Shown here one piece after another: positions 1 to 64,000 of a stretch of 64,000 nucleotides of DNA; position 1 is the stretch's first letter, and each line of letters opens with the position of its first letter. The position numbers were made by a program, and so were the translations under genes. This DNA is from Pseudomonadota bacterium (GTDB lineage: Bacteria; Desulfobacterota; Desulfobulbia; Desulfobulbales; JAGXFP01). The notes beneath the pieces are model-generated. The model was not told where the DNA came from. It ran no database searches and saw only the letters and a program-made list of their open reading frames with translations. The stretch covers positions 1-64,000 of the forward strand of contig JAHJAA010000022.1 in NCBI GenBank assembly GCA_018814305.1, given 5' to 3'.

Positions 1-73
1 AAAACTCGATCCCTTCGACTTCCCAGGGGGGAGTAATACCAAGGGCCACGGCGAACAATGATTCAGGGTTCAA
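1..73 (-). CDS. ISL3-family-like transposase, N-terminal fragment cut by the window edge
   Basis: The minus strand reads from a TTG start at 71-73 with a GGAGGT ribosome site about 8 bases upstream. The visible peptide begins MNPESLFAVALGITPPWEVE and runs off the left edge. The order LF-x-x-ALG followed by a PW pair and an acidic stretch resembles the N-terminus of ISL3-family transposases, from memory of the family. Only 24 codons are visible, so the family call is moderate. No zinc-finger or catalytic residues are in view. It reads in the same frame as the damaged rep gene behind it, which looks accidental. Confidence 0.5.
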   Translation of the reverse strand, partial: MNPESLFAVALGITPPWEVEGIEF

Positions 74-140
74 GCGATTATACCTCCAGATTGAGATGAA
101 CCATTGTCATACCATTACCCACTTGAAATAGCGAAGAGCC
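1..140 (-). mobile_element. Right-hand end of an ISL3-like insertion sequence
   Basis: The element contains the transposase start at 73. Its end is placed at 140 because the minus strand there begins GGCTCTTCGCTATTTCAAG, which resembles the GGCTCTT type of terminal inverted repeat I associate with ISL3 elements. The rep-like reading frame is recognisable up to 141 and not beyond, so the element appears to interrupt that gene's 3' end. The other inverted repeat and the target duplication lie outside the window, so the boundary is an inference. Confidence 0.45.
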
Positions 141-1213
141 TCTTTTCCCCTACGGTCACGTTGGAGTTTTTCGTGTTCAAATTGCTGTTCTTTAATCTTG
201 TCTGATCTTTCCTTCTCTTTTTTATGCCTGCAAGAGTCAGATAATAAGGTTTCAACAGGAGGTTCTTTTTTCAATATTCAAAATAAATAATTCTTTGCTG
301 ACCCTATTTGATTACGTTTTTTCTTCTCCAGAACATAAAGGTATAGCTGTTCCAAATATTCAATTCAGAACTTCTCCAGAAGCAATTGGTATTCGGATGG
401 GGTGATGCCCAGTCAGTGGTATTTACCCTCTAAGTTGTTTCCAGAACTGTGCCCGGTATTTTTTTGCGTTGGTAGTACCTGAGAATTGTTTCATGTGACC
501 TCTCTGGTATTCCTATGGCGGATTTCAAAGATAAATCCGGCAATTTTTCTTCCGTGTTTAAATGGCAGACATTCCACAAAAATATCTGTTGTTCTATTTA
601 TTAGATCAATCGTTGGGTCAAGTAGTCGGCTCTTTAAATGCCCCACCAGGAGATACTGTTTTTTAGGGATAGACAACAGATCTCTTATGGTTCATAGGGG
701 AATCTCTCCGGTGGTGCCGCGATATAAATAGGAATAGAAGAAGGCGTAGAGCTTAAAGTGATTATCTTTTTTGAAGTGTCGGATGTTCTCAATTTTGGGT
801 GATGAAAATCATCCGGTCAGGCCAATCAAGAATGGCACCATGTCATCGTCAAGTCGAATATCGACATAAACCAAACCATTATTTCTGTTTAAAATACAAG
901 AATGAATAAGGTTTCGTTTTATCCAGCCATTCTTTTTTTTAATCTTGATATACGATCACATGAGGGCGTCAGTTGCTTTGTCCAGTCGTGCCAGGGCGTT
1001 ATTGTCAGACTGGAGGGCCGGGAAGAATTCTATCAGCTTTTTGGCGTATATCCTGTAGGTGTGAAGCTGTGTATCTTCCTGGCGAATCAATGAGATTGCT
1101 ACCGAGAGTATGCGGTGTGCATCTGGCGGAAGGGTGTACGAAGAAGATGCGAATTCATTGCTTCTGACCAAACGGTTTTCTCAGCTTATCTTGCCTATTT
1201 CAAATTTATTCAT
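141..1213 (-). pseudogene. Rep_3-type plasmid replication initiator, interrupted only by in-frame TGA codons
   Basis: From an ATG at 1211-1213 one frame runs about 358 codons leftward. It shows the hallmarks of a Rep_3/RepB initiator: LVRSNEFASSSYTLPPDAHR near the N-terminus, then GLVYVDIRLDDDMVPFLIGL, FKKDNHFKLYAFFYSYLYRG, LLSIPKKQYLLVGHLKSRLL and HGRKIAGFIFEIR. A C-terminal part contains LGITPSEYQLLLEKF and the KNYLF block common in plasmid Rep proteins. The frame is broken by eight stops, all TGA, at 1181, 956, 809, 692, 491, 413, 365 and 278 (lowest base of each). There is no TAA, TAG or frameshift. Five CGA codons and about a dozen Gln codons remain intact. TGA is a normal stop elsewhere in the window, for example in the octaheme gene and mrpE, so the gene is probably dead here. 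Its 3' end is cut by the insertion sequence. An iteron array lies just upstream of its start, as expected for an iteron plasmid. Confidence 0.75.
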
Positions 1214-1276
1214 ATTTTTATAACATATTGATAATACGATATATTGTATTGAAATATCTCAGGTGTGCAAGTTTTT

Positions 1277-1374
1277 GTGATACTTTTCTCTCGGCCACTG
1301 AAAATCGTGATAATTCCTTCAGTTATTGTGATGGGAGATCTGAAAACTGTGATTTCCAGCCTGAAAAGTGTGAT
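1277..1374. repeat. Iteron array (plasmid-type origin) upstream of rep
   Basis: The core GTGAT occurs at 1277, 1307, 1328, 1349 and 1370. The last four are exactly 21 bases apart, two helical turns. Three of these units carry the longer core TGAAAANNGTGAT (1299, 1341, 1362); the unit at 1320 is degenerate (AGTTATTGTGAT) and the one at 1271 is an outlying half site. Direct repeats with helical phasing directly upstream of a Rep_3 gene are the standard layout of iteron plasmid origins. I did not find a clear DnaA box or AT-rich unwinding element, although 1195-1260 is very A+T rich. Confidence 0.65.
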
Positions 1375-1457
1375 AGATAACAGTCCGAAATGGCTTGGGG
1401 ATCTGCTTATCGTCCCCCCTAAACGGAATAAACGAATTAAAAGAAGAAACGTTACTG

Positions 1458-1685
1458 TCAGTTGTTGTTAATGATTTTGTCTAATTCATTACTCATCAGT
1501 GCCAACGCCTCCCTCCGCTCATCCATATAATCATAGCGATCGTATATGCCTTCGACTCCCTTCAGTTTATGATTCAGGCATCGTTCAGCGATGTGTCCTG
1601 GGATTCCCTTGCTGGCAAGTAAGCTCCGGAATGTCCGGCGAAGATCATGAACAGTAAAATGATCAGTAGTAGGTTGTACGAGGTT
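1458..1685 (-). pseudogene. C-terminal remnant of a tyrosine recombinase (phage/P4-type integrase)
   Basis: Directly after the stop of the complete integrase, in the same frame, the minus strand encodes about 75 residues ending at a TGA at 1458-1460. Recognisable parts are FTVHDLRRTFRSLLASKG, the segment AERCLNHKLKGVEGIYDR and the tail YMDERREALALMSNELDK. These hold the HxxR box, the second His and the Tyr nucleophile region of a tyrosine recombinase. No start codon or N-terminal domains are present. It differs in sequence from the neighbouring complete enzyme, so it is the stump of a second integrase rather than a simple duplication. Confidence 0.75.
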
Positions 1686-2900
1686 TTATGGCTGATGCAT
1701 CAACGTACCCAGTTTCAAGGCATCTAAATAATCAGCCCACTCTTGCATCATTTTTTTACGCTCAGCTAAATAGAGAGAACGATTGTACGCTCGCGAGGTA
1801 GCTGTACCTGTCAAATGGGCTAGTTGAATTTCAATCACATCGTGATTCCAGCCTTGTTCATGCAAGATAGTTGAAGCAGAGCTTCTAAAACCGTGGGTAG
1901 ACATAACATCAGGCGCATAGCCTAGTGCCCTTAAGCGGTTGGTCATCACATTTTTACTAATTGGGTTATCCACATTCCGCTCACTTGGAAATACATATTG
2001 AGAATAACCAGTTACTTTTTGAATTTCTCGAAGCTGTGCGCTGACCTGTTTAGCCATTGGCACAAGGTGCTCTCTTCTTTTTTTCATATCCTCTTCATGG
2101 ATTCGAATTAAACTTTGATCAAAGTCTACATACTCCCATTTTAAATAGCGGATCTCTTTCGGGCGCAGAAAAACTCGCGGAATCAATTTTAGCGCCTCAC
2201 ATGTGCAGTAACTTCCTGTTTTATTTCCATCAATAGCTGCAATCAGCTCGGCCAGTTCAACAGGATTAACAATGGCTGCCCGATGCTGAACCCTAGGCAA
2301 AGGCTTTATAATATCGCTTAAAGGTAGCCCTTGAGCTGGGTTAAATCTGGTTAAACGATGAGCCAGTGCATAACCAAAAATCCTATTGATTACCGACAGA
2401 ATGACTGGTGCCTTTCTGGGAGAACCGGAAGCTTCAATAGAAATCATCAGCTCTGTAATATGACCTGCATCTATTTCATCTATAGCCAGACCCGAAATAG
2501 CCTTAGCATCATTCCTTATCCAACGTCTAACACTTGCAGCATGATCGTCCGACCACGAATCCTTCTGCTGCTCCCACCATTTCAATGCAACCACTCCAAA
2601 AGCTCTATCCTCTGGATCACTCGCTTTTTTACGCTCCCTTCTCTCATCCATCGGATTAATACCTTGGGCAAGCTTCACGCGAGCTTCTTCGACCATTTTC
2701 CTAACTTGACTCAATGAAATAGTGGGGTATCCACCTAGAGCCATTTCCTGATGTTTTCCTGCATACTTATATCGAAATCTCCACAATTTCGAATTGTTAC
2801 TTTTTACCAATAAAAACAGACCATTACCATCAGATTTCTTGATCTGATTCTTGTCTGGCGGGCATAAAATACTTTTAATTTCCTGGGCTGTTAACATCAT
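1686..2900 (-). CDS. P4-type tyrosine integrase
   Basis: This 404-residue site-specific recombinase is full length for the P4-like family. The N-terminal 90 residues resemble the arm-DNA-binding DUF4102 domain (GLFLLVKSNNSKLWRFRYKY, then LGGYPTISLSQVR). A SAM-like core-binding domain follows at about 100-200. The catalytic domain holds Arg in FLRPKEIR, the HGFR box in STHGFRSSASTIL, the second His in QLAHLTG and the Tyr nucleophile near RAYNRS. Enzymes of this kind integrate and excise islands and prophages, usually at tRNA genes. No tRNA is adjacent here; the nearest are 8 kb away. It sits between plasmid debris and the groEL terminator, and a second integrase stump follows its stop codon in frame. 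The start could be either of two tandem ATG codons. Confidence 0.9.
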   Translation of the reverse strand: MMLTAQEIKSILCPPDKNQIKKSDGNGLFLLVKSNNSKLWRFRYKYAGKHQEMALGGYPTISLSQVRKMVEEARVKLAQGINPMDERRERKKASDPEDRAFGVVALKWWEQQKDSWSDDHAASVRRWIRNDAKAISGLAIDEIDAGHITELMISIEASGSPRKAPVILSVINRIFGYALAHRLTRFNPAQGLPLSDIIKPLPRVQHRAAIVNPVELAELIAAIDGNKTGSYCTCEALKLIPRVFLRPKEIRYLKWEYVDFDQSLIRIHEEDMKKRREHLVPMAKQVSAQLREIQKVTGYSQYVFPSERNVDNPISKNVMTNRLRALGYAPDVMSTHGFRSSASTILHEQGWNHDVIEIQLAHLTGTATSRAYNRSLYLAERKKMMQEWADYLDALKLGTLMHQP

Positions 2901-2912
2901 ATCTCCAACACA

Positions 2913-2998
2913 ATTGGGGTATTATAGTGGGGTACCAAGCTAAAGTTTACCACAAAATCAACACATCGATTTCATCGATACCCCTCATTATACCCAAC
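2913..2998. repeat. Imperfect inverted repeat upstream of the integrase
   Basis: ATTGGGGTATTATAGTGGGG at 2913 and its near reverse complement TACCCCTCATTATACCCAAC at 2979-2998 flank about 45 bases, just upstream of the integrase start. G-rich and TAT-containing repeats in this position are often arm-type integrase binding sites or part of an attachment site. That role is inferred from position only. Confidence 0.4.
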
Positions 2999-3051
2999 AG
3001 ATTATGCAACTCACGGAAACAGAATGAAACAAGCTGAAATAAAAGTCAAAC

Positions 3052-3086
3052 AAAAAAACCCCGCAGGCCATGGGCCTACGGGGTTT
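3052..3086 (-). terminator. Rho-independent terminator of groESL
   Basis: AACCCCGCAGGCC pairs across an ATG loop with GGCCTACGGGGTT (one mismatch). On the minus strand it is followed by a run of seven T. It lies 40 bases downstream of groEL. Confidence 0.85.
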
Positions 3087-3126
3087 ATGAAACGTATTGA
3101 GCTTTAGTGAACTGACTACATGATGA

Positions 3127-4797
<1,671 letters not shown>

Positions 4798-4868
4798 TCA
4801 TCTATTCAAGTTAATAAAAAGCAATTTCTATCATTCCGCGCATACAAAAACATTTAGCCATGAAAATC

Positions 4869-5156
4869 TTATTCAATAACGCCCAGAATATCATCTTCAC
4901 GCATAATCAAATAGGACTCGCCGTCCAATTTCACATCGGTCCCTCCATACTTACTGAACAGAACCCGATTACCAGCTTTCAATTCTACCGGGACCCGCGC
5001 GCCCTTGTCATTTAACCGACCAGGACCAACCGCCACAACTTCTCCTTCAGCCGGCTTTTCCTTAGCACTATCGGGGATGATAATCCCACCTTTTGTCATC
5101 TCTTCTTCTTCAAGCCGCTTCACCAGAACCCGATCATTCAAAGGACGAATCTTCAT
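4869..5156 (-). CDS. groS: Co-chaperonin GroES
   Basis: This 95-residue GroES, starting [14 protein letters not shown], has the mobile-loop block [19 protein letters not shown] and the C-terminal [17 protein letters not shown]. It caps GroEL rings. I chose the second of two tandem ATG codons because a GGAGG site lies 7 bases upstream; the first ATG, three bases earlier, is possible. A longer in-frame extension upstream has no family similarity and is rejected. Confidence 0.97.
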
Positions 5157-5578
5157 CATTAAACCTCCAAAAATATGAATTTTCCTAAAATTTTTCCTAA
5201 ACTCCAAACTGCTCCCAGTACATCCACTTAAAACAAAAACTGATACCCGAAATTATTTTCCAGCAACGAAAACAAAACTCCATAGCAAATCACGATAGAG
5301 GAATAAAACAACTTAGAGGTAGATGGAAAAAAATGACGTTTAACCCATATCGGCTAACATAGATTTTTATGGAGCAGAGATCATAAAAAATGCGTTGTAC
5401 GCCCACTGCCACCCAATCTCAATACATCAATTCAAAACTGTTTGATGCAGAAATCTTGCTCTTTGTAATTTGTTTTGATGCGAGACTATAGTGACGGCTA
5501 TTTCAAAAATCAAGGGAAAGCAAATCTATTTTTTTAAAACCCAGGACAAACTATGTAACTCTTTGAAATCAAATACAA
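5157..5578. other. Upstream region of groES; no CIRCE seen
   Basis: About 420 bases between ilvE and groES. I looked for the HrcA operator CIRCE (TTAGCACTC with its inverted partner) and did not find it, so heat-shock control may differ. The GGAGG site of groES is at 5160-5170. A small hairpin (CTCTTTGA paired with TCAAAGAG) overlaps the ilvE stop codon near 5560-5585 and lacks a T run. No gene is seen. Confidence 0.5.
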
Positions 5579-6646
5579 TCAAAGAGCTACACGCCAACCG
5601 AAAATATCACCAAGGCTCCCATACTGAATACCTTGAAGTTCACTGAACATCCTTTGAGCCAGAGGTCCGATTTTTTCTCCATGGATAGGATATTCCTTGC
5701 CTTGATAATTCAGCGCGCCCACCGGAGATATCGAAGCGGCGGTGCCGCTGGCAAAAATCTCCTGTAACGAATCATCTTCGACTGCCTGCATAACTTCGTC
5801 GATACTGACTGGCCTTTCAACGACCGGAACACCCCAATGTTGTGCAAGCTTCATAACTGAGTCTCGGGTAATTCCTGGGAGGATACTTCCAGACAAGGCC
5901 GGAGTGACCAGTTCATCATTGATCTTAAAAAAGATATTCGATGTCCCAATTTCTTCAACATAACGCCTTTCAATGCCATCAAGCCATAAAACCTGGGTGT
6001 AGCCCTTCTGTTGGGCTTCCAGGGCTGCCATAATACTTGCGGCATAGTTGCCGGCGGTTTTGACTTCACCGACCCCCCCCTTTACTGCCCGGACATACTT
6101 GTCGGTAACATAGATCTTAACAGGATTGAATCCCTCTGGGTAATAGGCCCCCACCGGACTCAAAATAATATAAAACAGATACTCTTTGGCTGGCTTTACC
6201 CCGAGTCCAGCTTCAGAAGCAATCATTGTCGGTCGGATATAGAGACTTGACCCTGGCGCTTTAGGGATCCACTGTTGATCGATTTCAAGGAGTTTTTTCA
6301 AGGCCTCAAGAACATAATCCACCGGTAAAGCCGGCATACACATTCGCTTGGCTGAATCATTCATCCGGCGTAAATTGTCGGCAGGCCGAAACAAATAATT
6401 TGCACCATTTGTTCCTCGGTAGGCTTTCAACCCCTCAAAAATAGCCTGACCATAATGAAAAACCATAGCTGCTGGGTCCAAAGAAAAATCGCCATATTTC
6501 TTTATGATAGCATCATGCCAGCCTTCCCCGTGGGTATACTTTATGACCAGCATATGATCTGTGAAATACTTCCCGAATCCCAAATGTTTCTCATCTGGTT
6601 TATTTTTCAGATCCCTCTCCGGAACCAATTCCAGATCCAATTTCAT
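5579..6646 (-). CDS. ilvE: Branched-chain amino acid aminotransferase
   Basis: A 355-residue PLP-dependent fold-type IV transaminase. It interconverts leucine, isoleucine and valine with their 2-oxo acids using glutamate. It matches the larger BCAT group: FGKYFTDHMLVIKY near the N-terminus, the HYGQAIFEGLKAYRG block, the PLP lysine in GEVKTAGNYAAS, EEIGTSNIFFK, and GSILPGITRDSV for the cofactor phosphate. The start at 6646 has a GAGGTGAAGG site; an in-frame extension upstream (MVVFFFF...) is unlikely. It is a stand-alone gene with no biosynthetic neighbours. Confidence 0.95.
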   Translation of the reverse strand: MKLDLELVPERDLKNKPDEKHLGFGKYFTDHMLVIKYTHGEGWHDAIIKKYGDFSLDPAAMVFHYGQAIFEGLKAYRGTNGANYLFRPADNLRRMNDSAKRMCMPALPVDYVLEALKKLLEIDQQWIPKAPGSSLYIRPTMIASEAGLGVKPAKEYLFYIILSPVGAYYPEGFNPVKIYVTDKYVRAVKGGVGEVKTAGNYAASIMAALEAQQKGYTQVLWLDGIERRYVEEIGTSNIFFKINDELVTPALSGSILPGITRDSVMKLAQHWGVPVVERPVSIDEVMQAVEDDSLQEIFASGTAASISPVGALNYQGKEYPIHGEKIGPLAQRMFSELQGIQYGSLGDIFGWRVAL

Positions 6647-7204
6647 AACCTTCACCTCTTCACAAAGCTGATAAGACAAAAAGAAAAAGAATACTACCAA
6701 ATGAAGTATAATTAGAACGCCATCACAACTTATTGCATATCCAGCATAACTTCTTGTATTCTTGGAGGAATATCAAAAAAACCCCCAGCGAAAGCCAAAC
6801 GAGGAGTAGGTTATTTAGCGGGCCCAAACAGAAGAAGGGTACGCCCTACAATATGCTACAACGCAAAGATCGGCCATTTTGCTAGATCACGGGAACGAAT
6901 CATCGTAGCATGAAGCAATCATGCCCGAAATCCAATAAAACTTTTAGCCCGAGACAAAAACGGCAAAATGATCACAACCCCAATCCCCGATCCAAACAAG
7001 TCCTCTTTAACCTGGAAAAATGATGACATCATAGCTAATTAATGTTTCATTTAAAACCATATTTTACATCTTTGATAAAAAGACTAATACATGAGTCGCC
7101 CCTTTTAACTACCAGTATCTCGGAAGACACTCCCCGTTAGTTTCGCCCTCCCCTGAATACTGCTCATTATTACCGTTAACCAACCGAACTAAATACTAAT
7201 TGGT
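6647..7204. other. Long gene-free interval
   Basis: About 560 bases between the divergent ilvE and AI-2E genes. I see no RNA gene, riboswitch or convincing ORF. A palindromic ATGATGACATCAT segment lies near 7019-7031 and could be an operator, without further support. Confidence 0.35.
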
Positions 7205-8275
7205 ATGACTGATAAAAAGCCGACCCAAATGGTCCTTAAATATTTCTTGGTTCTCTTTTTAATTTCCATGCTCCTGGTGGGGCGCCTCTTCTGGCCATTC
7301 GTGTCTATTCTTATTCTCTCTTTTCTTTTAGCAGGAATCTTTCAACCGCTTTACGCCATAATCAATCGAAAATTTTCCCCATCGTTCTCATCTCTGGCAA
7401 CCTGCTTCATTATCATCTTGATAGTATTTATTCCTCTCATTTTTTTCGTTTCCGCATTATCCCAAGAGGCCTTGGGACTCTACCATCTCAGCAAGGGAAC
7501 CAACCTTGCTTTAGCAGTAAAGCAAATAATCACTGAAAGTGCCTTGATGTTGCGACTCCAAGAGGTACTAGCCGGCTACGGAATGCCATTGGAGCCTGAT
7601 AAGGTCGGCAAAACAATTGCGGATTTATCGAGCAAAGGCGGACTTTTTCTTTTTAATCAGGTCAGTGCCTGGGCCACCAATATCATGCTCTTCGTGTTTG
7701 ATTTTTTCATCATGATTTTAACAATCTATTTCTTACTGGCGGACCATGAAAGGCTCATTAATTTTATCCTTCGCATTTCCCCCCTCCCTGACGACCAGGA
7801 GCGGCAACTCATCCAAAAATTTAAACAAATAGCCGGGGCTGTTCTTATCGGCAATGGCATCTGCGGGATTATCCAAGGTGTTTTGGGAGGACTTGCCTTC
7901 TGGTTTTTCGATCTCAATGCCCCTATCCTCTGGGGGGGAATCATGCTCATTCTGGCTTTCCTCCCGATCTTTGGCATTGGACTTGTCCTTGTCCCAGCCG
8001 CAGGAGTCTTGTTTCTACAAGGGAACCCAGGCCAAGGCATTATTATGTTAATTTTCTATGCTACCATTTCCTTTTCTGTTGAATATCTCCTGAAGCCTCA
8101 AATGGTCGGGAAACAAGTAAAAATGCATACCCTTCTGGTTTTCCTTTCAATTCTTGGTGGCCTCAAATTATTTGGGTTTTTGGGAATTATATATGGCCCT
8201 CTCATCATCACCATGTTTATGACCATGGCGGAAATATACATCACAAACTACGATTGGTATGTTACTCACGACTGA
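7205..8275 (+). CDS. AI-2E family (PerM/YdiK-like) membrane transporter
   Basis: A 356-residue inner-membrane protein of the AI-2E exporter superfamily (PF01594). Two N-terminal transmembrane helices cover about residues 10-60. A soluble central part at about 80-150 is followed by a cluster of helices at about 155-345. The block QGVLGGLAFWFFDLNAPILWG, with LPIFGIGLVLVPA after it, is characteristic of the family. Members have been linked to autoinducer-2 export or to Na+/H+ exchange, and the substrate cannot be told from sequence. It is a single gene with a weak ribosome site, followed by a terminator about 200 bases downstream. Confidence 0.85.
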   Translation: MTDKKPTQMVLKYFLVLFLISMLLVGRLFWPFVSILILSFLLAGIFQPLYAIINRKFSPSFSSLATCFIIILIVFIPLIFFVSALSQEALGLYHLSKGTNLALAVKQIITESALMLRLQEVLAGYGMPLEPDKVGKTIADLSSKGGLFLFNQVSAWATNIMLFVFDFFIMILTIYFLLADHERLINFILRISPLPDDQERQLIQKFKQIAGAVLIGNGICGIIQGVLGGLAFWFFDLNAPILWGGIMLILAFLPIFGIGLVLVPAAGVLFLQGNPGQGIIMLIFYATISFSVEYLLKPQMVGKQVKMHTLLVFLSILGGLKLFGFLGIIYGPLIITMFMTMAEIYITNYDWYVTHD

Positions 8276-8471
8276 AAAAGTGTTTGAATTCGTTGGTCTC
8301 AAGCCACGTAATACATATTTGCACTGACGCCCTTAGCGCACTCCTCCCTCAAATCAACTTTTGATTTCCCGGTTACGATGAGTTCAAGATTATTGAAGTG
8401 AATTTGGGTCAGTTAACATTCCCCCTGACCGTGATGGCTTGCCAGTAAAATTTAAATACCTCCCTCACACG

Positions 8472-8502
8472 AAAAAAAAGCCCGGAATCTCCGGGCTTTT
8501 TT
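8472..8502. terminator. Bidirectional rho-independent terminator
   Basis: AAAAAAGCCCGG, a five-base loop, then CCGGGCTTTTTT. The stem is flanked by A and T runs, so it can serve the AI-2E gene from the left and the repeat lipoprotein gene from the right. Confidence 0.85.
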
Positions 8503-8604
8503 CAATTACATCGACTTAGCTTCATCAAGCAAAATCTAGCGTATAGAATTGTATCCCTGAATTGGGATCAAACATCCTCCATCGATTCAGTTGAATGTCA
8601 AAAA

Positions 8605-10917
8605 TTATTTCTGTCGCGCGTATCTCAAATCATGATCGGTTAAATCATAGTAGGCAAAGTGAATTTTACCATCATTGGCATTATAGACGAGTGAAGATTC
8701 GACACCATTGCTCACCCCACCATCATCCACCGGTTGATTCACTTCCGTTGTCAGGGCCTTGACGGCGTAGCAAAAATCAACCATTATCTCTTCCCCGGTA
8801 TCCGGGACACAATCATTAAAATAACTCATATGAATAAAACCATTGGGATCAATGACTATCGGCACATTCGTCTCTTCGACAATATTTGAAACGAAAATTT
8901 CCGATTCAAAAAATCCCCCAGTCCCCAGTTCATTATTCATGAGTTTAATGGTCATGTGGGTCAAATCAAGATACGAGATGTATACGTCACCCTGGTAGAG
9001 TGCCAAAGAAGAATATTTACCGATTTCTCCAGTAGTATCGACAGCCCAAACCGTAGCTTGTTCCGGAACATCACTATTGAACAGAGCATATTTCAAATTA
9101 CCATTTCCATTACCGTCATAGTTATCAATATGAAAATCATAATACGAGACATGCAACTGACCTTGGCTCAAACCGGAGGTATCGTACTCTATTGATGAAA
9201 ACCGGCCTGGTTGATCATTGATAGAATGGAATTGACCAGCAGCGACATTGGGCTCACCGCTATCGATTATACTATTTGAAAAAATTCCATCGGGTGCACT
9301 TGCATTCGTTGCATAGCGCAAAGCCGAATCATAAAAATCATAATAGGTGACATGTGCTTTCCCCGAAGGATCAAGCGTCATTGCCCCATATGCCCTCCCA
9401 GTGAATAAAGAAGAATCAACGTTAGCCCAGAACCCTGGGAATACAAGTAAAGTGGGGTCATAACTTGCCCACGTTGCTTCTCTGGTAGAAACTTCGATGA
9501 TATTATATTGCTGCTCCAATGATACTCCGGCAGCATATATGTCATTTACGGTAAGTCCGGCCGCAGCCAATAACTGCTCCAAAGGAAAGCCACCATCAAG
9601 CAAATCCCCTATTGAAACCGCAACATCAAGGTCTGTTAAAGAAAACCCTGCCGCAACCAGATCATTCGTTGTATAACCAACAGCTTCAACCAGTCTGATT
9701 AATGTAATCCCGGCATTTAACAATTGTGAAACTGAGAAATCAGAGGAGAGGAGTTGCCCTTGGGTAAATCCAGCAGCGAGGAGTTCTTCTTGAGAAATCC
9801 CCCCGCTCACCAGTTGAGCCAAGGAGAACCCAACGACATTCAAAAACTGTTCGAGGGTAACCCCATCCGCCATAGTGGTATTAAGAAGCTCCTGACTACT
9901 TCCGGTTCTCGCCTCAACCATGGCATAGTAGTCTGAATTAGACTGCAACCCTCTTAAATTATAAGAATTTTGTCCTTGAGTAGTACCAACAAGGTATTTT
10001 TCAGCTCGCAAAGCAGAGGCAGAGACAACACCAGTAATATCATCTTGAGGGGCCAGAAAAACATTATATCGAACATTTAAACCAACACTATTTGCCGCCC
10101 CAAGGCTTGAAGCTGCAGGTAACCACGAGATACTTACGTTGGTCCCATCATCGACGGAGGGTTGATTATAGTAGGGCAGGACACCTTTGAAATAATAATC
10201 CGTAAGGCTCGAAACAACCCATGGGCCAGCTGGAGTTGCAGAAGTGGCATATCGAAGCTCTCCGGATCTATTTGTATACAGAGCATGATAACCGGACTCA
10301 TCAACAGATAATGTAATATTGTCGGCCATCACTTGGGTATCGACAGGATTTAAATCGCTGAATAGATTCCCATCCTTACTCCGCGTCATAATAGCGCATG
10401 ATTCGTTATCCGTATCATAATAAGCGATCACCAAACTCCCATCGGTTGGAGAAATTACAATTGAATTGAAAACTCCGTCAAAATCATTGTGACTACCAGG
10501 AGTTGTTGGCTGATCCCAAAAAACTGATTGATCGGTGCCCTCAATCAAAAACGACCAGGTAATATTGCCGAGACTGTTCCCTGCCCGGTCAGTAACTTCG
10601 CGGATGGTAACTGTATAAACGGCACCATACGTCAGCATAGTGGTGTCGGGAACAAACGTAACTTTTGTCGTGTCATAACCTGAATATTGACCGGATATTG
10701 CGTTACCGTCGCCATCGGTGAGACCGACGGAAACAAATTGTACCGGTTCTGAAAATGTAGCACTAATTTCGGGGGCAGCTTGGACATTTTGCGCCCCATC
10801 ATGGGGGGAAAGCTCTTGAATGAGAGGCAGGGTCTCATCAGGCTTGCTATAAGATGAGCATCCATAAAAGGTGGTTACCAAACAAAATAATATTCCAAAC
10901 AATCGTAATGTCTTCAT
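8605..10917 (-). CDS. Large lipoprotein with Ig-like domain, decapeptide-type repeats and beta-strand repeats
   Basis: A 770-residue predicted lipoprotein: MKTLRLFGILFCLVTTFYGC ends in the lipobox Cys. The start has a GGGGGAGA site; the longer frame is not used. Residues about 30-135 look like an SbsA/Big_5-type Ig domain (SPHDGAQNVQAAPEISATFS, then GAVYTVTI). A middle region holds about eleven repeats of 10-11 residues of the form G(F/I/V)(S/T)xxxLLxA. The remainder contains repeated strands such as AHVTYYDFYD, LHVSYYDFH and IHFAYYDLTD, suggesting a sialidase/BNR-like propeller split around the repeats. There is no enzyme signature. It is probably exposed on the outer membrane for adhesion or structure, which is inference. 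It stands alone between a bidirectional terminator and tRNA-Pro. Confidence 0.75.
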   Translation of the reverse strand: MKTLRLFGILFCLVTTFYGCSSYSKPDETLPLIQELSPHDGAQNVQAAPEISATFSEPVQFVSVGLTDGDGNAISGQYSGYDTTKVTFVPDTTMLTYGAVYTVTIREVTDRAGNSLGNITWSFLIEGTDQSVFWDQPTTPGSHNDFDGVFNSIVISPTDGSLVIAYYDTDNESCAIMTRSKDGNLFSDLNPVDTQVMADNITLSVDESGYHALYTNRSGELRYATSATPAGPWVVSSLTDYYFKGVLPYYNQPSVDDGTNVSISWLPAASSLGAANSVGLNVRYNVFLAPQDDITGVVSASALRAEKYLVGTTQGQNSYNLRGLQSNSDYYAMVEARTGSSQELLNTTMADGVTLEQFLNVVGFSLAQLVSGGISQEELLAAGFTQGQLLSSDFSVSQLLNAGITLIRLVEAVGYTTNDLVAAGFSLTDLDVAVSIGDLLDGGFPLEQLLAAAGLTVNDIYAAGVSLEQQYNIIEVSTREATWASYDPTLLVFPGFWANVDSSLFTGRAYGAMTLDPSGKAHVTYYDFYDSALRYATNASAPDGIFSNSIIDSGEPNVAAGQFHSINDQPGRFSSIEYDTSGLSQGQLHVSYYDFHIDNYDGNGNGNLKYALFNSDVPEQATVWAVDTTGEIGKYSSLALYQGDVYISYLDLTHMTIKLMNNELGTGGFFESEIFVSNIVEETNVPIVIDPNGFIHMSYFNDCVPDTGEEIMVDFCYAVKALTTEVNQPVDDGGVSNGVESSLVYNANDGKIHFAYYDLTDHDLRYARQK
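9508..9866 (-). repeat. Coding tandem repeats of 10-11 residues
   Basis: Consecutive units read GFSLAQLVSG, GISQEELLAA, GFTQGQLLSS, DFSVSQLLNA, GITLIRLVEAV, GYTTNDLVAA, then weaker copies to GVSLEQQYN. A Gly or aromatic start and a Leu-Leu-Ala end recur. The DNA copies have diverged, so this is an old repeat, likely forming a short helical solenoid. Confidence 0.7.
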
Positions 10918-11208
10918 TAAATCTCCCCCGAAATGACAATTTTTCCCCATATATTTGGACACAGTTCCCGTTCAAAGTGACGCAATCGGTTAATATCACA
11001 CGTAAAGCCATAACCTTTCGTTATAAATATACAATCCTCGATACTAATGATTCACGGGTGCTTTGTCAATCTTTTTCAGGAAACTCCATAACCGATCCAC
11101 GCCCCAGAAAAAACATAAAATTACCTGAAAAATCAACGAGTAGAGCAGATCATGTTTTCAAAAAACCTTTCCCAGTATCACTGAGCAATGAACCACGAAC
11201 TGATGATT
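10918..11208. other. Gene-free interval
   Basis: About 290 bases between the repeat lipoprotein and the tRNA-Pro terminator. No gene, RNA or strong repeat is seen. A 60-residue minus-strand ORF crossing the tRNA is the usual antisense shadow of a tRNA. Confidence 0.4.
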
Positions 11209-11240
11209 AAAAAAAAGAGCTACCGGTGAACCGGTAGCTC
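11209..11240 (-). terminator. Terminator of tRNA-Pro
   Basis: GAGCTACCGG, loop TGAA, CCGGTAGCTC: a perfect ten-base stem. On the minus strand it is followed by eight T. It lies 19 bases past the tRNA 3' end. Confidence 0.9.
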
Positions 11241-11258
11241 TTGATAATGAGATGAATA

Positions 11259-11336
<78 letters not shown>

Positions 11337-11701
11337 ACAATTATATTGAAAAAATTTCAATATAATTTTTTTCTTTAGTACTTTAACCCATGAACCTCTT
11401 TAGATTAATAAGTATAATCTAAAACATCCTTTTTACAGCACGAGGACGAATTTTGAGAAATTTGTTTACACGTCACAGGAAAGACAGTCAAGCAAAAAGC
11501 CATTTTCCACAACATGCATAACAATTATATTAGGGCACCTAGATAGAATTTAGGACACAACAGAAGAGAATAAGCTATTATCCGAGTCGACCACGAGACC
11601 GCAACATAAAAAAAAATGATAGCTTTGCAATTGAAGGGGGGGGGAACTGCCGAATTTAATTCGGTACTACAATCCTTTTTTCCCCTACTAATTTTTCTTA
11701 C
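11337..11701. other. Gene-free interval between the two tRNA genes
   Basis: A+T-rich sequence. I see no coding signal; a 64-residue minus-strand ORF has no signal of being real. No RNA gene is recognised. Confidence 0.4.
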
Positions 11702-11730
11702 TTGACACTCATACGACAATCAATTATAGA
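11702..11730 (+). promoter_or_regulatory. Probable sigma-70 promoter of tRNA-Asn
   Basis: TTGACA at 11702-11707 and TATAGA at 11725-11730 are separated by 17 bases, about 45 bases upstream of the tRNA. Confidence 0.7.
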
Positions 11731-11774
11731 AATTCAACTTTTCAAAATGGATTTGTATTCAGTATGTGATTTGT

Positions 11775-11850
11775 TCCCGGGTAGCTCAGTTGGTAGAGCA
11801 GGTGGCTGTTAACCACCTTGTCGGGGGTTCGAGTCCCTCCCCGGGAGCCA
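11775..11850 (+). tRNA. tRNA-Asn (anticodon GTT)
   Basis: A complete cloverleaf. Acceptor stem TCCCGGG pairs with CCCGGGA, followed by GCCA. The D arm contains AGCTCAGTTGGTAGAGC, the anticodon loop is CTGTTAA and the T arm contains GGGGGTTCGAGTCCCTC. The anticodon GTT reads AAC and AAT. CCA is encoded. Confidence 0.95.
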
Positions 11851-11883
11851 AATAATCCTAATCCATCCTCAACCCAAACCTAA

Positions 11884-12029
11884 TTAGTTTTCATCCAGAA
11901 ACGGTCTTTTTCGAGAATCTCTGTGTAAAACCGCACAGTTGCTTGTGCGGAGTACCCATGTACGCCTCCGCGCAACTGTTTGTTTTCCTGGACCTTCTAG
12001 AAAAATCCTCGTTTCTGAATTGAAAACAA
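11884..12029. repeat. Long foldback (MITE-like) element
   Basis: About 146 bases form an imperfect palindrome. The outer arms carry GTTTTCA and CAGAAACG on the left and their reverse complements on the right. The next part pairs TCTTTTTCGAGAA with TTCTAGAAAAATC. The centre pairs ACAGTTGC...GCGGAG with CTCCGCGCAACTGT around GTACCCATGTAC. It is non-coding and sits between tRNA-Asn and the HAMP gene. A differently sequenced foldback of similar design lies at 28707-28900. Confidence 0.65.
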
Positions 12030-12039
12030 CACGTTTCAT

Positions 12040-12068
12040 CATCCGTAAAGTCTGCGACTTTACGGATG
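12040..12068 (-). terminator. Perfect 13-base hairpin after the HAMP/pentaheme pair
   Basis: CATCCGTAAAGTC, loop TGC, GACTTTACGGATG. It lies 8 bases past the HAMP gene stop on the minus strand. There is no T run, so it may protect the mRNA 3' end rather than terminate on its own. Confidence 0.5.
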
Positions 12069-12076
12069 GGAACTAA

Positions 12077-12520
12077 TTAATCATGTCCCAACCGACTCCG
12101 TACAGACATGATTGTCGCATTAATAGATTCAGCTAAACCCTGCAATGGATCTCCATCTCTTAATCGAATTTTCTTGTCCAAGTCACCACCCCGAATAACA
12201 ATTAAATCCTGTTCAATTCGAAAAATTGGGCCAGCAATTTTTTGGGGAAGAAATATCGCAATAAGCATCCCACTGACCAAACTAACCAATGAACCTGCAA
12301 TAACAACCGGTATAAGCAGATCACTCACCCGCCTAATTTTTATGTGGGCATCATAAAATGATTCACCCACTTCCTGATGGGCGTAAAAATAAAGGATCCC
12401 GGCAGCGACGATGGAACTTACAAATATCGTTCCGAGGATTCTTACCAAGAGCCACATTTGAAACTTTTTTTCGATCTGAAGATTGAGTTTTTTTCGTTTA
12501 TATCTCTGCATATTGAACAT
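12077..12520 (-). CDS. Membrane protein with two helices and a HAMP domain, no output domain
   Basis: This 147-residue protein has a charged N-terminus (QRYKRKKLNLQIEKKF) and transmembrane helices at about 24-46 and 69-92. A HAMP linker follows from about 93 (LPQKIAGPIFRIEQDL, then GGDLDKKIRLRDGD) and the protein ends near SVRSRLGHD. HAMP domains normally connect a sensor to a kinase or methyl-accepting module; none follows here and the stop is clean. It lies 40 bases downstream of a pentaheme cytochrome gene and is probably co-transcribed with it. It could be a membrane partner or signal relay for that cytochrome, which is inferred from position only. Confidence 0.8.
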   Translation of the reverse strand: MFNMQRYKRKKLNLQIEKKFQMWLLVRILGTIFVSSIVAAGILYFYAHQEVGESFYDAHIKIRRVSDLLIPVVIAGSLVSLVSGMLIAIFLPQKIAGPIFRIEQDLIVIRGGDLDKKIRLRDGDPLQGLAESINATIMSVRSRLGHD

Positions 12521-12560
12521 TCCCCTTATTAAAGGTTCGACAAATTTCTAAGAGTGCGGA

Positions 12561-13733
12561 TCACAACATATCTTTGTGACAACCGACACATAAATCTTTT
12601 TTATAGGGCTTGATCATTCTGTCTTGAAGATTTGACGCATGCTTCTCATGACAGGACATACAGGTGATTCTTCCATCAGAAAGGGTAGGATACTCAGGTG
12701 GAATAACCATCCCCCTCTTGGGGTACACATTTATCGGGTGAGTCAATATTTCCTTATATTCCCGATGGCATGAATAACAGATTCCAAGGTTTGTGACAAC
12801 CTCATTGTTGGTTAGAATGTGCTTCATAACTTCCATTCCTCCCGCCCGTCGATCAATCACATTCCTCAATTTTACACCCAGGGCCAACGTAACCTCCTGG
12901 GATGGGATTACATTAATCGAGTACTTATTCCCATAACGATAATACTTGATCTCAATCTGGATATCTTCATCTTCGCCCAATCCTCGTCGCCGAGATGAAG
13001 CAATGTTTGTTTCAGAAAAAATCGTTTCCGTTGAAAACGTATAAACAGCAGAATCCGACCGGTTACCGAATCTGTCTTCGGAACTAACAGAGTATTGATA
13101 AACCTTTTTAGGCTTAATACTCGTCAGGGTAACCAAATGATTTCTTGCCATCTGTGAATCAAATGGCGAATTAATATTTATATTTTTAAGCCCATAGGCA
13201 ACGCTGGAGGTTGCAGGTTTATCGGTATCCCATCCAATTGTAGCAGTGAAAAATATTCCTCTTCGGACTTCCAGAACTCTCACGTTTGAAATTTTAGGCG
13301 GATCATGTTCATTTTCTTGTGACTCAGCTAAATCATCAAGTGCCGGCAAGTCATACTCATGAAAAGACTGCCTGCCCCCCTCCCCCTTCGCCTCAATAAC
13401 TACAGTATCCTCTCCTGCGTTGGTCTTAAAATCAAACCAATGGGACTTTGCGGCAGTAAAATGCCTCCCGACCCACTTCACCCCATGAGTTAAATCTTCT
13501 CCCCCTGCACCGATGTTGGCGGGAGCATCTTTCTGAGCATGGCACCTCTCGCATCTTTTTTCAGCAAAAGGGGGATGTATATATTTCTTCCCAGTTGTCG
13601 CATCCCAGATATCATCATGGCACGATACACAATCGTTATCTTTTGAAAATGCGGCTAAAGGGAAGATCCCAGCTGAAACCACGACCATAATGATGGCCAG
13701 CAGAATCAAAGTTTTCACCTTATATATATTCAT
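12561..13733 (-). CDS. Pentaheme c-type cytochrome with fibronectin-like domain
   Basis: A 390-residue exported protein: an N-terminal hydrophobic segment at about 8-30 ends near AFS. Five CXXCH motifs occur, two near the N-terminus (CVSCH, CERCH) and three near the C-terminus (CYSCH, CMSCH, CVGCH). Between them, at about residues 155-250, is a beta-sandwich-like stretch (RGIFFTATIGWDTDKPATSS, then KVYQYSVSSEDRFGNRSDSA) that resembles a fibronectin type III fold. The two heme clusters separated by an Ig-like domain suggest an electron carrier with a docking module. It is predicted periplasmic or membrane-anchored through an uncleaved signal. It is followed by the HAMP gene after 40 bases. Confidence 0.85.
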   Translation of the reverse strand: MNIYKVKTLILLAIIMVVVSAGIFPLAAFSKDNDCVSCHDDIWDATTGKKYIHPPFAEKRCERCHAQKDAPANIGAGGEDLTHGVKWVGRHFTAAKSHWFDFKTNAGEDTVVIEAKGEGGRQSFHEYDLPALDDLAESQENEHDPPKISNVRVLEVRRGIFFTATIGWDTDKPATSSVAYGLKNININSPFDSQMARNHLVTLTSIKPKKVYQYSVSSEDRFGNRSDSAVYTFSTETIFSETNIASSRRRGLGEDEDIQIEIKYYRYGNKYSINVIPSQEVTLALGVKLRNVIDRRAGGMEVMKHILTNNEVVTNLGICYSCHREYKEILTHPINVYPKRGMVIPPEYPTLSDGRITCMSCHEKHASNLQDRMIKPYKKDLCVGCHKDML

Positions 13734-13960
13734 GTGTACCCTTGAGTATCCCTTGCAGCATTGACGATTTTAAACTTAAAATTCAAGACAAGACTTATTT
13801 GCACATATTTCGGTGAGTATACCATGAAAAAAACGGTCACATAAAGAATTAATTTCGTTACACTCTGGTGTCAGAGATCAATCACTTTATATTGTGCCGT
13901 TCTTCCCCATGGGGAAATAAATTTCAAAAACACTAATGAACATCCTAACATTTTTTTAAC

Positions 13961-13992
13961 AAAAAAAAAGCCCCTGCTTTTAAAGCAGGGGC
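13961..13992 (-). terminator. Terminator of the OB-fold lipoprotein gene
   Basis: GCCCCTGCTTTTAAAGCAGGGGC forms a ten-base stem. On the minus strand it is followed by nine T. It lies about 120 bases past the stop at 14111. The remaining bases 13734-13960 hold no gene that I can see. Confidence 0.85.
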
Positions 13993-14110
13993 TGGAATAC
14001 TTACGCATGGTCAATACAATTTTCCTACCATTCCTTCAAACAACAACTAACAATGCATACACTCATAACAAGTATATGACCCACTAAAAACGAAAAAGCA
14101 AACCCCACAA

Positions 14111-14881
14111 TCATTCGACTGTAATAGAGGCCTCTTCTACGATCACATCATAACGATACCCGGAACCAAAGTCCTTATCCGTATACAAAGTCCCTTTCAA
14201 TAGAACGGTATCACCAACTTTGGCAGAATCCTGCGTTGTTACAACCAGGTCATTGGTTCCTGCACTACCGGTGCCATCTTTGACATGCAACCAATTTTTT
14301 CCCATAATACCGGACATATACTTAACAACCTTACCACGCAAGAGAACTTCTTTTTCGTTTAAGGAACCCTTTTCATTAAAAACATTCTCTACCGTTTTGC
14401 CACCTTCTGGTTTGACTATCGAACTGAAATCGGTGATATCAGCAGCCGGCGTCACCCCACCAACTCCAGCGGGATGGTCTGCAGGTGCCTGGGATGCAGC
14501 CTGATCAAACGACTGATCTGCCCCCCCGACCATAATTGAAGCGGCAAAAATAATTTCTTCGAACTCACGATTCAAGGTATTACTCTTGAAATTGGTCATA
14601 TGGGAGCCATCTGGAACAAACACCTCATCACCAACCTTAAGCTGGGTCATGGGACCTGCGACCCAAACCTTTTCCCCTCCGGTATCGACAAGAATATAAG
14701 TATACCCCGAGGCATTCATTGTTTCCGTGACAGACCCGGAAATGCCACTTTCCGGCTGGACAACCTGCGGCACCTGAGAAACGGTCTGAGGTGACTCAGT
14801 ATTGCTTGTCGTGGCACTGTTCTTACACCCCGCTGAGAAAACAACCAGAACCCCAAGTGCTATCAAAAAATAATGTTTCAC
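14111..14881 (-). CDS. Lipoprotein with two OB-fold-like domains
   Basis: A 256-residue predicted lipoprotein with a GTG start, an AGGAGG site 8 bases upstream and the signal KHYFLIALGVLVVFSAGC. The first domain (about 45-120) carries SGSVTETMNASGYTYILVDT, then EKVWVAGPMTQLKVGDEVFV. This pattern recurs in small periplasmic OB-fold proteins near cytochrome genes (NrfJ-like, from memory). The second (about 165-256) repeats the idea: EVLLRGKVVKYMSGIMGKNW, then VGDTVLLKGTLYTDKDFGSG. The two halves are joined by a disordered linker rich in Ala, Pro and Gln. It is a single gene with its own terminator inside the cytochrome island. The role is unknown; assisting cytochrome maturation or metal binding is possible. 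Confidence 0.7.
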   Translation of the reverse strand: MKHYFLIALGVLVVFSAGCKNSATTSNTESPQTVSQVPQVVQPESGISGSVTETMNASGYTYILVDTGGEKVWVAGPMTQLKVGDEVFVPDGSHMTNFKSNTLNREFEEIIFAASIMVGGADQSFDQAASQAPADHPAGVGGVTPAADITDFSSIVKPEGGKTVENVFNEKGSLNEKEVLLRGKVVKYMSGIMGKNWLHVKDGTGSAGTNDLVVTTQDSAKVGDTVLLKGTLYTDKDFGSGYRYDVIVEEASITVE

Positions 14882-15229
14882 TTGCTAACCTCCTTAACAG
14901 ATTTGCCCCGGAAGAATGCCCCTCCGGAATAGCTTTATATGTGAATAAGTTTCTTTTTCTTACCAACGAACAATAACCGAACCAAAATCACAGTGGTAAT
15001 GCAAATCACAGCATTTTTTATGATTATAAAAACTCAAACTATACCAAATATTTCAAAGAATGCTACCAATACAAATTGCACCAGACAAATCATAAACATA
15101 TTCACGCTGAAGTATTTATTTTGTCGAAATATAAAAATTTCAATATAATATCAAGCTATTGACAAACTGCAACCGGGTCCGCAATGACCCTCTCCAAAAG
15201 TCGCTTAGGCCAACCAAAGAGGCTTGGGA
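14882..15229. other. Divergent promoter region
   Basis: A+T-rich interval between the minus-strand OB-fold lipoprotein and the plus-strand octaheme gene. The only clear signal is the promoter listed next; no gene is seen. Confidence 0.4.
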
Positions 15230-15259
15230 TTGACAAAAAATTGAAAATTGTTGTATAAA
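15230..15259 (+). promoter_or_regulatory. Sigma-70-type promoter of the octaheme cytochrome
   Basis: TTGACA at 15230-15235 and TATAAA at 15254-15259 are separated by 18 bases, about 65 bases upstream of the gene start. This is a near-consensus match in an A+T-rich leader. Confidence 0.7.
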
Positions 15260-15324
15260 TATAATGTTGATTTCATGATAATCTATCTTTGTCTTAATTT
15301 TTTTTTCAGGATCAGGTGCTGAAG

Positions 15325-16611
15325 ATGCGTTACTCCTCTAAATTATTCCTTTTTGCAGGAATCACCGTTAGTACCGCTTCCTTTATACTTTCAGCCCCAA
15401 ATTCAGTTTATGCTGGAGCTTATTTAGACTCTGCCCACGGTGGTTACAATGATGCAAGCAAAACCAAAGGGGTCTTACGCTTAACTGGTCCTGCCCCCGG
15501 CAACTGCTCTCATTGCCACGAACAGCATTCCAGCATAGGAGGCTTTGCCGGTTCGTCCTCACCCTTTGTCCTTTTTGATACCTTAAATGGTAACAGTCTC
15601 TGTAATACATGCCACGATGCCTCAACGTCCAACGGGGCTGATAATATTGCCGCGCAATATTCGGCCTTTTATACCTTTCAGCATGCGCCAGACTCAGCAA
15701 TTTATGCCGCCGCAACCAGCGGCACCGACGAGTTGACCTGTGAAAAATGTCATAATTCCCATGTTGCCCAGAGAACAAAACATGCCATTGGCGTAAATAC
15801 AGCCTCGAGTGTACTCGCTGGCCTAACAGTTAAAACCGTGGCGGCATTTGGCTCTCCCGGGATTCCAGCCTTTGGTTTCGAACAACTCTCATCAACGAGT
15901 CTCGGAGTCAATAAACCAATTTCCTATGAATATGAACTCTGCTTACAATGTCATGGAAATACTTTGGTGACGTACGGACTTGAAGATATCGGTAGACAAA
16001 TTAATCCGAATAATTTTTCGGCACACCCCATTGCTACTTCAGGCTGGAAGAATTCTTTTCTCACATCTTCTTATGCCTCGGCCCTTAAATCTCCATGGAA
16101 TTCAGCGGCCAATACAAAAATGTACTGCAGCGATTGTCACGGCAGTGGCACTCCCAGCGATCCATGGGGCCCCCATGGATCACAGAATCTCAGCTTGACC
16201 AAAGGTTCGTATTTAACTGACAACAACCATGACGCCCTGTGTGTGACCTGCCATGATGTCTCAGTTTCGGCCTGGAATGATGCCGGGAACAACGACCATG
16301 ATCTCGCAGCTCATCAGTCAACAGTTACTGCTCCTGGTACCGGAACAAATACAAAAGGTTGTCTGGCGTGTCATGGTGGGATCGGTGATATCCAGGAAAG
16401 CAGTGTCCATGGTGCCAATTATGTTTGGCCCATGGATGGCGTCAATAATGGAAGGAAGTCTAAGGCTTTTCTCGTCGGTGGAGATATTACCAAGAATTAT
16501 TACATTGGAACCAATGAAGCCACCGATGATGTGCCGGGAAATCGCTATTGTGCAGCCTCTTGTCATACCGTGGCCTTAGGGATTCCGGGAACAGTTGATT
16601 ACCCATATTGA
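15325..16611 (+). CDS. Octaheme c-type cytochrome (seven CXXCH, one CX3CH)
   Basis: A protein of about 428 residues with a signal peptide ending near NSVYAGAY. Heme motifs in order are CSHCH, CNTCH, CEKCH, CLQCH, CSDCH, CVTCH, CLACH and a last CAASCH with three spacer residues. Spacing is irregular, with Ser, Gly and Asn-rich linkers, unlike the tightly doubled CXXCH proteins nearby. It is the only plus-strand gene in the cytochrome island and has its own promoter and terminator, so it is likely regulated separately. I used the ATG at 15325; a GTG nine bases upstream is an alternative. It is exported to the periplasm or cell surface; the exact role is unknown. Confidence 0.85.
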   Translation: MRYSSKLFLFAGITVSTASFILSAPNSVYAGAYLDSAHGGYNDASKTKGVLRLTGPAPGNCSHCHEQHSSIGGFAGSSSPFVLFDTLNGNSLCNTCHDASTSNGADNIAAQYSAFYTFQHAPDSAIYAAATSGTDELTCEKCHNSHVAQRTKHAIGVNTASSVLAGLTVKTVAAFGSPGIPAFGFEQLSSTSLGVNKPISYEYELCLQCHGNTLVTYGLEDIGRQINPNNFSAHPIATSGWKNSFLTSSYASALKSPWNSAANTKMYCSDCHGSGTPSDPWGPHGSQNLSLTKGSYLTDNNHDALCVTCHDVSVSAWNDAGNNDHDLAAHQSTVTAPGTGTNTKGCLACHGGIGDIQESSVHGANYVWPMDGVNNGRKSKAFLVGGDITKNYYIGTNEATDDVPGNRYCAASCHTVALGIPGTVDYPY

Positions 16612-16644
16612 TTTAGTTCTCCACAACTTTTTCACAATCAATAT

Positions 16645-16684
16645 AAAAGCCGGGCAAAGAAGACCACCTTTGTCCGGCTTTTTA
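16645..16684 (+). terminator. Terminator of the octaheme cytochrome gene
   Basis: AAAAGCCGG and CAAAG pair with CTTTG and CCGGCTTTT, followed by T. It lies 34 bases past the stop. Confidence 0.8.
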
Positions 16685-16726
16685 TTTCTGAAAATATACC
16701 CATCAAAGAAGCGTATTATTAACGAT

Positions 16727-18163
16727 TCATTGCACCACCACTACACCTTGAGGTCTGGCGCCAAGTCCTATCTTGGATATTACTGTATTAGAGGTCAAAT
16801 CAATCACGGTGACCCCCCCCAAGGCTCCACCAGTACTAACATATAATAAGCGCTGCATTTCAGCCACCGCCATCTCGTGGACCGAATCGCCAACTGGGAT
16901 GATCTTACTAATGTAAAGTTGGCCACCATGGAGCATAGAAACTTCTCCTCGCTCTTGATTTGTGACATATAGACTTTGACCCACACTCGCGAAACGATAT
17001 GGGTCAGCTGAAACTGAAATCCGTTGCAACACCTGATGATTACTAAGATCATAAACTGATACGTTGTTAGAAATAGATTCAGCTATATAGAGCAAATTAT
17101 CAAAAACCAATAATCCCTGGGGAGGGCCACCAAGCCTGATCGTATTTTCAATTGCCAGAGATGTTGCGTTAATAAGATATAAATTCTGATCAAGGGTTGA
17201 TGATACGGCTAGCTGATCATATGCGTTCAAAGGGATTAAATAGGTAGGTCGCTGACCAATACGAGCCCTACTTTCCATATTCCCGGAATCAATATTTATC
17301 CGTATAATACTTCCTGAATTATCGATGAGATAAGCTGATTTAAAATCTTCACTCATCGTCATATAAAAAGGCTCTGAGGCAAAAGGGACTCTTATTTCAT
17401 CCAAAACATTTCGAGTCGTTAGATCAATTGTGATAATAAACGCTGGTTTCGATGTCAAAACATATAATTTCTTCGCATCTGAATCCGCGACCAAGGAAGT
17501 CGGCCCACCACTTACAGCAATTGCGCCTGTCACCCAGTTTTTATCGGTTCGGATAATATAGATCGTATCCTGTGCAGGACAAGAAACATAGGCTAGATTT
17601 GCTGTCACCGGTACGCTCTGCTCCATTTTTGCGGTAAAATCAAGATCGGTTAGTCGATTTCCATCAATTGACGTAATCCCATCAAATTCCAGGAAAATGG
17701 TTTTCGTATTCTCTTTTGTGACAACCAAAGGCTCCTTGAAAATAATTTCTTTTAAGGGATTACTCACTTCCATTTTTACAGAACGACCGGCAGGATCCTT
17801 TTTAACAGCACTATTAACCGTAATTCTCATCCGAGAATATGCGCCGGGGGCAATACTCCGTGAAGCGAGGAAAATCTGCCCTTTGGCAAGTTTTTTACTA
17901 TCAAAATAAACAGGAGTAGCAAGCAGGGGGATCCAAATTTCATCAGATAAAATTTCGATGGAGGCAACTTGAAGGATTACGAGGGGAATATCTACTTCCA
18001 CCAGCGACAAAAACATTGAGACCCTGCCCCCATCAGGAAAATCAGGGAGGGACTGGGTATTATGATCGTCAACTGCACGAGGCAATGCAGGCTGACAGGC
18101 TGATAATAATAGACAAAGACAAAAACTAATGACTCCGACCACGGTCAATTTATAAATTTTCAC
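16727..18163 (-). CDS. Lipoprotein with DUF4382-like domain and YVTN-type beta-propeller
   Basis: A protein of about 478 residues from a GTG start with a GGAGG site. The signal IYKLTVVGVISFCLCLLLSAC ends in a lipobox Cys. Residues about 45-190 resemble DUF4382 (MFLSLVEVDIPLVILQVASI, then SIAPGAYSRMRITV). The rest is a propeller of about seven blades with repeated YV/LYV and VYDL strands (YVSCPAQDTIYIIRTDKNW, LYIAESISNNVSVYDLSN, VTVIDLTSNTVISKIGLG). Such propellers bind partners or act as scaffolds; no catalytic residues are evident. It lies between the octaheme gene and the OmcS-like gene on the strand of the latter, about 330 bases past that gene's terminator, so it is probably a separate transcript. 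Confidence 0.75.
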   Translation of the reverse strand: MKIYKLTVVGVISFCLCLLLSACQPALPRAVDDHNTQSLPDFPDGGRVSMFLSLVEVDIPLVILQVASIEILSDEIWIPLLATPVYFDSKKLAKGQIFLASRSIAPGAYSRMRITVNSAVKKDPAGRSVKMEVSNPLKEIIFKEPLVVTKENTKTIFLEFDGITSIDGNRLTDLDFTAKMEQSVPVTANLAYVSCPAQDTIYIIRTDKNWVTGAIAVSGGPTSLVADSDAKKLYVLTSKPAFIITIDLTTRNVLDEIRVPFASEPFYMTMSEDFKSAYLIDNSGSIIRINIDSGNMESRARIGQRPTYLIPLNAYDQLAVSSTLDQNLYLINATSLAIENTIRLGGPPQGLLVFDNLLYIAESISNNVSVYDLSNHQVLQRISVSADPYRFASVGQSLYVTNQERGEVSMLHGGQLYISKIIPVGDSVHEMAVAEMQRLLYVSTGGALGGVTVIDLTSNTVISKIGLGARPQGVVVVQ

Positions 18164-18499
18164 AATTATCTTTCCTCCAAGACTCTTCAAGCCTTTCTCC
18201 CAAGTTAATATTCAGCCATAACTCTTTGCACAAACAGCTTCCATTAAAATAATAAATATATTTCGCCGATAAATACCAAAGTAACATATCAAGACCAACC
18301 AAATTAAAGAGTTTCACTCTATAGCAAGAGACAACAGCTCAAGAAAATACGGTAGGTTTGTCTCTGTTTTACTCTTACTCAAACAAACAGGACATACCTT
18401 TTAAAAACACCGACTCTTTCAGTCTCAGCAACTAAGGACCTACTATAATTTGATTATTATTAAGATTACCTTGAAACAGACACTAAGAGCAAATCAATC
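18164..18499. other. Gene-free interval
   Basis: A+T-rich upstream region of the propeller lipoprotein. No gene or RNA is recognised; the terminator of the OmcS-like gene borders it. Confidence 0.4.
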
Positions 18500-18542
18500 A
18501 AAAAAAAACCCTAGAAAAAACCATCAGGTAATTTTCCTAGGG
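18500..18542 (-). terminator. Terminator of the first OmcS-like gene
   Basis: CCCTAGAAAA pairs with TTTTCCTAGGG (one bulge), with an inner ACC/GGT pairing. On the minus strand it is followed by nine T. It lies about 60 bases past the stop. Confidence 0.8.
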
Positions 18543-18600
18543 AAAATAAGGGGAAAATGGACAAGATTTGCTGATAGCCACTCTTGCTCTCGGATAAATA

Positions 18601-19707
18601 TCAATTCTTCAAGGTATGACAATCCCCGCAACCATTATAACCAGCACCAGGCCATGCTTTGTAATTCCAACGCATACTATAATCAAAGGGACTACCGTGG
18701 GCACGATGACAGGAGACACAGGTGATTATTGCATCACCAGCCACTTGATAAACGGTCTGCACAACACCCGTAGCCAAGTTTGAGCTGGCAAGAGGAGTAG
18801 CTATATTATAATCGTTCACTCCTGTACCACCATAATCAGCAAATTCGCTGCCAGGGAGAGCCGCGGCAGCCGCCATGCTATAATCAACAGGGTGACGAAT
18901 CCAAGGGGAACTAAATCCTGCAGCACCGGCAATACCGGCAATATTTACATCAGCACTCCCATTATCATTATGAAAATCGCCATGACACCGGGCACAAAAA
19001 TGACTCATTGAAGTTGTATCAGGATCATTATCGGCGTTTCTTGCCACACCCTTGTACTGATTATGGTTAGAAGGAGATGCGGTAAGCTCTCGATCAGGAT
19101 CCTCAATACCGGCTATTCCCTCCAGAAATCGATACGCGTTTATAACTTGAATAGGAGAACCATCGGTGGGAACCGGCACATCTGAATGATGGGTTTGAGA
19201 CATTGATATGGTCTCATTAAGTATTGAAGAGTCACCATGACAACCGTTCTGCCCCGCACAGGTTAAAGGTCGAGAACCATCAAAATATTCAGTACCACCA
19301 GGAGCAGTCCTTCCTGCTTGTGAGGCAATACCGTTCACGTTATGTCCCATCAAATCTTTGCTCTCAACAGATACCCAATAAAAATTACCACCGGCCAGAA
19401 ATTCATTCGAAGGAGACTCTGTACCGATATCATTATAAACAGGGGCTGGTGCTGTCGTTTTCAAGACAAATGGAACACTCCCAGATGAGTTGTTTTGAGA
19501 ATCACTATGGCAACCATAACAACTATCCTTTAACAAACCACCCTGTGCAAACCCGGTAGCAGTAGCCATTGGATCACCTTTTTGGGAATTATGCATGGTG
19601 TGACAGTTGACGCAAAGCTGCTGAATGGCAGCCGATCGGGCAAACGCAAAATTTGTCGTAAATGCCGCAACAACAACTAAAGAAATGATTACGGATCGGT
19701 ACCACAT
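18601..19707 (-). CDS. OmcS-like hexaheme cytochrome A (candidate filament subunit)
   Basis: A 368-residue exported cytochrome with a signal peptide ending near NFAFARS and a GGGGGAG ribosome site. Heme motifs in order are CVNCHTMHNS, CYGCH, an unusual CAGQNGCH (five spacer residues), CARCHGDFHN, CVSCHRAHGS and a C-terminal CGDCH. A conserved RHP lies between the fourth and fifth. This order, with TMH, DFH, RHP and RAH supplying extra His ligands, matches what I recall of Geobacter sulfurreducens OmcS (CEGCHTMHNS, CANCHTDIHN, RHP, CLSCHRAHAS). OmcS is a hexaheme protein that polymerises into conductive filaments. Length is close to OmcS (about 430). A beta-propeller gene ends 10 bases upstream and is probably co-transcribed. 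Filament formation itself is inference. Confidence 0.85.
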   Translation of the reverse strand: MWYRSVIISLVVVAAFTTNFAFARSAAIQQLCVNCHTMHNSQKGDPMATATGFAQGGLLKDSCYGCHSDSQNNSSGSVPFVLKTTAPAPVYNDIGTESPSNEFLAGGNFYWVSVESKDLMGHNVNGIASQAGRTAPGGTEYFDGSRPLTCAGQNGCHGDSSILNETISMSQTHHSDVPVPTDGSPIQVINAYRFLEGIAGIEDPDRELTASPSNHNQYKGVARNADNDPDTTSMSHFCARCHGDFHNDNGSADVNIAGIAGAAGFSSPWIRHPVDYSMAAAAALPGSEFADYGGTGVNDYNIATPLASSNLATGVVQTVYQVAGDAIITCVSCHRAHGSPFDYSMRWNYKAWPGAGYNGCGDCHTLKN

Positions 19708-19717
19708 AATACTCCCC

Positions 19718-20605
19718 CTACCGGCTAAAAACCTCTACCCGACCGTTACCAGAATCCACCACACACAACCGTCCCCAGGGATCTAACAGGAGGTCCTTAG
19801 GATAATACAATCTGCCCAAGTTATGTCCCTTCGCTAAAAAATCATACTTTAAAACGCCTGATTGGTCGAAAACTGAAATATTGGCTTGGTGACTATCCAA
19901 AATATAAATCAGTCCTGATTTGTCTATTTCCAAGGCAACCGGAAAACTCAGTGGACCTTTTAATAAAATGGTTCTCTCAAGCTCCCGATTTTGATTAAAA
20001 CGGAGAACTTTTTTCCCAGGTTTGTCCAACGCCCAGATTGAATGATCCTTGATTACAAAATCAACAAAACCATTCTGACACTCTTTGCATTGAAAACTAC
20101 CGGAAAATTTTAAAGAGTGATCATACTCGAGAATATCTCCAGACACTTTATCGAGGATATAAAAATTATTACCATTCAGGGCTATTCTATCCGGAAATAT
20201 TTTTTTTCCATCTCGCTCCAAAGAATTGGTAACTATTTCCTTAGCCTTTAAATCAATTTTAGAAAATGAGTTCCTCCCCCGTTCAACAATCCAAAATATC
20301 CCCTCATCATCACGAACAAGATCATAAGGGACTAATAACTTATTGTATGGGTTAAAGGTGTTCAGGTATGTGCCATTTTTCTCAAATGAATGCAAACTGC
20401 TTCTAATTGGATCCGTCACATAATATCGTTCTTTTTCTTCATCAACATAAACAGCCGTCGGCATCATCATCTGATCCCCGACTTTTACCATTTTAAGGCT
20501 GAATAACCAAGTCCAAGGACTACCACCGGCATTGGCGATTGAACCGATTCCAAGTACATAAAAAAACAAAATCAAACATACTTTAAATTTATTTTTGGGA
20601 GTCAT
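19718..20605 (-). CDS. NHL-type beta-propeller protein upstream of OmcS-like A
   Basis: An exported protein of about 295 residues (TPKNKFKVCLILFFYVLGIG, signal ending near ANA). It has six NHL-like blades: MPTAVYVDEEKERYYVTDP, VPYDLVRDDEGIFWIVERG, FPDRIALNGNNFYILDK, DFVIKDHSIWALDKPGKKV, FPVALEIDKSGLIYILDSH and YPKDLLLDPWGRLCVVDSGN. There is a non-heme CKEC pair in blade four. NHL propellers are binding scaffolds. Its 10-base spacing to the hexaheme gene, and the matching arrangement at the second OmcS-like locus, suggest a role in folding, export or capping of that cytochrome. I preferred the internal ATG at 20605, because the 13 residues before it do not look like a signal. Confidence 0.8.
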   Translation of the reverse strand: MTPKNKFKVCLILFFYVLGIGSIANAGGSPWTWLFSLKMVKVGDQMMMPTAVYVDEEKERYYVTDPIRSSLHSFEKNGTYLNTFNPYNKLLVPYDLVRDDEGIFWIVERGRNSFSKIDLKAKEIVTNSLERDGKKIFPDRIALNGNNFYILDKVSGDILEYDHSLKFSGSFQCKECQNGFVDFVIKDHSIWALDKPGKKVLRFNQNRELERTILLKGPLSFPVALEIDKSGLIYILDSHQANISVFDQSGVLKYDFLAKGHNLGRLYYPKDLLLDPWGRLCVVDSGNGRVEVFSR

Positions 20606-20709
20606 AACCGTTCCCCAACATGATTTTATATCAAATGAATTCATGAAAATCCGAGCCGATGACGATATTCAAAACAGTCTATAACAAAATATTCTGTAAT
20701 CATTATTAG

Positions 20710-21882
20710 TTAGTATCCCATGTGACATTGGACACATAAATCCTTTTCACCACTCAACTTGAGATTGTATTTATAATCGGTTCCGTGGGGATAATGACAT
20801 GTCACACAACTCATCTGCAATCCGTTCCGAGGATCATAAATGCCCTCACCCACGGGGTGCGTAAAATCACCCTGGGTTTTATGACAAATGCTGCAGACTT
20901 GAATACCATCGCCTTTCAGCATTGCCATCTGACTCGACCCATGAACAGCATGGCAATCACCACAAGATTCTGTGGCCGGATGACTGTATAATTTGTCGAC
21001 ATACCCGGCAAAGGTATCATTGTGACAACTACGGCAGACCTGAGCCTGTTTGTTCCTGAAAAACTTAGGATCATCCGAGGCATGGGGGGAATGACAAACT
21101 ACGCAACTATTTATCACATTGCCAATCATATGATTCAAAGAACCATATAGCTCGGTCCTGACCTCATCATGACATTCGAAACATTTTTCCGTGCCAACTT
21201 CGGTATCACCATCATGGCAATTACTGCAATCCTCCTCATAGGGAGCATGAAGGAAATCACGGATCATTCCCTGCTTATTGCTACCGTGAGGGCTATGACA
21301 TGTAAGACAAGCCCTTAATTTCTTACCGGGATACCCCTTATGACTTCTGGATAGATCTTCAGCATGACATTTTTCACAAAGTTTTTCCGGAACCACAACT
21401 AAAAGTTGATATTGATCAGACTGATGTGGTTGATGACAAGCATTACAATGTCCTTTTGAGTATGGTTCATGTGGATATTCATATTTCTTTACAAGATCAA
21501 CATGACAATTGTAGCAACTCTCACCCTGATGTTTTTCACTGAGCAATCCCTTGGCAGAAGAAGCGTGGGGAGCATGACAGGCAAGACAGTTTCCTTCTCG
21601 AACCGGCTTATGTATCTTGGTTTGATCCTCTTGAGAAATCACCTTGTCATGACACATATTGCACAATTCGCTGGTTTGTTTCTGGAGTAAACCTTCAAAA
21701 CGAGCCACATGAGGATTATGACAGGATATACATTGGCCCTTCGCGACGGGGACATGAACTACTTTTCCCTGGAAAGCCGATTTTTCATGACATTGAAAAC
21801 AATCAACAACAGCCTTGGCATAAACGACCGAACTACTTACAAGAAAAAGAGAGATATAACAAATCAATCGGATCATCTTCAT
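20710..21882 (-). CDS. Hexadecaheme c-type cytochrome (16 CXXCH)
   Basis: A 390-residue exported multiheme protein (signal SLFLVSSSVVYAK) with sixteen CXXCH motifs, from CFQCH to the C-terminal CVQCHMGY. They come in pairs of the doubled-CXXCH type: one motif followed by PH or PHGS (CISCHNPHV, CLACHAPHAS, CNACHQPHQS, CLTCHSPHGS, CVVCHSPHAS, CGDCHAVHGS, CVTCHYPHGT) alternating with a plain motif. There is about one heme per 24 residues, so the chain is mostly a heme wire. Its ATG overlaps the stop of the 26-heme lipoprotein gene (ATGA), indicating translational coupling. It is predicted periplasmic, passing electrons to or from the outer-membrane components; the redox partner is unknown. Confidence 0.92.
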   Translation of the reverse strand: MKMIRLICYISLFLVSSSVVYAKAVVDCFQCHEKSAFQGKVVHVPVAKGQCISCHNPHVARFEGLLQKQTSELCNMCHDKVISQEDQTKIHKPVREGNCLACHAPHASSAKGLLSEKHQGESCYNCHVDLVKKYEYPHEPYSKGHCNACHQPHQSDQYQLLVVVPEKLCEKCHAEDLSRSHKGYPGKKLRACLTCHSPHGSNKQGMIRDFLHAPYEEDCSNCHDGDTEVGTEKCFECHDEVRTELYGSLNHMIGNVINSCVVCHSPHASDDPKFFRNKQAQVCRSCHNDTFAGYVDKLYSHPATESCGDCHAVHGSSQMAMLKGDGIQVCSICHKTQGDFTHPVGEGIYDPRNGLQMSCVTCHYPHGTDYKYNLKLSGEKDLCVQCHMGY

Positions 21883-23837
21883 TTTGCTCCCTCCCCGGTT
21901 TTATGACAGGGAGTACACTTCCCTTGCTTAAAAGGTTGGTGGGCAACCGGATACAACAATCCGTTGCTGATACCTCCATGGGGATCATGGCATTTCACAC
22001 AAGATTCTCCCGTTGGCGTAATAGAACCATGACTCAGCAAAAAACGCTCATCCTGAGTATGACACTCAGCGCAAATGGTACCTGGTTTATTTATAAGCAT
22101 CCCTTCAAAATTAGCTCCATGGGCGCCATGACAAATCAAGCAATCTTCTTGGGCTGGTGGATGCGGGACTCCGTCTTCCCAATCCTGGGCTATAACAGAA
22201 TGGCACGTCAAACAGAGAATCGGACCTTTTTTGATTAAAATTCCAGAGTAATCAGATCCATGCGATCTATGACAAGCATTACAATTAAATTTTTCAACCG
22301 GGGCATGTTGAATCTTATTCTTTTGAATCTCAACTTCCGTAGCCTTGTGGCAACCGAAACAAAGATTGCTGGGAGTATCTTTCAAAACATTTTGATTCTC
22401 ACTGGCATGGGTAGCATGACACAACACACATTTTCCTTTACCAAAAGGAGAATGTTCACCCTGACGAGGCCCAAGATTCATTATTTTGTTATGGCATACA
22501 GCACAGAGCTGACCTTGCTGTGTTCCTGCAATTAATAATCCCTTTTCTTCAGCCTGATGCGGACGATGACAACTACTGCATTTCCCCTCATTGAAAGGTC
22601 TGTGGACGCTGAATAAACCTTTTTCTTTAACAACTTCAATATGACAAGAACTACACACCTTATCCTCTTGCCCTTTGAGTAAAAGTTTCTCAGATGAGGC
22701 ATGCGAGGTATGGCATGCCAAGCAATTGCCTTCTTTGGCCGGAAGATGTTGATTCTTATCCCCACCACCGTAACTACCTTGTTCATGACATTCAAAACAC
22801 AAGATTTTAACATCCCGCTTCAGCAAAGCAGAACCAGATGATGTATGCCCTTGATGACAGTAAAGGCATTGCCCCTCAGAAACAGGTTTATGCCGGCTCT
22901 GTTCATTGTCCTGAGGTTTGGCAATCCCCTCATGACAAGCGGCGCAAACCTTTCCAGGAGATTCTTTCATCATCCCTACAAAATTACTGGCATGAACGGC
23001 ATGACAACTATCACATTGGTTCCCAGCAAAGGGATCATGTGTTTTTTTCCCAGCATTTTCTACCGGCGTAGCATGACACTTCACACATAAGCTATTGACC
23101 GGCCCAATAAGAGCTAAAGATCCATCATCTTTTTGTGTGTGGCACCCTGAACACTCACCACTCTGAATTGGTTTGTGAACAATTGTCTTCAGAACCCCTT
23201 TCGTCTCGCCGCTATGAGGATCATGACATGAAAGGCAATGTCCGGTGACGACAATGTCAAAGTGTGCGGTTTTTAAAGTCGCACCATCGACAGCATGGCA
23301 GGAAGAACAAAGTGCATCACCATCCGCGACAAGGCGACCGGAATAGTCTGAAGCATGGGGGTCATGACACTGGAAACAACCATTACGAAGTGGGGCATGA
23401 ATATTGGATCGTTTGAAGGGGGTTTCGTCATGACAGGTAAAACAAAGTGCAACACCATTGGCTTTTAACAATTTTCCATTAGGTCCATTATGTACTTCAT
23501 GACATGTTAAACATTTCCCTTTGCTCACAGGAGCATGAACGATAAGTTTGTTTAAAGAAACCAACTTATCCCTATGGCAGGAAAAACAAAGTTGAGGAGG
23601 ATCTTGTCGCAAAAACAACCCACCGATCATTCCATGTGGCTGATGGCAAGCCTTGCAATTTCCTTCAGCAACAGGGGCATGGACAACACCCTGACTATAA
23701 ATACCCCCTAATTCAGGATGACAATCCAAACAGCTCTTCCTTATTCGTTGAGAACCTGTATCCGAAGTTGAAGCGCATGCTGTCAGCAAAACCCCGGCAC
23801 CCATTGCAACGATTATAAACTTAAATAATTTATTCAT
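21879..23837 (-). CDS. 26-heme c-type cytochrome lipoprotein
   Basis: A 652-residue protein with a lipoprotein signal (KLFKFIIVAMGAGVLLTAC) and 26 CXXCH motifs, counted one by one from CLDCH to CTPCH. The repeating unit is about 50 residues: an HAPV-x-EG-x-C-x-x-CH-x-PH half and a CFSCH-type half, as in doubled-CXXCH (PF09699-like) proteins. Paired His in PH, VH and AH supply distal ligands. The lipid anchor suggests the outer membrane, on either face. Such a length could span many tens of angstroms. It is followed by the 16-heme gene with a four-base overlap and preceded by the foldase gene at 20 bases, so all three are in one operon. Orientation in the membrane is unknown. Confidence 0.93.
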   Translation of the reverse strand: MNKLFKFIIVAMGAGVLLTACASTSDTGSQRIRKSCLDCHPELGGIYSQGVVHAPVAEGNCKACHQPHGMIGGLFLRQDPPQLCFSCHRDKLVSLNKLIVHAPVSKGKCLTCHEVHNGPNGKLLKANGVALCFTCHDETPFKRSNIHAPLRNGCFQCHDPHASDYSGRLVADGDALCSSCHAVDGATLKTAHFDIVVTGHCLSCHDPHSGETKGVLKTIVHKPIQSGECSGCHTQKDDGSLALIGPVNSLCVKCHATPVENAGKKTHDPFAGNQCDSCHAVHASNFVGMMKESPGKVCAACHEGIAKPQDNEQSRHKPVSEGQCLYCHQGHTSSGSALLKRDVKILCFECHEQGSYGGGDKNQHLPAKEGNCLACHTSHASSEKLLLKGQEDKVCSSCHIEVVKEKGLFSVHRPFNEGKCSSCHRPHQAEEKGLLIAGTQQGQLCAVCHNKIMNLGPRQGEHSPFGKGKCVLCHATHASENQNVLKDTPSNLCFGCHKATEVEIQKNKIQHAPVEKFNCNACHRSHGSDYSGILIKKGPILCLTCHSVIAQDWEDGVPHPPAQEDCLICHGAHGANFEGMLINKPGTICAECHTQDERFLLSHGSITPTGESCVKCHDPHGGISNGLLYPVAHQPFKQGKCTPCHKTGEGAK

Positions 23838-23857
23838 GGCTAATCAGCTAATTATGA

Positions 23858-25486
23858 TTATGATTCTTTTAATTTGAGCCACATCTTCTCATTGACATGG
23901 ATCTGAGAACGAGAGCGTAATTCATCCAAATAATTTTGTTTTTGTTGCTCAAACATCTCATCTTTCAGGGTAGTTAATATCGTTGAACGGACCTTATCTA
24001 ACGAATCAACTTCTGAAGGAATCTCTTCTAACAATTTCACTATAGCACTCCCCCCCTCATAAGTGAAAGGATTACTAAATTCCCCTCGGGTCAGCTTATT
24101 TAAAACATTAAGTACCTCCGAAGAAATTTCCGTTTTTGCCTTGCTTAAGATATCGAATTCTTTATCATATTTTTTAACTGTTTCGTCAAAATCACTACCT
24201 AGCAGGAGTCCCGACCACATCTTTTGAATCAATTCCGGCTCATCCGCGATAAGAATATATCGCAACCTCTCCGGCTTACTGTAATCAGCCTTGTGTTCTT
24301 GGTAATAAGACTGAATTTCATTTTCATCGATTTTTATCTTATTTTTTATTCCCACCTCAACGGCCAAACGAAGCCGGTTGTCTTGGTAAAATGACCAGAT
24401 TCCTTTTAAAGGCTCTTCATTTTCATAATGTCGATCAATCGCGGCCTTATCAATGAGTGTTTGAGAAAGTATATTACCTCTAATTATCCCCTTAATATCT
24501 AAAGGGCTTAAAGAACCACCCCGGACTTTACTTTCCCGTTTAATATTTGAAATAAAATCTCGAACGGTAACATTCTGATGCACCATAGTTATGACAATTT
24601 TATCCAAATAATCATCACTATATTCCTTTTCAGAGTCAATTTCTTCATACAACTCCTCATCAATAACGACTTTGTAAATCTCTGAAAGTCGTTGCAACAG
24701 GTCCCTTGTCAATTGATCACGACGTTGTTTATAAATATTATTGAGTATCAATTCCTTTTTTTGTTCAAATTGCTCAAGGGGAGGCGTAGTAATCTCATTC
24801 AATCGGATCAGAATTTTGTGCCCATTTTCAACAACAGCAAAAGGCTTTGATATTTCTCCTACAGCCAGATTCCTTACCGTATCCTCCCATGTCGGGCGAT
24901 TTTTTCGGATAATTTCCGGGGTAACTTGTACTTCATCATAGGCAATAGGCCCCCCTTGCTCCGGAAGTATTCCCTGATAATCAGCAAAAATCAAACGACC
25001 GGCTGGGCCAATGCTTTTCAGGGAAAGATCGGCGTAGGCAGCTTCAGCCTTTTCTGAATTTTCAAAAGTAAGAATTTGCAAAAACCATATTGGCGAATAG
25101 TTCTGATCAAAATTCGCCTTAAGGTCTTCATCTGAAATATCTATTTTCGAATCAATCTCTTCACGTTTCAACGCCATCAATGAACGAACTTTTAAAAAAA
25201 CTTGTAACTTTCGGAGGTATTGCGGCTGTTTGTCATACTCCATGGCACGTCCCTGCTGTACCATTAGTTGGAAATTGAGGTAATCCTCAAGGGACTCAGG
25301 AAAAGGTGCATCTTTCCCATTATTCCAATAAGTCCACCAACTTTTAAAATCATCAGTTGTATAATCCTGACTGTTTATCGTAATCAAGGGCCCGGACGAC
25401 CACCAGGCAGCATTGGCAAAATCAGGCAGCCAGACTGTCGCCAGACAAGTTAATATAATAAATAGACTACATGCTACTCTTCGCAT
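23858..25486 (-). CDS. Parvulin/SurA-type periplasmic peptidyl-prolyl isomerase
   Basis: An exported protein of about 542 residues (signal RRVACSLFIILTCLATVWLP...ANA). It resembles SurA/PpiC-type foldases: an N-terminal SurA_N-like helical part (ITINSQDYTTDDFKSWWTYW), then parvulin-like stretches about 125-250 (SPIWFLQILTFENSEKAEAA, GGPIAYDEVQVTPEIIR, VGEISKPFAVVENGHKILIR). A second helical plus parvulin-like copy follows at about 340-530 (KADYSKPERLRYILIADEPE, LTRGEFSNPFTYEGGSAIVK). Active-site residues cannot be judged by eye. It lies between cytochrome and CsgG-like genes in a probable operon, and likely folds the large cytochromes or the barrel. I chose the second Met; the gene overlaps the upstream lipoprotein gene by 13 bases. 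Confidence 0.8.
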   Translation of the reverse strand: MRRVACSLFIILTCLATVWLPDFANAAWWSSGPLITINSQDYTTDDFKSWWTYWNNGKDAPFPESLEDYLNFQLMVQQGRAMEYDKQPQYLRKLQVFLKVRSLMALKREEIDSKIDISDEDLKANFDQNYSPIWFLQILTFENSEKAEAAYADLSLKSIGPAGRLIFADYQGILPEQGGPIAYDEVQVTPEIIRKNRPTWEDTVRNLAVGEISKPFAVVENGHKILIRLNEITTPPLEQFEQKKELILNNIYKQRRDQLTRDLLQRLSEIYKVVIDEELYEEIDSEKEYSDDYLDKIVITMVHQNVTVRDFISNIKRESKVRGGSLSPLDIKGIIRGNILSQTLIDKAAIDRHYENEEPLKGIWSFYQDNRLRLAVEVGIKNKIKIDENEIQSYYQEHKADYSKPERLRYILIADEPELIQKMWSGLLLGSDFDETVKKYDKEFDILSKAKTEISSEVLNVLNKLTRGEFSNPFTYEGGSAIVKLLEEIPSEVDSLDKVRSTILTTLKDEMFEQQKQNYLDELRSRSQIHVNEKMWLKLKES

Positions 25487-26079
25487 CTGATGAGCCCCTC
25501 CGTATACCACGTATCCAATATTTCATCTGAAATTCGTTTTGAGAGTTCAGTTACGGAACTCACCATACCAAGATGCATTACAGACCTATACTGTCCTCCT
25601 TCACGACGATGATAGGTCGACCAAATCGTCCGTCCGGAATCAGCCTCCAGAATCCTGATGATGACAGCCATAGACGGATCTAGGCTCTTACCCCTGTCAT
25701 CTTTTTCACGAAGCTCCATAATCGTTCCGTAAACAACAATCTGCACTCCAAGGCGATCAGCCAATGCGCGAATCTGCTCAATTGTTGGCATTTGACCAGG
25801 AATGACCTGCATCTGCTGTAATACTTTTCTGGTGTCACCCTCGTGAGCAACCAGATTCGTCCCTGCAACAATCAAGGCATTGGCAAATATTCGTGAAAAA
25901 AAGATTCCAGCGCCGGGATAATTTGTTTGATTGTCAAAAGGCAGAACCGCAACCCGACATATTTTCCCCTCATATGGAATTGGTGCCAACTTGACTAATA
26001 TTGGAGGTTCCTTAACAGAACAAGCGCCCTGGGCGAAAGCCAAAAAGACAAGCGCAAAAAACAAGGTTATTTTTTTCAT
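25474..26079 (-). CDS. Small CsgG/LpoB-like lipoprotein
   Basis: A protein of about 201 residues with a lipoprotein signal (KKITLFFALVFLAFAQGAC). The mature part starts with CRVAVLPFDNQTNYPGAGIF and continues with LADRLGVQIVVYGTIMELRE, IIRILEADSGRTIW and a C-terminal helix. This VAVLPF-N-T plus GxxVxGT arrangement is the hallmark fold of periplasmic CsgG/LpoB/GNA1162-type proteins. It is shorter than CsgG (about 260 mature residues) and lacks an obvious barrel-forming part. Its start could be a GTG at 26091. It overlaps the foldase gene. It is one of three such proteins in the island. Confidence 0.75.
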   Translation of the reverse strand: MKKITLFFALVFLAFAQGACSVKEPPILVKLAPIPYEGKICRVAVLPFDNQTNYPGAGIFFSRIFANALIVAGTNLVAHEGDTRKVLQQMQVIPGQMPTIEQIRALADRLGVQIVVYGTIMELREKDDRGKSLDPSMAVIIRILEADSGRTIWSTYHRREGGQYRSVMHLGMVSSVTELSKRISDEILDTWYTEGLIRCEE

Positions 26080-26342
26080 GAACCCGACCACCCAGCAAAC
26101 GAACCATCAATGGAGTATGAATAGAGCCTGAAAAACAACGTTGACAGCGGATCTTTTATCCAACATAACTTGGTCAGCCACAAACCATGAAAAGGTATAT
26201 CAGTGACAAGTGACACATTGATTACGTTCGCACGGAATAACCGAACCAATACGTTCTTGTGTCTGAAAATGGATACCACCTAAATTAATTAGAAACTATC
26301 CAGTAGCTATTTCTTCCCGGTAATAAGAGAGAAACAAGCTGA

Positions 26343-27932
26343 TCAAAATTCATCTATCCAGACCGGCGATTCCTTGGGAGGTTGTCGATCTAATTCTTGC
26401 TGGTTAGCTAACCCGTTTAAATCAACAATTTTTTCCCTGGAAAAATTTCCCAGGATATCACGCATCACGACAGTCACTTCAACCTTCCTGGTATCCTTGT
26501 CCTCAGGAAGTGCCACATCCATCATCAATGGTGCCGCTTCGGCAACCCGTACTACATTTCGTCCAGCGGCAGGAGGCACCAATTGCTCAGCGACTTTAAT
26601 GACCTTATTTGGAAGAGTCACATCCATTCGATAGGGGAGTTGATCTCCCTCGGCTACCTTAATCAATTCACCGGTTTCAGAGCGCATTTCCATCCGCCAG
26701 AAAGCGATAGGTACTTTTCCATCATGATCAAGGTCGACAATCATGTCTCGCCCTTGATTTTTTGCCTCAAGAACCATGGCTGGAGGGGTCCTGGCAACAG
26801 CTACAGGCTGGGTCGCCACCGCTAAATTATCGGAACGGTCCCAAACTTGCAAAGTTACCCGGTATATACCTTCAGCGGCAGGCCAACCATCTTTGCCCCG
26901 GCCATTCCAAACGAATCTTTTAGGTAATTGCCCATACCCGGTATAACTCATCTGCTCCTGCCCGGCCTCATCCTCAACCTTGAGTTTCCAACGAGCAACC
27001 GGCTCCCGCCTTAACATTCTTGGAATAATAATTACCTGGTCCCGAAAGGCCACTGTTCCTTCAAGTTGTACGCCTTTCAACTCCAGAACAAGTTTAGGCG
27101 GAGCACTATCAATGGTATAAGCACCCAGAAATGCGACTTTTTTATACCCAGACGGCCAATTTATAACGAGGGTGACCGGATAACGCCCATCACGGTCTGA
27201 TACCATCCAATCTGACTCATAACCAAAACCATCCTCGGATTGCCGAGCCATGTAGACCCGCCCCGAAACCTTAAAAAAGACCCTGGGCATATCTTCATCG
27301 GACCAGCGAGTCCTCAATCGGACATTACAATTAACCTGATCTCCCCTTCGGACATGAACAGGAGTCAAATCTACACTTTCTATTTCCAAGGCATGTTGTT
27401 GTTTTTCGACCGTTTCAAACTCAACCGGCCACGAAGTCATAACATTTTGCGCAAGTCGAGGCAGTAACCCTTCCGCTTCCTCCTTCTCACCAACCCCAAG
27501 TAAATTCACAATATCTTGCTGACTCAACCCGCCTGACCCGGTCCAGAGGGTCCGAGTATCCTCGGTTCTGACCAAATAAAGAGTCAATCCAAAGGAAGGT
27601 GATATCTTTTCCTGCCGCAAAGTCATGGTCCCGAAGAGGATCAAATCTACGCCAAGTTCTTCCCGAGCCAATATTATATGTCTGGTGTCCAAAAAGCCCA
27701 ACCACCGAACCCGGTTCCGAGCCATAAAAGACATAACCTCATCTTTAGCTACAACATCAAATCCCTTTTGATTCATATCCCAAGAGAGATATTCCGTCAT
27801 TTCAATATTGACGCCATTTTGACCTTGGCTTAAATCTTCAATCGGAAACACCGCCATGGTCATTGACCAAGCTGGAGCCGCGTGAAAAAAAACCCACGCT
27901 AGAAGTATCGGTAACAAATATTGACGCTGCAT
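26343..27932 (-). CDS. Exported protein with CsgG-like N-terminus and FlgD-like Ig domains
   Basis: A protein of about 529 residues with a cleavable signal (QRQYLLPILLAWVFFHAAPA) and a GGAGGT site 6 bases upstream. Residues about 20-170 are CsgG/LpoB-like: MTMAVFPIEDLSQGQNGVNI, ELGVDLILFGTMTLRQEK, LYLVRTEDTRTLWTG. Several Ig-like modules follow, one of which matches the FlgD Ig pattern (RFVWNGRGKDGWPAAEGIYR). There are no heme motifs. It lies between two small CsgG-like lipoprotein genes (about 260 bases after it and 90 before it). A structural or assembly role in the envelope is the simplest reading. Confidence 0.7.
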   Translation of the reverse strand: MQRQYLLPILLAWVFFHAAPAWSMTMAVFPIEDLSQGQNGVNIEMTEYLSWDMNQKGFDVVAKDEVMSFMARNRVRWLGFLDTRHIILAREELGVDLILFGTMTLRQEKISPSFGLTLYLVRTEDTRTLWTGSGGLSQQDIVNLLGVGEKEEAEGLLPRLAQNVMTSWPVEFETVEKQQHALEIESVDLTPVHVRRGDQVNCNVRLRTRWSDEDMPRVFFKVSGRVYMARQSEDGFGYESDWMVSDRDGRYPVTLVINWPSGYKKVAFLGAYTIDSAPPKLVLELKGVQLEGTVAFRDQVIIIPRMLRREPVARWKLKVEDEAGQEQMSYTGYGQLPKRFVWNGRGKDGWPAAEGIYRVTLQVWDRSDNLAVATQPVAVARTPPAMVLEAKNQGRDMIVDLDHDGKVPIAFWRMEMRSETGELIKVAEGDQLPYRMDVTLPNKVIKVAEQLVPPAAGRNVVRVAEAAPLMMDVALPEDKDTRKVEVTVVMRDILGNFSREKIVDLNGLANQQELDRQPPKESPVWIDEF

Positions 27933-28043
27933 ACGAATACCTCCAACCACCTTAGTGCAAAGCCACCTGCTAAAATCAATTTCAAAACAGATCGAGCGAA
28001 TTATCTCGAATCCTTAAACAATATATCTCTTTTCTATTATACA

Positions 28044-28619
28044 CTATTTTTGAGCCAAATTCCGCAACATATTACGAATAAGCTTTAGATTCACATGGAA
28101 ATTGTCCGTAGGAGCAATCCCAAAAATACGCCCTAAAATCGTCTCAGTGGTCCAACGCCCGCTGGCCTGCCAAATAATCATGGAGGCTTGAGCGTCAACC
28201 AGTCGAAGGGTCAAAGCGACCTGAGGATATTTCGATGAACCAGCTGCGGTAGAATCGACAAGATCAACCGAGCCAAGAAGAAAGGCCTGAACATTCAAGC
28301 GTTGCCCCAGACGTTTCAGATTGATCATATCGACCGGCAAAGTGGGATCGATAACCTCTTCAATCATAACACTGTCAACGACACCACGATCAACGACATC
28401 GGCCACTCCCATTGCCAACAACTGGGTAATAGCAATATTTCGTGATCTTTCACTGGCGTATAGATCATTTGAGTTATTCTGAAAAGGCAGGACTGCTATC
28501 CTGCTGATTGCCTCAAGATCAACATCCTCTCGAAGAAATTCTTCACTCACAAACCGGCCACTACAACCTGCCATAAGGGCCAGTAATACCAGCCCGTAAA
28601 TCAAAGAGAAGATCTTCAT
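28044..28619 (-). CDS. Small CsgG/LpoB-like lipoprotein, second copy
   Basis: A 191-residue predicted lipoprotein (KIFSLIYGLVLLALMAGC). It carries ISRIAVLPFQNNSNDLYASE, a helix ending at VADVVDRGVV, LGQRLNVQAFLLGSVDLVDS, and VALTLRLVDAQASMIIWQAS, the strand-helix order of CsgG/GNA1162-like folds. It is diverged from the copy at 25474. Downstream genes on the same strand are the Ig/CsgG-like protein and the foldase, so it may head that operon. The foldback element at 28707-28900 lies in its upstream region. Confidence 0.75.
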   Translation of the reverse strand: MKIFSLIYGLVLLALMAGCSGRFVSEEFLREDVDLEAISRIAVLPFQNNSNDLYASERSRNIAITQLLAMGVADVVDRGVVDSVMIEEVIDPTLPVDMINLKRLGQRLNVQAFLLGSVDLVDSTAAGSSKYPQVALTLRLVDAQASMIIWQASGRWTTETILGRIFGIAPTDNFHVNLKLIRNMLRNLAQK

Positions 28620-28706
28620 CCCCAGACTCCTTCTTTAAGAATTAAAATAAATGACCGACAGGTACGACTCTCACCTTGTCATCCCGATGGTTTTCAAAAA
28701 TCACCC

Positions 28707-28900
28707 TATTGTAGCGAGCCTTCTGCAAAATGAACATCTGCTCCGATCGGCTAAAAATACCCTCTGCGGCGTCTTCATTATGAAATCGTCCTCGCCGTAG
28801 CTCTGCTACGCCTTCAGGCGATTTCATAATTCATCCTTGCATAGGATATTTTTCTCTCGATCTCGCTACGACGTTCATTTTGCAATAGGCTCTAGCAATA
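28707..28900. repeat. Long foldback (MITE-like) element, about 194 bases
   Basis: The outer arms GAGCCTTCTGCAAAATGAAC and GTTCATTTTGCAATAGGCTC pair. Further in, ATTATGAAATCG pairs with CGATTTCATAAT, and the centre reads GCCGTAGCTCTGCTACGCC. Pairing extends imperfectly along the whole length. It is non-coding and lies between the barrel gene and the small CsgG-like lipoprotein gene. Its layout resembles the element at 11884-12029, though the sequence differs. Confidence 0.75.
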
Positions 28901-28968
28901 ACCATAATCAGTCCCTGAACGGACTTCAGGCCCAAGCCACCAACGGCCCCATTGGGGACAGAATATAT

Positions 28969-31062
28969 CTATCGGATTGAAAAACGTGCCGAAAGAGTAC
29001 TGTCAAACCGGAATTCATTCTCCGTCCCATCTCCAAGATTCAGATAAAGCATACCCAGCTTCAGGGATAAATTATTGTTAATACCCCACGCTAAACTCAT
29101 TTCACCTCGATGATCAATCTGGCTTTGCTCAAAATAATAGTATCGAAGGAACGTCTGGATGTTTCTGCCAACCGCCAGAGAAAATGCCGAGGTCATCGAC
29201 AAGCTATCATCAGAATCTTTTTGATAGGCATAAGAGGCCGTCCCATTCCAGGAAAAGGCCCGAGAAAGTTGCCAACTCATCGTCAAAGAGGAATTGAGCT
29301 GATCAATATTCTTTGCCTGGGTTTTCTGGCGATCATATGACTCATTCAGTGAGAGAACCAATGAAGGCTTCAACCTCGAGGTTATACCAAAGTCAGCGGT
29401 ATAATTTTCCGTATCATTCTTTGAAAGGAAGTCTTCTCGTTGAGCATATTTAAGTCCAAACTGTGATTGCAAATCCGGATACAGCTGGGCATTGCCATAA
29501 AAACTGTACAGATCGGTGGTCGAGATCAGCTCCCCAGCTGTAATATTATCAGATCGCGACCAACCGATGCTCCCAAACAGCGTCGGCAAAAAGGTCTGAC
29601 TTAGATTGAAACTGAGATTGTTATTTTCATAATCATCACGATCTATCTGATTAACCTGGCTCGATCCTGCGCTCAAAGATCCGCTTGTCCCCCAAACTGG
29701 ATTTTTATATTGCAGTTTTGATGAATGATACAGTGAGTTTGAATCGATTCCAGGATCAGATTGCTCCTCCGTCACCTGCAGATCATATCCGAGAGAGAAG
29801 TTTCTCAAAAATTCGAGATCAAATCCAAAGCTTGTTGCGCTAGATTTCTGTTCTGAATCTGTTGAAACTATAGTACCTGTAGTTTCCCGTTTGACCTGCA
29901 GAGCTACAACTTCACTGAAACTGATATCAGGAGCGTTTAACCTCAATTGGACCATGATTTTTAAATAATTATTCTGCAGGTTGCCAATCGGAATAATAAA
30001 TCGTTTATTTACACTATCATATTGAGCCGACAAAGAACCAAGGGTTTCCTCTCTCCATCCCGAGCCAAGAATATCGGTTGAAAAGAGACGCCAGAGCAAA
30101 CTTGAAGTGGAGCCTCGGAAGAGCTGATCAGTATATAAATAAATCATCCCCACTTCTTGACCACTGACCCGGATAATTATTGAATTATCACTGGTATTAG
30201 AATGAACCGTATAGGCAGGGGTCTCAAGAACGCCATCACGCATACTGTTATTATGAACCGGGTCATCAATCCCATCGGAGGGTGTTGTATCGGTTCCTGT
30301 TCGAACTTGTGAGATCAACTGGTCTAGATAAGCAACCCCATACATATCAGTCTTGGCTTCTCTGCTCCCCGCATCGCGTTTAAAATCCTGGGCAACATGG
30401 AATTTCAAACGCTTCCCCCAAAGGGAATGACCTGCTGAGATATTTGCTGATTGAGATACCTGGTTTCTTTCGAGTCCGGTGTCGACATTACCTTCCTTAT
30501 CTGCCCTTAAGGTATACACCAGATTGAAGGCCCGGAGGTTCCAATCTATAGTGGAAAATAAACTATGGGAAAGTGTATTGATTCTCTTCGGAGACAAATG
30601 ATCACTGGACTCGGATTGGGTCAAAGATGTCCGCAGATTTGGCCAATAGGCCTTCTGCCAAAGGCTGACCCCTTCAAGCTCATACGTGGTGCGTTCAGGG
30701 TACGAAGCCACCGACAAGTCACGGACCGTTGAAGCCTTCGCATCGAGAGAGAATATATAATTTTTAATTCTACCTTGAAGATCAGAAGACAACGTTTTGT
30801 TAACCTCTTGATGGGTTACCCATCGCTGTCCATAGCGGATAAATTCAACAGTTGAAAGAAATGGGGTAAACTCCTGGCCGGCACCAACAAAGGCAGCCTG
30901 ATTATACGACTGTATAACCTCACCACTAACCAGCTCATCCGTCTGCCAGGTAACGGAATATCCCATATTCGCCATTACCGGCCTCACCCGAAAAAACAAG
31001 GCCGTAATAACCAATAGAAGAATATATACCCAGCACCACTCCTTTGACAGAGCTTTGAGCAT
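28969..31062 (-). CDS. Predicted outer-membrane beta-barrel (porin-like)
   Basis: A protein of about 697 residues with a signal peptide (LLLVITALFFRVRPVMA) and a GGGGG site upstream of the internal ATG. After an N-terminal domain it consists of alternating amphipathic strands, for example FNLVYTLRADKEGN, FSLGYDLQVTEEQS, FGSIGWSRSDNI and FLRYYYFEQSQID, ending LSARFSIR. About 20-26 strands seem possible. There are no heme motifs. It is flanked by the 16-heme gene (31466) and CsgG-like genes on the same strand, the setting expected of the porin in a porin-cytochrome conduit. It may be the sheath around a cytochrome crossing the outer membrane. That role is inference; a plain outer-membrane or secretion barrel is an alternative. 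Confidence 0.75.
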   Translation of the reverse strand: MLKALSKEWCWVYILLLVITALFFRVRPVMANMGYSVTWQTDELVSGEVIQSYNQAAFVGAGQEFTPFLSTVEFIRYGQRWVTHQEVNKTLSSDLQGRIKNYIFSLDAKASTVRDLSVASYPERTTYELEGVSLWQKAYWPNLRTSLTQSESSDHLSPKRINTLSHSLFSTIDWNLRAFNLVYTLRADKEGNVDTGLERNQVSQSANISAGHSLWGKRLKFHVAQDFKRDAGSREAKTDMYGVAYLDQLISQVRTGTDTTPSDGIDDPVHNNSMRDGVLETPAYTVHSNTSDNSIIIRVSGQEVGMIYLYTDQLFRGSTSSLLWRLFSTDILGSGWREETLGSLSAQYDSVNKRFIIPIGNLQNNYLKIMVQLRLNAPDISFSEVVALQVKRETTGTIVSTDSEQKSSATSFGFDLEFLRNFSLGYDLQVTEEQSDPGIDSNSLYHSSKLQYKNPVWGTSGSLSAGSSQVNQIDRDDYENNNLSFNLSQTFLPTLFGSIGWSRSDNITAGELISTTDLYSFYGNAQLYPDLQSQFGLKYAQREDFLSKNDTENYTADFGITSRLKPSLVLSLNESYDRQKTQAKNIDQLNSSLTMSWQLSRAFSWNGTASYAYQKDSDDSLSMTSAFSLAVGRNIQTFLRYYYFEQSQIDHRGEMSLAWGINNNLSLKLGMLYLNLGDGTENEFRFDSTLSARFSIR

Positions 31063-31240
31063 AATCGGATTTCCCCCCACGTACTCCCTGCAGAAATCTC
31101 TACCACCCAAACCCAACACCAGATCACCAATAAAAACCTATACCCTACAGGAGATAGGATCACCATGTAAAACGAATCTTGAAACACCATGGTGAAAATT
31201 AACTACAGGCTACCTTGAATAATGGCCTTTTGGTCCGATC

Positions 31241-31308
31241 TCTGCGTAATACGAAAAATTTTATCCTCGGAATATCAATTATATGTCTCCGGGATAAATT
31301 TTACGCAG
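31241..31308. other. Hairpin in the leader of the barrel gene
   Basis: CTGCGTAA pairs with TTACGCAG, and inside it AATTTTATCC with CGGA pairs with TCCG and GGATAAATT. It lies about 180 bases upstream of the barrel start and could be a leader structure or another small foldback element. Confidence 0.45.
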
Positions 31309-31411
31309 GCCTTGATCTCGAACAAAAAAACTCATAATTCCAGATACCCTACAATATCGATGATTCAGTGGAAATTAAGGCCCCCCTAAAGCCCACGCAG
31401 GTGGCAGATCA

Positions 31412-31455
31412 CAAAAAGCTGGGATATCCCCCTGAAATTAAAAGGATATCCCAGC
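31412..31455 (-). terminator. Terminator of the 16-heme gene at 31466
   Basis: GCTGGGATATCC and GGATATCCCAGC form a perfect 12-base stem with a 14-base loop. On the minus strand it is followed by five T. It is just past the stop at 31466, so the barrel gene is likely transcribed separately or by read-through. Confidence 0.8.
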
Positions 31456-31465
31456 AAAATAATTT

Positions 31466-33181
31466 TCAATGTGCTTTTATCTTCGGAACCTTGCGATCAT
31501 ATGTTTTGGGGGCATGACACCCTACCACACAGGTCCCACCGGTATCGGTTCTGGTAATATTAATAGGATAGGACCATGCCCCAAAAGGAACTTCATATCG
31601 GATGTGCTTATCCTGGTTACTGGCATGTGGATCATGACAGGCGGTACAGGTTCTCCCTTTTTCACTATTCACATGAAAGAAGTGAAGGTTATAACTCCCA
31701 TCTCTAAAATTGGTCAAAGTCTCTGTCGTCTTAGTCTTAGCGATATCTTTATTATGACACCCAAAACAGAGATCATACTTCTGAGGCCCGTATTCACTAT
31801 AAAATTCAGTCGGGTAATCCCTTACTAATAAGCGACTATAGGTTGAACCATGGGGATTATGACATTCTGTACACGATCCGGTCTGGACTGGACCATGGCG
31901 GTTCTTACTTTCCGAGATATAGTCGCCGAGATCGGTATGACAGGAAAGGCACATGGTCTCAAGGGAATCTTTCAACATTGAAGGATAACTGGAGGAGTGG
32001 ACCCGATGACAATCAACACATCGACCTTCGGCAACTGGTGGATGTTTTACGGTAGCATTATTGATGGTCGCATAAATTTCAGGGGTTGCATCCGCATGAC
32101 ACATGGCGCAAAGCGTACCATCATCTCCCTTCTTTATTAATTGGTACTTATTGGGTGAACTGTGTGGATCATGACACTGACTACAATCTTCCTGTACCGG
32201 GGCATGCAGGTACTCCATTTGAAACTCCACTTTTCGATCCTCGTGACACAGGAAGCAGAGTTCGCCCCCGGCTGGAGGGGCAATCAATAGAAAGTTATTC
32301 GGTGAAGAATGGGGACGATGGCAGGCGATACAGTCACCCTCCTCGACCGGAGCATGCTGATGATCTTTAGAAAACATCCCTTTTTCATGACAATTATAGC
32401 AGAGGGTGCTGACCCGGTCGCCGGTTCCATTCAGCTGATAACGCATATCCGATTCATGGGGATTATGGCATTCAGTACATCCTTCTTCGACCGGGGCATG
32501 AAGTACCTTCTGTGAAAATTCTTCTTTTCGAGCCTGATGACAAATAGTACATAATTCCTGTCCGCTTCTCTCCATAAAAGATGGCTCAAAGGAGCCATGG
32601 GGGCTGTGGCAGGAGATACAGACCCCGGCGCCAACCGGGCCATGGACATGTTTTGCCTTTCCTTTATCTTCATGACATTTTGTGGTGCAATTTGAGCGAG
32701 CCGGCACTAGTTTTTTAAAATCAAATTGCCCCTTGCGTAATCGATGACATTCATTACAAAGCAAGGCGGCTGGTTTGGTATGGACATAAAATCGTTTATA
32801 ATCCTGGGGAGGTGCTTTCTTTTTCCGATCTTTGGTATAAAATACATTTACTAGTGATTTATCGGAACCCGACTCAAGTCGAATGGTATTTAATCCCTCT
32901 TTCAAGGTAATCCCAACCCCAAAAACCCCACCATCGGTTACATTAATCTGCCCTTTTTTAGCATCAGCATCAACCCCACTGATGGCCACATTTTTCTGCC
33001 CGTTTGAGACGACGCCTGCCAGAAAAAGATCCCCCTCAATCACCCAAATCTGATCAGGGGGAGAGACGACCCTAATACCAGCATCAGCAGCAAAAGCCTG
33101 TCCAGCACTAGTCGCACTTAATATGAGTACAATGAAACCTAGAAAAGTCACAACCCCTTGTGAATATTTACTTCTGTCCAT
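31466..33181 (-). CDS. Hexadecaheme cytochrome with N-terminal Ig-like domain (14 CXXCH, 2 CX3CH)
   Basis: A 571-residue exported protein (signal ending near GQAFAADA). Residues about 35-115 form an Ig/Big-like sandwich (IRVVSPPDQIWVIEGDLF, then GVGITLKEGLNTIRLES). Sixteen heme motifs follow: CNECH, CTTKCH (three spacers), CISCH, CTICH, CTECH, CYNCH, CIACH, CFLCH, CSQCH, CAMCH, CVDCH, CLSCH, CTECH, CFGCH, CTACH and the last CVVGCH (three spacers). Most are in doubled pairs with HAPV-E linkers. The neighbouring barrel gene makes this a candidate conduit cytochrome. The 10-heme protein at 36336 has the same layout of an Ig domain then hemes, so the two are probably paralogous. Confidence 0.92.
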   Translation of the reverse strand: MDRSKYSQGVVTFLGFIVLILSATSAGQAFAADAGIRVVSPPDQIWVIEGDLFLAGVVSNGQKNVAISGVDADAKKGQINVTDGGVFGVGITLKEGLNTIRLESGSDKSLVNVFYTKDRKKKAPPQDYKRFYVHTKPAALLCNECHRLRKGQFDFKKLVPARSNCTTKCHEDKGKAKHVHGPVGAGVCISCHSPHGSFEPSFMERSGQELCTICHQARKEEFSQKVLHAPVEEGCTECHNPHESDMRYQLNGTGDRVSTLCYNCHEKGMFSKDHQHAPVEEGDCIACHRPHSSPNNFLLIAPPAGGELCFLCHEDRKVEFQMEYLHAPVQEDCSQCHDPHSSPNKYQLIKKGDDGTLCAMCHADATPEIYATINNATVKHPPVAEGRCVDCHRVHSSSYPSMLKDSLETMCLSCHTDLGDYISESKNRHGPVQTGSCTECHNPHGSTYSRLLVRDYPTEFYSEYGPQKYDLCFGCHNKDIAKTKTTETLTNFRDGSYNLHFFHVNSEKGRTCTACHDPHASNQDKHIRYEVPFGAWSYPINITRTDTGGTCVVGCHAPKTYDRKVPKIKAH

Positions 33182-33496
33182 AATTCATTTCTCCTCGCCG
33201 TCTGGTTGATCAAAAAAGAACAGTCCCATCCAGCCATGTCGCAAGCCGGTTCATAACAATGACAATCCCCCAATCATCATAAAAATATAAATTGAAAGAC
33301 TACAAGGATACCCTAGTGATGTCAAGAATAAAGCAGCACTGACAAGAACCGTGACAAGCGGAACTGGATAGCGAAAAGGACAGCGAAGAAGAGAGCCTAT
33401 TTGTTAAAGTCCAGGATGGGGTCAGCCAAGAAAAACTTAAAATAGCCCTTCCGAATAAGCAGGCATATTCGAAATGCGTTCCTGAAAATTTAAAAT
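33182..33496. other. Gene-free interval
   Basis: Upstream region of the 16-heme gene; a GAGGAGA ribosome site is at its left edge. No gene or RNA is seen. Confidence 0.4.
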
Positions 33497-33535
33497 AAAA
33501 AAAGGAGAACACCTCATCGAGGGGTTCTCCTTTTT
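33497..33535 (-). terminator. Terminator of the second OmcS-like gene
   Basis: AAGGAGAAC and CCTC pair with GAGG and GTTCTCCTT (single bulges) around ATC. On the minus strand it is followed by seven T. It lies about 53 bases past the stop. Confidence 0.88.
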
Positions 33536-33587
33536 ATAACTTACTACCTACAGCTCTTATCAAATCAGGTACTGAAGTCCCTGATAA

Positions 33588-34505
33588 TTACATCCCAGCA
33601 CCGTAGTCATGACAAGACTCACAACCGCCACTATTGGTTGCATCGCCAGCCTGAACCGCAGTATAATCAAAGGAAAGAAGCTTGTCATTAGCACTACCAT
33701 GGGCCACATGACAAGTAACACACATGATCATATCGGTGGCTGCGCCAGCAGTACCCAAGGGCAGCAGGTCAGTGTCGGCATTAGCGTTATAGTTAGCAAC
33801 ATATCCATACGGCTGAGTGGCGACATCCATCGTGGTCAATGAAACATCGGTAGGATGACGAGTCCAAGCATTCACGGCACCCTGGTTGCTGGCCCCATGA
33901 AAAAGACCATGACAAGAACCACACTTGGTATCAAGGGAGGCACTGTCATAAGCATTGGCTGAACGATTAAAACCAACTCCGTAGCAACCATCAGCAGTAC
34001 CGGTTACACCGGAAAGCAGACGATAGACAGTACCAGCACCACCGTGATGTCCGCCGGAAGCGTCATGGCAATTAGCACAACCGAAGGTACCACCAGCAAG
34101 AGCAGCGCCGCCTGGAGGAGTTACACCCAAGTTACCGTCAACGTTCATGCCAGTCAAATCACTGAAAGGATTATGCTGTTTTGCATCAACGGTGTTGTTC
34201 TTAACGAAATACCCACCTGAAAGCATACCCGTTGCTGAGTTGTCATCGACCTGAGGGGCTGAGAACGTTGCAAAAGCCTTCACACCAGTGGTGGTGTTAT
34301 TGCCGCCACCAGTTGCATGACACCCTTCACAAGTACTACCGGCCCGGAGCAGAGTAGCATTAGGTGCAGCACCAACACCGTTGGTACTGGCATGCATGGT
34401 ATGGCAGTTGACACACTGACCACTGACCACACCGGCATTCGCCATTGCAGGCATAAGAAAAGCACCAGCAATCAGACTTCCAAGGATAACCTTCTTGTTT
34501 AACAT
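33588..34505 (-). CDS. OmcS-like hexaheme cytochrome B (candidate filament subunit)
   Basis: A 305-residue exported cytochrome with signal LNKKVILGSLIAGAFLMPAM and a strong AAGGAGG site. Its six motifs are CVNCHTMHAS, CEGCH, CANCH, CGSCHGLFHG, CVTCHVAHGS and CESCHDYGAGM, with RHP between the fourth and fifth and GGHH after the third. Order, spacing style and distal His positions match hexaheme A and, from memory, OmcS of Geobacter sulfurreducens, though it is shorter. It is Ala, Gly and Asn rich, as expected of a compact abundant subunit. It is a single-gene transcript, with a near-consensus promoter about 110 bases upstream and a strong terminator, which points to high expression. A propeller gene lies directly upstream, as for A. 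Polymerisation is inferred. Confidence 0.87.
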   Translation of the reverse strand: MLNKKVILGSLIAGAFLMPAMANAGVVSGQCVNCHTMHASTNGVGAAPNATLLRAGSTCEGCHATGGGNNTTTGVKAFATFSAPQVDDNSATGMLSGGYFVKNNTVDAKQHNPFSDLTGMNVDGNLGVTPPGGAALAGGTFGCANCHDASGGHHGGAGTVYRLLSGVTGTADGCYGVGFNRSANAYDSASLDTKCGSCHGLFHGASNQGAVNAWTRHPTDVSLTTMDVATQPYGYVANYNANADTDLLPLGTAGAATDMIMCVTCHVAHGSANDKLLSFDYTAVQAGDATNSGGCESCHDYGAGM

Positions 34506-34616
34506 CTTCTTTCCTCCTTATTGTTGAATATCGTGCGCTACCCGAAGCGCATCCCCTTTAATCCAAAACAAAAGCTAAATACATATCCCCTTTACAATCC
34601 AGGATCTCACTGAACA

Positions 34617-34645
34617 ATTTATCACGCTAACAGTTCGTATGTCAA
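34617..34645 (-). promoter_or_regulatory. Strong sigma-70-type promoter of OmcS-like B
   Basis: On the minus strand TTGACA (34640-34645) and ATAAAT (34617-34622) are 17 bases apart. The leader of about 100 bases contains a small TGCGC/GCGCA hairpin and ends in AAGGAGG before the ATG. Confidence 0.75.
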
Positions 34646-34710
34646 GATGTTTTTTTGCAGACAGGTATCTTTCACCGTACTGCACCTCTTTAACTCAAAC
34701 CGCCAACAAA

Positions 34711-36318
34711 CTACCTCTTCTCATTGAAATACCAACTGCCAATGAGACCCACAGCGGCCACCGGCCCATAAACGCCCAAGGCTGCAGGAAGTCGCCCCTT
34801 GCTTCGTGGCTTGGAAACCACCGGAATATTTTCAAACAGTGCCACTTGCGCCTTAGGCGGCACCTGCGTCTGATGTTCAGAGGCGACAACAACCTCCACC
34901 CCACCAAGGCCCAACGGCAGGACAGGCACCTCAATCCCCACGGGAAGGGCAGCTTGGGCAGATGCCGGCAAGATGCTTGGCTGGGGAGCTTCAACAATAA
35001 CTTCCCCAAAAGATGCCGTATTGCCACCCGGAACGATCGCCGCAACGGCCTCAACGGAAGTCCCGGAAATCTGACCGGTAATAATCTCGGGAAGCGGTTG
35101 TCGAACCGACATATTGGTATTCATCACTTGGACCCTTCGATTGAAAAGATCCGAAACCAAAACCCGCCCCTCGTCATCAACCGCAATATCGTTGGGAAAG
35201 TTGAACCAAAGGGGAGTCACCCCCCGGCCCCCGAACTCGAAGATGTATTTGCCGGTATCATAATCATAGGCAAGGATGGTGTGTCGCATATAGTCACAGA
35301 CATACATAACCCGACGATCATAATCAACGGCCAGAGAGATGGGGTTTGACAATTTGCGGTCGGCACCGCCTTTTTCGCCAAAAAGAAAAAGGAACTCTTC
35401 CTTGGCATTGTAAACATAACAATGGCTGGTTTCACGACTCAATAAATAGATCCGCCCATTTTTATCGATTTTTACATCGGAAAGAGAGACAGGGAAAAGT
35501 TCCTCATCCGGCTCATCGGAGGAGCTATCACGCCCAGCCCCTCGGGCAGGCATGAGCCCGGACGGAAGGTCCAAGCCAAACCCCTCAGCGTCCTCCCCCT
35601 CAACCGCACCATTTCCGGAGGAATTCTCGCCATCAGGACCGGATACAGTTTTTTGGGCATTAACACCCATGGCTTCTCTATATTTTTGTTTGTACTCCTC
35701 AGTCCTGGTAACGGACCCCAGGGGCCGAATCCAACGACGGAGGGTCCCATCGTTTCCCAGGATCATTACCCCTGAGAGATCTTTATCGATGAGCCCCACC
35801 AGATAGATCTCACCAGCTGCATTCAAGGCAATCCGACGGGGCGTATATTTTTCAAGGCCGGGCATATCTTTAAACACAATCTCCCGCACCAGAAAAAAGG
35901 CAGGATTAAAAATACTGACCCGAGCCGGGCGGCCTTTACCTGCAGACTGACACACATAAAGATTTCCTTTGGCGTCAAGGGCCATTCCTTGTGGCTCCAA
36001 GATGCCACGCCCACTCCCCAACGAGGCAATTGGGAAAAACTTACGGTCATAAACCGTTATTCTGCCGATCGAGGAGACCAGATAGGTTTCTTTTGCCCCT
36101 GGATCATAAAAAACTCCGTGGGGGAAACCAATCTCCAACCCGCTATCATCTAATTTTAAAATGGTAACCAACCGGAGCGGTACGATTTCCTCTGCCTGGA
36201 CAATCGGCGGGGACATGAGCCAACATCCCAGTGAGGTCAATACCAGGAATAAAATCGAGGTACAAACTACCACCTTGAATTGGCGCAATATATTTAAGAT
36301 TGAAAGAGTTATGTTCAT
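34711..36318 (-). CDS. NHL-type beta-propeller upstream of OmcS-like B
   Basis: A 535-residue exported or membrane-anchored protein. The N-terminal hydrophobic stretch VVVCTSILFLVLTSLGCWLM could be a signal or lipobox (LGC). Propeller strands occur at about 60-190 (EPQGMALDAKGNLYVCQSA, TPRRIALNAAGEIYLVGL) and 290-400 (VSLSDVKIDKNGRIYLLSR, NPISLAVDYDRRVMYVCDYM, FPNDIAVDDEGRVLVSDLFN). They are split by an acidic, Ser/Gly-rich insert at about 215-285. A Pro/Ala/Val-rich tail ends with a short hydrophobic segment (VAAVGLIGSWYF) and NEKR. It is larger than the propeller beside OmcS-like A but in the same relative place. It probably helps fold, export or anchor the cytochrome. Confidence 0.8.
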   Translation of the reverse strand: MNITLSILNILRQFKVVVCTSILFLVLTSLGCWLMSPPIVQAEEIVPLRLVTILKLDDSGLEIGFPHGVFYDPGAKETYLVSSIGRITVYDRKFFPIASLGSGRGILEPQGMALDAKGNLYVCQSAGKGRPARVSIFNPAFFLVREIVFKDMPGLEKYTPRRIALNAAGEIYLVGLIDKDLSGVMILGNDGTLRRWIRPLGSVTRTEEYKQKYREAMGVNAQKTVSGPDGENSSGNGAVEGEDAEGFGLDLPSGLMPARGAGRDSSSDEPDEELFPVSLSDVKIDKNGRIYLLSRETSHCYVYNAKEEFLFLFGEKGGADRKLSNPISLAVDYDRRVMYVCDYMRHTILAYDYDTGKYIFEFGGRGVTPLWFNFPNDIAVDDEGRVLVSDLFNRRVQVMNTNMSVRQPLPEIITGQISGTSVEAVAAIVPGGNTASFGEVIVEAPQPSILPASAQAALPVGIEVPVLPLGLGGVEVVVASEHQTQVPPKAQVALFENIPVVSKPRSKGRLPAALGVYGPVAAVGLIGSWYFNEKR

Positions 36319-36335
36319 GGGCCTTGCCGAGTTAC

Positions 36336-37559
36336 TTACATTCCCAAGGCATTTTTCTTACTATCATGACACATGACACAAATTCTCCCACCCCGGATAT
36401 CAGCGATCAATAAATACCGATACGGTGAGCCGTGGGGATTATGGCAACTTGTGCAGGTAAATGCATACCCATCGCGCCGGGGATCTTTTCGACCGGCGAT
36501 TGGATGCTTTTGGACCGGATGACCGAGTTCAACACCCTGCAGCGCGGAATGACAACTGACACAGAGCTCGTTAATTTCGGAGACCAACTGAAATTTATAA
36601 TTGGTGGCATGGGGACTATGACAGGCAACACAACCTTGGGCGCTCAAAATCCCATGGACATTGAAACGTCTCTGGCCGGAGTCAAGATACTGTTTTTTAT
36701 CCACATGGCAGACGACACAGAGCTTTGCCTTGCCATCGGCGGCCAGCTGGTATTGATGCTGGCTCCCATGGGGGTCATGACAAATTGAACAGTCACCAGT
36801 CCCAACCGGCCCGTGGATATGAGCCATGGTCGTCCATTTACTTTGATTGACGTGGCACTGAAAGCAAAGCCCTTCAACCTTGCCGGAAGGAATCTGGACG
36901 GATTTTTCATCCTGGGGCGCCTGATGGCAGGTTCGGCAGAGCAATCCCGAAGCCGGAAAATGCTTCCACTCGGATTCAACCGCAATTCGACTATGACAGG
37001 AATAACACTCAGGTGAAAATTTCCCATAAAGAACCCGGTCAACCTTAGCGCCAGCAGGAAGTTCGTTGGAGTGGCATCCGCCGCAAACATCAGGAATAAC
37101 TCCATCTTTATGGAATTTGTAGATCCCCTCCTTGGTGAAATCCACGTTCAACAAAGAACTAAGTGGAGAAAATTTCACCTTCAGGGTTTGATTTCCGGGG
37201 GTAAGGGTGAAGGTATTCGTCCCTTTCGTTAACGGAAGTCGGTAATGGATGTAATACTCATTTGCTTTTTCATAACGACCGGACGGATCAAAATTACGAC
37301 CTGTCTTATCGTCCTTAAAATTCATTTGATTGATGTCGCCTTTGTCTTCGACCTTGACCACCACATTGAGAACCCGATTTCTGGATAACAACGTCGTTGA
37401 CGATTCCTGGGGGGCGATTATCGAAACATTACCGGCAAAGGCAGGCAAAGCCCTTGCCCCCCAAAAGCCCCCGGCTACAATCATTATAGCAAGAGCACGG
37501 GACACCTCACCGACAAGCCCTCTTTTCCCCGATAAGGCAACGCTGCCTCTTCCGTTCAT
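36336..37559 (-). CDS. Decaheme c-type cytochrome with N-terminal Ig-like domain
   Basis: A protein of about 407 residues with a long n-region before the signal core (ALAIMIVAGGFWGARALPAF). Residues about 45-145 form an Ig-like domain (NVSIIAPQESSTTLLSRN, then YYIHYRLPLTKGTNTFTL). Ten CXXCH motifs follow: CGGCH, CYSCH, CRTCH, CFQCH, CSICH, CVVCH, CVACH, CVSCH, CTSCH and CVMCH, alternating plain and DPHG/SPHA/NPHG types. The layout equals that of the 16-heme protein at 31466 with fewer repeats. It is 17 bases upstream of the propeller gene and so probably shares its transcript. It is predicted periplasmic or at the outer membrane. Confidence 0.9.
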   Translation of the reverse strand: MNGRGSVALSGKRGLVGEVSRALAIMIVAGGFWGARALPAFAGNVSIIAPQESSTTLLSRNRVLNVVVKVEDKGDINQMNFKDDKTGRNFDPSGRYEKANEYYIHYRLPLTKGTNTFTLTPGNQTLKVKFSPLSSLLNVDFTKEGIYKFHKDGVIPDVCGGCHSNELPAGAKVDRVLYGKFSPECYSCHSRIAVESEWKHFPASGLLCRTCHQAPQDEKSVQIPSGKVEGLCFQCHVNQSKWTTMAHIHGPVGTGDCSICHDPHGSQHQYQLAADGKAKLCVVCHVDKKQYLDSGQRRFNVHGILSAQGCVACHSPHATNYKFQLVSEINELCVSCHSALQGVELGHPVQKHPIAGRKDPRRDGYAFTCTSCHNPHGSPYRYLLIADIRGGRICVMCHDSKKNALGM

Positions 37560-37732
37560 TTTCATCCTCACAAATCTTGCCTACCCCGACAATCCCATCA
37601 GCTTCCCCGAAGGAGCCCCTGGTAAATCGATCGAGATCGTGCTCTTTCTCACAAAGAAACGGGCATCACATCCCCCAGTCCATTTCCTGTAAGCATTTAA
37701 TATAGATGGGCCTTAATCAGGTCTCCTGATCC

Positions 37733-38773
37733 CTAATTCGTGTGCTCCTTTTTTTCAAGGAGTTCATAGGCTTTACGATACTCCTTAGCAGCACCTGTAA
37801 TATCATTTTTTTCCTCAAGCATAACCCCTAAATAATAATGTAATTCGCTATGCCTTGAATTCCTGAGCATCATGAAATTCAAATCATCAATGGCTTCATC
37901 GAGATTTCCCTGAGCAGCCTTGAGTCTTGCCTGACACATCAGCCCAGCAGGCATGTCGGGCTCAAGATCCATCCCTTTTTCCAATTCCGCCTTAGCCTCA
38001 TCAAGCTTTCCGGCATCAAGCAGCAGGCACCCTAAATAGACATGGGCCGGCCCCATCTCAGGCTCATACTCCAAAGCCTTCACAAATTCACGAATGGCCG
38101 ACTCGGGTTGTCCCCGTTCAAGCATAGTCTTCCCCAGATGAAAATGGCGATTGGCTCCCTTTTCTTCCTTCGATTTTTCAACCATCTGCGGTCTGAGTTC
38201 TTCCTCTACCTGGGCCTGGGTCTTTTCACCCAATAAAATTTCTATCTCGCCTTTCAAACGTTTATGCAGATCGGAACTATATCCCATTCCACTAGTGATT
38301 TTCCCATCGGCACCCACCAAGAGTATGGAGGGCATAACAAATATACCCAGACCACCATAGGCCTGGCGATCAACATCACTATAAACCGGCAAGCCAAGCC
38401 CGCTTTGGCTGATAACATCATTTATGATGTCCGGGGTGTCTTCCTCCTGAACATCAACGACCAGAGTGGTCACCCCTTTTTCCGCCAGATGCTCTTCCAG
38501 TTCATGAATTACCTTCAAGGTTTCGATGGAACGTTCCTTCTTGGTGGCAATGTCCGCTCCGAAAAAAACCGCGATCAACGGTTTTCCCTGAAAGGAATCC
38601 AAGGCCACGTTCTGCTGATCCTTAAGATTTTTAATGGTAACTGATGGCAGTGAATCACCCGGATGAACCGAACGAAAGGGGAATGAATTAGCCTCCCCGA
38701 TCCCAGCAAGGAATATAACAAAAGAGATGGTGATTCCGACAAATACAGTAGTAATATTAACCTTGCGTGCCAA
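37733..38773 (-). CDS. Cysteine-less thioredoxin-like protein with TPR repeats
   Basis: A protein of about 346 residues from a TTG start with a GGAGGAG site. A signal or anchor helix (ITTVFVGITISFVIFLAGIG) leads into an AhpC/TlpA-like thioredoxin fold at about 35-190 (PGDSLPSVTIKNLKDQQNVA, GKPLIAVFFGADIATKKE, VMPSILLVGADGKI with the cis-Pro). The catalytic CXXC is missing: ADIATKK stands where Cys-x-x-Cys would be. Residues about 205-340 are four TPR units (AIREFVKALEYEPEMGPAHV, LDEAKAELEKGMDLEPDMPA). It probably acts as a non-redox chaperone or scaffold. It sits about 170 bases upstream of the decaheme gene on the same strand and diverges from the Mrp operon. Confidence 0.78.
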   Translation of the reverse strand: MARKVNITTVFVGITISFVIFLAGIGEANSFPFRSVHPGDSLPSVTIKNLKDQQNVALDSFQGKPLIAVFFGADIATKKERSIETLKVIHELEEHLAEKGVTTLVVDVQEEDTPDIINDVISQSGLGLPVYSDVDRQAYGGLGIFVMPSILLVGADGKITSGMGYSSDLHKRLKGEIEILLGEKTQAQVEEELRPQMVEKSKEEKGANRHFHLGKTMLERGQPESAIREFVKALEYEPEMGPAHVYLGCLLLDAGKLDEAKAELEKGMDLEPDMPAGLMCQARLKAAQGNLDEAIDDLNFMMLRNSRHSELHYYLGVMLEEKNDITGAAKEYRKAYELLEKKEHTN

Positions 38774-39071
38774 TGTCTTTCTCCTCCATGAAACGCGACC
38801 CGATCGGGCAAATATACTCACCTCCCCCCCCAGACACCCAGGCAGGGCAGGCCCCCCTCTAAAACTCCTGTGACAAGTAAGGGAACTTAGCATGGAAAAA
38901 AATAATTGTCAAAAATTGTTTCCATAGCCGGATTTAAGTAAAAAAATATATTATTCATGTGGCTCGTTTGGGGCATTTATATATATACTACCTTCTGAGT
39001 AACAGCAGACCGGAGACTTCAACCTCTTATATTTTAAACGTAATCCTTTACTTTTTGGATGTGGTTACCAA

Positions 39072-39557
39072 ATGTACTTTCTGGCAACATTCCTGATCAT
39101 GTTCGGTTTCTGGATATTATTGTCCGGAATCTTTGACTTTTTCCATCTCTCCCTTGGGGTTCTTGCCAGTTTGCTGGTAGCGGGACTCTCTTCGGAGCAC
39201 CTTTTTCGAAACCGCGATCACTCAACCAGGTTGGTTGAAGCCTGGCGCTTTCTTTTGTATATTCCCTGGGTAATCAAAGAAATCATCCTTTCGACGCTCC
39301 ATGTCGCTTTTTTGGCCCTCCACCCTGACATGATGAAAAAGATCGCACCACGCGTCGTAACCTTTAAAACAAAACTCCATGGAACCGCAGCCAGAGTTAC
39401 CCTGGCCAACTCGATCACCCTGACTCCCGGGACCATTACCATAAGAATCACTGATGACGTCTATGCCGTCCATGCATTGAGCGATAAAGTCGCGCGGGCT
39501 CTCCCTGGTGAAATGGAAGATAGAATTGCAACTATTTTTGGAGAAACCAGGAAATGA
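39072..39557 (+). CDS. mrpE: Mrp antiporter subunit E (MnhE)
   Basis: This 161-residue protein has hydrophobic helices at about 1-40 and 55-80 and a soluble C-terminal part containing VTLANSITLTPGTITIRITD, the typical MnhE block. It is part of a multi-subunit cation/proton antiporter in the inner membrane. It is the first gene of a nine-plus-gene plus-strand operon. Its TGA stop overlaps the ATG of the next gene (ATGA), which also shows that TGA is a stop codon in this genome. The ribosome site is weak. The upstream gap of about 300 bases to the divergent TPR protein must hold the promoter. Confidence 0.92.
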   Translation: MYFLATFLIMFGFWILLSGIFDFFHLSLGVLASLLVAGLSSEHLFRNRDHSTRLVEAWRFLLYIPWVIKEIILSTLHVAFLALHPDMMKKIAPRVVTFKTKLHGTAARVTLANSITLTPGTITIRITDDVYAVHALSDKVARALPGEMEDRIATIFGETRK

Positions 39558-39868
39558 GCGATTATTTCACCTGGCTCGGCGTGGTCCTGTGTCTGCTCAT
39601 GTTGATGGCCCTTTACCGTACCGTTATCGGCCCCACCATTATCGACCGGATCATGGGGGCCAATGTTATTGGCACAAAAACCGTCGTGCTCCTGATTATC
39701 ATCGGCACCATCTTTGGTCGGGTGGAGATGTTTGTGGATATCGCCTTGGCCTATGCCATGTTGAATTTCATAGTTACTATTGCCGCTTCGAGATACTTCA
39801 CCCACCATAAAAACATACTCCAGGAAGGCTACGGGCTCCGGCATCGTCCTGGTGGCCCAAAGGATTAA
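39554..39868 (+). CDS. mrpF: Mrp antiporter subunit F (MnhF)
   Basis: A 104-residue subunit with three helices, the first from about residue 5. The conserved IGPTIIDRIMGANVIGTKTV block and ALAYAMLNFIVTIAASRY near the end identify MrpF. It overlaps mrpE by four bases and is followed by mrpG after ten bases. In Mrp complexes F and G are small membrane subunits needed for assembly of the antiporter. Confidence 0.93.
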   Translation: MSDYFTWLGVVLCLLMLMALYRTVIGPTIIDRIMGANVIGTKTVVLLIIIGTIFGRVEMFVDIALAYAMLNFIVTIAASRYFTHHKNILQEGYGLRHRPGGPKD

Positions 39869-39878
39869 AGCAACCTCC

Positions 39879-40214
39879 ATGCTCAATTCTCTAACCATAG
39901 TTCTTACGATCAGTGGCCTTTTTTTCTTCTTTGCTACCACCATGGGCATCCTCCGCTTTCCCGATTTTTATACCCGGATGCATGCTGCGGGCAAAGGTGA
40001 CACCCTTTCATCCACGTTGATGTTGCTCGGCTTGGCGATTTATCATCTTAATCATTTTTCCATGGGAGATTTTCTGGCGAGTGTAAAAATCATGCTTATC
40101 CTGGTTTTCATCTTCCTCGCCAGCCCGACCGCTACCCACGCCATCATTGATGCCGGCTATGAATCCGGAGTCGCCCCTTGGACCAATGATTCTTCCCCGG
40201 AGGAGCAAGAGTGA
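39879..40214 (+). CDS. mrpG: Mrp antiporter subunit G (MnhG)
   Basis: A 111-residue subunit with three helices and the diagnostic GILRFPDFYTRMHAAGKGDT segment of MnhG/PhaG. The end (HAIIDAGYESGVAP) is also typical. I start at the ATG at 39879; the frame is open further upstream but overlaps mrpF. Its TGA stop overlaps the GTG start of the next gene. Confidence 0.93.
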   Translation: MLNSLTIVLTISGLFFFFATTMGILRFPDFYTRMHAAGKGDTLSSTLMLLGLAIYHLNHFSMGDFLASVKIMLILVFIFLASPTATHAIIDAGYESGVAPWTNDSSPEEQE

Positions 40215-41239
40215 TCTGGCAGATTGACCTGTTGATTCTGACCCTTATCGTGATCTGCGGTTTCTGCACCATCGTGGTTAAGGACCTTCTCGGCGCCGCG
40301 GTGATTTTCGGGGCGTACAGCTTTCTGATGTGTCTCCTCTGGACCGAAATGGGGGCGGTAGATGTTGCCTTTACCGAGGCCTCGGTTGGGGCAGGAGTCA
40401 GTACCGTGCTTTTTTTCGCGGCAGTCCACCGAACGACCAGACATGTCAAGATGAAACCTTCGGGACGTCTCATGGGCAAAACAATCGGCCTGGCGGCAGC
40501 AGGCCTGATGGGTTGTGTTCTGCTGTATGCAACGACTGATTTCCCCTCCTGGGCCGATCCCAACTCACCCGCCTCCACCCATGTTTCACCACGCTATATC
40601 ACCGGGACCATCCCCGACACCTCGGTCCCCAACATGGTTACTTCGGTTCTGGCCGATTACCGGGGTTTTGACACCATGTTCGAAACCGCAGTGATCCTCA
40701 CGGCCGGTCTGGCGGTGTTGATTATTCTCGGACAGACCGGCAACCGTTCCCCTCTGCCGATCTCCCGCCTGCCCCAGGGACCAATTACCCAAGGCTACGA
40801 CGATACAATTATCCGCTTTATCACCAGGATTATGACCCCTTTTCTCCAGTTATTCGCCCTCTACGTTATTGCCCATGGCCACCACAGCCCCGGTGGCGGA
40901 TTCCAAGGCGGGGTCATACTGGGAGCCACCTTTATTCTGATGAGCATCAGTTATGATCTAAGAATGGTGACCAATCGTTTCAACGAACGAACCAATCTGC
41001 TCCTCGCCAATACCGGGCTCCTGATTTACTCCGGCATCGGCGCCCTCTGCCTGATCCTTGGCGCCAATTTTCTGGATTACTCCGCGCTGGCCAAGATCCT
41101 GCCGGGAACCACGACCATCACCGCCCGCTCCGAAGCCATGCTCGGGGTGGAAATCGGGGTGGCCCTTGCCGTCATGGCCATTGTCATCCTCATTTATAAC
41201 AATCTGGTCTCCAACGGAACCTACGAAAACGGACTCTAA
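40211..41239 (+). CDS. Fused MbhD/MbhE-like plus MrpB subunit
   Basis: A 342-residue membrane protein with a GTG start. Residues about 1-80 match DUF4040 (MbhD, equal to the C-terminal piece of MrpA): VKDLLGAAVIFGAYSFLMCL, then GAVDVAFTEASVGAGVSTVL. A middle part at about 85-170 resembles MbhE. The rest from about 195 is MnhB: DDTIIRFITRIMTPFLQLFA, then HGHHSPGGGFQGGVILGA. In classical Mrp these are separate proteins or parts of MrpA, so this is a natural fusion of the type seen in Mbh/Mrp-like loci. It carries the B subunit function and the linker to the antiporter subunits. Confidence 0.88.
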   Translation: MIWQIDLLILTLIVICGFCTIVVKDLLGAAVIFGAYSFLMCLLWTEMGAVDVAFTEASVGAGVSTVLFFAAVHRTTRHVKMKPSGRLMGKTIGLAAAGLMGCVLLYATTDFPSWADPNSPASTHVSPRYITGTIPDTSVPNMVTSVLADYRGFDTMFETAVILTAGLAVLIILGQTGNRSPLPISRLPQGPITQGYDDTIIRFITRIMTPFLQLFALYVIAHGHHSPGGGFQGGVILGATFILMSISYDLRMVTNRFNERTNLLLANTGLLIYSGIGALCLILGANFLDYSALAKILPGTTTITARSEAMLGVEIGVALAVMAIVILIYNNLVSNGTYENGL

Positions 41240-41240
41240 G

Positions 41241-41678
41241 ATGCTGGAATTCATTCTCGCCAAATATAATTATTGGATCTATATCCTGATCATGATGATC
41301 GGCCTCTATGCCATGCTGGCCAAAAACAATCTGATCAAAAAAATCATTGGCATGGGGATCTTCCAGACGGCGATCATCATTTTCTACGTCTCAGCCGGAG
41401 CCAAGCGTGGCGGGACGATCCCGATTATTGAACATGCCCACGGAGCGGAGGGTAACGCCGTTGATGTTCTCCATTACATCAACCCTCTACCCCATGTCTT
41501 GATGCTCACCGCCATTGTGGTCTCGGTGGGAACCCTGGGCGTCGCCCTGGCCCTGGCCCTGCGCATCTATGGACGGTATAACAGCCTGGAAGAGGATGAA
41601 ATCCTCGACCGTATCGATCAAGACGAAACGGCCACAGAAACAACGGGAGCGCTCCCCACAACAATGATTCAATCATGA
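41241..41678 (+). CDS. mrpC: Mrp antiporter subunit C (MnhC, NuoK-like)
   Basis: A 145-residue NuoK-like subunit with three helices. It contains GLYAMLAKNNLIKKIIGMGI with QTAIIIFYVS after it, and DVLHYINPLPHVLMLTAIVV, where the P-L-P-H-x-L motif is diagnostic. A charged tail (LEEDEILDRIDQDETATE) follows. The start ATG at 41241 comes directly after the previous stop. It overlaps the next gene by four bases. Confidence 0.93.
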   Translation: MLEFILAKYNYWIYILIMMIGLYAMLAKNNLIKKIIGMGIFQTAIIIFYVSAGAKRGGTIPIIEHAHGAEGNAVDVLHYINPLPHVLMLTAIVVSVGTLGVALALALRIYGRYNSLEEDEILDRIDQDETATETTGALPTTMIQS

Positions 41679-43171
41679 TAAATCCAGAACAGTACCCCAT
41701 CCTCATTGTTATCGTTCCGTTTCTGAGTGCCTTTTTTCTGAGCATCACTGGTTGTTTCAAGCGATCACTCTGCAGACCCATTGCTTTGCTGGCGCTCTTC
41801 GGCGCTGCGGCCGCGGCGGTCGGCTCCCTACACCGGGTGATCACCACCGGCATTATCCATTATCGCCTGGGTGGCTGGCCCCCGCCCTTCGGGATTGAAT
41901 ACGTTATCGATCACCTCAACGGCCTGGTCCTGGTGGTCATCACCCTGGTGGCCCTGCTCGCCGCAATCTTTTCCGGGAAGAGTGTAGAACGCGAACTTCC
42001 GGGTAAAGAACCCCTTTTCTACGCCCTGTTTTTACTCCTGGTGGTCGGGCTTCTTGGCATGACCATCACCGGCGATGCCTTTAATCTCTATGTTCTTCTG
42101 GAGATATCATCATTGACGGCCTATGCCCTGATTGCCATTGGTCAGGACCGTGCCATCCATGCAAGTTTCAACTATCTGATAATCGGAACCATCGGGGCCA
42201 GTTTTTATCTTCTTGGCGTCGGCCATCTTTACATTATGACCGGCTCCCTGAACATGGCCGATCTCGCCTCGATTCTGCCCCAGCTCTACGGGTCAAAAGC
42301 GATCTTAACCGCCTTCCTGTTAATTCTCATCGGGGTCTGGACCAAGATGGCCTTTTTTCCTCTGCACACTTGGCTGCCAAACAGTTATACCTATGCCCCC
42401 ACCGCCACCAGTTGCCTGGTAGCACCCCTCATGACCAAGGTGGCGGTCTATATTATGATCCGGATGATGTTTTCGGTCTTCACCCCGGCTTATGTGTTTC
42501 ACCATCTCGCCATGGCCCCGGTGGTGATCTGGATGGCCATCGCCGCCATTGTCGGGGGCTCGCTCCTGGCTCTCAGCCAAAGAGATTTCAAAAAGATGCT
42601 CACCTACCTTATAGTAGCGGAGGTGGGATACATGGTCGGGGGAATCTGGCTGGCCAACCGGTTAGGGATCACCGGGGCCATTCTCCACATTGTCAATGAC
42701 GCCTTTATGACCCTCTGCCTGTTCCTTGCGGCCGGCACCATCATCCACCGGACCGGAGGCCACCACTTTGATAACCTCAAAGGTCTCTTCCACCAGATGC
42801 CCCTGACCATGACCGCTTTTACCATCGGGGCCCTCTCCATGATCGGGGTTCCCCCCACCGCGGGTTTTTTCAGCAAATGGTACTTGATTCTGGGTAGTAT
42901 CCAGGCCGGCCGCTATGAATTTGTCGCCGCCCTGCTTTTTTCAAGCCTGGTCAACGCGGTGCTTTTCTTCCGGCTCCTTGAAATATCCTATTTTGAAAAA
43001 CCTCCCCATCAAGAAAATACTGCGCATGGACCTGTCTCCATGGTTGCCGAGGCTCCGCTCACCATGCTGGTTCCACTCCTCGTAAGCGCCATTACCCTGA
43101 TCGTATTGGGTATCTACAGCGGCGAACTCGTTACCAAAATCATTCAGTTTGCCGTTCCGGCCGGGATCTAA
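41675..43171 (+). CDS. mrpD: Mrp antiporter subunit D (MrpD, NuoN/M-like), first copy
   Basis: A 498-residue proton-translocating antiporter-type subunit with about 14 helices. Signature blocks are YVLLEISSLTAYALIAIG (the TM5 Glu region), VWTKMAFFPLHTWLPNSYTY (TM7 Lys and broken helix) and GVPPTAGFFSKWYLILGS. It exchanges Na+ or another cation for H+ together with the other subunits. It overlaps mrpC and is five bases from the next antiporter-type gene. Confidence 0.92.
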   Translation: MINPEQYPILIVIVPFLSAFFLSITGCFKRSLCRPIALLALFGAAAAAVGSLHRVITTGIIHYRLGGWPPPFGIEYVIDHLNGLVLVVITLVALLAAIFSGKSVERELPGKEPLFYALFLLLVVGLLGMTITGDAFNLYVLLEISSLTAYALIAIGQDRAIHASFNYLIIGTIGASFYLLGVGHLYIMTGSLNMADLASILPQLYGSKAILTAFLLILIGVWTKMAFFPLHTWLPNSYTYAPTATSCLVAPLMTKVAVYIMIRMMFSVFTPAYVFHHLAMAPVVIWMAIAAIVGGSLLALSQRDFKKMLTYLIVAEVGYMVGGIWLANRLGITGAILHIVNDAFMTLCLFLAAGTIIHRTGGHHFDNLKGLFHQMPLTMTAFTIGALSMIGVPPTAGFFSKWYLILGSIQAGRYEFVAALLFSSLVNAVLFFRLLEISYFEKPPHQENTAHGPVSMVAEAPLTMLVPLLVSAITLIVLGIYSGELVTKIIQFAVPAGI

Positions 43172-43175
43172 TTTC

Positions 43176-44657
43176 ATGACCGATACCGTTACCTCAATCA
43201 TCCCTCTCCTCGCCGTCCTGGTTTCCCTGGCGGCAGTGGTCCCCATTCTGCTTTCCCGAAAAAGACCCAACCTCAGAGAAGGCTGGACCTTTGCCGCCGG
43301 CCTCACCAAACTGGGATTGGTCTATGCCATGGTCGGACCGGTTTTGTCCGGCAAGGTCCTGACCTATCGACTGGTCGAGGTCATGCCTGGTATCTCCGTG
43401 GCCTTCCGGGTGGATGCCATGGGGCTGCTTTTCGCCCTGGTCGCCTCCATCCTGTGGCTGGCCACCACGGCTTATGCCATTGGCTATATGCGGGGGCTTA
43501 ATGAGCACAGCCAAACCAGGTTCTTCAGCTTTTTTGCCGTGGCCCTTTCGGCCACCATCGGGGTGGCCTTTGCGGCCAATCTCTTTACCCTCTATCTCTT
43601 CTATGAAATGCTGTCACTGGCCACCTATCCCCTGGTCACCCACCACCAGGATCAAGAGGCCCGGATGTCCGGTCGAAAGTATCTGACCTATATCCTCGGG
43701 ACCTCTATCGGCCTGGTCCTCCCAGCCATGATCATCACTTACCACCTGACCGGCACCCTGGAATTCAGTCCGGGCGGCATCCTGGCCGGTCACGTTTCCG
43801 GGCCGCTGCTCACCATGCTGATCCTGATGTTCGTCCTCGGTTTCGCCAAGGCAGCGATCATGCCGATGCATGGCTGGTTACCTGCCGCCATGGTCGCGCC
43901 CACCCCGGTCAGTGCCCTGCTCCATGCCGTGGCCGTGGTCAAGGTCGGGGCCTTCTCCATCTTCCGGGTGATGACCGGGATTTTCGGCACCGGCTTTCTG
44001 CTTTCCCAACACCAAAACCAATTGATCATCATTCTGGCCGCCGTGACCGTAATCACCGCCTCCCTGATCGCCCTCACCCAGGACGGCTTGAAACGGCGGC
44101 TGGCCTTTTCCACCATCGGCCAACTTTCCTACATCATTCTAGGCGCGGCCCTCTTGTCCCCCAAAGGAATGCTGGGAGGGTTGCTTCATATCGCCATGCA
44201 CGCCTTCGGCAAGATCACCCTCTTTTTCTGTGCCGGGGCAATTTTCGTGGCCACCGGCAAAAAGAACATCAGCGAGATGGCAGGAATCGGCCGCCGAATG
44301 CCGATCACCATGATCGCCTTTCTCATTGGTGCCATGAGCGTCATCGGCCTGCCACCCACCGGTGGGTTTATCAGTAAATGGTATCTGGTTCTAGGCACCC
44401 TGGAAGCGGATCAACCGTTGATGCTGGCAGTTCTTCTGGGCAGTTCCCTGTTGAATGCCGCCTACTTTATGCCGGTCTTCTATCGGGCCTTTTTCTGCCC
44501 ACCCGAGGAATCGGGCTTTGCCGACCGCTTCAATGAGGCCCCGGTCTGGTGCGTGGCTCCCCTGGTCTTCAGCAGCCTCATGTCACTGGGCCTGTTTTTT
44601 TACCCGCAACCATTTTTCAATCTGGCTCGCCTGGCCGTCCAGGCCTTTACCGGATAA
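43176..44657 (+). CDS. Mrp antiporter subunit D-like, second copy
   Basis: A 493-residue antiporter-type subunit starting MTDTVTSIIPLLAVLVS. It has the same architecture as the preceding protein: LYEMLSLATYPLVTHHQD (TM5 Glu), GFAKAAIMPMHGWLPAAMVA and GLPPTGGFISKWYLVLG. Sequence differs enough to be an old paralogue. Two or more MrpD-like subunits in one operon are typical of Mbh/Mrp-type loci in anaerobes. I chose the ATG at 43176 after the stop of the previous gene; upstream codons overlap it. Confidence 0.9.
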   Translation: MTDTVTSIIPLLAVLVSLAAVVPILLSRKRPNLREGWTFAAGLTKLGLVYAMVGPVLSGKVLTYRLVEVMPGISVAFRVDAMGLLFALVASILWLATTAYAIGYMRGLNEHSQTRFFSFFAVALSATIGVAFAANLFTLYLFYEMLSLATYPLVTHHQDQEARMSGRKYLTYILGTSIGLVLPAMIITYHLTGTLEFSPGGILAGHVSGPLLTMLILMFVLGFAKAAIMPMHGWLPAAMVAPTPVSALLHAVAVVKVGAFSIFRVMTGIFGTGFLLSQHQNQLIIILAAVTVITASLIALTQDGLKRRLAFSTIGQLSYIILGAALLSPKGMLGGLLHIAMHAFGKITLFFCAGAIFVATGKKNISEMAGIGRRMPITMIAFLIGAMSVIGLPPTGGFISKWYLVLGTLEADQPLMLAVLLGSSLLNAAYFMPVFYRAFFCPPEESGFADRFNEAPVWCVAPLVFSSLMSLGLFFYPQPFFNLARLAVQAFTG

Positions 44658-44686
44658 CCGGCCCCAGAAAGCTTTAAGGAATGACC

Positions 44687-44821
44687 ATGTCTCCCGACGA
44701 AACCCACCAGGAACTCGAAGAACTAAACCATAAACCAATCCCCGGATACCGACCCGCCTTCTGGATACTACTCGCCATCACCGGCCTGTATCTGGCCCTG
44801 ATCTTTATTCGTTCAATGTGA
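44687..44821 (+). CDS. Small single-helix membrane protein in the Mrp operon
   Basis: A 44-residue protein: a charged N-terminus SPDETHQELEELNHKPIPGY, then one helix AFWILLAITGLYLALIFIRS. An AAGGA site is 6 bases upstream of the second of two ATG codons. It sits between two antiporter-type genes, 29 bases after one and 8 bases before the next, so it is likely translated. It could be an accessory or assembly subunit. I know no family. Confidence 0.65.
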   Translation: MSPDETHQELEELNHKPIPGYRPAFWILLAITGLYLALIFIRSM

Positions 44822-44829
44822 GAACGGTC

Positions 44830-45075
44830 ATGACGGAAAAAAAACATCTCTTTGATGAACCCAAAAATGTCCGCCGCCTGCTGCAGGTCTTCTTTGCCGC
44901 CCTGGGGGTGTTATTGATCCCGGATTTCATTTTCCATAAGCACACCTACTTTGCCTGGGAAGAATGGCCGGAGTTTTATCCGGTGTTCGGCTTCGTGGCC
45001 TGTGTCGTACTGGTGCTGGTGGCCAAGTATATCCTCCGGCCCCTGGTGATGCGGCGGGAGAGTTATTATGACTAA
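44830..45075 (+). CDS. Small two-helix membrane protein in the Mrp operon
   Basis: An 81-residue protein with helices at about 18-36 (LLQVFFAALGVLLIPDFIF) and 50-70 (FGFVACVVLVLVAKYILRPL), joined by an aromatic loop (KHTYFAWEEWPEFYP). It overlaps the last antiporter-type gene by eight bases. It probably belongs to the same membrane complex. I do not recognise a defined family. Confidence 0.75.
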   Translation: MTEKKHLFDEPKNVRRLLQVFFAALGVLLIPDFIFHKHTYFAWEEWPEFYPVFGFVACVVLVLVAKYILRPLVMRRESYYD

Positions 45076-46843
45076 TGCTATTCCGCCCGCCGCCGTCTTC
45101 ATCATCGGGGGCTTGTTGATTCCCTTATTTAAGGGGAAGGCCCGAGCCCTCTGGATGCTGTTCCTGCCGGTGGCCGGGTTTGTTCTCCTGCTCTACACCC
45201 CGGTGGACACAGTACTCGACTGCAAATTTCTCGACATGGAGCTAACCCTGTTCCGGGCCGACCGGTTGAGCCTGCTGTTCGGGTATATCTTTCATATTAT
45301 TTCCCTGATCACCGTCATCTACATCTTAAACTTCAAGGAAACCACCGAGTTCGTCGCCGGTTTCGTCTATGCCGGAGCGGCCATCGGAGCGGTTTTTGCC
45401 GGTGACCTCTTTACCTTTTTCGCCTTTTGGGAACTTCTGACCATCGGCAGCGTCATGCTGATCTGGCAGCGACGGACCAAGGCGGCCATGGGGGCTGGAT
45501 TCCGCTACCTGCTGATCCATGCCTTTGGAGGTCTCGTCCTCCTGGCCGGAATCGTCATGTACACCCAGGAACAAAATTCGATTCACTTCGGAGAAATTGG
45601 GCTTTCCGGCCTTTCAACCTGGTTGATCTTTGTCGGTCTTGGAGTCAACTGTGCCTGGCCGCTGCTCCACTCCTGGCTGACCGATGCGTACCCCGAGGCG
45701 ACCATCGGCGGCACCGTCTTTTTAAGCGCCTTTACCACCAAAACGGCGGTGTATGCCCTGGCCCGGGCTTATCCCGGGGCCGAAGCCCTGATCTGGATCG
45801 GGGTGGCCATGGCGGCCTTTCCCATCTTTTATGCAGTGATCGAAAACGATCTCAGGCGGGTTCTGGCATACAGCCTGATCAATCAGGTGGGTTTCATGGT
45901 GGTGGGCATCGGCATCGGCACCCATCTTTCAATTAACGGAGCGGTAGCCCATGCCTTTAATGACATCCTTTTCAAGGGGCTGCTCTTCATGTCCATGGGG
46001 GCGGTGATCCACCGAACCGGCAAGATCAATGCAACCGATCTGGGCGGACTCTACAAATCCATGCCGTTAACTGCCCTGTTCTGCATTATCGGAGCGGCTT
46101 CCATCTCGGCCTTTCCGCTGTTCAGCGGCTTTGTCAGTAAATCAATGGTTATGGAGGCAGCGGCCCATGACAACCTGACCGGGGTCTGGCTGGTTTTGCT
46201 CTTTGCCTCGGCCGGGGTCTTTCACCATGCCGGGATCAAGATCCCTTACTTCGCCTTCTTCTCCCACGATGCCGGCCATCGGGTTGAGGAGGCGCCATTG
46301 AACATGCTGATCGCCATGGGTATCGCCGCAGTGCTCTGTGTGGGCATAGGTTCCTACCCCGCGCCACTCTACGCCATTCTGCCCTTTACCGACGTGGTCT
46401 ACAAACCCTACAACTATTCCCACGTCATGAGCCAAACCCAACTCCTCTTCTTCTCGGCCCTGGCCTTTACCATGCTGCTACGGGCCGGAATCTACCCCGC
46501 TGAAATAAGAGCAACGAATCTGGACAGCGACTGGTTCTACCGTAAGGGTGGGCGTCTTTTTTTCGCGGGGTCCGATTTGATCTTTAACGGCATGAACCGC
46601 TTGGCCGACCTGATTTTCGTGAAGGGGATGACCGCTGCCCTCTGCCGATTCGCCAGAAGGGCTCCAGCCCACCTGACCGGGCTTATCCTGACCCCCTTCT
46701 GGCGACTGACCGGTGATCCCCAAACGGCGAAAAAAGAAAAGGCCCGGATGAACCGGAACTTCTCGTCCGGCACCCTGGGCCTTGGGATCATCGGGCTGTC
46801 GATCACAGCCTATCTGGTGATTCTGTTTCTGTTAAATGTATAA
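45068..46843 (+). CDS. Mrp/NuoL-like antiporter-type subunit, third copy
   Basis: A 591-residue subunit of the proton-translocating NADH dehydrogenase/antiporter family with about 14 helices and an extra C-terminal extension. Key parts are AFWELLTIGSVMLIW (TM5 Glu), VNCAWPLLHSWLTDAYPEAT, FTTKTAVYALARAYPG (TM8 Lys) and ISAFPLFSGFVSKSMVMEA. The C-terminal 120 residues (WFYRKGGRLFFAGSDLIFNG and the following helix) resemble the tail seen on some MrpA/D-like proteins. It ends the operon; a hairpin follows. Confidence 0.9.
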   Translation: MTNAIPPAAVFIIGGLLIPLFKGKARALWMLFLPVAGFVLLLYTPVDTVLDCKFLDMELTLFRADRLSLLFGYIFHIISLITVIYILNFKETTEFVAGFVYAGAAIGAVFAGDLFTFFAFWELLTIGSVMLIWQRRTKAAMGAGFRYLLIHAFGGLVLLAGIVMYTQEQNSIHFGEIGLSGLSTWLIFVGLGVNCAWPLLHSWLTDAYPEATIGGTVFLSAFTTKTAVYALARAYPGAEALIWIGVAMAAFPIFYAVIENDLRRVLAYSLINQVGFMVVGIGIGTHLSINGAVAHAFNDILFKGLLFMSMGAVIHRTGKINATDLGGLYKSMPLTALFCIIGAASISAFPLFSGFVSKSMVMEAAAHDNLTGVWLVLLFASAGVFHHAGIKIPYFAFFSHDAGHRVEEAPLNMLIAMGIAAVLCVGIGSYPAPLYAILPFTDVVYKPYNYSHVMSQTQLLFFSALAFTMLLRAGIYPAEIRATNLDSDWFYRKGGRLFFAGSDLIFNGMNRLADLIFVKGMTAALCRFARRAPAHLTGLILTPFWRLTGDPQTAKKEKARMNRNFSSGTLGLGIIGLSITAYLVILFLLNV

Positions 46844-46852
46844 AGAAAAGCA

Positions 46853-46884
46853 CTGATGTCTCATGAATTTGCATGCGACATCAG
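46853..46884 (+). terminator. Hairpin after the Mrp operon
   Basis: CTGATGTC and CATG pair with CATG and GACATCAG around a short loop, 10 bases past the last stop. There is no T run, so it is a weak or factor-assisted terminator. Confidence 0.45.
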
Positions 46885-46925
46885 ATAAATAGAAGGATCG
46901 AAGAGCTCACTGTGTTATACTTTTT

Positions 46926-48686
46926 TTATGGCTGAAGATTACCAAAGGACTCAATGAGCGGGGAGATGTACTCTTCATAATGTTTCCAGCGATTCATCGA
47001 TGAGGTGTAAATTTTATCACGCACCTGGGTGACACTGGCGGTCAAGACCGACCGGCATGTTTTGTCGAACCTGAGGCAATCATCATGCCACGACAAATCA
47101 CAAAACTCAAGGAGCTGCCAGCTTACCCTTTCCTGATCCTGCACCAAATCTTCATACTGGATGTTTAGAATGGGGAGCGGCAGTACGTTTTGCCAGTGAT
47201 GCATAAATTGCTGATACTGCCTGTACATGGCGGCAAGTGTCAGGAAGTCATGTTTAAAAAGGTAGCCGGTTCGAAAATCCGTAAAATAACAGGACAGGCA
47301 GGTGTCCATGGCATTACGTTTACAGTGAATGATTTTGGCGTTAGGAAACAGCAGGGCAATGATCCATAACAACGCAAAATTAAATACCATCTTATCGGTC
47401 GCCACGTGGTGCCCTGGCGCCCTTTGTTTGATACTGTTTAGGTACTGTTCAGCGAAGCTGGCGGCGCTTTCCTCGGAAAAATTTTGCATACGCCCGAATC
47501 CAGAGTGTGGAGAAGGACCGAACATCAGTTCTTGACCGAACTTCGGAATATCCAAGAGCTCCCCTCCTCCGTATACATCGGGATGACTGGCAAGGATCTG
47601 TTCCACCAAGGTCGTTCCGGAGCGAGGCATTCCGACGATAAAGATCGGCCGTTCCGTGGTGACACCATAATGTTTTCTGGCTCGGAAAAAGTCGGCATCA
47701 AGCCCGGAAAGAACCGGAATCAGAAAAGAGATCATTTCTTGAATGGGGTCACAATAATGATGCAGGACCTTTTTTCGATAGTCATTGGCCTGGGAGAAAT
47801 GGTGAAAGGCTTTGCAGTAGTCACCTGTTTTGTCAAAAAGGCTGCCGAGAGTAAAATGGAGAGTGCGTTGTGTCTGCGTGGACATTGTCTCTTGATTGGT
47901 CACTTTTTCTAATCGTGGGATTAACTCGGCAGGAGGTTGTTGCTTTGATTCAACAAGCATCTTGTAGGCCATCACTTTGCAGTCAATGTTTCGACCAGCA
48001 AGTGAAATAATTTTTTCCGAATTTTCTGCAGCCTCTTTAAGTCTGCCTTGTACAAGACAGAGCGCGGCAAGTTGGGAGAGACCGTAGATATTGTCCGGTT
48101 GCAGCCGAATTGCCTTCTCGCATGCTCTTAACGCTTCAGGTATCTTCCCCTGCAACCGGTAAAGTGCGGTAAGGTTGATATGGATGACTGGTTCATTGGG
48201 AGCTAAACGCAGAGCATCACGGAAATAGTTGTCAGCCTGGTCATATCTTCCGGTATCCCTGCACATCGCGGCAAGATTATTGAGGATGAAAGGATTATCA
48301 GGCCTCAGTTGGTTGCTTTTTGAATAATAGGTAAGTGCCGTCTCAAGTTGAGCCATGTCTTCATAAATTTGGCCTAGAGTTACGTAGTAGTCCGGGTTCT
48401 CCGGGGCAAGGTGGATGGCTTTGCTGATTAAGTTAATGGCTGTATTTCGGCGACCAATTTGAGAAGAGAGCAATCCCAATAGGTACAGTGCATCGGCGTG
48501 GTCAGGCCTTTGGGCCAGGATTTGTCGGTATATATTCTCCGCTTCCGAAAAACGATTATGTCGATGATGGTTTCGTCCCTGCTGGAGAAGCTGTTCTATG
48601 ATGGAAGCTTTTTTTTCTAATTGGGCTTTCTGAGCTTTCTTGATGATGTTCTTTTTCTTAGCTGAACGCAGGAGTTTTCTATTCAT
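46926..48686 (-). CDS. TPR-sulfotransferase, first copy
   Basis: A protein of about 586 residues. A basic, coiled N-terminus (KLLRSAKKKNIIKKAQKAQL) leads into about seven TPR units at 40-260 (AENIYRQILAQRPDHADALY, ALTYYSKSNQLRPDNPFILN). A sulfotransferase domain from about 330 has the 5'-phosphosulfate loop RPIFIVGMPRSGTTLVEQIL and a later 3'-phosphate region (HCKRNAMDTCLSCYFTDF). It would transfer sulfate from PAPS to a protein or glycan. The TPR array and loop resemble tyrosylprotein-type sulfotransferases. A second copy lies at 56185. I chose the internal ATG by analogy with that copy; the base composition is more A+T rich than its neighbours. Confidence 0.85.
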   Translation of the reverse strand: MNRKLLRSAKKKNIIKKAQKAQLEKKASIIEQLLQQGRNHHRHNRFSEAENIYRQILAQRPDHADALYLLGLLSSQIGRRNTAINLISKAIHLAPENPDYYVTLGQIYEDMAQLETALTYYSKSNQLRPDNPFILNNLAAMCRDTGRYDQADNYFRDALRLAPNEPVIHINLTALYRLQGKIPEALRACEKAIRLQPDNIYGLSQLAALCLVQGRLKEAAENSEKIISLAGRNIDCKVMAYKMLVESKQQPPAELIPRLEKVTNQETMSTQTQRTLHFTLGSLFDKTGDYCKAFHHFSQANDYRKKVLHHYCDPIQEMISFLIPVLSGLDADFFRARKHYGVTTERPIFIVGMPRSGTTLVEQILASHPDVYGGGELLDIPKFGQELMFGPSPHSGFGRMQNFSEESAASFAEQYLNSIKQRAPGHHVATDKMVFNFALLWIIALLFPNAKIIHCKRNAMDTCLSCYFTDFRTGYLFKHDFLTLAAMYRQYQQFMHHWQNVLPLPILNIQYEDLVQDQERVSWQLLEFCDLSWHDDCLRFDKTCRSVLTASVTQVRDKIYTSSMNRWKHYEEYISPLIESFGNLQP

Positions 48687-48779
48687 TTTAGGGACCGCAA
48701 AAGTATCTCTTGGCAAAGTTGTGAAATATAAAAAGTACCTGCCGGAACGGAAAAGGTACTCCGGGTTATGCCCCAATGT

Positions 48780-48897
48780 TGAGCGGCAACGTTTTCCGTA
48801 AATGTCATCAGGGAATCTTTTATTGAGCCCTGGTGGTGGCGCCGTTTGTAGTAGAAGTCAAAATACTCCTGAGTTCTTTTCTTGCCGCAGCAATCGG
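48780..48897 (-). pseudogene. Possible transposase relic
   Basis: In one minus-strand frame about 38 residues read GKKRTQEYFDFYYKRRHHQG followed by degenerate sequence. The Y-x-x-YY-x-x-R-H-H-Q-G pattern resembles the C-terminal end of integrase-core (DDE) transposases. No start, stop or inverted repeats are clear. This is a weak call made on pattern alone. Confidence 0.3.
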
Positions 48898-48974
48898 ATT
48901 ATAGGCTTTTAAATAGGGTAGGTAACATTGGTGTCCGATTTTTTCAACTTACCCAAAAATATAACCTTTAACTC

Positions 48975-49931
48975 CTAACTTTCTTTTTCTTTGCCCTCTT
49001 TCTCCTTTTCAATCAACTTCGCTGCATTCCCGGAAAGAATGTCCCCAACCGCATAGGGGCCGACCCTGACATAAAATTCCGAATCGGATGATTTAGCGAA
49101 ATAATCGCTCTTTTCGTCGGGGCGGTCCCAGATCTGGATGCTCACCCGATGATCAACCGTTTTGAGGGTCATTTCCGCCAACGGCTCCCCGGTCGGGCGA
49201 TCCTTTTCCTCCAGAACCACGGCGGACAAACTCACCTGGCTCACATTTTCCAGGAAGGTATTCAAGGACTCTTTAGCCAGGGGCGTTTCCAACTGATCGG
49301 CCAGGTGCCAGCTGTCACCCTCTTCGCCCCGAAGCAAATTGAGTTTCCCCTGGCCGTTGGTGATGGTCACCTCCCGGAGTTGATCCGGAACCACACTGAG
49401 ATAACGGCTCTGCCACCAAGCGGAGCCATCCGCCGCAGCCTCCCAGGCAGAAAAATCCTTAACCAGATAGACCGGATCTTCACCGCCCCGCCGAACATGG
49501 ATCGATTTGTAATTGGGGGCCGAGCCCAAGAATACGACCAGCTGCTTGCCATTCTTCAGGGTAAGTTCGATCCGGCGGCTATACTTCGTTTCCCCAACCT
49601 TCAGACGATCATGCCCGCCCGCTGTCCTGGTCACCAGACGGGAGGACTTAAGCCCCTGAATCTTTTCCAAAAATGCCTCGATCTTATCCGTATCGGCATC
49701 ATACATCACTCCCTCGCCGAGACTCACCTGCCAGGGGCCCTTGTCCCGATTGACCTGAAGCGATTTTTCCCCATCATCAGTGATGACGAACCGAGTCACT
49801 TCCGCCGTCTGCAACCCTTCAAACAACACGGTTTCAGCGGGAAGGGGATTCCGCCCGGGCCGGGCAATAAAACCGATAATGGCCAACTGAGCCACCAATA
49901 ACGCCAGCAAAATAGTATTACGCTTATTCAT
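48975..49931 (-). CDS. DUF4340-domain protein of a gliding-type ABC locus
   Basis: A protein of about 318 residues with one N-terminal helix (TILLALLVAQLAIIGFIA) and the rest outside the cytoplasm. Blocks such as VTRFVITDDGEKSLQVNRDK, GPWQVSLGEGVMYDADTDKI and KNGKQLVVFLGSAPNYKSIH match DUF4340 proteins, which are regularly encoded after GldF/GldG-like ABC genes. It follows the permease gene by about 185 bases on the same strand. Function is unknown. It ends in a Lys/Glu-rich tail. The start is one of two adjacent ATG codons after GGAGAG. Confidence 0.8.
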   Translation of the reverse strand: MNKRNTILLALLVAQLAIIGFIARPGRNPLPAETVLFEGLQTAEVTRFVITDDGEKSLQVNRDKGPWQVSLGEGVMYDADTDKIEAFLEKIQGLKSSRLVTRTAGGHDRLKVGETKYSRRIELTLKNGKQLVVFLGSAPNYKSIHVRRGGEDPVYLVKDFSAWEAAADGSAWWQSRYLSVVPDQLREVTITNGQGKLNLLRGEEGDSWHLADQLETPLAKESLNTFLENVSQVSLSAVVLEEKDRPTGEPLAEMTLKTVDHRVSIQIWDRPDEKSDYFAKSSDSEFYVRVGPYAVGDILSGNAAKLIEKEKEGKEKES

Positions 49932-50116
49932 CATCTTCTCTCCGAACAATCAAGGGGTGCTCCGTGGATTTCACCCAATTCTTTACAGGGGGAGTCGGTT
50001 TCTTTCCAGCCATAGGGAGCTGCCCTAAATCACAATTACCCTTCCGTTCCGTCTCTGGAAAGCTCCCGTTGCAACGTGGCTGCCCATACAACGTGCAGTC
50101 AAATTGCCCCAGAACA

Positions 50117-53029
50117 TCACATAAGCTGCATAGGTTCTTCCCGACGAACCTTCAAGCTACCCAGCGCCCCGACCACGACCAACGCCAACAGGGCAAGACC
50201 GTAATTGATCCATTCCCAGAAGGTCTGGGCCTTACGGCTCAATGGTTCAAGGATTCTGGCATGGGCCCCCCGGGAGCGGATAGTCAGCAAATCATCATCC
50301 GCCACCGACCAGTCAATCAGGTTCTGAAGGAACCCGAGGCTGTTCATGAATCGATCCTGGCCCATACTCCGGGAGATCCCGAGGACTGTATCATTAATAA
50401 ATTCAGAGCTGCCAACCACCACCAACCGAGCCGAATCAGCCGACTTCCGGATAATGGGCTCGTTGAGCAAGCTCTCTTTTTCAACCTTAGCCGAATCATC
50501 AACCGCCGCACTCTCTTCTCCAGCCGCACTTTCCGGCTCCAATCCTTGCTCCTTCGCCTGACGGGGGTCTTCATGGTCGACATAGTAGCTCTCAAAAACT
50601 CCCTGCCCGGACACCGCCAGGACCCTCTCCTCCATGGAATCCCCCTCGGCAAACCCAAGGTCGGGATAACGTTGAAAATCCGGTTGGATATCGGTTGCAT
50701 CATAGAGCCAGGACTGGGGGCTTGAGGTGAGCAGTGTGGTCCAGCGTTGATCTTGTTGATCACCAGTCGTAAGAGTAAGGGGCGACACCCAGTTCATGGT
50801 AACGGCAGGAAGTTTGGCGGTCACCGGATTGTCAACCGCCATCCCGTCACTCCGAACATCAACAAAAAACGGATAATCCAATTTTTTGATCTCCTGAATG
50901 GTAAACCCGCCGATATTCCTGGTTACCGGAACCGGGAACGGCTCATTCTGCAGATCCATGACCAGGGCCGAATCGACCTTGACCCCGTACCGGGCCAACA
51001 TCTCAGCAATACCACCCTCCACCTTTCGGATATTAAGGGAGCGCGACTCAGGGGTCAGATCGAGAACAGCACCACCGGCCAGGGCAATCACCGAGCCGCC
51101 CCGCATCAGATACTGATCCACGGCCAACCGCTCCAGATCGCTCATCTCCTGGGGCGCCACCAGCAACAAGGTATCAATGTCGGTACCAATCCGCCCCCCG
51201 GTGAGGTCCACCGTCTGGACATTGTAATTCTCCCGGATCACACTCTGAAAAAGCCGATACTGATCTTGATCAGCCGCCTGAGGCTGATACATGGAGATCG
51301 GCGAGGGTGGAGCTTTCGGCAGCCAGATGCCGACAGTTTTCAAAAAACCGGCCGAGGTCTTTTTCAAGGCCGCCTCGATCTCTTTGCGGATTTCAGATTT
51401 TCCCATCTCGCCGTTCAAATAGATCTGCTCGGTGGTCTCCCCCGAGGTCAACATCAGGTGAAAATAGAAGGTATCCTGAGAAAAAATCGAGGCAGCCAGG
51501 GGCTCCACCCCAAATTTTTTGAAGATTCGTTCACGTCCTGAGGCCCCCTCGCTATCCGGATCAATCTCGGTAAAGTTGAGATGCCCCCCGGATTCTTCAC
51601 CCAGTTCAGCAGCCGCTTCCCGGACCAATCCGGCCATTTCATTCAACCCCTCGGGCAGAGTCCCGGCTGAAGCCACAAAGGTCAAGCCCAGATCCGGACC
51701 GGCCTTTTCAAAGATCGAAGACAAACTCTGGAACCCATACACGACCTTTTTAATCGACCGGGTCAGATCATATTCCAGATTGCGGAGTCCAACATCAAGT
51801 TGACCATCAGGCCGGGCCTGAACCTCGATCAGATCATTGAAGCCCAGGGTAACATACTGATCTCCGTACTTGATCAAGATATTAAAATAAGAGTTTACCA
51901 CCGAGGCCTCATAGCGGCCCGCCACCTGAAAGGGAACCGGCTTGATGGCATACTGCTGGTTGGCCTCCATTTCAGCCTCCTCGTCAAAGCGGGGATCCAG
52001 GAAGGAAACCTCGATCCGCCCCCCCGAGGCATGACGGTATTCGCTCATCAGATCCTTGATCCGCGGAACCAGGGGAGCCAACAGGGGATGGGTTTTTTCG
52101 CTGAAATAGCCGCGCATGACCAACGGTTCCTGGAGATTTTCGATCAGGTCCCGGGTGGTATCTGAAATCGAGTACTCCCGCTGTTCGGTCAAATCAAGCC
52201 GCGCCGAAGGCACCCCATGGAGCCAGATATTCAGGCACAAGAGGTTTCCCGCCAGCAGCCAGACCCCGAGGCGCACATTCCGCCGGTAACGGGCGGTATT
52301 CTCGCCGTCGCTCCAACCCTTACCGATAAGCGTGGTCACATTGAGAACCAGAAAGAAACCGGTCAACGAGGTATAATAAACCAGATCCCTGAGATCGATC
52401 ACCCCCCGTTCAATACTGGTGAAACGGCTGCCGGTACCGAGGGCTCGAAAAAACTCCCCGGCATCATTCCCCATAAAATTGGTAATCCCGGTAGAGCCGG
52501 CCAGATAAAAGAGGCCGCAGATCATGACCGAGATGATCAGGGCGATAATCTGATTGTCGGTCCGCGACGAAACATAGAGCCCAATGGCGATATAGGTCGA
52601 GGCCATCAGCATGGTGGCCAGATACCCACCCATCACCGGCCCCCAGTCAAGATCACCAAGGAATGATACCGTAATCGGCAAGCCCCCGGTCAACAGCAAG
52701 GCCACCCCCACCAGGGATAAAACCGCCAGAAACTTACCCAGGACCAGCCGTGAAACCTTGACCGGCAGGGTCAACAGGACCTCCAGGGTCCCCATCTTCT
52801 GCTCCTCACTCCACTGACGCATGGTGAGCGCCGCCACCAGAAAGATCATCAGGATCGGCATCCAGCGGAAGAGAGGTCGGATATCGGCGATATTCCGAGC
52901 AAAAAATGTTTCCACCCAGAAAAAGGAAAACATGGTGGAGAGCAAAAAGGCGCCGATAAAGATCGCCGCCATGGGCGAACCGAAATAGGCCTTCAACTCC
53001 TTGCGGGCCATGGTCACTATCTGAATCAT
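50117..53029 (-). CDS. Fused ABC-2 permease and GldG-like auxiliary protein
   Basis: A 970-residue fusion. Residues about 1-240 are an ABC-2 type permease with six helices (KAYFGSPMAAIFIGAFLLST, then MGTLEVLLTLPVKVSRLVLG), as in GldF. One more helix at about 258-276 is followed by a large periplasmic part (about 285-930) of the ABC_transp_aux/GldG kind (LDLTEQREYSISDTTRDLIE, VDTLLLVAPQEMSDLERLAV) and a C-terminal helix before VRREEPMQLM. In Bacteroidetes GldF and GldG are separate and needed for gliding. In other bacteria this system has no proven substrate. It overlaps the ATPase gene by four bases. Near 770-860 lies an acidic Glu/Ala insert. Confidence 0.88.
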   Translation of the reverse strand: MIQIVTMARKELKAYFGSPMAAIFIGAFLLSTMFSFFWVETFFARNIADIRPLFRWMPILMIFLVAALTMRQWSEEQKMGTLEVLLTLPVKVSRLVLGKFLAVLSLVGVALLLTGGLPITVSFLGDLDWGPVMGGYLATMLMASTYIAIGLYVSSRTDNQIIALIISVMICGLFYLAGSTGITNFMGNDAGEFFRALGTGSRFTSIERGVIDLRDLVYYTSLTGFFLVLNVTTLIGKGWSDGENTARYRRNVRLGVWLLAGNLLCLNIWLHGVPSARLDLTEQREYSISDTTRDLIENLQEPLVMRGYFSEKTHPLLAPLVPRIKDLMSEYRHASGGRIEVSFLDPRFDEEAEMEANQQYAIKPVPFQVAGRYEASVVNSYFNILIKYGDQYVTLGFNDLIEVQARPDGQLDVGLRNLEYDLTRSIKKVVYGFQSLSSIFEKAGPDLGLTFVASAGTLPEGLNEMAGLVREAAAELGEESGGHLNFTEIDPDSEGASGRERIFKKFGVEPLAASIFSQDTFYFHLMLTSGETTEQIYLNGEMGKSEIRKEIEAALKKTSAGFLKTVGIWLPKAPPSPISMYQPQAADQDQYRLFQSVIRENYNVQTVDLTGGRIGTDIDTLLLVAPQEMSDLERLAVDQYLMRGGSVIALAGGAVLDLTPESRSLNIRKVEGGIAEMLARYGVKVDSALVMDLQNEPFPVPVTRNIGGFTIQEIKKLDYPFFVDVRSDGMAVDNPVTAKLPAVTMNWVSPLTLTTGDQQDQRWTTLLTSSPQSWLYDATDIQPDFQRYPDLGFAEGDSMEERVLAVSGQGVFESYYVDHEDPRQAKEQGLEPESAAGEESAAVDDSAKVEKESLLNEPIIRKSADSARLVVVGSSEFINDTVLGISRSMGQDRFMNSLGFLQNLIDWSVADDDLLTIRSRGAHARILEPLSRKAQTFWEWINYGLALLALVVVGALGSLKVRREEPMQLM

Positions 53030-53973
53030 TTCGCACCTCCCGGGGTTCCGGTCAACTGATTGAACACCGCTTCCAGGGTCCGGGTCTCTTGCCTGAGTTC
53101 ACAGAGTTGCCAGTCGTTTTGCCTGGCCTGCTGGTAGATCGCCGGACAGATATCCCGATCCTGTTCGACCTTGACCCGGAAGAGCACTTTATCTCCGGTA
53201 GCACGACTGGCCACCGTAACCAAGCGAACATGGTCCAGAGTGGCAAGGGTCCGGCGAATCCCCTCTTCTTCGCCACTGGCCAGGGTAAGACCGACGACAA
53301 CGTCTGCCCCGGAGGCCAGATCCGCCAGCCGGGCGTCGGCCTTCACTTCACCGGCCATAATAATAATCGCCCGATCGCAGGTGGCCTCAACCTCGGAGAG
53401 GATATGGGTGGACAGGACCACGGTGCAGTGGTCGGCAAGCTTTCTGATCAGATGGCGAACCTCAACGATCTGAGCCGGATCAAGCCCGTTGGTGGGCTCA
53501 TCCAGAATCAATAATTTAGGGCGATGGAGAATCGCCTGGGCCAGGCCGACCCGCTGGCGATACCCCTTACTCAAGGTGGCAATGGGCCGGGTCAACCGCT
53601 CCTCCAACCCCACCGCCCGAATGGCATCGGAAAGACACCCGGCCTGCTGCCCCGCTGGAATCCGACGGAGTTCCGCCATCATCCGCAATTGCGACTGGAC
53701 AGTCAACTCCGGATAAAGTGGGGCATTTTCCGGCAGATAACCGATCATCTCCTGAACCCGGCCGGATTCAGTCAAGACATCAAGGCCACCCACCGTGACC
53801 GTCCCGGCACTGGGATGGAGATATCCGGTCAGAATCTTCATCAAGGTGGTCTTCCCAGCCCCATTGGGGCCGAGCAGCCCGATAATCTCACCGGACTTCA
53901 CCGAAAAAGAGACCCCGCGCAGCGCCTCCACTCCGTCATAAGCCTTTGTCAGATCATGAACATCAATCATCAC
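53026..53973 (-). CDS. ABC transporter ATP-binding protein (GldA-like)
   Basis: A 315-residue ATPase that powers the permease encoded directly after it. It has Walker A GLLGPNGAGKTTLMKIL, the Q-loop region GYLPENAPLYPELTV, the ABC signature LSKGYRQRVGLAQAI, Walker B KLLILDEPTNGLDP and a switch His in VVLSTHILSEVE. The C-terminal 80 residues are a DUF4162-like extension. It is the first gene of the ATPase-permease-DUF4340 operon. Confidence 0.93.
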   Translation of the reverse strand: MMIDVHDLTKAYDGVEALRGVSFSVKSGEIIGLLGPNGAGKTTLMKILTGYLHPSAGTVTVGGLDVLTESGRVQEMIGYLPENAPLYPELTVQSQLRMMAELRRIPAGQQAGCLSDAIRAVGLEERLTRPIATLSKGYRQRVGLAQAILHRPKLLILDEPTNGLDPAQIVEVRHLIRKLADHCTVVLSTHILSEVEATCDRAIIIMAGEVKADARLADLASGADVVVGLTLASGEEEGIRRTLATLDHVRLVTVASRATGDKVLFRVKVEQDRDICPAIYQQARQNDWQLCELRQETRTLEAVFNQLTGTPGGAK

Positions 53974-54047
53974 GTTTCCCTCATTCCGTCATTCTTCAAC
54001 AATTGATTTATTCCCAAAAAACCCAAAATATCTCCACAGTTACAAAC

Positions 54048-54259
54048 CCGGAAACCGTTCGCCAATGCCCCGAATGTGCGGGGTTACGATGGTCCGCTAT
54101 AGTCCACTATGCGGGACGTCGTAATCGCGTGCAGACGGGGTGCTGTCGCCGGAAAACGTTCGCCAGTGCCCCGAATGTGCGGGATTACGATGGTCCGCTA
54201 TAGTCCACTATGCGGGACGTCGTAATCGCGTGCAGACGGGGTGCTGTCGAACGTTTTCC
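54048..54259. repeat. Two tandem 101-base palindromic units
   Basis: Two nearly identical copies (54048-54148 and 54149-54249) each fold on themselves. The second plus ten further bases forms an almost perfect hairpin of about 109 bases, with ends GGAAAACGTTCG and CGAACGTTTTCC and centre GTCCGCTATAGTCCACTATG. The right end abuts the htpG stop codon. This looks like a small mobile or REP/MITE-type element present twice; on the minus strand it also forms the 3' structure of the htpG mRNA. Confidence 0.85.
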
Positions 54260-56124
54260 TAGACGAGCCGAGCCAAGAGACGATAATTCCTCTCCACCAT
54301 CTGCCGGGTTTCCACCAGCAGACCCGCCTGGATCATGGCATTATCATGGATCTGATAAACCATGTCCCGGGCCAGATCGGTATCACTTTCCCGGAGCCGG
54401 TCAAGCCCTGCGATCAGAGGATGAGAGGGATTGATCTCCAGATTTTTGCTGCTTCCCAGATCCGCCTGACCTTCCGCCCGAGAGGCCCGCATGATCCGCT
54501 CCATACTGCTGGTCATGAATCCTCCGGGATTGACAATAATCGCCGGACTGTCCACCAACCGATGGGAAACCTTGACCTCCTTGACCCCCTCGCCCAGAAT
54601 CTCCTTGATCCATTTGGACAAGCCTTCCTGCCGGTCGGCCGCCAGGGCTGGGGTCGCACCCTCAGACTCCAGCTCACCGGCTGCGGTCTCAGGCAACTCG
54701 AGATCGGCCCGATCTGCAGAAATAAGCTTCTTGCCATCAAATTCACCCAGATGGCTGAAGACAAAATCATCAATGGGCTCCAGGGTGTAGAGGATCTCAA
54801 TATCCTTTTTGCGAAAGGCCTCCACGTAAGGGCTGGCCTCGGCAGCCTTCCGACTCGGCCCGTTAATATAATAGATATCAGTCTGCCCTTCCTTCATCCG
54901 GGAGACATATTCGGCCAGAGCAATCATCTTTCCCGGTTCAGACTGGGATGATTCGAAACGAAGCAGCCCGGCAATGGCTTCCCGATGGAGAAAATCAGAG
55001 GTAGCCCCTTCCTTTAGAAAGAAGCCGAAGGTCTGCCAGAATTTTTCATAATCTTCGGGTGACTCCTTGGCCACCTCTTCAAGATGCTTCAGATACCGTT
55101 TGGTCAGGATCTTATTGATCTTGATCACCAGGGCGTTGTCCTGCAGGGCCTGGCGGGAAATGTTCAACGGCATGTCCTCACAGTCAACCACCCCTTTAAG
55201 AAACCGCAGCCACTCGGGCAGAATGTTCTTGCTGTGCTGTTCGATCAGGACCTTGCGACAGTAAAGGTTGACCCCCGGGTCCATCCGGCCGAAGCCCAGG
55301 GATTCAAAATTCTCCTGGGGGGTAAAGAGCAGGGAGTGGATGGCCAGAGGGGCATCGGTGCTAAAATGAAGGCGGGTCAACGGCTCGTCAACCGCAGTCC
55401 CAACAAACTTATAAAACTCGTTATACTCCTCGGCCTTTATCTCATTCTTGTTCCTGGTCCAGAGGGCCTGAACGGTATTGATTTCATCGCCACTGACCTT
55501 GATGGGAAAAGGCACAAAGGAAGAGTACTGCTTGATAATCCGCTTGATGGTCTCGGGTTCGGCATACTTTTGGGCATCCTCCTTGAGTTTGAGGATGATC
55601 CTGGTGCCCCGGTGGATCCCGGTGGAGGGTGATATCGTATAACTGCCGGTGCCATCAGAGCGCCATTCGTGACCGGTTTCCTCCTTCTCATAGGACCGGG
55701 ACTGAACCACCACCTCGTCGGCCACCATGAAAGCGGCATAAAAGCCGACCCCGAACTGGCCGATCAGATTGACCTCCTTGCGATCAGCCTCGGCAAGGGT
55801 GGTTAAAAAGGTCTTGGAGCCTGAATGGGCAATGGTTCCCAGGTTGGCGATCAATTCTTCCCGGGACATACCGATGCCGGTATCGGTGATGGTCAGGATA
55901 TGCTCCTTCTCATCGCAGTCGATGGTGACCCCGAGGGAAAGATGGTCATCAAAAACCTCATCACCCATCAACCGCTGGTGCCGGAATTTTTCCAAGGCAT
56001 CGGCAGAGTTTGAGACCAGCTCCCGCAGGAATATATCCCGCTCGGTATAGAGTGAGTGGATCACAATATCGAGCATCTTTTTGACTTCGGCCTGAAATTC
56101 TCGTGTTTCGGTTTTTTCGGTCAT
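54259..56124 (-). CDS. htpG: Chaperone HtpG (Hsp90)
   Basis: A 621-residue bacterial Hsp90, an ATP-dependent homodimeric chaperone of the cytosol. The GHKL ATPase site is clear: ELVSNSADALEKFRHQR, TDTGIGMSREELIANLG, GQFGVGFYAAFMVADEV. The middle domain includes NISRQALQDNALVIKINKIL, and the C-terminal dimerisation part ends with RNYRLLARLV. Length is normal. I used the internal ATG (MTEKTETREF); another lies three codons upstream. It is a single gene whose 3' end meets the tandem palindromes. Confidence 0.97.
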   Translation of the reverse strand: MTEKTETREFQAEVKKMLDIVIHSLYTERDIFLRELVSNSADALEKFRHQRLMGDEVFDDHLSLGVTIDCDEKEHILTITDTGIGMSREELIANLGTIAHSGSKTFLTTLAEADRKEVNLIGQFGVGFYAAFMVADEVVVQSRSYEKEETGHEWRSDGTGSYTISPSTGIHRGTRIILKLKEDAQKYAEPETIKRIIKQYSSFVPFPIKVSGDEINTVQALWTRNKNEIKAEEYNEFYKFVGTAVDEPLTRLHFSTDAPLAIHSLLFTPQENFESLGFGRMDPGVNLYCRKVLIEQHSKNILPEWLRFLKGVVDCEDMPLNISRQALQDNALVIKINKILTKRYLKHLEEVAKESPEDYEKFWQTFGFFLKEGATSDFLHREAIAGLLRFESSQSEPGKMIALAEYVSRMKEGQTDIYYINGPSRKAAEASPYVEAFRKKDIEILYTLEPIDDFVFSHLGEFDGKKLISADRADLELPETAAGELESEGATPALAADRQEGLSKWIKEILGEGVKEVKVSHRLVDSPAIIVNPGGFMTSSMERIMRASRAEGQADLGSSKNLEINPSHPLIAGLDRLRESDTDLARDMVYQIHDNAMIQAGLLVETRQMVERNYRLLARLV

Positions 56125-56184
56125 AACATTCACCTGTATTTATAAATTATTCAGTTTCTTGTCTGTAATATCCGGATATTTCGC

Positions 56185-58173
56185 CTAATACCGATCATAG
56201 CCAAAAGCTGCGGCATGTGGGGACAACAATTCCCGGACCGGGGCCAAATGGTCCTGGTATTTTTCCCACCGTCCAGCCGCCCTGGTATAGATCTTCTCGG
56301 TGACCTGCTGATAACTCGGGGTGAAGATCCGCTCCCGGCTCAGGGCATGACGGTCATAGCCGAGCACCGCCTCATCCCAGTCAACCCCAAGAAAGTTAAG
56401 GAGCCTGCGAACCTCCGGCTCAAAATCGGCCACCAAATCTTCATAGCGAATCGAATGAACATCAAGTCCGGGAATCTGTTGAGCGTGTCGCCAAAGGGTC
56501 ATAACCCGGTCATAACATTGCGCCGCATTCTCCAGGGTATCAAAATTGGCCATGGCGTCATTCAGGGTAAAGAGCTGCATGAAATTACTCAGACAGACAT
56601 CATAGGGATGACGGATGGCCAGGATTATTTTGGCCTTCGGGAAAAGCATGGCGATTAAACCAAGATGGACCAGGTGCAGCGGATACTTATCGATGATCAG
56701 AGCATTCCCTACCCCGGGGACCTGTTTCTCAAGAAGTCTGAGATATTCATCACCCCACCGGGCAAGATCGTCAATCGAACAGGTGGTCATAACTTCGGGA
56801 TAGCCCTCCGCCTCAGCCTCCATGAGACTGATGACCTGATCCAAAACCGGACTCTCCTCAGCAACCCGCAACCTGGGATGACTGTCCAGAATCTGGTCGA
56901 TCAGGGTGGTTCCAGACCGGGGGAATCCCACTAAGAATATGGGCTGTTCCGAGCGAATCGTGGATATCATTTCCCGCTTTTCAGCAATACAGGTCGGCGT
57001 CATCACCCGATCAATCCTATCCACCAGTTCACTAAATCTCCGGGGATCACAGACCTGGGCCGCTCTGGATCCGGACTGCAGCCGCTTCATCTCGGTAAAA
57101 CACCGGATAGCCTCACCCGGATTACCGTTTCGATCATAGAGTTTCCCCAATTCAGCGAGAATCTCAGTGGCCAGTTCCGAATTGCCCTCAGGTAAAACTG
57201 CCCCCGATAATACAATCAGGGCCTCGCCGAGGTCTCCCCGACGCCGCAGCAAAGTTGCCTTCAACCGTCGCCCGGGCAGATTCTCAGGATCTCCACTCAG
57301 GATCTCATCCACCAACCGTTCGGCCTGGTCAAGTCGATTGGATTTTTCAAGTAACTCGGCATAATTGGTCCGGGTCCGCTGGTCTGCCGGAGCCAAGGCC
57401 AAGGCCTTCTGATAATACCTTTCAGCCTGATCGAACCGACCCAGTTCACCATAGACCACAGCCAGATTATTCGCTGCATTGGCATGGGTCGGAGCCACTG
57501 CCAGCACCTTTAAATAATAGCGTTCGGCCCCAATAAGATCACCACTATCCCTGGCAACAACACCAAGATTATAGTTGATTTCGGGAGAATGGGGATTGGC
57601 TGCTAAGGCGCTTCGATAAAGTTCGATGGCCCGTGAAAAATCACCCTGGTCATGAGCAACAAACCCCAACCCGGTCAAGGCGGGGGGAAATCCCGGTATA
57701 ATTGACAAGGCCTTCTGGAAGGCCTGCTCGGCCAGGTCGAGCCGCCCCTGTTCACGTTGAAGCTGGCCTAGACTGACCAAGGGGTCGGCATACTTATAAT
57801 CAAGAGAGATTGCCGTCTGGTAACAAAAGATGGCTTCATCCCACCGCCCCAGATCCTTCAAAACCAGCCCTAGGTTATGGTGAAGAGCGGTAAGCTTCGG
57901 CGCAACCAGTAGACCCTGACGGTAAATGCTCTCCGCCTCCTGATGCCTGCCTTGGGCCCAGAGGGCGATCCCGAGATTGTTCCAGGCATCAATAAAACCC
58001 GGCGCCAAAGCCAGAACTTCACGATAATACCGTTCTGCTTCAGCGGTATTGCCGGCCTCATGAAATCGTAATGCCGTGTCAAAAAGAACCGCCGCCGAGG
58101 GAGGAGTTACCCCACCAGACCGACCGGCCTTTTTCTTTCTCAGGGTCTTGCGTTTGATCAATTTTTGGGACAT
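56185..58173 (-). CDS. TPR-sulfotransferase, second copy
   Basis: A 662-residue protein. A basic N-terminus (SQKLIKRKTLRKKKAGRS) precedes about nine TPR units at 30-370 (AERYYREVLALAPGFIDAWN, AELYRSALAANPHSPE-like repeats). A sulfotransferase domain from about 410 has the PAPS loop PIFLVGFPRSGTTLIDQILD and a later AIRHPYDVCLSNFMQLF. It shares layout and loop with the copy at 46926 but is G+C richer, so the two have different histories or codon bias. The likely product is a sulfated protein or glycan. It lies between htpG and the rhodanese gene, about 44 bases after the latter, and may share its transcript. Confidence 0.87.
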   Translation of the reverse strand: MSQKLIKRKTLRKKKAGRSGGVTPPSAAVLFDTALRFHEAGNTAEAERYYREVLALAPGFIDAWNNLGIALWAQGRHQEAESIYRQGLLVAPKLTALHHNLGLVLKDLGRWDEAIFCYQTAISLDYKYADPLVSLGQLQREQGRLDLAEQAFQKALSIIPGFPPALTGLGFVAHDQGDFSRAIELYRSALAANPHSPEINYNLGVVARDSGDLIGAERYYLKVLAVAPTHANAANNLAVVYGELGRFDQAERYYQKALALAPADQRTRTNYAELLEKSNRLDQAERLVDEILSGDPENLPGRRLKATLLRRRGDLGEALIVLSGAVLPEGNSELATEILAELGKLYDRNGNPGEAIRCFTEMKRLQSGSRAAQVCDPRRFSELVDRIDRVMTPTCIAEKREMISTIRSEQPIFLVGFPRSGTTLIDQILDSHPRLRVAEESPVLDQVISLMEAEAEGYPEVMTTCSIDDLARWGDEYLRLLEKQVPGVGNALIIDKYPLHLVHLGLIAMLFPKAKIILAIRHPYDVCLSNFMQLFTLNDAMANFDTLENAAQCYDRVMTLWRHAQQIPGLDVHSIRYEDLVADFEPEVRRLLNFLGVDWDEAVLGYDRHALSRERIFTPSYQQVTEKIYTRAAGRWEKYQDHLAPVRELLSPHAAAFGYDRY

Positions 58174-58217
58174 TTCTTTCTAATTTGCATTTCCGTTAAG
58201 TTCCCAATAAAACTCGC

Positions 58218-58709
58218 TTACTTGTACTGCAGGGGCAGACCGGCCTTTTTCCAGGCGGCTATCCCGCCCTTCAGATTATAGACCTCCTGGTACCCCTTGG
58301 TTGCATAGAATTGACCGACCCCAAAACTCCGCCCACCCACCGCGCAGATTAAAAGAATAGGCTGATCAGGGAGGGTTTGCTGGCCCCTGGCGATATCCAT
58401 GAACGGAACCAGTTTCGATCCGGCGATAAAGCCTTCCTTTAATTCCTCAGGACTGCGAACATCGATCAAAAGAAGATCTTTCCGGCTCTTGATCAAGGTC
58501 TCGGCCTCCTGGGGACTCACCGTCCGAAACACCGACTGCTTCTCGACGGGAGGAACGTTCGCGGCAAACGGGGTGGTAATCAGTGACGGATTCGACGTGG
58601 TGGCGGCGGAATTTTTTTGGGCCTGGACTTCGGGCTTCCGATCTGAAGAACAGGCAGCCACAATGACCAAAGCGCATATCGCCAAAACAAAAACTTGAAA
58701 CCTTTGCAT
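58218..58709 (-). CDS. Rhodanese-domain lipoprotein
   Basis: A 163-residue predicted lipoprotein (QRFQVFVLAICALVIVAAC) with a single rhodanese domain from about residue 62: ETLIKSRKDLLLIDVRSPEE, then the active-site loop ILLICAVGGRSFGVGQFY with Cys in the expected place and EVYNLKGGIAAWKKAGLPL near the end. Periplasmic rhodaneses carry sulfane sulfur and are common in sulfur-metabolising bacteria. The true sulfur donor and acceptor are unknown. The next gene on the strand is the second sulfotransferase. Confidence 0.88.
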   Translation of the reverse strand: MQRFQVFVLAICALVIVAACSSDRKPEVQAQKNSAATTSNPSLITTPFAANVPPVEKQSVFRTVSPQEAETLIKSRKDLLLIDVRSPEELKEGFIAGSKLVPFMDIARGQQTLPDQPILLICAVGGRSFGVGQFYATKGYQEVYNLKGGIAAWKKAGLPLQYK

Positions 58710-58970
58710 TACAAACCTCTCTTAAGAACAAATATCAAGGGGAAGACACCGCCGAAGGAAGGGATCCGAAAGGACTTTTGGCAGTGTCCTTCATTTTAAT
58801 GGTTGACTAATGTAATCATGCCCCGTAAGCATTGCAAGGAAGCTTCTTGATAAATTTTCGATCAATCCATTGCTCCCGGAATCAAACTCCTGGAGTGATT
58901 AACCAAAATGAATCCCCACACCCTGCCCATACCAGGCCAGGTCAGACAATACACCCTCAACCTAACCATG

Positions 58971-59534
58971 GAACAAAGTTACATCTTCCTGATCGCTCTC
59001 GCCCTGGCGGTTGACGCCTTTGCTGTGGCCCTGGCCGCAGGGGTTTCTATTCCACAGGTCACCCACCGTCACACCTTCCGCCTGGCCTGGCATTTCGGCC
59101 TGTTTCAAGCCGGGATGACCGTTGCGGGCTGGGCTTCCGGGCTGGCCTTTCGGAATGTAATCGAAAGCGTCGATCACTGGTTGGCCTTTATGCTGCTCTT
59201 GCTGGTCGGGGCCAAAATGATTGCTGAGTCACGTCAGGCCCCGGAAAAGAAAGAGGCCCGCGACCCCACTCGCGGCCTCACCCTCATCGGATTGGCAGTT
59301 GCCACCAGCCTCGACGCACTGGCCGTTGGTTTAAGTTTTTCGTTCTTAACGGTTTCCATCTGGATGCCAGCCCTGACCATCGGCGTAATAGCCCTGGTCC
59401 TGACCGGACTGGGCCTCCACCTGGGGCGACTGATCAAGAATGCGGCTCGTCTGGGCGCCCTGGCGGAAATTATCGGGGGGCTCGTGCTGATCGGGATTGG
59501 CTTCCGCATTCTTCACGAGCACCAGGTCTTTTAA
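58971..59534 (+). CDS. mntP: Manganese efflux protein MntP
   Basis: A protein of about 187 residues with six helices in two inverted halves, the MntP layout. Each half carries an Asp-Ala motif: LALAVDAFAVALAAGVSI in the first and LAVATSLDALAVGLSFSFL in the second. It exports Mn2+. I start at the ATG before EQSYIFLIALAL because the family begins right at the first helix. An ATG at 58908 with a GGAG sequence 12 bases upstream is a possible longer start. I did not find a manganese (yybP-ykoY) riboswitch upstream. Confidence 0.88.
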   Translation, partial: EQSYIFLIALALAVDAFAVALAAGVSIPQVTHRHTFRLAWHFGLFQAGMTVAGWASGLAFRNVIESVDHWLAFMLLLLVGAKMIAESRQAPEKKEARDPTRGLTLIGLAVATSLDALAVGLSFSFLTVSIWMPALTIGVIALVLTGLGLHLGRLIKNAARLGALAEIIGGLVLIGIGFRILHEHQVF

Positions 59535-59539
59535 AAGCA

Positions 59540-59568
59540 TTGACAGGCAAGTCAACCGGCTGTTAAAT
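59540..59568 (+). promoter_or_regulatory. Promoter of the ThiC/BzaF-family gene
   Basis: TTGACA at 59540-59545 and TTAAAT at 59563-59568, 17 bases apart, 40 bases before the start. No TPP riboswitch fits in the short leader. Confidence 0.6.
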
Positions 59569-59608
59569 TTCTTTTTTTTATATGATTTAAATCCAGGAGA
59601 ACTGATTC

Positions 59609-60910
59609 ATGAGCATTCGCGAAGACGCCATCAACGGCACCGTTACCCCAATTTTTGAAACATGTGCCGCCAATGAAGGACTTGAGGTCTCTCGGTTGAT
59701 GGCCGGAGTGGCAGATGGAACCATTGCCATTCCTAAAAACAACAACCATCAGTTTGAACGGATCATGGCCATTGGCAAAGGGACCTCAACCAAGGTCAAT
59801 GCCAATATCGGCGCCTCCCGTGACTACCCGGAGGTCGAGCAGGAACTTCGCAAACTCTGCGTCTGCCTGAAAGCCGGGGCAGATACGGTTATGGACCTTT
59901 CCATGGGCGGCAACCTCAATGAGGTCCGGCAAGAAATTCTCAAAAGTTGCCCCATCCCCCTTGGGACCGTGCCGATCTACCAGTCCATCGCTGAGGTGGT
60001 TGAAAAACAGAAAAAGCAGATCGGCGAAGTTACCGTTGACCAAATCTTCAATACCATTGAGCAACAGGCCATTGACGGCGTCGATTTCATGACCGTCCAC
60101 TGCGGCATCACCAGGTCGACCCTTGAGCGGGTCAAAAATCATGAACGCCTGCTGGGGGTAGTAAGCCGTGGCGGTTCCTTCACCATCGAGTGGATGAGCT
60201 ACAACAACAAGGAAAATCCCCTCTACGAACGATTCGACGACCTGCTGGCCATCCTCAAGGAACACGAGGTTACCCTGAGCCTGGGTGACGGAATCCGGCC
60301 CGGCTGCCTGGCCGACGCCACTGACCGGGGACAGGTCCAGGAACTGATCCACCTGGGCGAACTGACCCAACGGGCCTGGGCCGCAGGGGTTCAGGTCATT
60401 ATTGAAGGCCCCGGCCACATGCCCATGGACCAGATTGCCGCCAATATTCTCCTGCAGAAACGACTGTGTCATGGAGCCCCGTTTTATGTCTTAGGTCCCT
60501 TGGTCACCGACATCGCTCCGGGGTACGACCACATCACCGGCGCAATCGGTGGGGCCATTGCCGCAGCGGCCGGAGCAGATTATCTCTGCTATGTCACTCC
60601 GGCGGAACATCTGAAACTACCCAGTGCCGATGATGTTCGCGATGGGGTGATCGCCTCCAGAATTGCCGCCCATGCTGCCGACATTGCCAAAGGACTCCCC
60701 GGCGCTCTGGACAAGGACATCGCCATGGCCAAATGCCGTGGGAAATTAGACTGGAAAGGCCAGATCGACCTTTCCATGGATCCGGAAAAAGCCCGGCGCT
60801 ACCGGGACGAAGGCGGATCCTATAAAGGAGATGCCTGCTCCATGTGCGGTTCATATTGCGCCATCAAGGTCTACCAGCGGGCTACATCACCCAGGCGGGA
60901 GAGTAACTAA
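59609..60910 (+). CDS. thiC: ThiC/BzaF-family radical SAM enzyme
   Basis: A 433-residue enzyme of the ThiC family. It rearranges aminoimidazole ribotide to HMP phosphate (ThiC) or, in the paralogue BzaF, to 5-hydroxybenzimidazole for cobamide. Family blocks: NANIGASRDYPEVEQEL, GADTVMDLSMGGNL, PIPLGTVPIYQ, FMTVHCGITRS, VIIEGPGHMPMDQIAANILL, GPLVTDIAPGYDHITGAIGG and CYVTPAEHLKLP. The C-terminal cluster motif is CSMCGSYC, with three residues before the last Cys; E. coli ThiC has four. It is a short-type protein (about 430 versus 630 residues in E. coli). A good ribosome site (AGGAG) is present. The leader lacks a TPP or cobalamin riboswitch, so which of the two products it makes cannot be told here. 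Confidence 0.85.
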   Translation: MSIREDAINGTVTPIFETCAANEGLEVSRLMAGVADGTIAIPKNNNHQFERIMAIGKGTSTKVNANIGASRDYPEVEQELRKLCVCLKAGADTVMDLSMGGNLNEVRQEILKSCPIPLGTVPIYQSIAEVVEKQKKQIGEVTVDQIFNTIEQQAIDGVDFMTVHCGITRSTLERVKNHERLLGVVSRGGSFTIEWMSYNNKENPLYERFDDLLAILKEHEVTLSLGDGIRPGCLADATDRGQVQELIHLGELTQRAWAAGVQVIIEGPGHMPMDQIAANILLQKRLCHGAPFYVLGPLVTDIAPGYDHITGAIGGAIAAAAGADYLCYVTPAEHLKLPSADDVRDGVIASRIAAHAADIAKGLPGALDKDIAMAKCRGKLDWKGQIDLSMDPEKARRYRDEGGSYKGDACSMCGSYCAIKVYQRATSPRRESN

Positions 60911-61116
60911 GGCAAAAACAGTGTGAGTCTACAGCCAACCTGAGCCACTTGGATCAACGGGTTAAAAGCACGTTATTTTTTTCACCCCGCACCCTTGCGG
61001 CATCTTGCACGACCGCCACGATGATGGCATAGTATCAATTGAACCATCAATTAAACAAAAATTAATGATCCGAATTATGAAATTGGATTGAAGCATACCG
61101 CCCGAGAGAACCTGCC

Positions 61117-61503
61117 ATGCTTGAAACCATCAGCCAGACGTTTGGAACAATTTTCGCTCTGCTCAAAGATTTTTTCGCGATGTTCAAACCGCTCCTCGAG
61201 TTTTTCAAGTCCACCAATATCCCCCAGCAAATTAAAGAGGTTGATTACAAAGGACTTTTTACCAATGGCTGGTTTATGATTCCTTATCTCGCCATGATCT
61301 GCTGGCATATTTACAAAAAGGACATAAATTTCATCATTGTTATCCTACTCTTCTCCGCTACCTGGGCCTTTTTCGGAACACCCTATATGCGCGAAATCCT
61401 GAGCCATGACCAACTTCAACTAGGAGATGTTTTTCCGCTTCTACTAGGTGCCGTAGTGGTCTTGGGCATAATAGTTTATATCTTTGTCTTTAAAAGCGAA
61501 TAA
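61117..61503 (+). CDS. Small membrane protein, unknown
   Basis: A 128-residue protein with an amphipathic N-terminus (LETISQTFGTIFALLKDF) and three helices, at about 52-66, 70-88 and 102-125. I recognise no family. It stands alone between thiC and the Nth-like gene, with a clean stop at 61503 and a weak ribosome site (GAGAACC). Confidence 0.6.
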   Translation: MLETISQTFGTIFALLKDFFAMFKPLLEFFKSTNIPQQIKEVDYKGLFTNGWFMIPYLAMICWHIYKKDINFIIVILLFSATWAFFGTPYMREILSHDQLQLGDVFPLLLGAVVVLGIIVYIFVFKSE

Positions 61504-61554
61504 AGGAAGAGGCGGTTACACTCCCATATTCACCCCTGACCCTCGCCCCTATCC

Positions 61555-62190
61555 ATGGCTCATAAAATTTCAGAAATCTACCAGATCCTGTTTAATCACT
61601 ACGGCCCACAACATTGGTGGCCCGGGGATACTCCGCTGGAAATCATGATCGGCGCGGTTCTTACCCAGAACACCAATTGGCAGAATGTGGAAAAAGCCAT
61701 CGATAATCTCAAAGCCGCCAACCTCCTATCCCTCATAGACCTCGCCGAAATTGCCCCCGGCCACCTGGCCGAGTTGATCAGACCCTCAGGGTACTACAAT
61801 CTCAAGGCGGGCCGACTCAAAAATCTGGTCACGGCCATCACTGATCAATCGGAAACCCTGGACGATTTTTTCGCTGTTGACCGGGAGACCCTCCGAGATC
61901 GATTACTGGCCATCAAGGGTATCGGCCCCGAAACAGCCGACTCTATTATCCTCTATGCGGCGGAAAAACCGATATTCGTGGTGGACGCTTACACCCATCG
62001 TATTCTTCTCCGCCATGATTTGATCTGGGACGATGCCGACTACAATGAGATCCAGTCCCTGTTCACCGATCAACTGGAGGAAGAAACCCCTCTGTTCAAT
62101 GAATACCATGCCCTCCTGGTCCAAGTCGGCAAGGACTTCTGCCGGAAAACCAACCCACGCTGCGACTCCTGCCCACTGCTGGGGGTCTGA
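61555..62190 (+). CDS. Endonuclease III-like DNA glycosylase (HhH-GPD family), short cluster
   Basis: A 211-residue glycosylase of the Nth/MagIII-like group. It has MIGAVLTQNTNWQNVEKAID, YYNLKAGRLKNLVTAI, the helix-hairpin-helix LLAIKGIGPETADSIILYA and the catalytic Asp in FVVDAYTHRI. It removes damaged or alkylated bases. The C-terminal iron-sulfur loop is CRKTNPRCDSCPLLGV: three Cys in the usual C-x6-C-x2-C spacing, then the stop TGA exactly five residues later where the fourth Cys normally sits. Either the cluster is lost or the protein was truncated at that codon. The LysE gene follows after 11 bases. Confidence 0.9.
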   Translation: MAHKISEIYQILFNHYGPQHWWPGDTPLEIMIGAVLTQNTNWQNVEKAIDNLKAANLLSLIDLAEIAPGHLAELIRPSGYYNLKAGRLKNLVTAITDQSETLDDFFAVDRETLRDRLLAIKGIGPETADSIILYAAEKPIFVVDAYTHRILLRHDLIWDDADYNEIQSLFTDQLEEETPLFNEYHALLVQVGKDFCRKTNPRCDSCPLLGV

Positions 62191-62201
62191 CTCGAATCAG
62201 T

Positions 62202-62822
62202 ATGTTCTCTCTACTCACCACCGGCCTACTGCTGGGCCTTTCAGCAGGTCTTGCCCCGGGCCCGCTCATGACCATGGTCATCGCTGAAAGCCTCAATCAC
62301 GGCCCCCGCGGGGGAATACGAATGGCCCTGGCCCCAGCAATAACCGATCTACCAATCATCCTTTTCACCCTGCTGATCCTGGCCCGACTCGACCATTTTC
62401 AATTACTGATGGCCGCTATCTCACTTATCGGGGCGCTGGTCGTCGCTGGATTAGGCATTGACAGCCTTAAAGCACGCCCCCCCGATAGCCCCATGGCGAA
62501 TCCTCCCAGCAATGCCCTCACCAAGGGAGTCATCATCAATCTCACCAGCCCCCATCCCTATCTCTTCTGGTTCAGTGTCGGTGGGCCAATCTTACTCCGT
62601 GCCGATAAAGAACACGGCCTCCTCGCAGCTGCAGGTTTTTTGGCCACCTTTTATGCACTCCTGATCGGAACCAAGATAGGAATCGCCCTGATCAGTGGTC
62701 GGGCCGGCAAGGCGCTCTCCGGCCCCTTAATTGGAGGAATCCGAAAAGTCCTCGGCTTGACCCTTATCCTTTTCGCGGCTCTGCTGGTCCGGCATGCCCT
62801 CAGTTTATGGGGCCTTTTTTAA
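62202..62822 (+). CDS. LysE/RhtB-family amino acid exporter
   Basis: A 206-residue inner-membrane exporter with six helices. The family signature LGLSAGLAPGPLMTMVIAES is at the N-terminus, and KGVIINLTSPHPYLFWFSVG lies in the middle. Substrates of the family are amino acids and related compounds; the specific one is unknown. The gene is 11 bases after the Nth-like gene and likely shares its transcript. Confidence 0.88.
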   Translation: MFSLLTTGLLLGLSAGLAPGPLMTMVIAESLNHGPRGGIRMALAPAITDLPIILFTLLILARLDHFQLLMAAISLIGALVVAGLGIDSLKARPPDSPMANPPSNALTKGVIINLTSPHPYLFWFSVGGPILLRADKEHGLLAAAGFLATFYALLIGTKIGIALISGRAGKALSGPLIGGIRKVLGLTLILFAALLVRHALSLWGLF

Positions 62823-63028
62823 CCCGGTCCCAATGAATCTATTAACGATGATATCCCCTTTTTATCTCACTAAAGTCAAATCTGGATTATTGAAACCATT
62901 CCCAACATCTGCACTTTCCGATTGACGCCAGCCTGTTTTACCCGACATAGTAAGATCATCTCTCTTTCTATTCAGAATTCACGAAGCGCCCCATTACTCA
63001 TGCACAGGGGACAGATCAGGGAACGTTT

Positions 63029-63685
63029 ATGAGCTCGGAGCAGGGAAAACGCAACACCCTGAACATGGTACAGGGCGGACTCTGCCTTTGCCTCGCCGTA
63101 CTCATGCTGGCCGGAGCGTGGTCTCTTCCCTTTCTCTACGAATCCACTTCTATCCTCTATAAATTCGGGATGGACAAGGTACTGCTCCGTTCAGGGAAAG
63201 TGATGGGGCTGACCGTTGGTGTCTTACTTTTTTTCCAACTGACAGCCGTGTCCCACCTGGCCTTCCTGGAGCGAATCTTTTCCCGGACACCCCTCCTACA
63301 CTTTCATCAAAACAACGGCCTCGGCCTTACCCTGCTAATTCTTATCCATCCCCTCCTCATCCGGGGTGCCGATAACTTTGCTTCATATCATCTGGAAAAG
63401 AAATACTGGCCCGAATTCATCGGGGCAGCCCTCTTCTTGTTGCTCATTCTTTTTGTTTTATCGGCCCGCTTCCGGGCACGACTGCCCCTAAAGTATCAAA
63501 CCTGGTTAAGGGTACATCGGTTGGGAGCTGTCATCATTCTTGGTCTTTTTTTTATTCATCTCCTCTTTGTCAGTGATACCTTCCACGGTGGGCTCCCCCG
63601 GTCCCTGGCCCTGGCCCTTGGAGGCGCTGAGACCTTCTTGTTAATCAAGATTTTCAGCCGGGCTCTCTTTGGCAGCAACAAATAA
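63029..63685 (+). CDS. Ferric-reductase-like/b-type heme membrane protein
   Basis: A 218-residue protein with six to seven helices. Two His-bearing helices fit the ferric reductase-like transmembrane domain (PF01794): LHFHQNNGLGLTLLILIHPL and WLRVHRLGAVIILGLFFIHL, where His pairs 13-14 residues apart bind b-type hemes. It has no flavin domain, like YedZ/MsrQ-type proteins, so it probably takes electrons from a partner. It stands alone, with a YceI gene about 130 bases downstream. Confidence 0.78.
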   Translation: MSSEQGKRNTLNMVQGGLCLCLAVLMLAGAWSLPFLYESTSILYKFGMDKVLLRSGKVMGLTVGVLLFFQLTAVSHLAFLERIFSRTPLLHFHQNNGLGLTLLILIHPLLIRGADNFASYHLEKKYWPEFIGAALFLLLILFVLSARFRARLPLKYQTWLRVHRLGAVIILGLFFIHLLFVSDTFHGGLPRSLALALGGAETFLLIKIFSRALFGSNK

Positions 63686-63819
63686 GACTCCGCTGAATAC
63701 TCTTTTTTTCAAACGACCAGGCGGTTGATGATTTACAGGACATCCAATCACCCTTACACTCTCCTCAAAGGGCGGACGTAATCGGCCATTAAATGAAAAA
63801 GCATCCAAGGAGATCTGAC

Positions 63820-64000
63820 ATGAAAAAACTAACATTTTTCGTATTCATGATGTTTTTTTTAACTTCCATCCCGGCCATGGCCCAGCAATGGAAACTGGAT
63901 CAGGTTCATACCGGTTTTTTGTTTGAGATTGACCATATCTATGCCACAATCCGCGGTCAATTTACCGATTTTACCGGTGATGTGGTCTTCGACCCCGCAG
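63820..64000 (+). CDS. YceI-family periplasmic protein (partial)
   Basis: The first 60 residues are in the window. The signal peptide KKLTFFVFMMFFLTSIPAMA is followed by QQWKLDQVHTGFLFEIDHIY and FTDFTGDVVFDPA, the start of a YceI lipid-binding barrel. Such proteins bind polyisoprenoid lipids and are often encoded near b-type cytochromes, as here. An AAGGAGA site is 8 bases upstream. It continues beyond the window. Confidence 0.88.
   Translation, partial: MKKLTFFVFMMFFLTSIPAMAQQWKLDQVHTGFLFEIDHIYATIRGQFTDFTGDVVFDPA

Follow-up and report, generated by a model that had tools for sequence, protein, structure and literature searches.

Genes for propeller proteins have repeatedly been noted beside genes for multiheme cytochromes, without a stated role. 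Which cytochrome, then, does such a propeller serve? The question is raised twice by the window analysed here, a stretch of 64,000 nucleotides from a Pseudomonadota bacterium (GCA_018814305.1, JAHJAA010000022.1:1-64000), in which two NHL-type propeller genes, NHLa and NHLb, each lie directly 5′ of a gene for a cytochrome resembling OmcS of Geobacter sulfurreducens. The original prediction read these genes as two parallel modules, and each propeller as the dedicated partner of a filament-type cytochrome. This interpretation is partly supported. We consider it probable that these genes make up a single Oet-type extracellular-electron-transfer cassette with a fixed conduit core, whose propellers would be accessory or assembly subunits and not filament-specific partners.

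Both predicted sets of genes are present and collinear on the minus strand: 26-heme, 16-heme, NHLa and OmcS-like A in one, and 10-heme, NHLb and OmcS-like B in the other, with heme counts of 26, 16 and 10 confirmed as CxxCH motifs. In the second set, the 10-heme cytochrome gene (36336..37571; ten CxxCH, Pfam Paired_CXXCH_1) pairs with NHLb (34711..36318; 535 residues, with a signal peptide and a low-complexity C-terminal tail) across a gap of 17 bp. OmcS-like B (33588..34505) follows NHLb after 205 bp. This interval holds a minus-strand site at 34616..34645 that is promoter-like by consensus match only, with the hexamers TTGACA and TAAATT spaced by 18 bp and a TG before the second. OmcS-like A (18601..19707) lies just 10 bp beyond NHLa. 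Thus, each propeller gene is immediately upstream of its OmcS-like gene, as predicted, but the spacing is unequal.

The predicted parallelism did not survive inspection of the intervening genes, which link the two sets into a single contiguous minus-strand cassette with the sets at its ends. Next to OmcS-like B is a 14-heme cytochrome gene (31466..33181; 14 CxxCH and two CX3CH), perhaps an OmcX-like candidate, with a terminator-like hairpin at its 3′ side (31418..31455, minus strand; 16-bp stem and T run). It is followed by a putative outer-membrane beta-barrel (28969..31119), which had no match in a Pfam search and whose homologues occupy the same position in nearly all cassettes; from this position and the literature, we take it as the putative OetI. 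Three further products are kept in the cassette by synteny: a small lipoprotein (28044..28619; lipobox LMAGC), an exported protein, dfA (26343..27950; weak match to a FlgD-type Ig domain), and a small secreted protein, probably also a lipoprotein (25474..26091; AQGAC in its start region). A core operon of four contiguous genes then spans 19718-25510. It encodes a PpiC-type peptidyl-prolyl isomerase, or PPIase (23858..25510; Pfam Rotamase_2, 6e-20), the 26-heme cytochrome lipoprotein (21879..23837; lipobox LLTAC), the 16-heme cytochrome (20710..21882; signal peptide without lipobox) and the six-bladed propeller NHLa (19718..20644). Judging from the lipobox, the 26-heme protein is probably OetB and the 16-heme protein OetA.

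A third propeller gene, of the YVTN/YncE type, lies directly 3′ of OmcS-like A (16727..18190, minus strand), and this position is kept in most relatives. Its product has a lipobox and a Pfam YNCE match (9.4e-6) just below the cut-off. Beyond it, at 12561-13733, is a five-CxxCH cytochrome gene with a weak match to a purple-acid-phosphatase N-terminal domain; members of this family are found 3′ of the YVTN propeller in many cassettes, and the product may correspond to Apc2a as described by Murali et al. The named relatives of the cassette are mostly Desulfobulbaceae, Desulfurivibrio and Desulfocapsa, which makes a Desulfobulbales-like host most likely.

The cassette belongs to a known kind of gene cluster, published in 2017 and 2023. 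In its passages on the core operon, the earlier of these papers describes a propeller, 16-heme, 26-heme and PPIase operon in SEEP-SRB1 and relatives, and reports it from Desulfurivibrio, Desulfuromonadales, Geobacter and Desulfofervidus (Skennerton et al. 2017, PMC5539420). The SEEP-SRB1 core comprises the same four genes as the window, with no difference in the core itself; smaller cytochromes and further propeller genes lie around it. Those same passages make no mention of an OmcS-like gene after the propeller, of co-divergence or of CX5CH. The later paper describes an OetABI conduit with OmcS-like cytochromes, OmcX and Apc2a, in lineages including Desulfobulbia (Murali et al. 2023, PMC10553843). 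The window shares with it the conduit and OmcS-like cytochromes in one cassette and adds the 10-heme/NHLb unit; the words NHL and beta-propeller are absent from the paper's main text. Similar gene content is found in the DFE_0448-0465 island of Desulfovibrio ferrophilus IS5, where two six-bladed propellers each lie beside multiheme cytochrome genes (PMC8322314, PMC9769857), and where, as in the window, there are also a 7-bladed propeller, a PPIase and large cytochromes. The IS5 propellers were detected by proteomics (PMC8322314), and its NHL proteins are annotated in these papers without partner analysis.

Both window propellers exceed the Pfam NHL cut-off of 20, with NHLa at 42.2 and NHLb at 47.1 bits. 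NHLa, whose true start is likely an internal ATG at about residue 14, is predicted by AlphaFold2 to fold as a six-bladed propeller of 24 strands (pLDDT 91), and the top Foldseek matches of this model are the NHL domains of Thin, Lin41 and TRIM3 (E 7.5e-16). Searching the window's own genome with Pfam NHL alone gave a single match, too insensitive for a survey, and profiles built for this work were used in its place. The NHLb-family profile found only NHLa and NHLb in that genome. There are three OmcS-like genes in the genome, and each of the two propeller genes lies directly 5′ of one of them, which argues that the adjacency is not due to chance. Judged by their sequences, the propellers are nevertheless two different families in every genome that carries both: phmmer scores between NHLa and NHLb are about 15-60 bits, against about 180-290 bits within either family.

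If each propeller were dedicated to a filament cytochrome, the two genes should be expected to travel together. The neighbourhood survey covered 117 contig segments from the window's order and phylum, with ORFs called and labelled using our own profiles. ORF calling was simple: a few of the small ORFs recorded as neighbours are spurious, and some exceptions, G026 and G030 among them, seem to stem from errors in calling or frame; a second survey set was picked partly by NHLa matches, which inflates its background NHL rates. Within the window's order the predicted co-occurrence held without exception, with an OmcS-like gene directly 3′ of NHLa in 36 of 36 cassettes, but in other orders this was so in only 16 of 35. 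In the rest, NHLa is followed by a 12-heme, 3-heme, NHLb or non-cytochrome gene, and 19 of the 71 core NHLa genes lack a hexaheme gene directly downstream. Of 64 loci with a 26-heme gene, 61 have the 26-heme, 16-heme and NHLa genes directly side by side; of the other three, one is cut by a contig end, one has a broken 16-heme frame and one shows an ORF-calling conflict. In 71 of 76 cases, the gene directly 5′ of NHLa is of the 16-heme type. The propeller is thus tied to the 26/16-heme core, and is kept when something other than a hexaheme gene comes next.

The evolutionary distances of NHLa point in the same direction. Across 35 cassettes carrying all the genes, distances of NHLa correlate most strongly with those of the 26-heme (r = 0.87) and 16-heme (0.86) proteins, followed by PPIase (0.76) and barrel (0.75), and least with the hexaheme (0.41). 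With the averaged PPIase, barrel and dfA signal removed as background, the residuals are +0.54 for the 26-heme, +0.53 for the 16-heme and -0.21 for the hexaheme protein (permutation p 0.0005, 0.0005 and 0.97). Trimming the columns, or restricting the analysis to the window's order, left the signs and the picture the same, while in ten cassettes of other orders, too few to reach significance, the NHLa-conduit residual was not significant. Correlations that involve the hexaheme are depressed by the greater noise in its distances, yet hexaheme and PPIase still correlate at r = 0.65. In its divergence, NHLa keeps step with the two conduit cytochromes, of 26 and 16 hemes, and not with the hexaheme. 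The low NHLa-hexaheme correlation would be explained by the behaviour of the hexahemes themselves: in a quick tree, copies from the slot after NHLa (slot A) and from the slot beside the barrel (slot B) pair within single genomes (G138, G044, G050), and the propellers stay distinct. This suggests copying or gene conversion of hexahemes between the slots, with the propellers staying put. The two slots also hold each other's closest hexaheme relatives in G079/G097, within a genome or family.

For NHLb, a dedicated filament partnership is a weak proposition, as this propeller mostly travels with the 10-heme gene. In 24 loci NHLb comes directly after the 10-heme gene, with a median of 16 bp between the two, and a hexaheme gene is directly downstream in just 8 of 42 loci, at gaps of 205-501 bp, or on either side in 15 of 42. 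In many relatives, the 10-heme/NHLb pair lies 3′ of the cassette or is encoded on the other strand, and hexaheme B stays by the barrel or 14-heme gene. The mirror analysis of divergence was uninformative here (r = 0.78 with hexaheme B, 0.72 with the 10-heme protein and 0.82 with the barrel).

We propose that electrons would pass between periplasm and cell surface via the putative barrel and the 26-heme and 16-heme proteins. These, together with PPIase and NHLa, would form the fixed core of the cassette. OmcS-like A fills a slot that closes the core operon and OmcS-like B another beside the barrel, and the 10-heme/NHLb pair would be a separate mobile unit. The OmcS-like, 10-heme and 14-heme proteins, if extracellular, may extend the electron path, in a manner close to the proposal of Murali et al. 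As a secreted protein whose gene lies with those of the conduit and has evolved alongside them, NHLa is most likely a conduit scaffold or assembly subunit that binds the 26/16-heme conduit or helps to assemble it, and its part is probably that of a rigid scaffold or dock. It may perhaps also offer a docking face for the cytochrome encoded by the next gene, and NHLb may play a like role for the 10-heme protein. Since its gene precedes that of OmcS-like A almost without a gap in this order, NHLa may also sit at a filament-conduit junction.

Other readings of the same genes need to be weighed against this one. The idea that each propeller is dedicated to the OmcS-type cytochrome beside it, whether to anchor, cap or chaperone it, draws on an adjacency of NHLa and hexaheme that is universal in the window's order, where tight coupling in every cassette, at a median gap of 8 bp, makes it probable that NHLa and OmcS-like A are co-expressed. 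This counts against our preferred explanation, as do the few lineages in which NHL-like genes lie directly 5′ of hexahemes outside the core. We nonetheless think dedicated partnership unlikely, given the core NHLa genes that lack a downstream hexaheme, the lack of NHLa-hexaheme co-divergence above background and the preference of NHLb for its 10-heme neighbour, apart from the hexaheme in most loci. Further, an NHL gene is missing from the neighbourhood of most standalone hexahemes, including the third OmcS-like gene of this genome (contig C7): with cassettes cut by contig ends set aside, an NHL gene is directly 5′ of about 4 of roughly 46. The lineages that do carry such pairs, G376:C72, G285:C40 and G230:C13 (L204/L219, L207, L221), have six-CxxCH hexahemes that form one clade, at loci outside or distant from the conduit core. 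They are the best place to seek a true propeller-hexaheme pair. An NHL-like gene also lies beside a hexaheme in G292.

Propellers often serve as interaction scaffolds, and NHLa sits between the conduit genes and a slot variably filled by a hexaheme, 7-heme, 12-heme or 3-heme gene. Both points speak for propellers as filament-conduit adaptors, which would touch both the 26/16-heme conduit and the extracellular cytochrome of the next slot, whatever its kind. Against this, NHLa shows no residual co-divergence with the slot cytochrome, and in several cassettes (G316, G151:C27, G147) the gene after NHLa does not encode a cytochrome at all. We regard this role as rather doubtful. That a propeller-hexaheme pair was copied to give both sets is very improbable. 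The gene orders are superficially alike, and slot A and slot B hold homologous hexahemes, which in some genomes are each other's closest relatives, but window A and window B lie in different parts of the hexaheme tree, and the distinct propeller families led us to reject duplication. For the conduit-subunit reading that we prefer, the linkage of NHLa to the 26- and 16-heme proteins shows which pull-down should have priority, and takes away the support-free, if tempting, pairing with a nanowire-type cytochrome.

Two side observations are, in our judgement, worth more than this main finding. The first concerns the hexahemes. Profile matches to OmcS are near full-length for both OmcS-like A (4.8e-26, over OmcS 8-347; 2.3e-6 with the single sequence) and OmcS-like B (1.5e-14, over 8-348), and the homology to OmcS (PDB 6EF8, 6NEF) extends to both families of putative filament cytochromes. 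Each had been predicted to be a hexaheme. OmcS-like B does carry six CxxCH motifs, but OmcS-like A carries five and one CX5CH, and the name is correct for it only if CX5CH binds heme. The motif, CAGQNGCH at residues 150-157, stands where OmcS has CSSCH. Of 170 homologues, 111 combine exactly five CxxCH with a single CX5CH (in most cases CAGxxGCHG), and 50 have at least six CxxCH, nearly all of these without CX5CH; the CX5CH and the sixth CxxCH are mutually exclusive in nearly all OmcS-like homologues (relatives in L062-L241). Window A belongs to the first of these groups and window B to the canonical six-motif group. Throughout the CX5CH group, both cysteines and the histidine are 100% conserved and align to the canonical heme-3 CxxCH column, seven further histidines are invariant or near-invariant, with the remaining ligand-type histidines retained.

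This is how a swap of a canonical for a non-canonical attachment site would look, and on balance we favour the view that OmcS-like A and its relatives bind their third heme through CX5CH (CAGxxGCHG). Alternatively, the two cysteines could form a structural disulfide. An AlphaFold2 model of OmcS-like A, computed without hemes, had a pLDDT of 53 and matched nothing in a structure search. A c-type heme motif with CX5CH spacing was not found in the literature searched, which covered few subscription papers, and we put CX5CH forward as a candidate unreported heme-attachment motif. If the site is real, counting CxxCH motifs only would undercount hemes in this OmcS-like group, and the cytochrome c maturation machinery would have one more motif to handle.

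The second side observation concerns the conduit. In four genomes of one family, the 26- and 16-heme proteins are joined without a spacer into a single 42-heme protein of 1010-1039 residues, at loci G062:C182 (L125), G097:C113 (L126), G079:C156 (L128) and G038:C4 (L130). In two of the four fusions, a site resembling a lipobox lies close to the start as called. Such a fusion is hard to square with 26- and 16-heme proteins that face each other across the outer membrane, and calls that arrangement into question. Lastly, genes for sigma-54-type response regulators lie just 5′ of the slot-B hexaheme in several relatives (L087, L093, L111, L128), and the annotation of GSU2506 near omcS points to a like regulator arrangement in Geobacter.

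Follow-up and report, generated by a model that had tools for sequence, protein, structure and literature searches.

Among the hexaheme homologs of Geobacter, OmcS is the only one known to form wires (PMC12977616), and in its filaments heme ligation crosses from subunit to subunit, a histidine of each binding a heme in its neighbor (PMC9473688, PMC12954529). Its companion is the osc (omcS-companion) nanowire-assembly cluster of Shen et al. 2025, whose content is given here as papers citing it relate it, with gene letters from PMC13194489. In these accounts, Geobacter osc is an eight-gene block, GSU2500-2493 (PMC12977616), in which oscI is GSU2495 and oscJ GSU2494, and links are drawn between OscH and folding, OscEFG and secretion, and OscD and morphology (PMC13194489). 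In Desulfurivibrio alkaliphilus, DA_402 is the most up-regulated multiheme cytochrome during iron-oxide respiration (>100-fold on ferrihydrite), and DA_756 and DA_765 are up-regulated as well (PMC12545173). Related gene sets have been described as a large-cytochrome operon in seep sulfate reducers (PMC5539420) and as the OmcX/OmcS-like/Apc2a set (PMC10553843).

The island as an osc cluster

We analysed a stretch of 64,000 nucleotides (the window) from a Desulfobulbales bacterium. All genes from 38893 down to 16727 lie on the minus strand:

37733–38893, minus: redoxin and TPR protein
36336–37571, minus: decaheme cytochrome (doubled CXXCH)
34711–36318, minus: NHL beta-propeller protein, directly upstream of the target
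33588–34505, minus: the target, a compact OmcS-superfamily hexaheme c-type cytochrome by sequence (305 aa, ~281 aa mature), 'position A' of the osc cluster
31466–33181, minus: 14-heme cytochrome (doubled CXXCH)
28969–31119, minus: putative outer-membrane barrel, channel-like osc position
28044–28619, minus: LpoB-like lipoprotein, channel-like osc position
26343–27950, minus: FlgD-Ig-domain protein, channel-like osc position
25474–26091, minus: diverged relative of the LpoB-like lipoprotein, 205 aa
23858–25510, minus: PpiC-type prolyl isomerase, OscH position
21879–23837, minus: 26-heme cytochrome, OscI position (PMC13194489)
20710–21882, minus: 16-heme cytochrome, OscJ position (PMC13194489)
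19718–20644, minus: NHL beta-propeller protein, GSU2493-like position
18601–19707, minus: second OmcS-superfamily hexaheme, 'position B', heme 3 being CX5CH, 10 nt after the NHL gene
16727–18190, minus: YncE-like beta-propeller, OscD-like

By gene content and order, the island is the already described osc cluster, as far as the citing papers lay that cluster out (PMC13194489, PMC12977616): prolyl isomerase, 26-heme, 16-heme, propeller (NHL) and channel-like genes stand in the same single order beside an OmcS-like gene. The earlier note had overlooked this identity, which the synteny brings out. Compared with osc in those accounts, the island adds the 14-heme, decaheme, redoxin-TPR and 205-aa lipoprotein-like genes, and its YncE-like propeller has moved to the far end. 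The gene at 28969–31119 is placed by its position, its product having no Pfam match. The products of 25474–26091 and 28044–28619 are diverged relatives of each other (weak LpoB-like/FlgT-like matches), perhaps a duplicated secretion lipoprotein.

The order NHL, hexaheme, barrel, LpoB, Ig, (205-aa), prolyl isomerase, 26-heme, 16-heme, NHL, hexaheme is conserved in eight other same-order genomes. Geobacter-like genomes carry a shorter version of the cluster, with an OmcS that is 72–73% identical to 6ef8 and whose gene is also preceded by an NHL gene. The target occupies this omcS slot, after the NHL gene and before the channel-like block. In the seep sulfate-reducer operon, smaller cytochromes likewise flank the shared four-gene core (six-bladed propeller, 16-heme, 26-heme, prolyl isomerase); going by its description, the OmcX/OmcS-like/Apc2a set has this core and smaller cytochromes too. 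In L049/L050 (G009:C4) and L072 (G206:C53), the 26-heme and 16-heme genes appear as one 42-CXXCH open reading frame, of 1010 and 1049 aa.

The target cytochrome and its relation to OmcS

The reading frame of the target starts with ATG and encodes 305 residues, as had been claimed, and its surroundings and motifs are as follows:

34616–34645, minus: promoter-like site TTGACA-18-(TG)TAAATT, placed 110 nt upstream of the ATG; shuffling gives P of about 0.03
34513–34519, minus: ribosome binding site AAGGAGG, 7 nt before the ATG
34434–34505, minus: predicted signal peptide MLNKKVILGSLIAGAFLMPAMANA, signal peptidase I type (AxA site), from inspection of the translation by eye
34401–34415, minus: heme site 1, CVNCH, then TMH
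34317–34331, minus: heme site 2, CEGCH
34065–34079, minus: heme site 3, CANCH (CX5CH in the paralogue)
33909–33923, minus: heme site 4, CGSCH
33708–33722, minus: heme site 5, CVTCH-VAHGS
33609–33623, minus: heme site 6, CESCH
33491–33535, minus: intrinsic terminator, hairpin and T tract, −20.9 kcal/mol

The six heme motifs are all present as first reported, while shuffled versions of the protein contain a mean of 0.02 CXXCH and at most one (n=5000 shuffles). A single cysteine lies outside the heme motifs, in DGCYGVG between sites 3 and 4. The lipobox cysteine looked for as the mark of a surface lipoprotein cytochrome of the OetB type is absent, the signal peptide ending in AMANA before a G. 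The claim that the target repeats the motif order of the first hexaheme (the position-B gene) holds for the order of sites, yet the latter has five CXXCH and one CX5CH (CAGQNGCH, site 3). CAGxxGCH at site 3 is an uncommon but conserved heme motif, shared by almost every position-B relative and by many of those in position A.

Pfam and NCBIfam returned only generic doubled-CXXCH models for the target, and phmmer with the single sequence against the PDB gave no match at E up to 1, so that family profiles were needed. A two-sequence profile matched OmcS alone (2e-9), and a 22-sequence profile matched OmcS 6ef8 at E 2.7e-26, the next chain following at 0.006; hhalign of the target family against OmcS gave a probability of 99.7%. 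The OmcE and OmcZ families (four and eight hemes, unrelated sequence) are ruled out, as the target has six hemes and no OmcE or OmcZ chain is found among the PDB matches of its family profile. All six proximal and six distal histidines align one-for-one with those of OmcS and in the same order, the distal H38, H111, H154 (or H153), H203, H217 and H269 corresponding to OmcS TMH, GHN, DPH, DIH, RHP and RAH. Among 22 relatives, 11 of the 12 ligand histidines occur in all and the HH ligand in nearly all. H38, invariant in 22/22, aligns with the CHTMH histidine of OmcS (GSU2504 of G. sulfurreducens, PDB 6EF8/6NEF), His16 of the mature protein, which we take to be the intersubunit ligand. On this evidence, the target is assigned to the OmcS superfamily.

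The earlier description of an OmcS-like hexaheme is supported by the profile search, by the order of motifs and ligands and by synteny, although the protein does not fall within the clade of OmcS itself. The tree rules out an OmcS ortholog, separating the target from the OmcS clade by a 100/100 branch and 1.6–1.9 changes per site and placing it in a large sister clade of OmcS that also contains D. alkaliphilus DA_402; a 'sister clade of OmcS' is likewise reported in PMC12545173. The target thus shares superclade and cluster position with the Desulfurivibrionaceae proteins DA_402, DA_756 and DA_765. It belongs there to a short subclade (97/85) with CXXCH at site 3 in all members but one, whereas DA_402 has 431 aa, a seventh motif and CX5CH at site 3. 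Like OmcS it has a signal peptide and follows an NHL gene; unlike OmcS it has only ~281 mature residues (407 in OmcS), and the losses fall mostly between sites 3 and 4 (52 residues against ~99) and sites 5 and 6 (33 against ~73). It is the shortest full-length member seen in the phylum sample. AlphaFold2 with 14-row alignments yielded no usable model (pLDDT 34.6 for the target, 33.9 for the paralogue).

Outside the island, the same genome has a third OmcS-superfamily hexaheme of 424 aa (L003:556-1830, G000:C7:136181-137455), which stands alone with osc genes absent around it. Close relatives of the target in same-family genomes, L012 (G003:C26) and L015 (G002:C68), also stand alone, osc genes being absent from the surrounding stretches read.

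Two hexaheme positions

The near-consensus promoter proposed earlier is partly borne out: TTGACA is exact, but ATAAAT at 17 nt fits TATAAT at 3/6 positions only. TAAATT with an 18-nt spacer and a TG extension is the better −10 reading (10/12 in total), and since dinucleotide shuffling of the intergenic region (205 nt) reaches this score in 2.8% of cases, the promoter is plausible rather than outstanding. The AAGGAGG site and the strong terminator were both recovered, 0/200 shuffles folding as well as the terminator hairpin (z −5.6); AGGAGGAAAG also lies ahead of the position-A genes in G019 and G012. Because Geobacter cytochromes use GEMM riboswitches, one was suspected in the 5' leader of the target; a search of the leader found no riboswitch, and its hairpin is weak (z −1.7).

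The stand-alone setting recurs. In nine same-order clusters, the gap upstream of position A is 205–662 nt, the duplicated A gene of G046 excepted, and in 7/9 genomes it is followed by a hairpin resembling a terminator, at −20 to −35 kcal/mol (missing in G008 and behind the second of the two A genes in G046). Position B, by contrast, lies −4 to 61 nt behind its NHL gene in 9/9. Position A is accordingly organized as a predicted separate transcription unit and position B, by its spacing, always within the assembly operon. Between OmcS and its position-B homologs the same contrast is seen in G405, roughly in G205 and not fully in G331. Two ancient, separate clades for the two slots are ruled out, since the tree needs 5–6 changes; what sets A and B apart is hence where they lie and how they are regulated, not their ancestry.

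In similarity to ribosomal-protein codon usage among 69 genes (104 kb), the paralogue ranks first and the target second (score 0.108, expected −0.071 ± 0.022); this ranking may partly reflect strand or local bias, as other island genes rank high too. Together with the stand-alone slot and the strong terminator in 7/9, the ribosome-like codon usage gives indirect support to the proposal of an abundant single-gene subunit. G008 is D. alkaliphilus, in which the published DA_402 primers match at 468.6 kb, at position A of a second osc copy. In its first copy, the B and A hexahemes are nine genes apart, a spacing that would fit DA_756 as B and DA_765 as A.

As the second hexaheme is always co-transcribed with assembly genes, its role could be that of another filament, of a minor subunit or of a part of the assembly apparatus. 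It is conceivable, if doubtful, that A and B co-assemble, one as bulk wire and the other as an initiator, cap or anchor produced in a fixed ratio to the machinery. Such a division would suit the occupation of both slots in 8/8 same-order clusters, the separation of A from a B always held in the machinery operon, and the joint up-regulation of DA_765 and DA_756 if the nine-gene spacing assigns them correctly; the repeated exchange of slots in the tree (5–6 changes) speaks against it, and the equal codon bias of both window genes is more in line with both proteins being abundant than with one being minor. The earlier note had instead proposed two filament types; as two independent homopolymers, we regard these as somewhat unlikely. 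The two hexahemes are indeed diverged (~28% identity by BLAST) and both ribosome-like in codon usage, and Geobacter makes several wire types (PMC12954529); yet B is operon-bound, its Geobacter relatives have no known filament, and across the order this island regularly carries a hexaheme pair, with B always co-transcribed with assembly genes.

Proposed role and mechanism

As an OmcS-related hexaheme adjoining known nanowire-assembly genes, the target most likely builds an electron-conducting filament, and we consider it probable that it polymerises extracellularly into an OmcS-like filament and is the main wire subunit of this Desulfobulbales bacterium. Judging from its surroundings, the target would have a transcription unit to itself, separate from the genes of the machinery. 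After Sec export it would receive six bis-histidine hemes, as the observed motifs and ligands suggest. The adjacent osc machinery, which comprises the prolyl isomerase, the LpoB-like and Ig-domain proteins with the barrel, and the propellers, would then fold it and move it across the outer membrane, if the syntenic genes function as in Geobacter. Outside, the conserved CHTMH histidine (H38) would ligate a heme of the next subunit and so create a continuous heme chain. The decaheme and the 14-, 16- and 26-heme cytochromes encoded beside it could feed electrons into this wire, which would carry them to iron oxides, to an electrode or to a partner cell. The sequences themselves show the homology, the set of ligands, the export signal, the gene context and a conserved arrangement of transcription units; from these we infer heme loading, secretion by way of osc, polymerisation through H38 and wire function for the target.

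Against this reading stand the long branch that places the target outside the OmcS clade, the fact that OmcS alone is known to form a wire among the Geobacter hexahemes, and the length of the target: with ~126 residues fewer than mature OmcS, it cannot reproduce the large OmcS interface exactly. Furthermore, the requirement for OmcS filaments in Geobacter iron reduction is disputed (PMC11077965), so that even a full structural analogy would still leave the physiology unsettled. It seems improbable that the target is a non-polymerising OmcS-like carrier, a periplasmic or surface monomer or short oligomer working with the osc-associated cytochromes: Geobacter OmcT, OmcJ and OscC lack demonstrated filaments (PMC12977616), OscC (GSU2501) is listed as periplasmic (PMC13194489) and the target is unusually short, but the intersubunit histidine is retained in 22/22 relatives, a secretion cluster adjoins the gene, and the position-A protein of D. 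alkaliphilus is predicted to be extracellular and is the most induced on iron oxide. A filament-forming target could be one half of a broader scheme, speculative and rather unlikely as a whole, in which osc across Desulfobulbales holds a fixed hexaheme pair: a bulk wire (A), trimmed to ~281 residues for six hemes, and a machinery-coupled starter, cap or anchor (B).

In summary, the earlier observation is right in its essentials and largely accounted for: the target is, as far as sequence can tell, a new and unusually compact OmcS-like family member in a known assembly cluster. A further Desulfobulbales family thereby joins those in which nanowire-type cytochromes come with an assembly cluster, and one of the two hexahemes in the island is singled out as the likely wire. 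The contrast between slots A and B, seen in nine same-order and two Geobacter-like clusters, offers a direct way to ask whether the widely conserved position-B/OscC-like cytochromes belong to the assembly apparatus. A compact subunit, if true, would indicate the amount of protein required for an OmcS-type heme chain: should the trimmed-wire reading hold, ~281 residues would carry six hemes, far below the 407 of OmcS, the sole solved hexaheme nanowire subunit.
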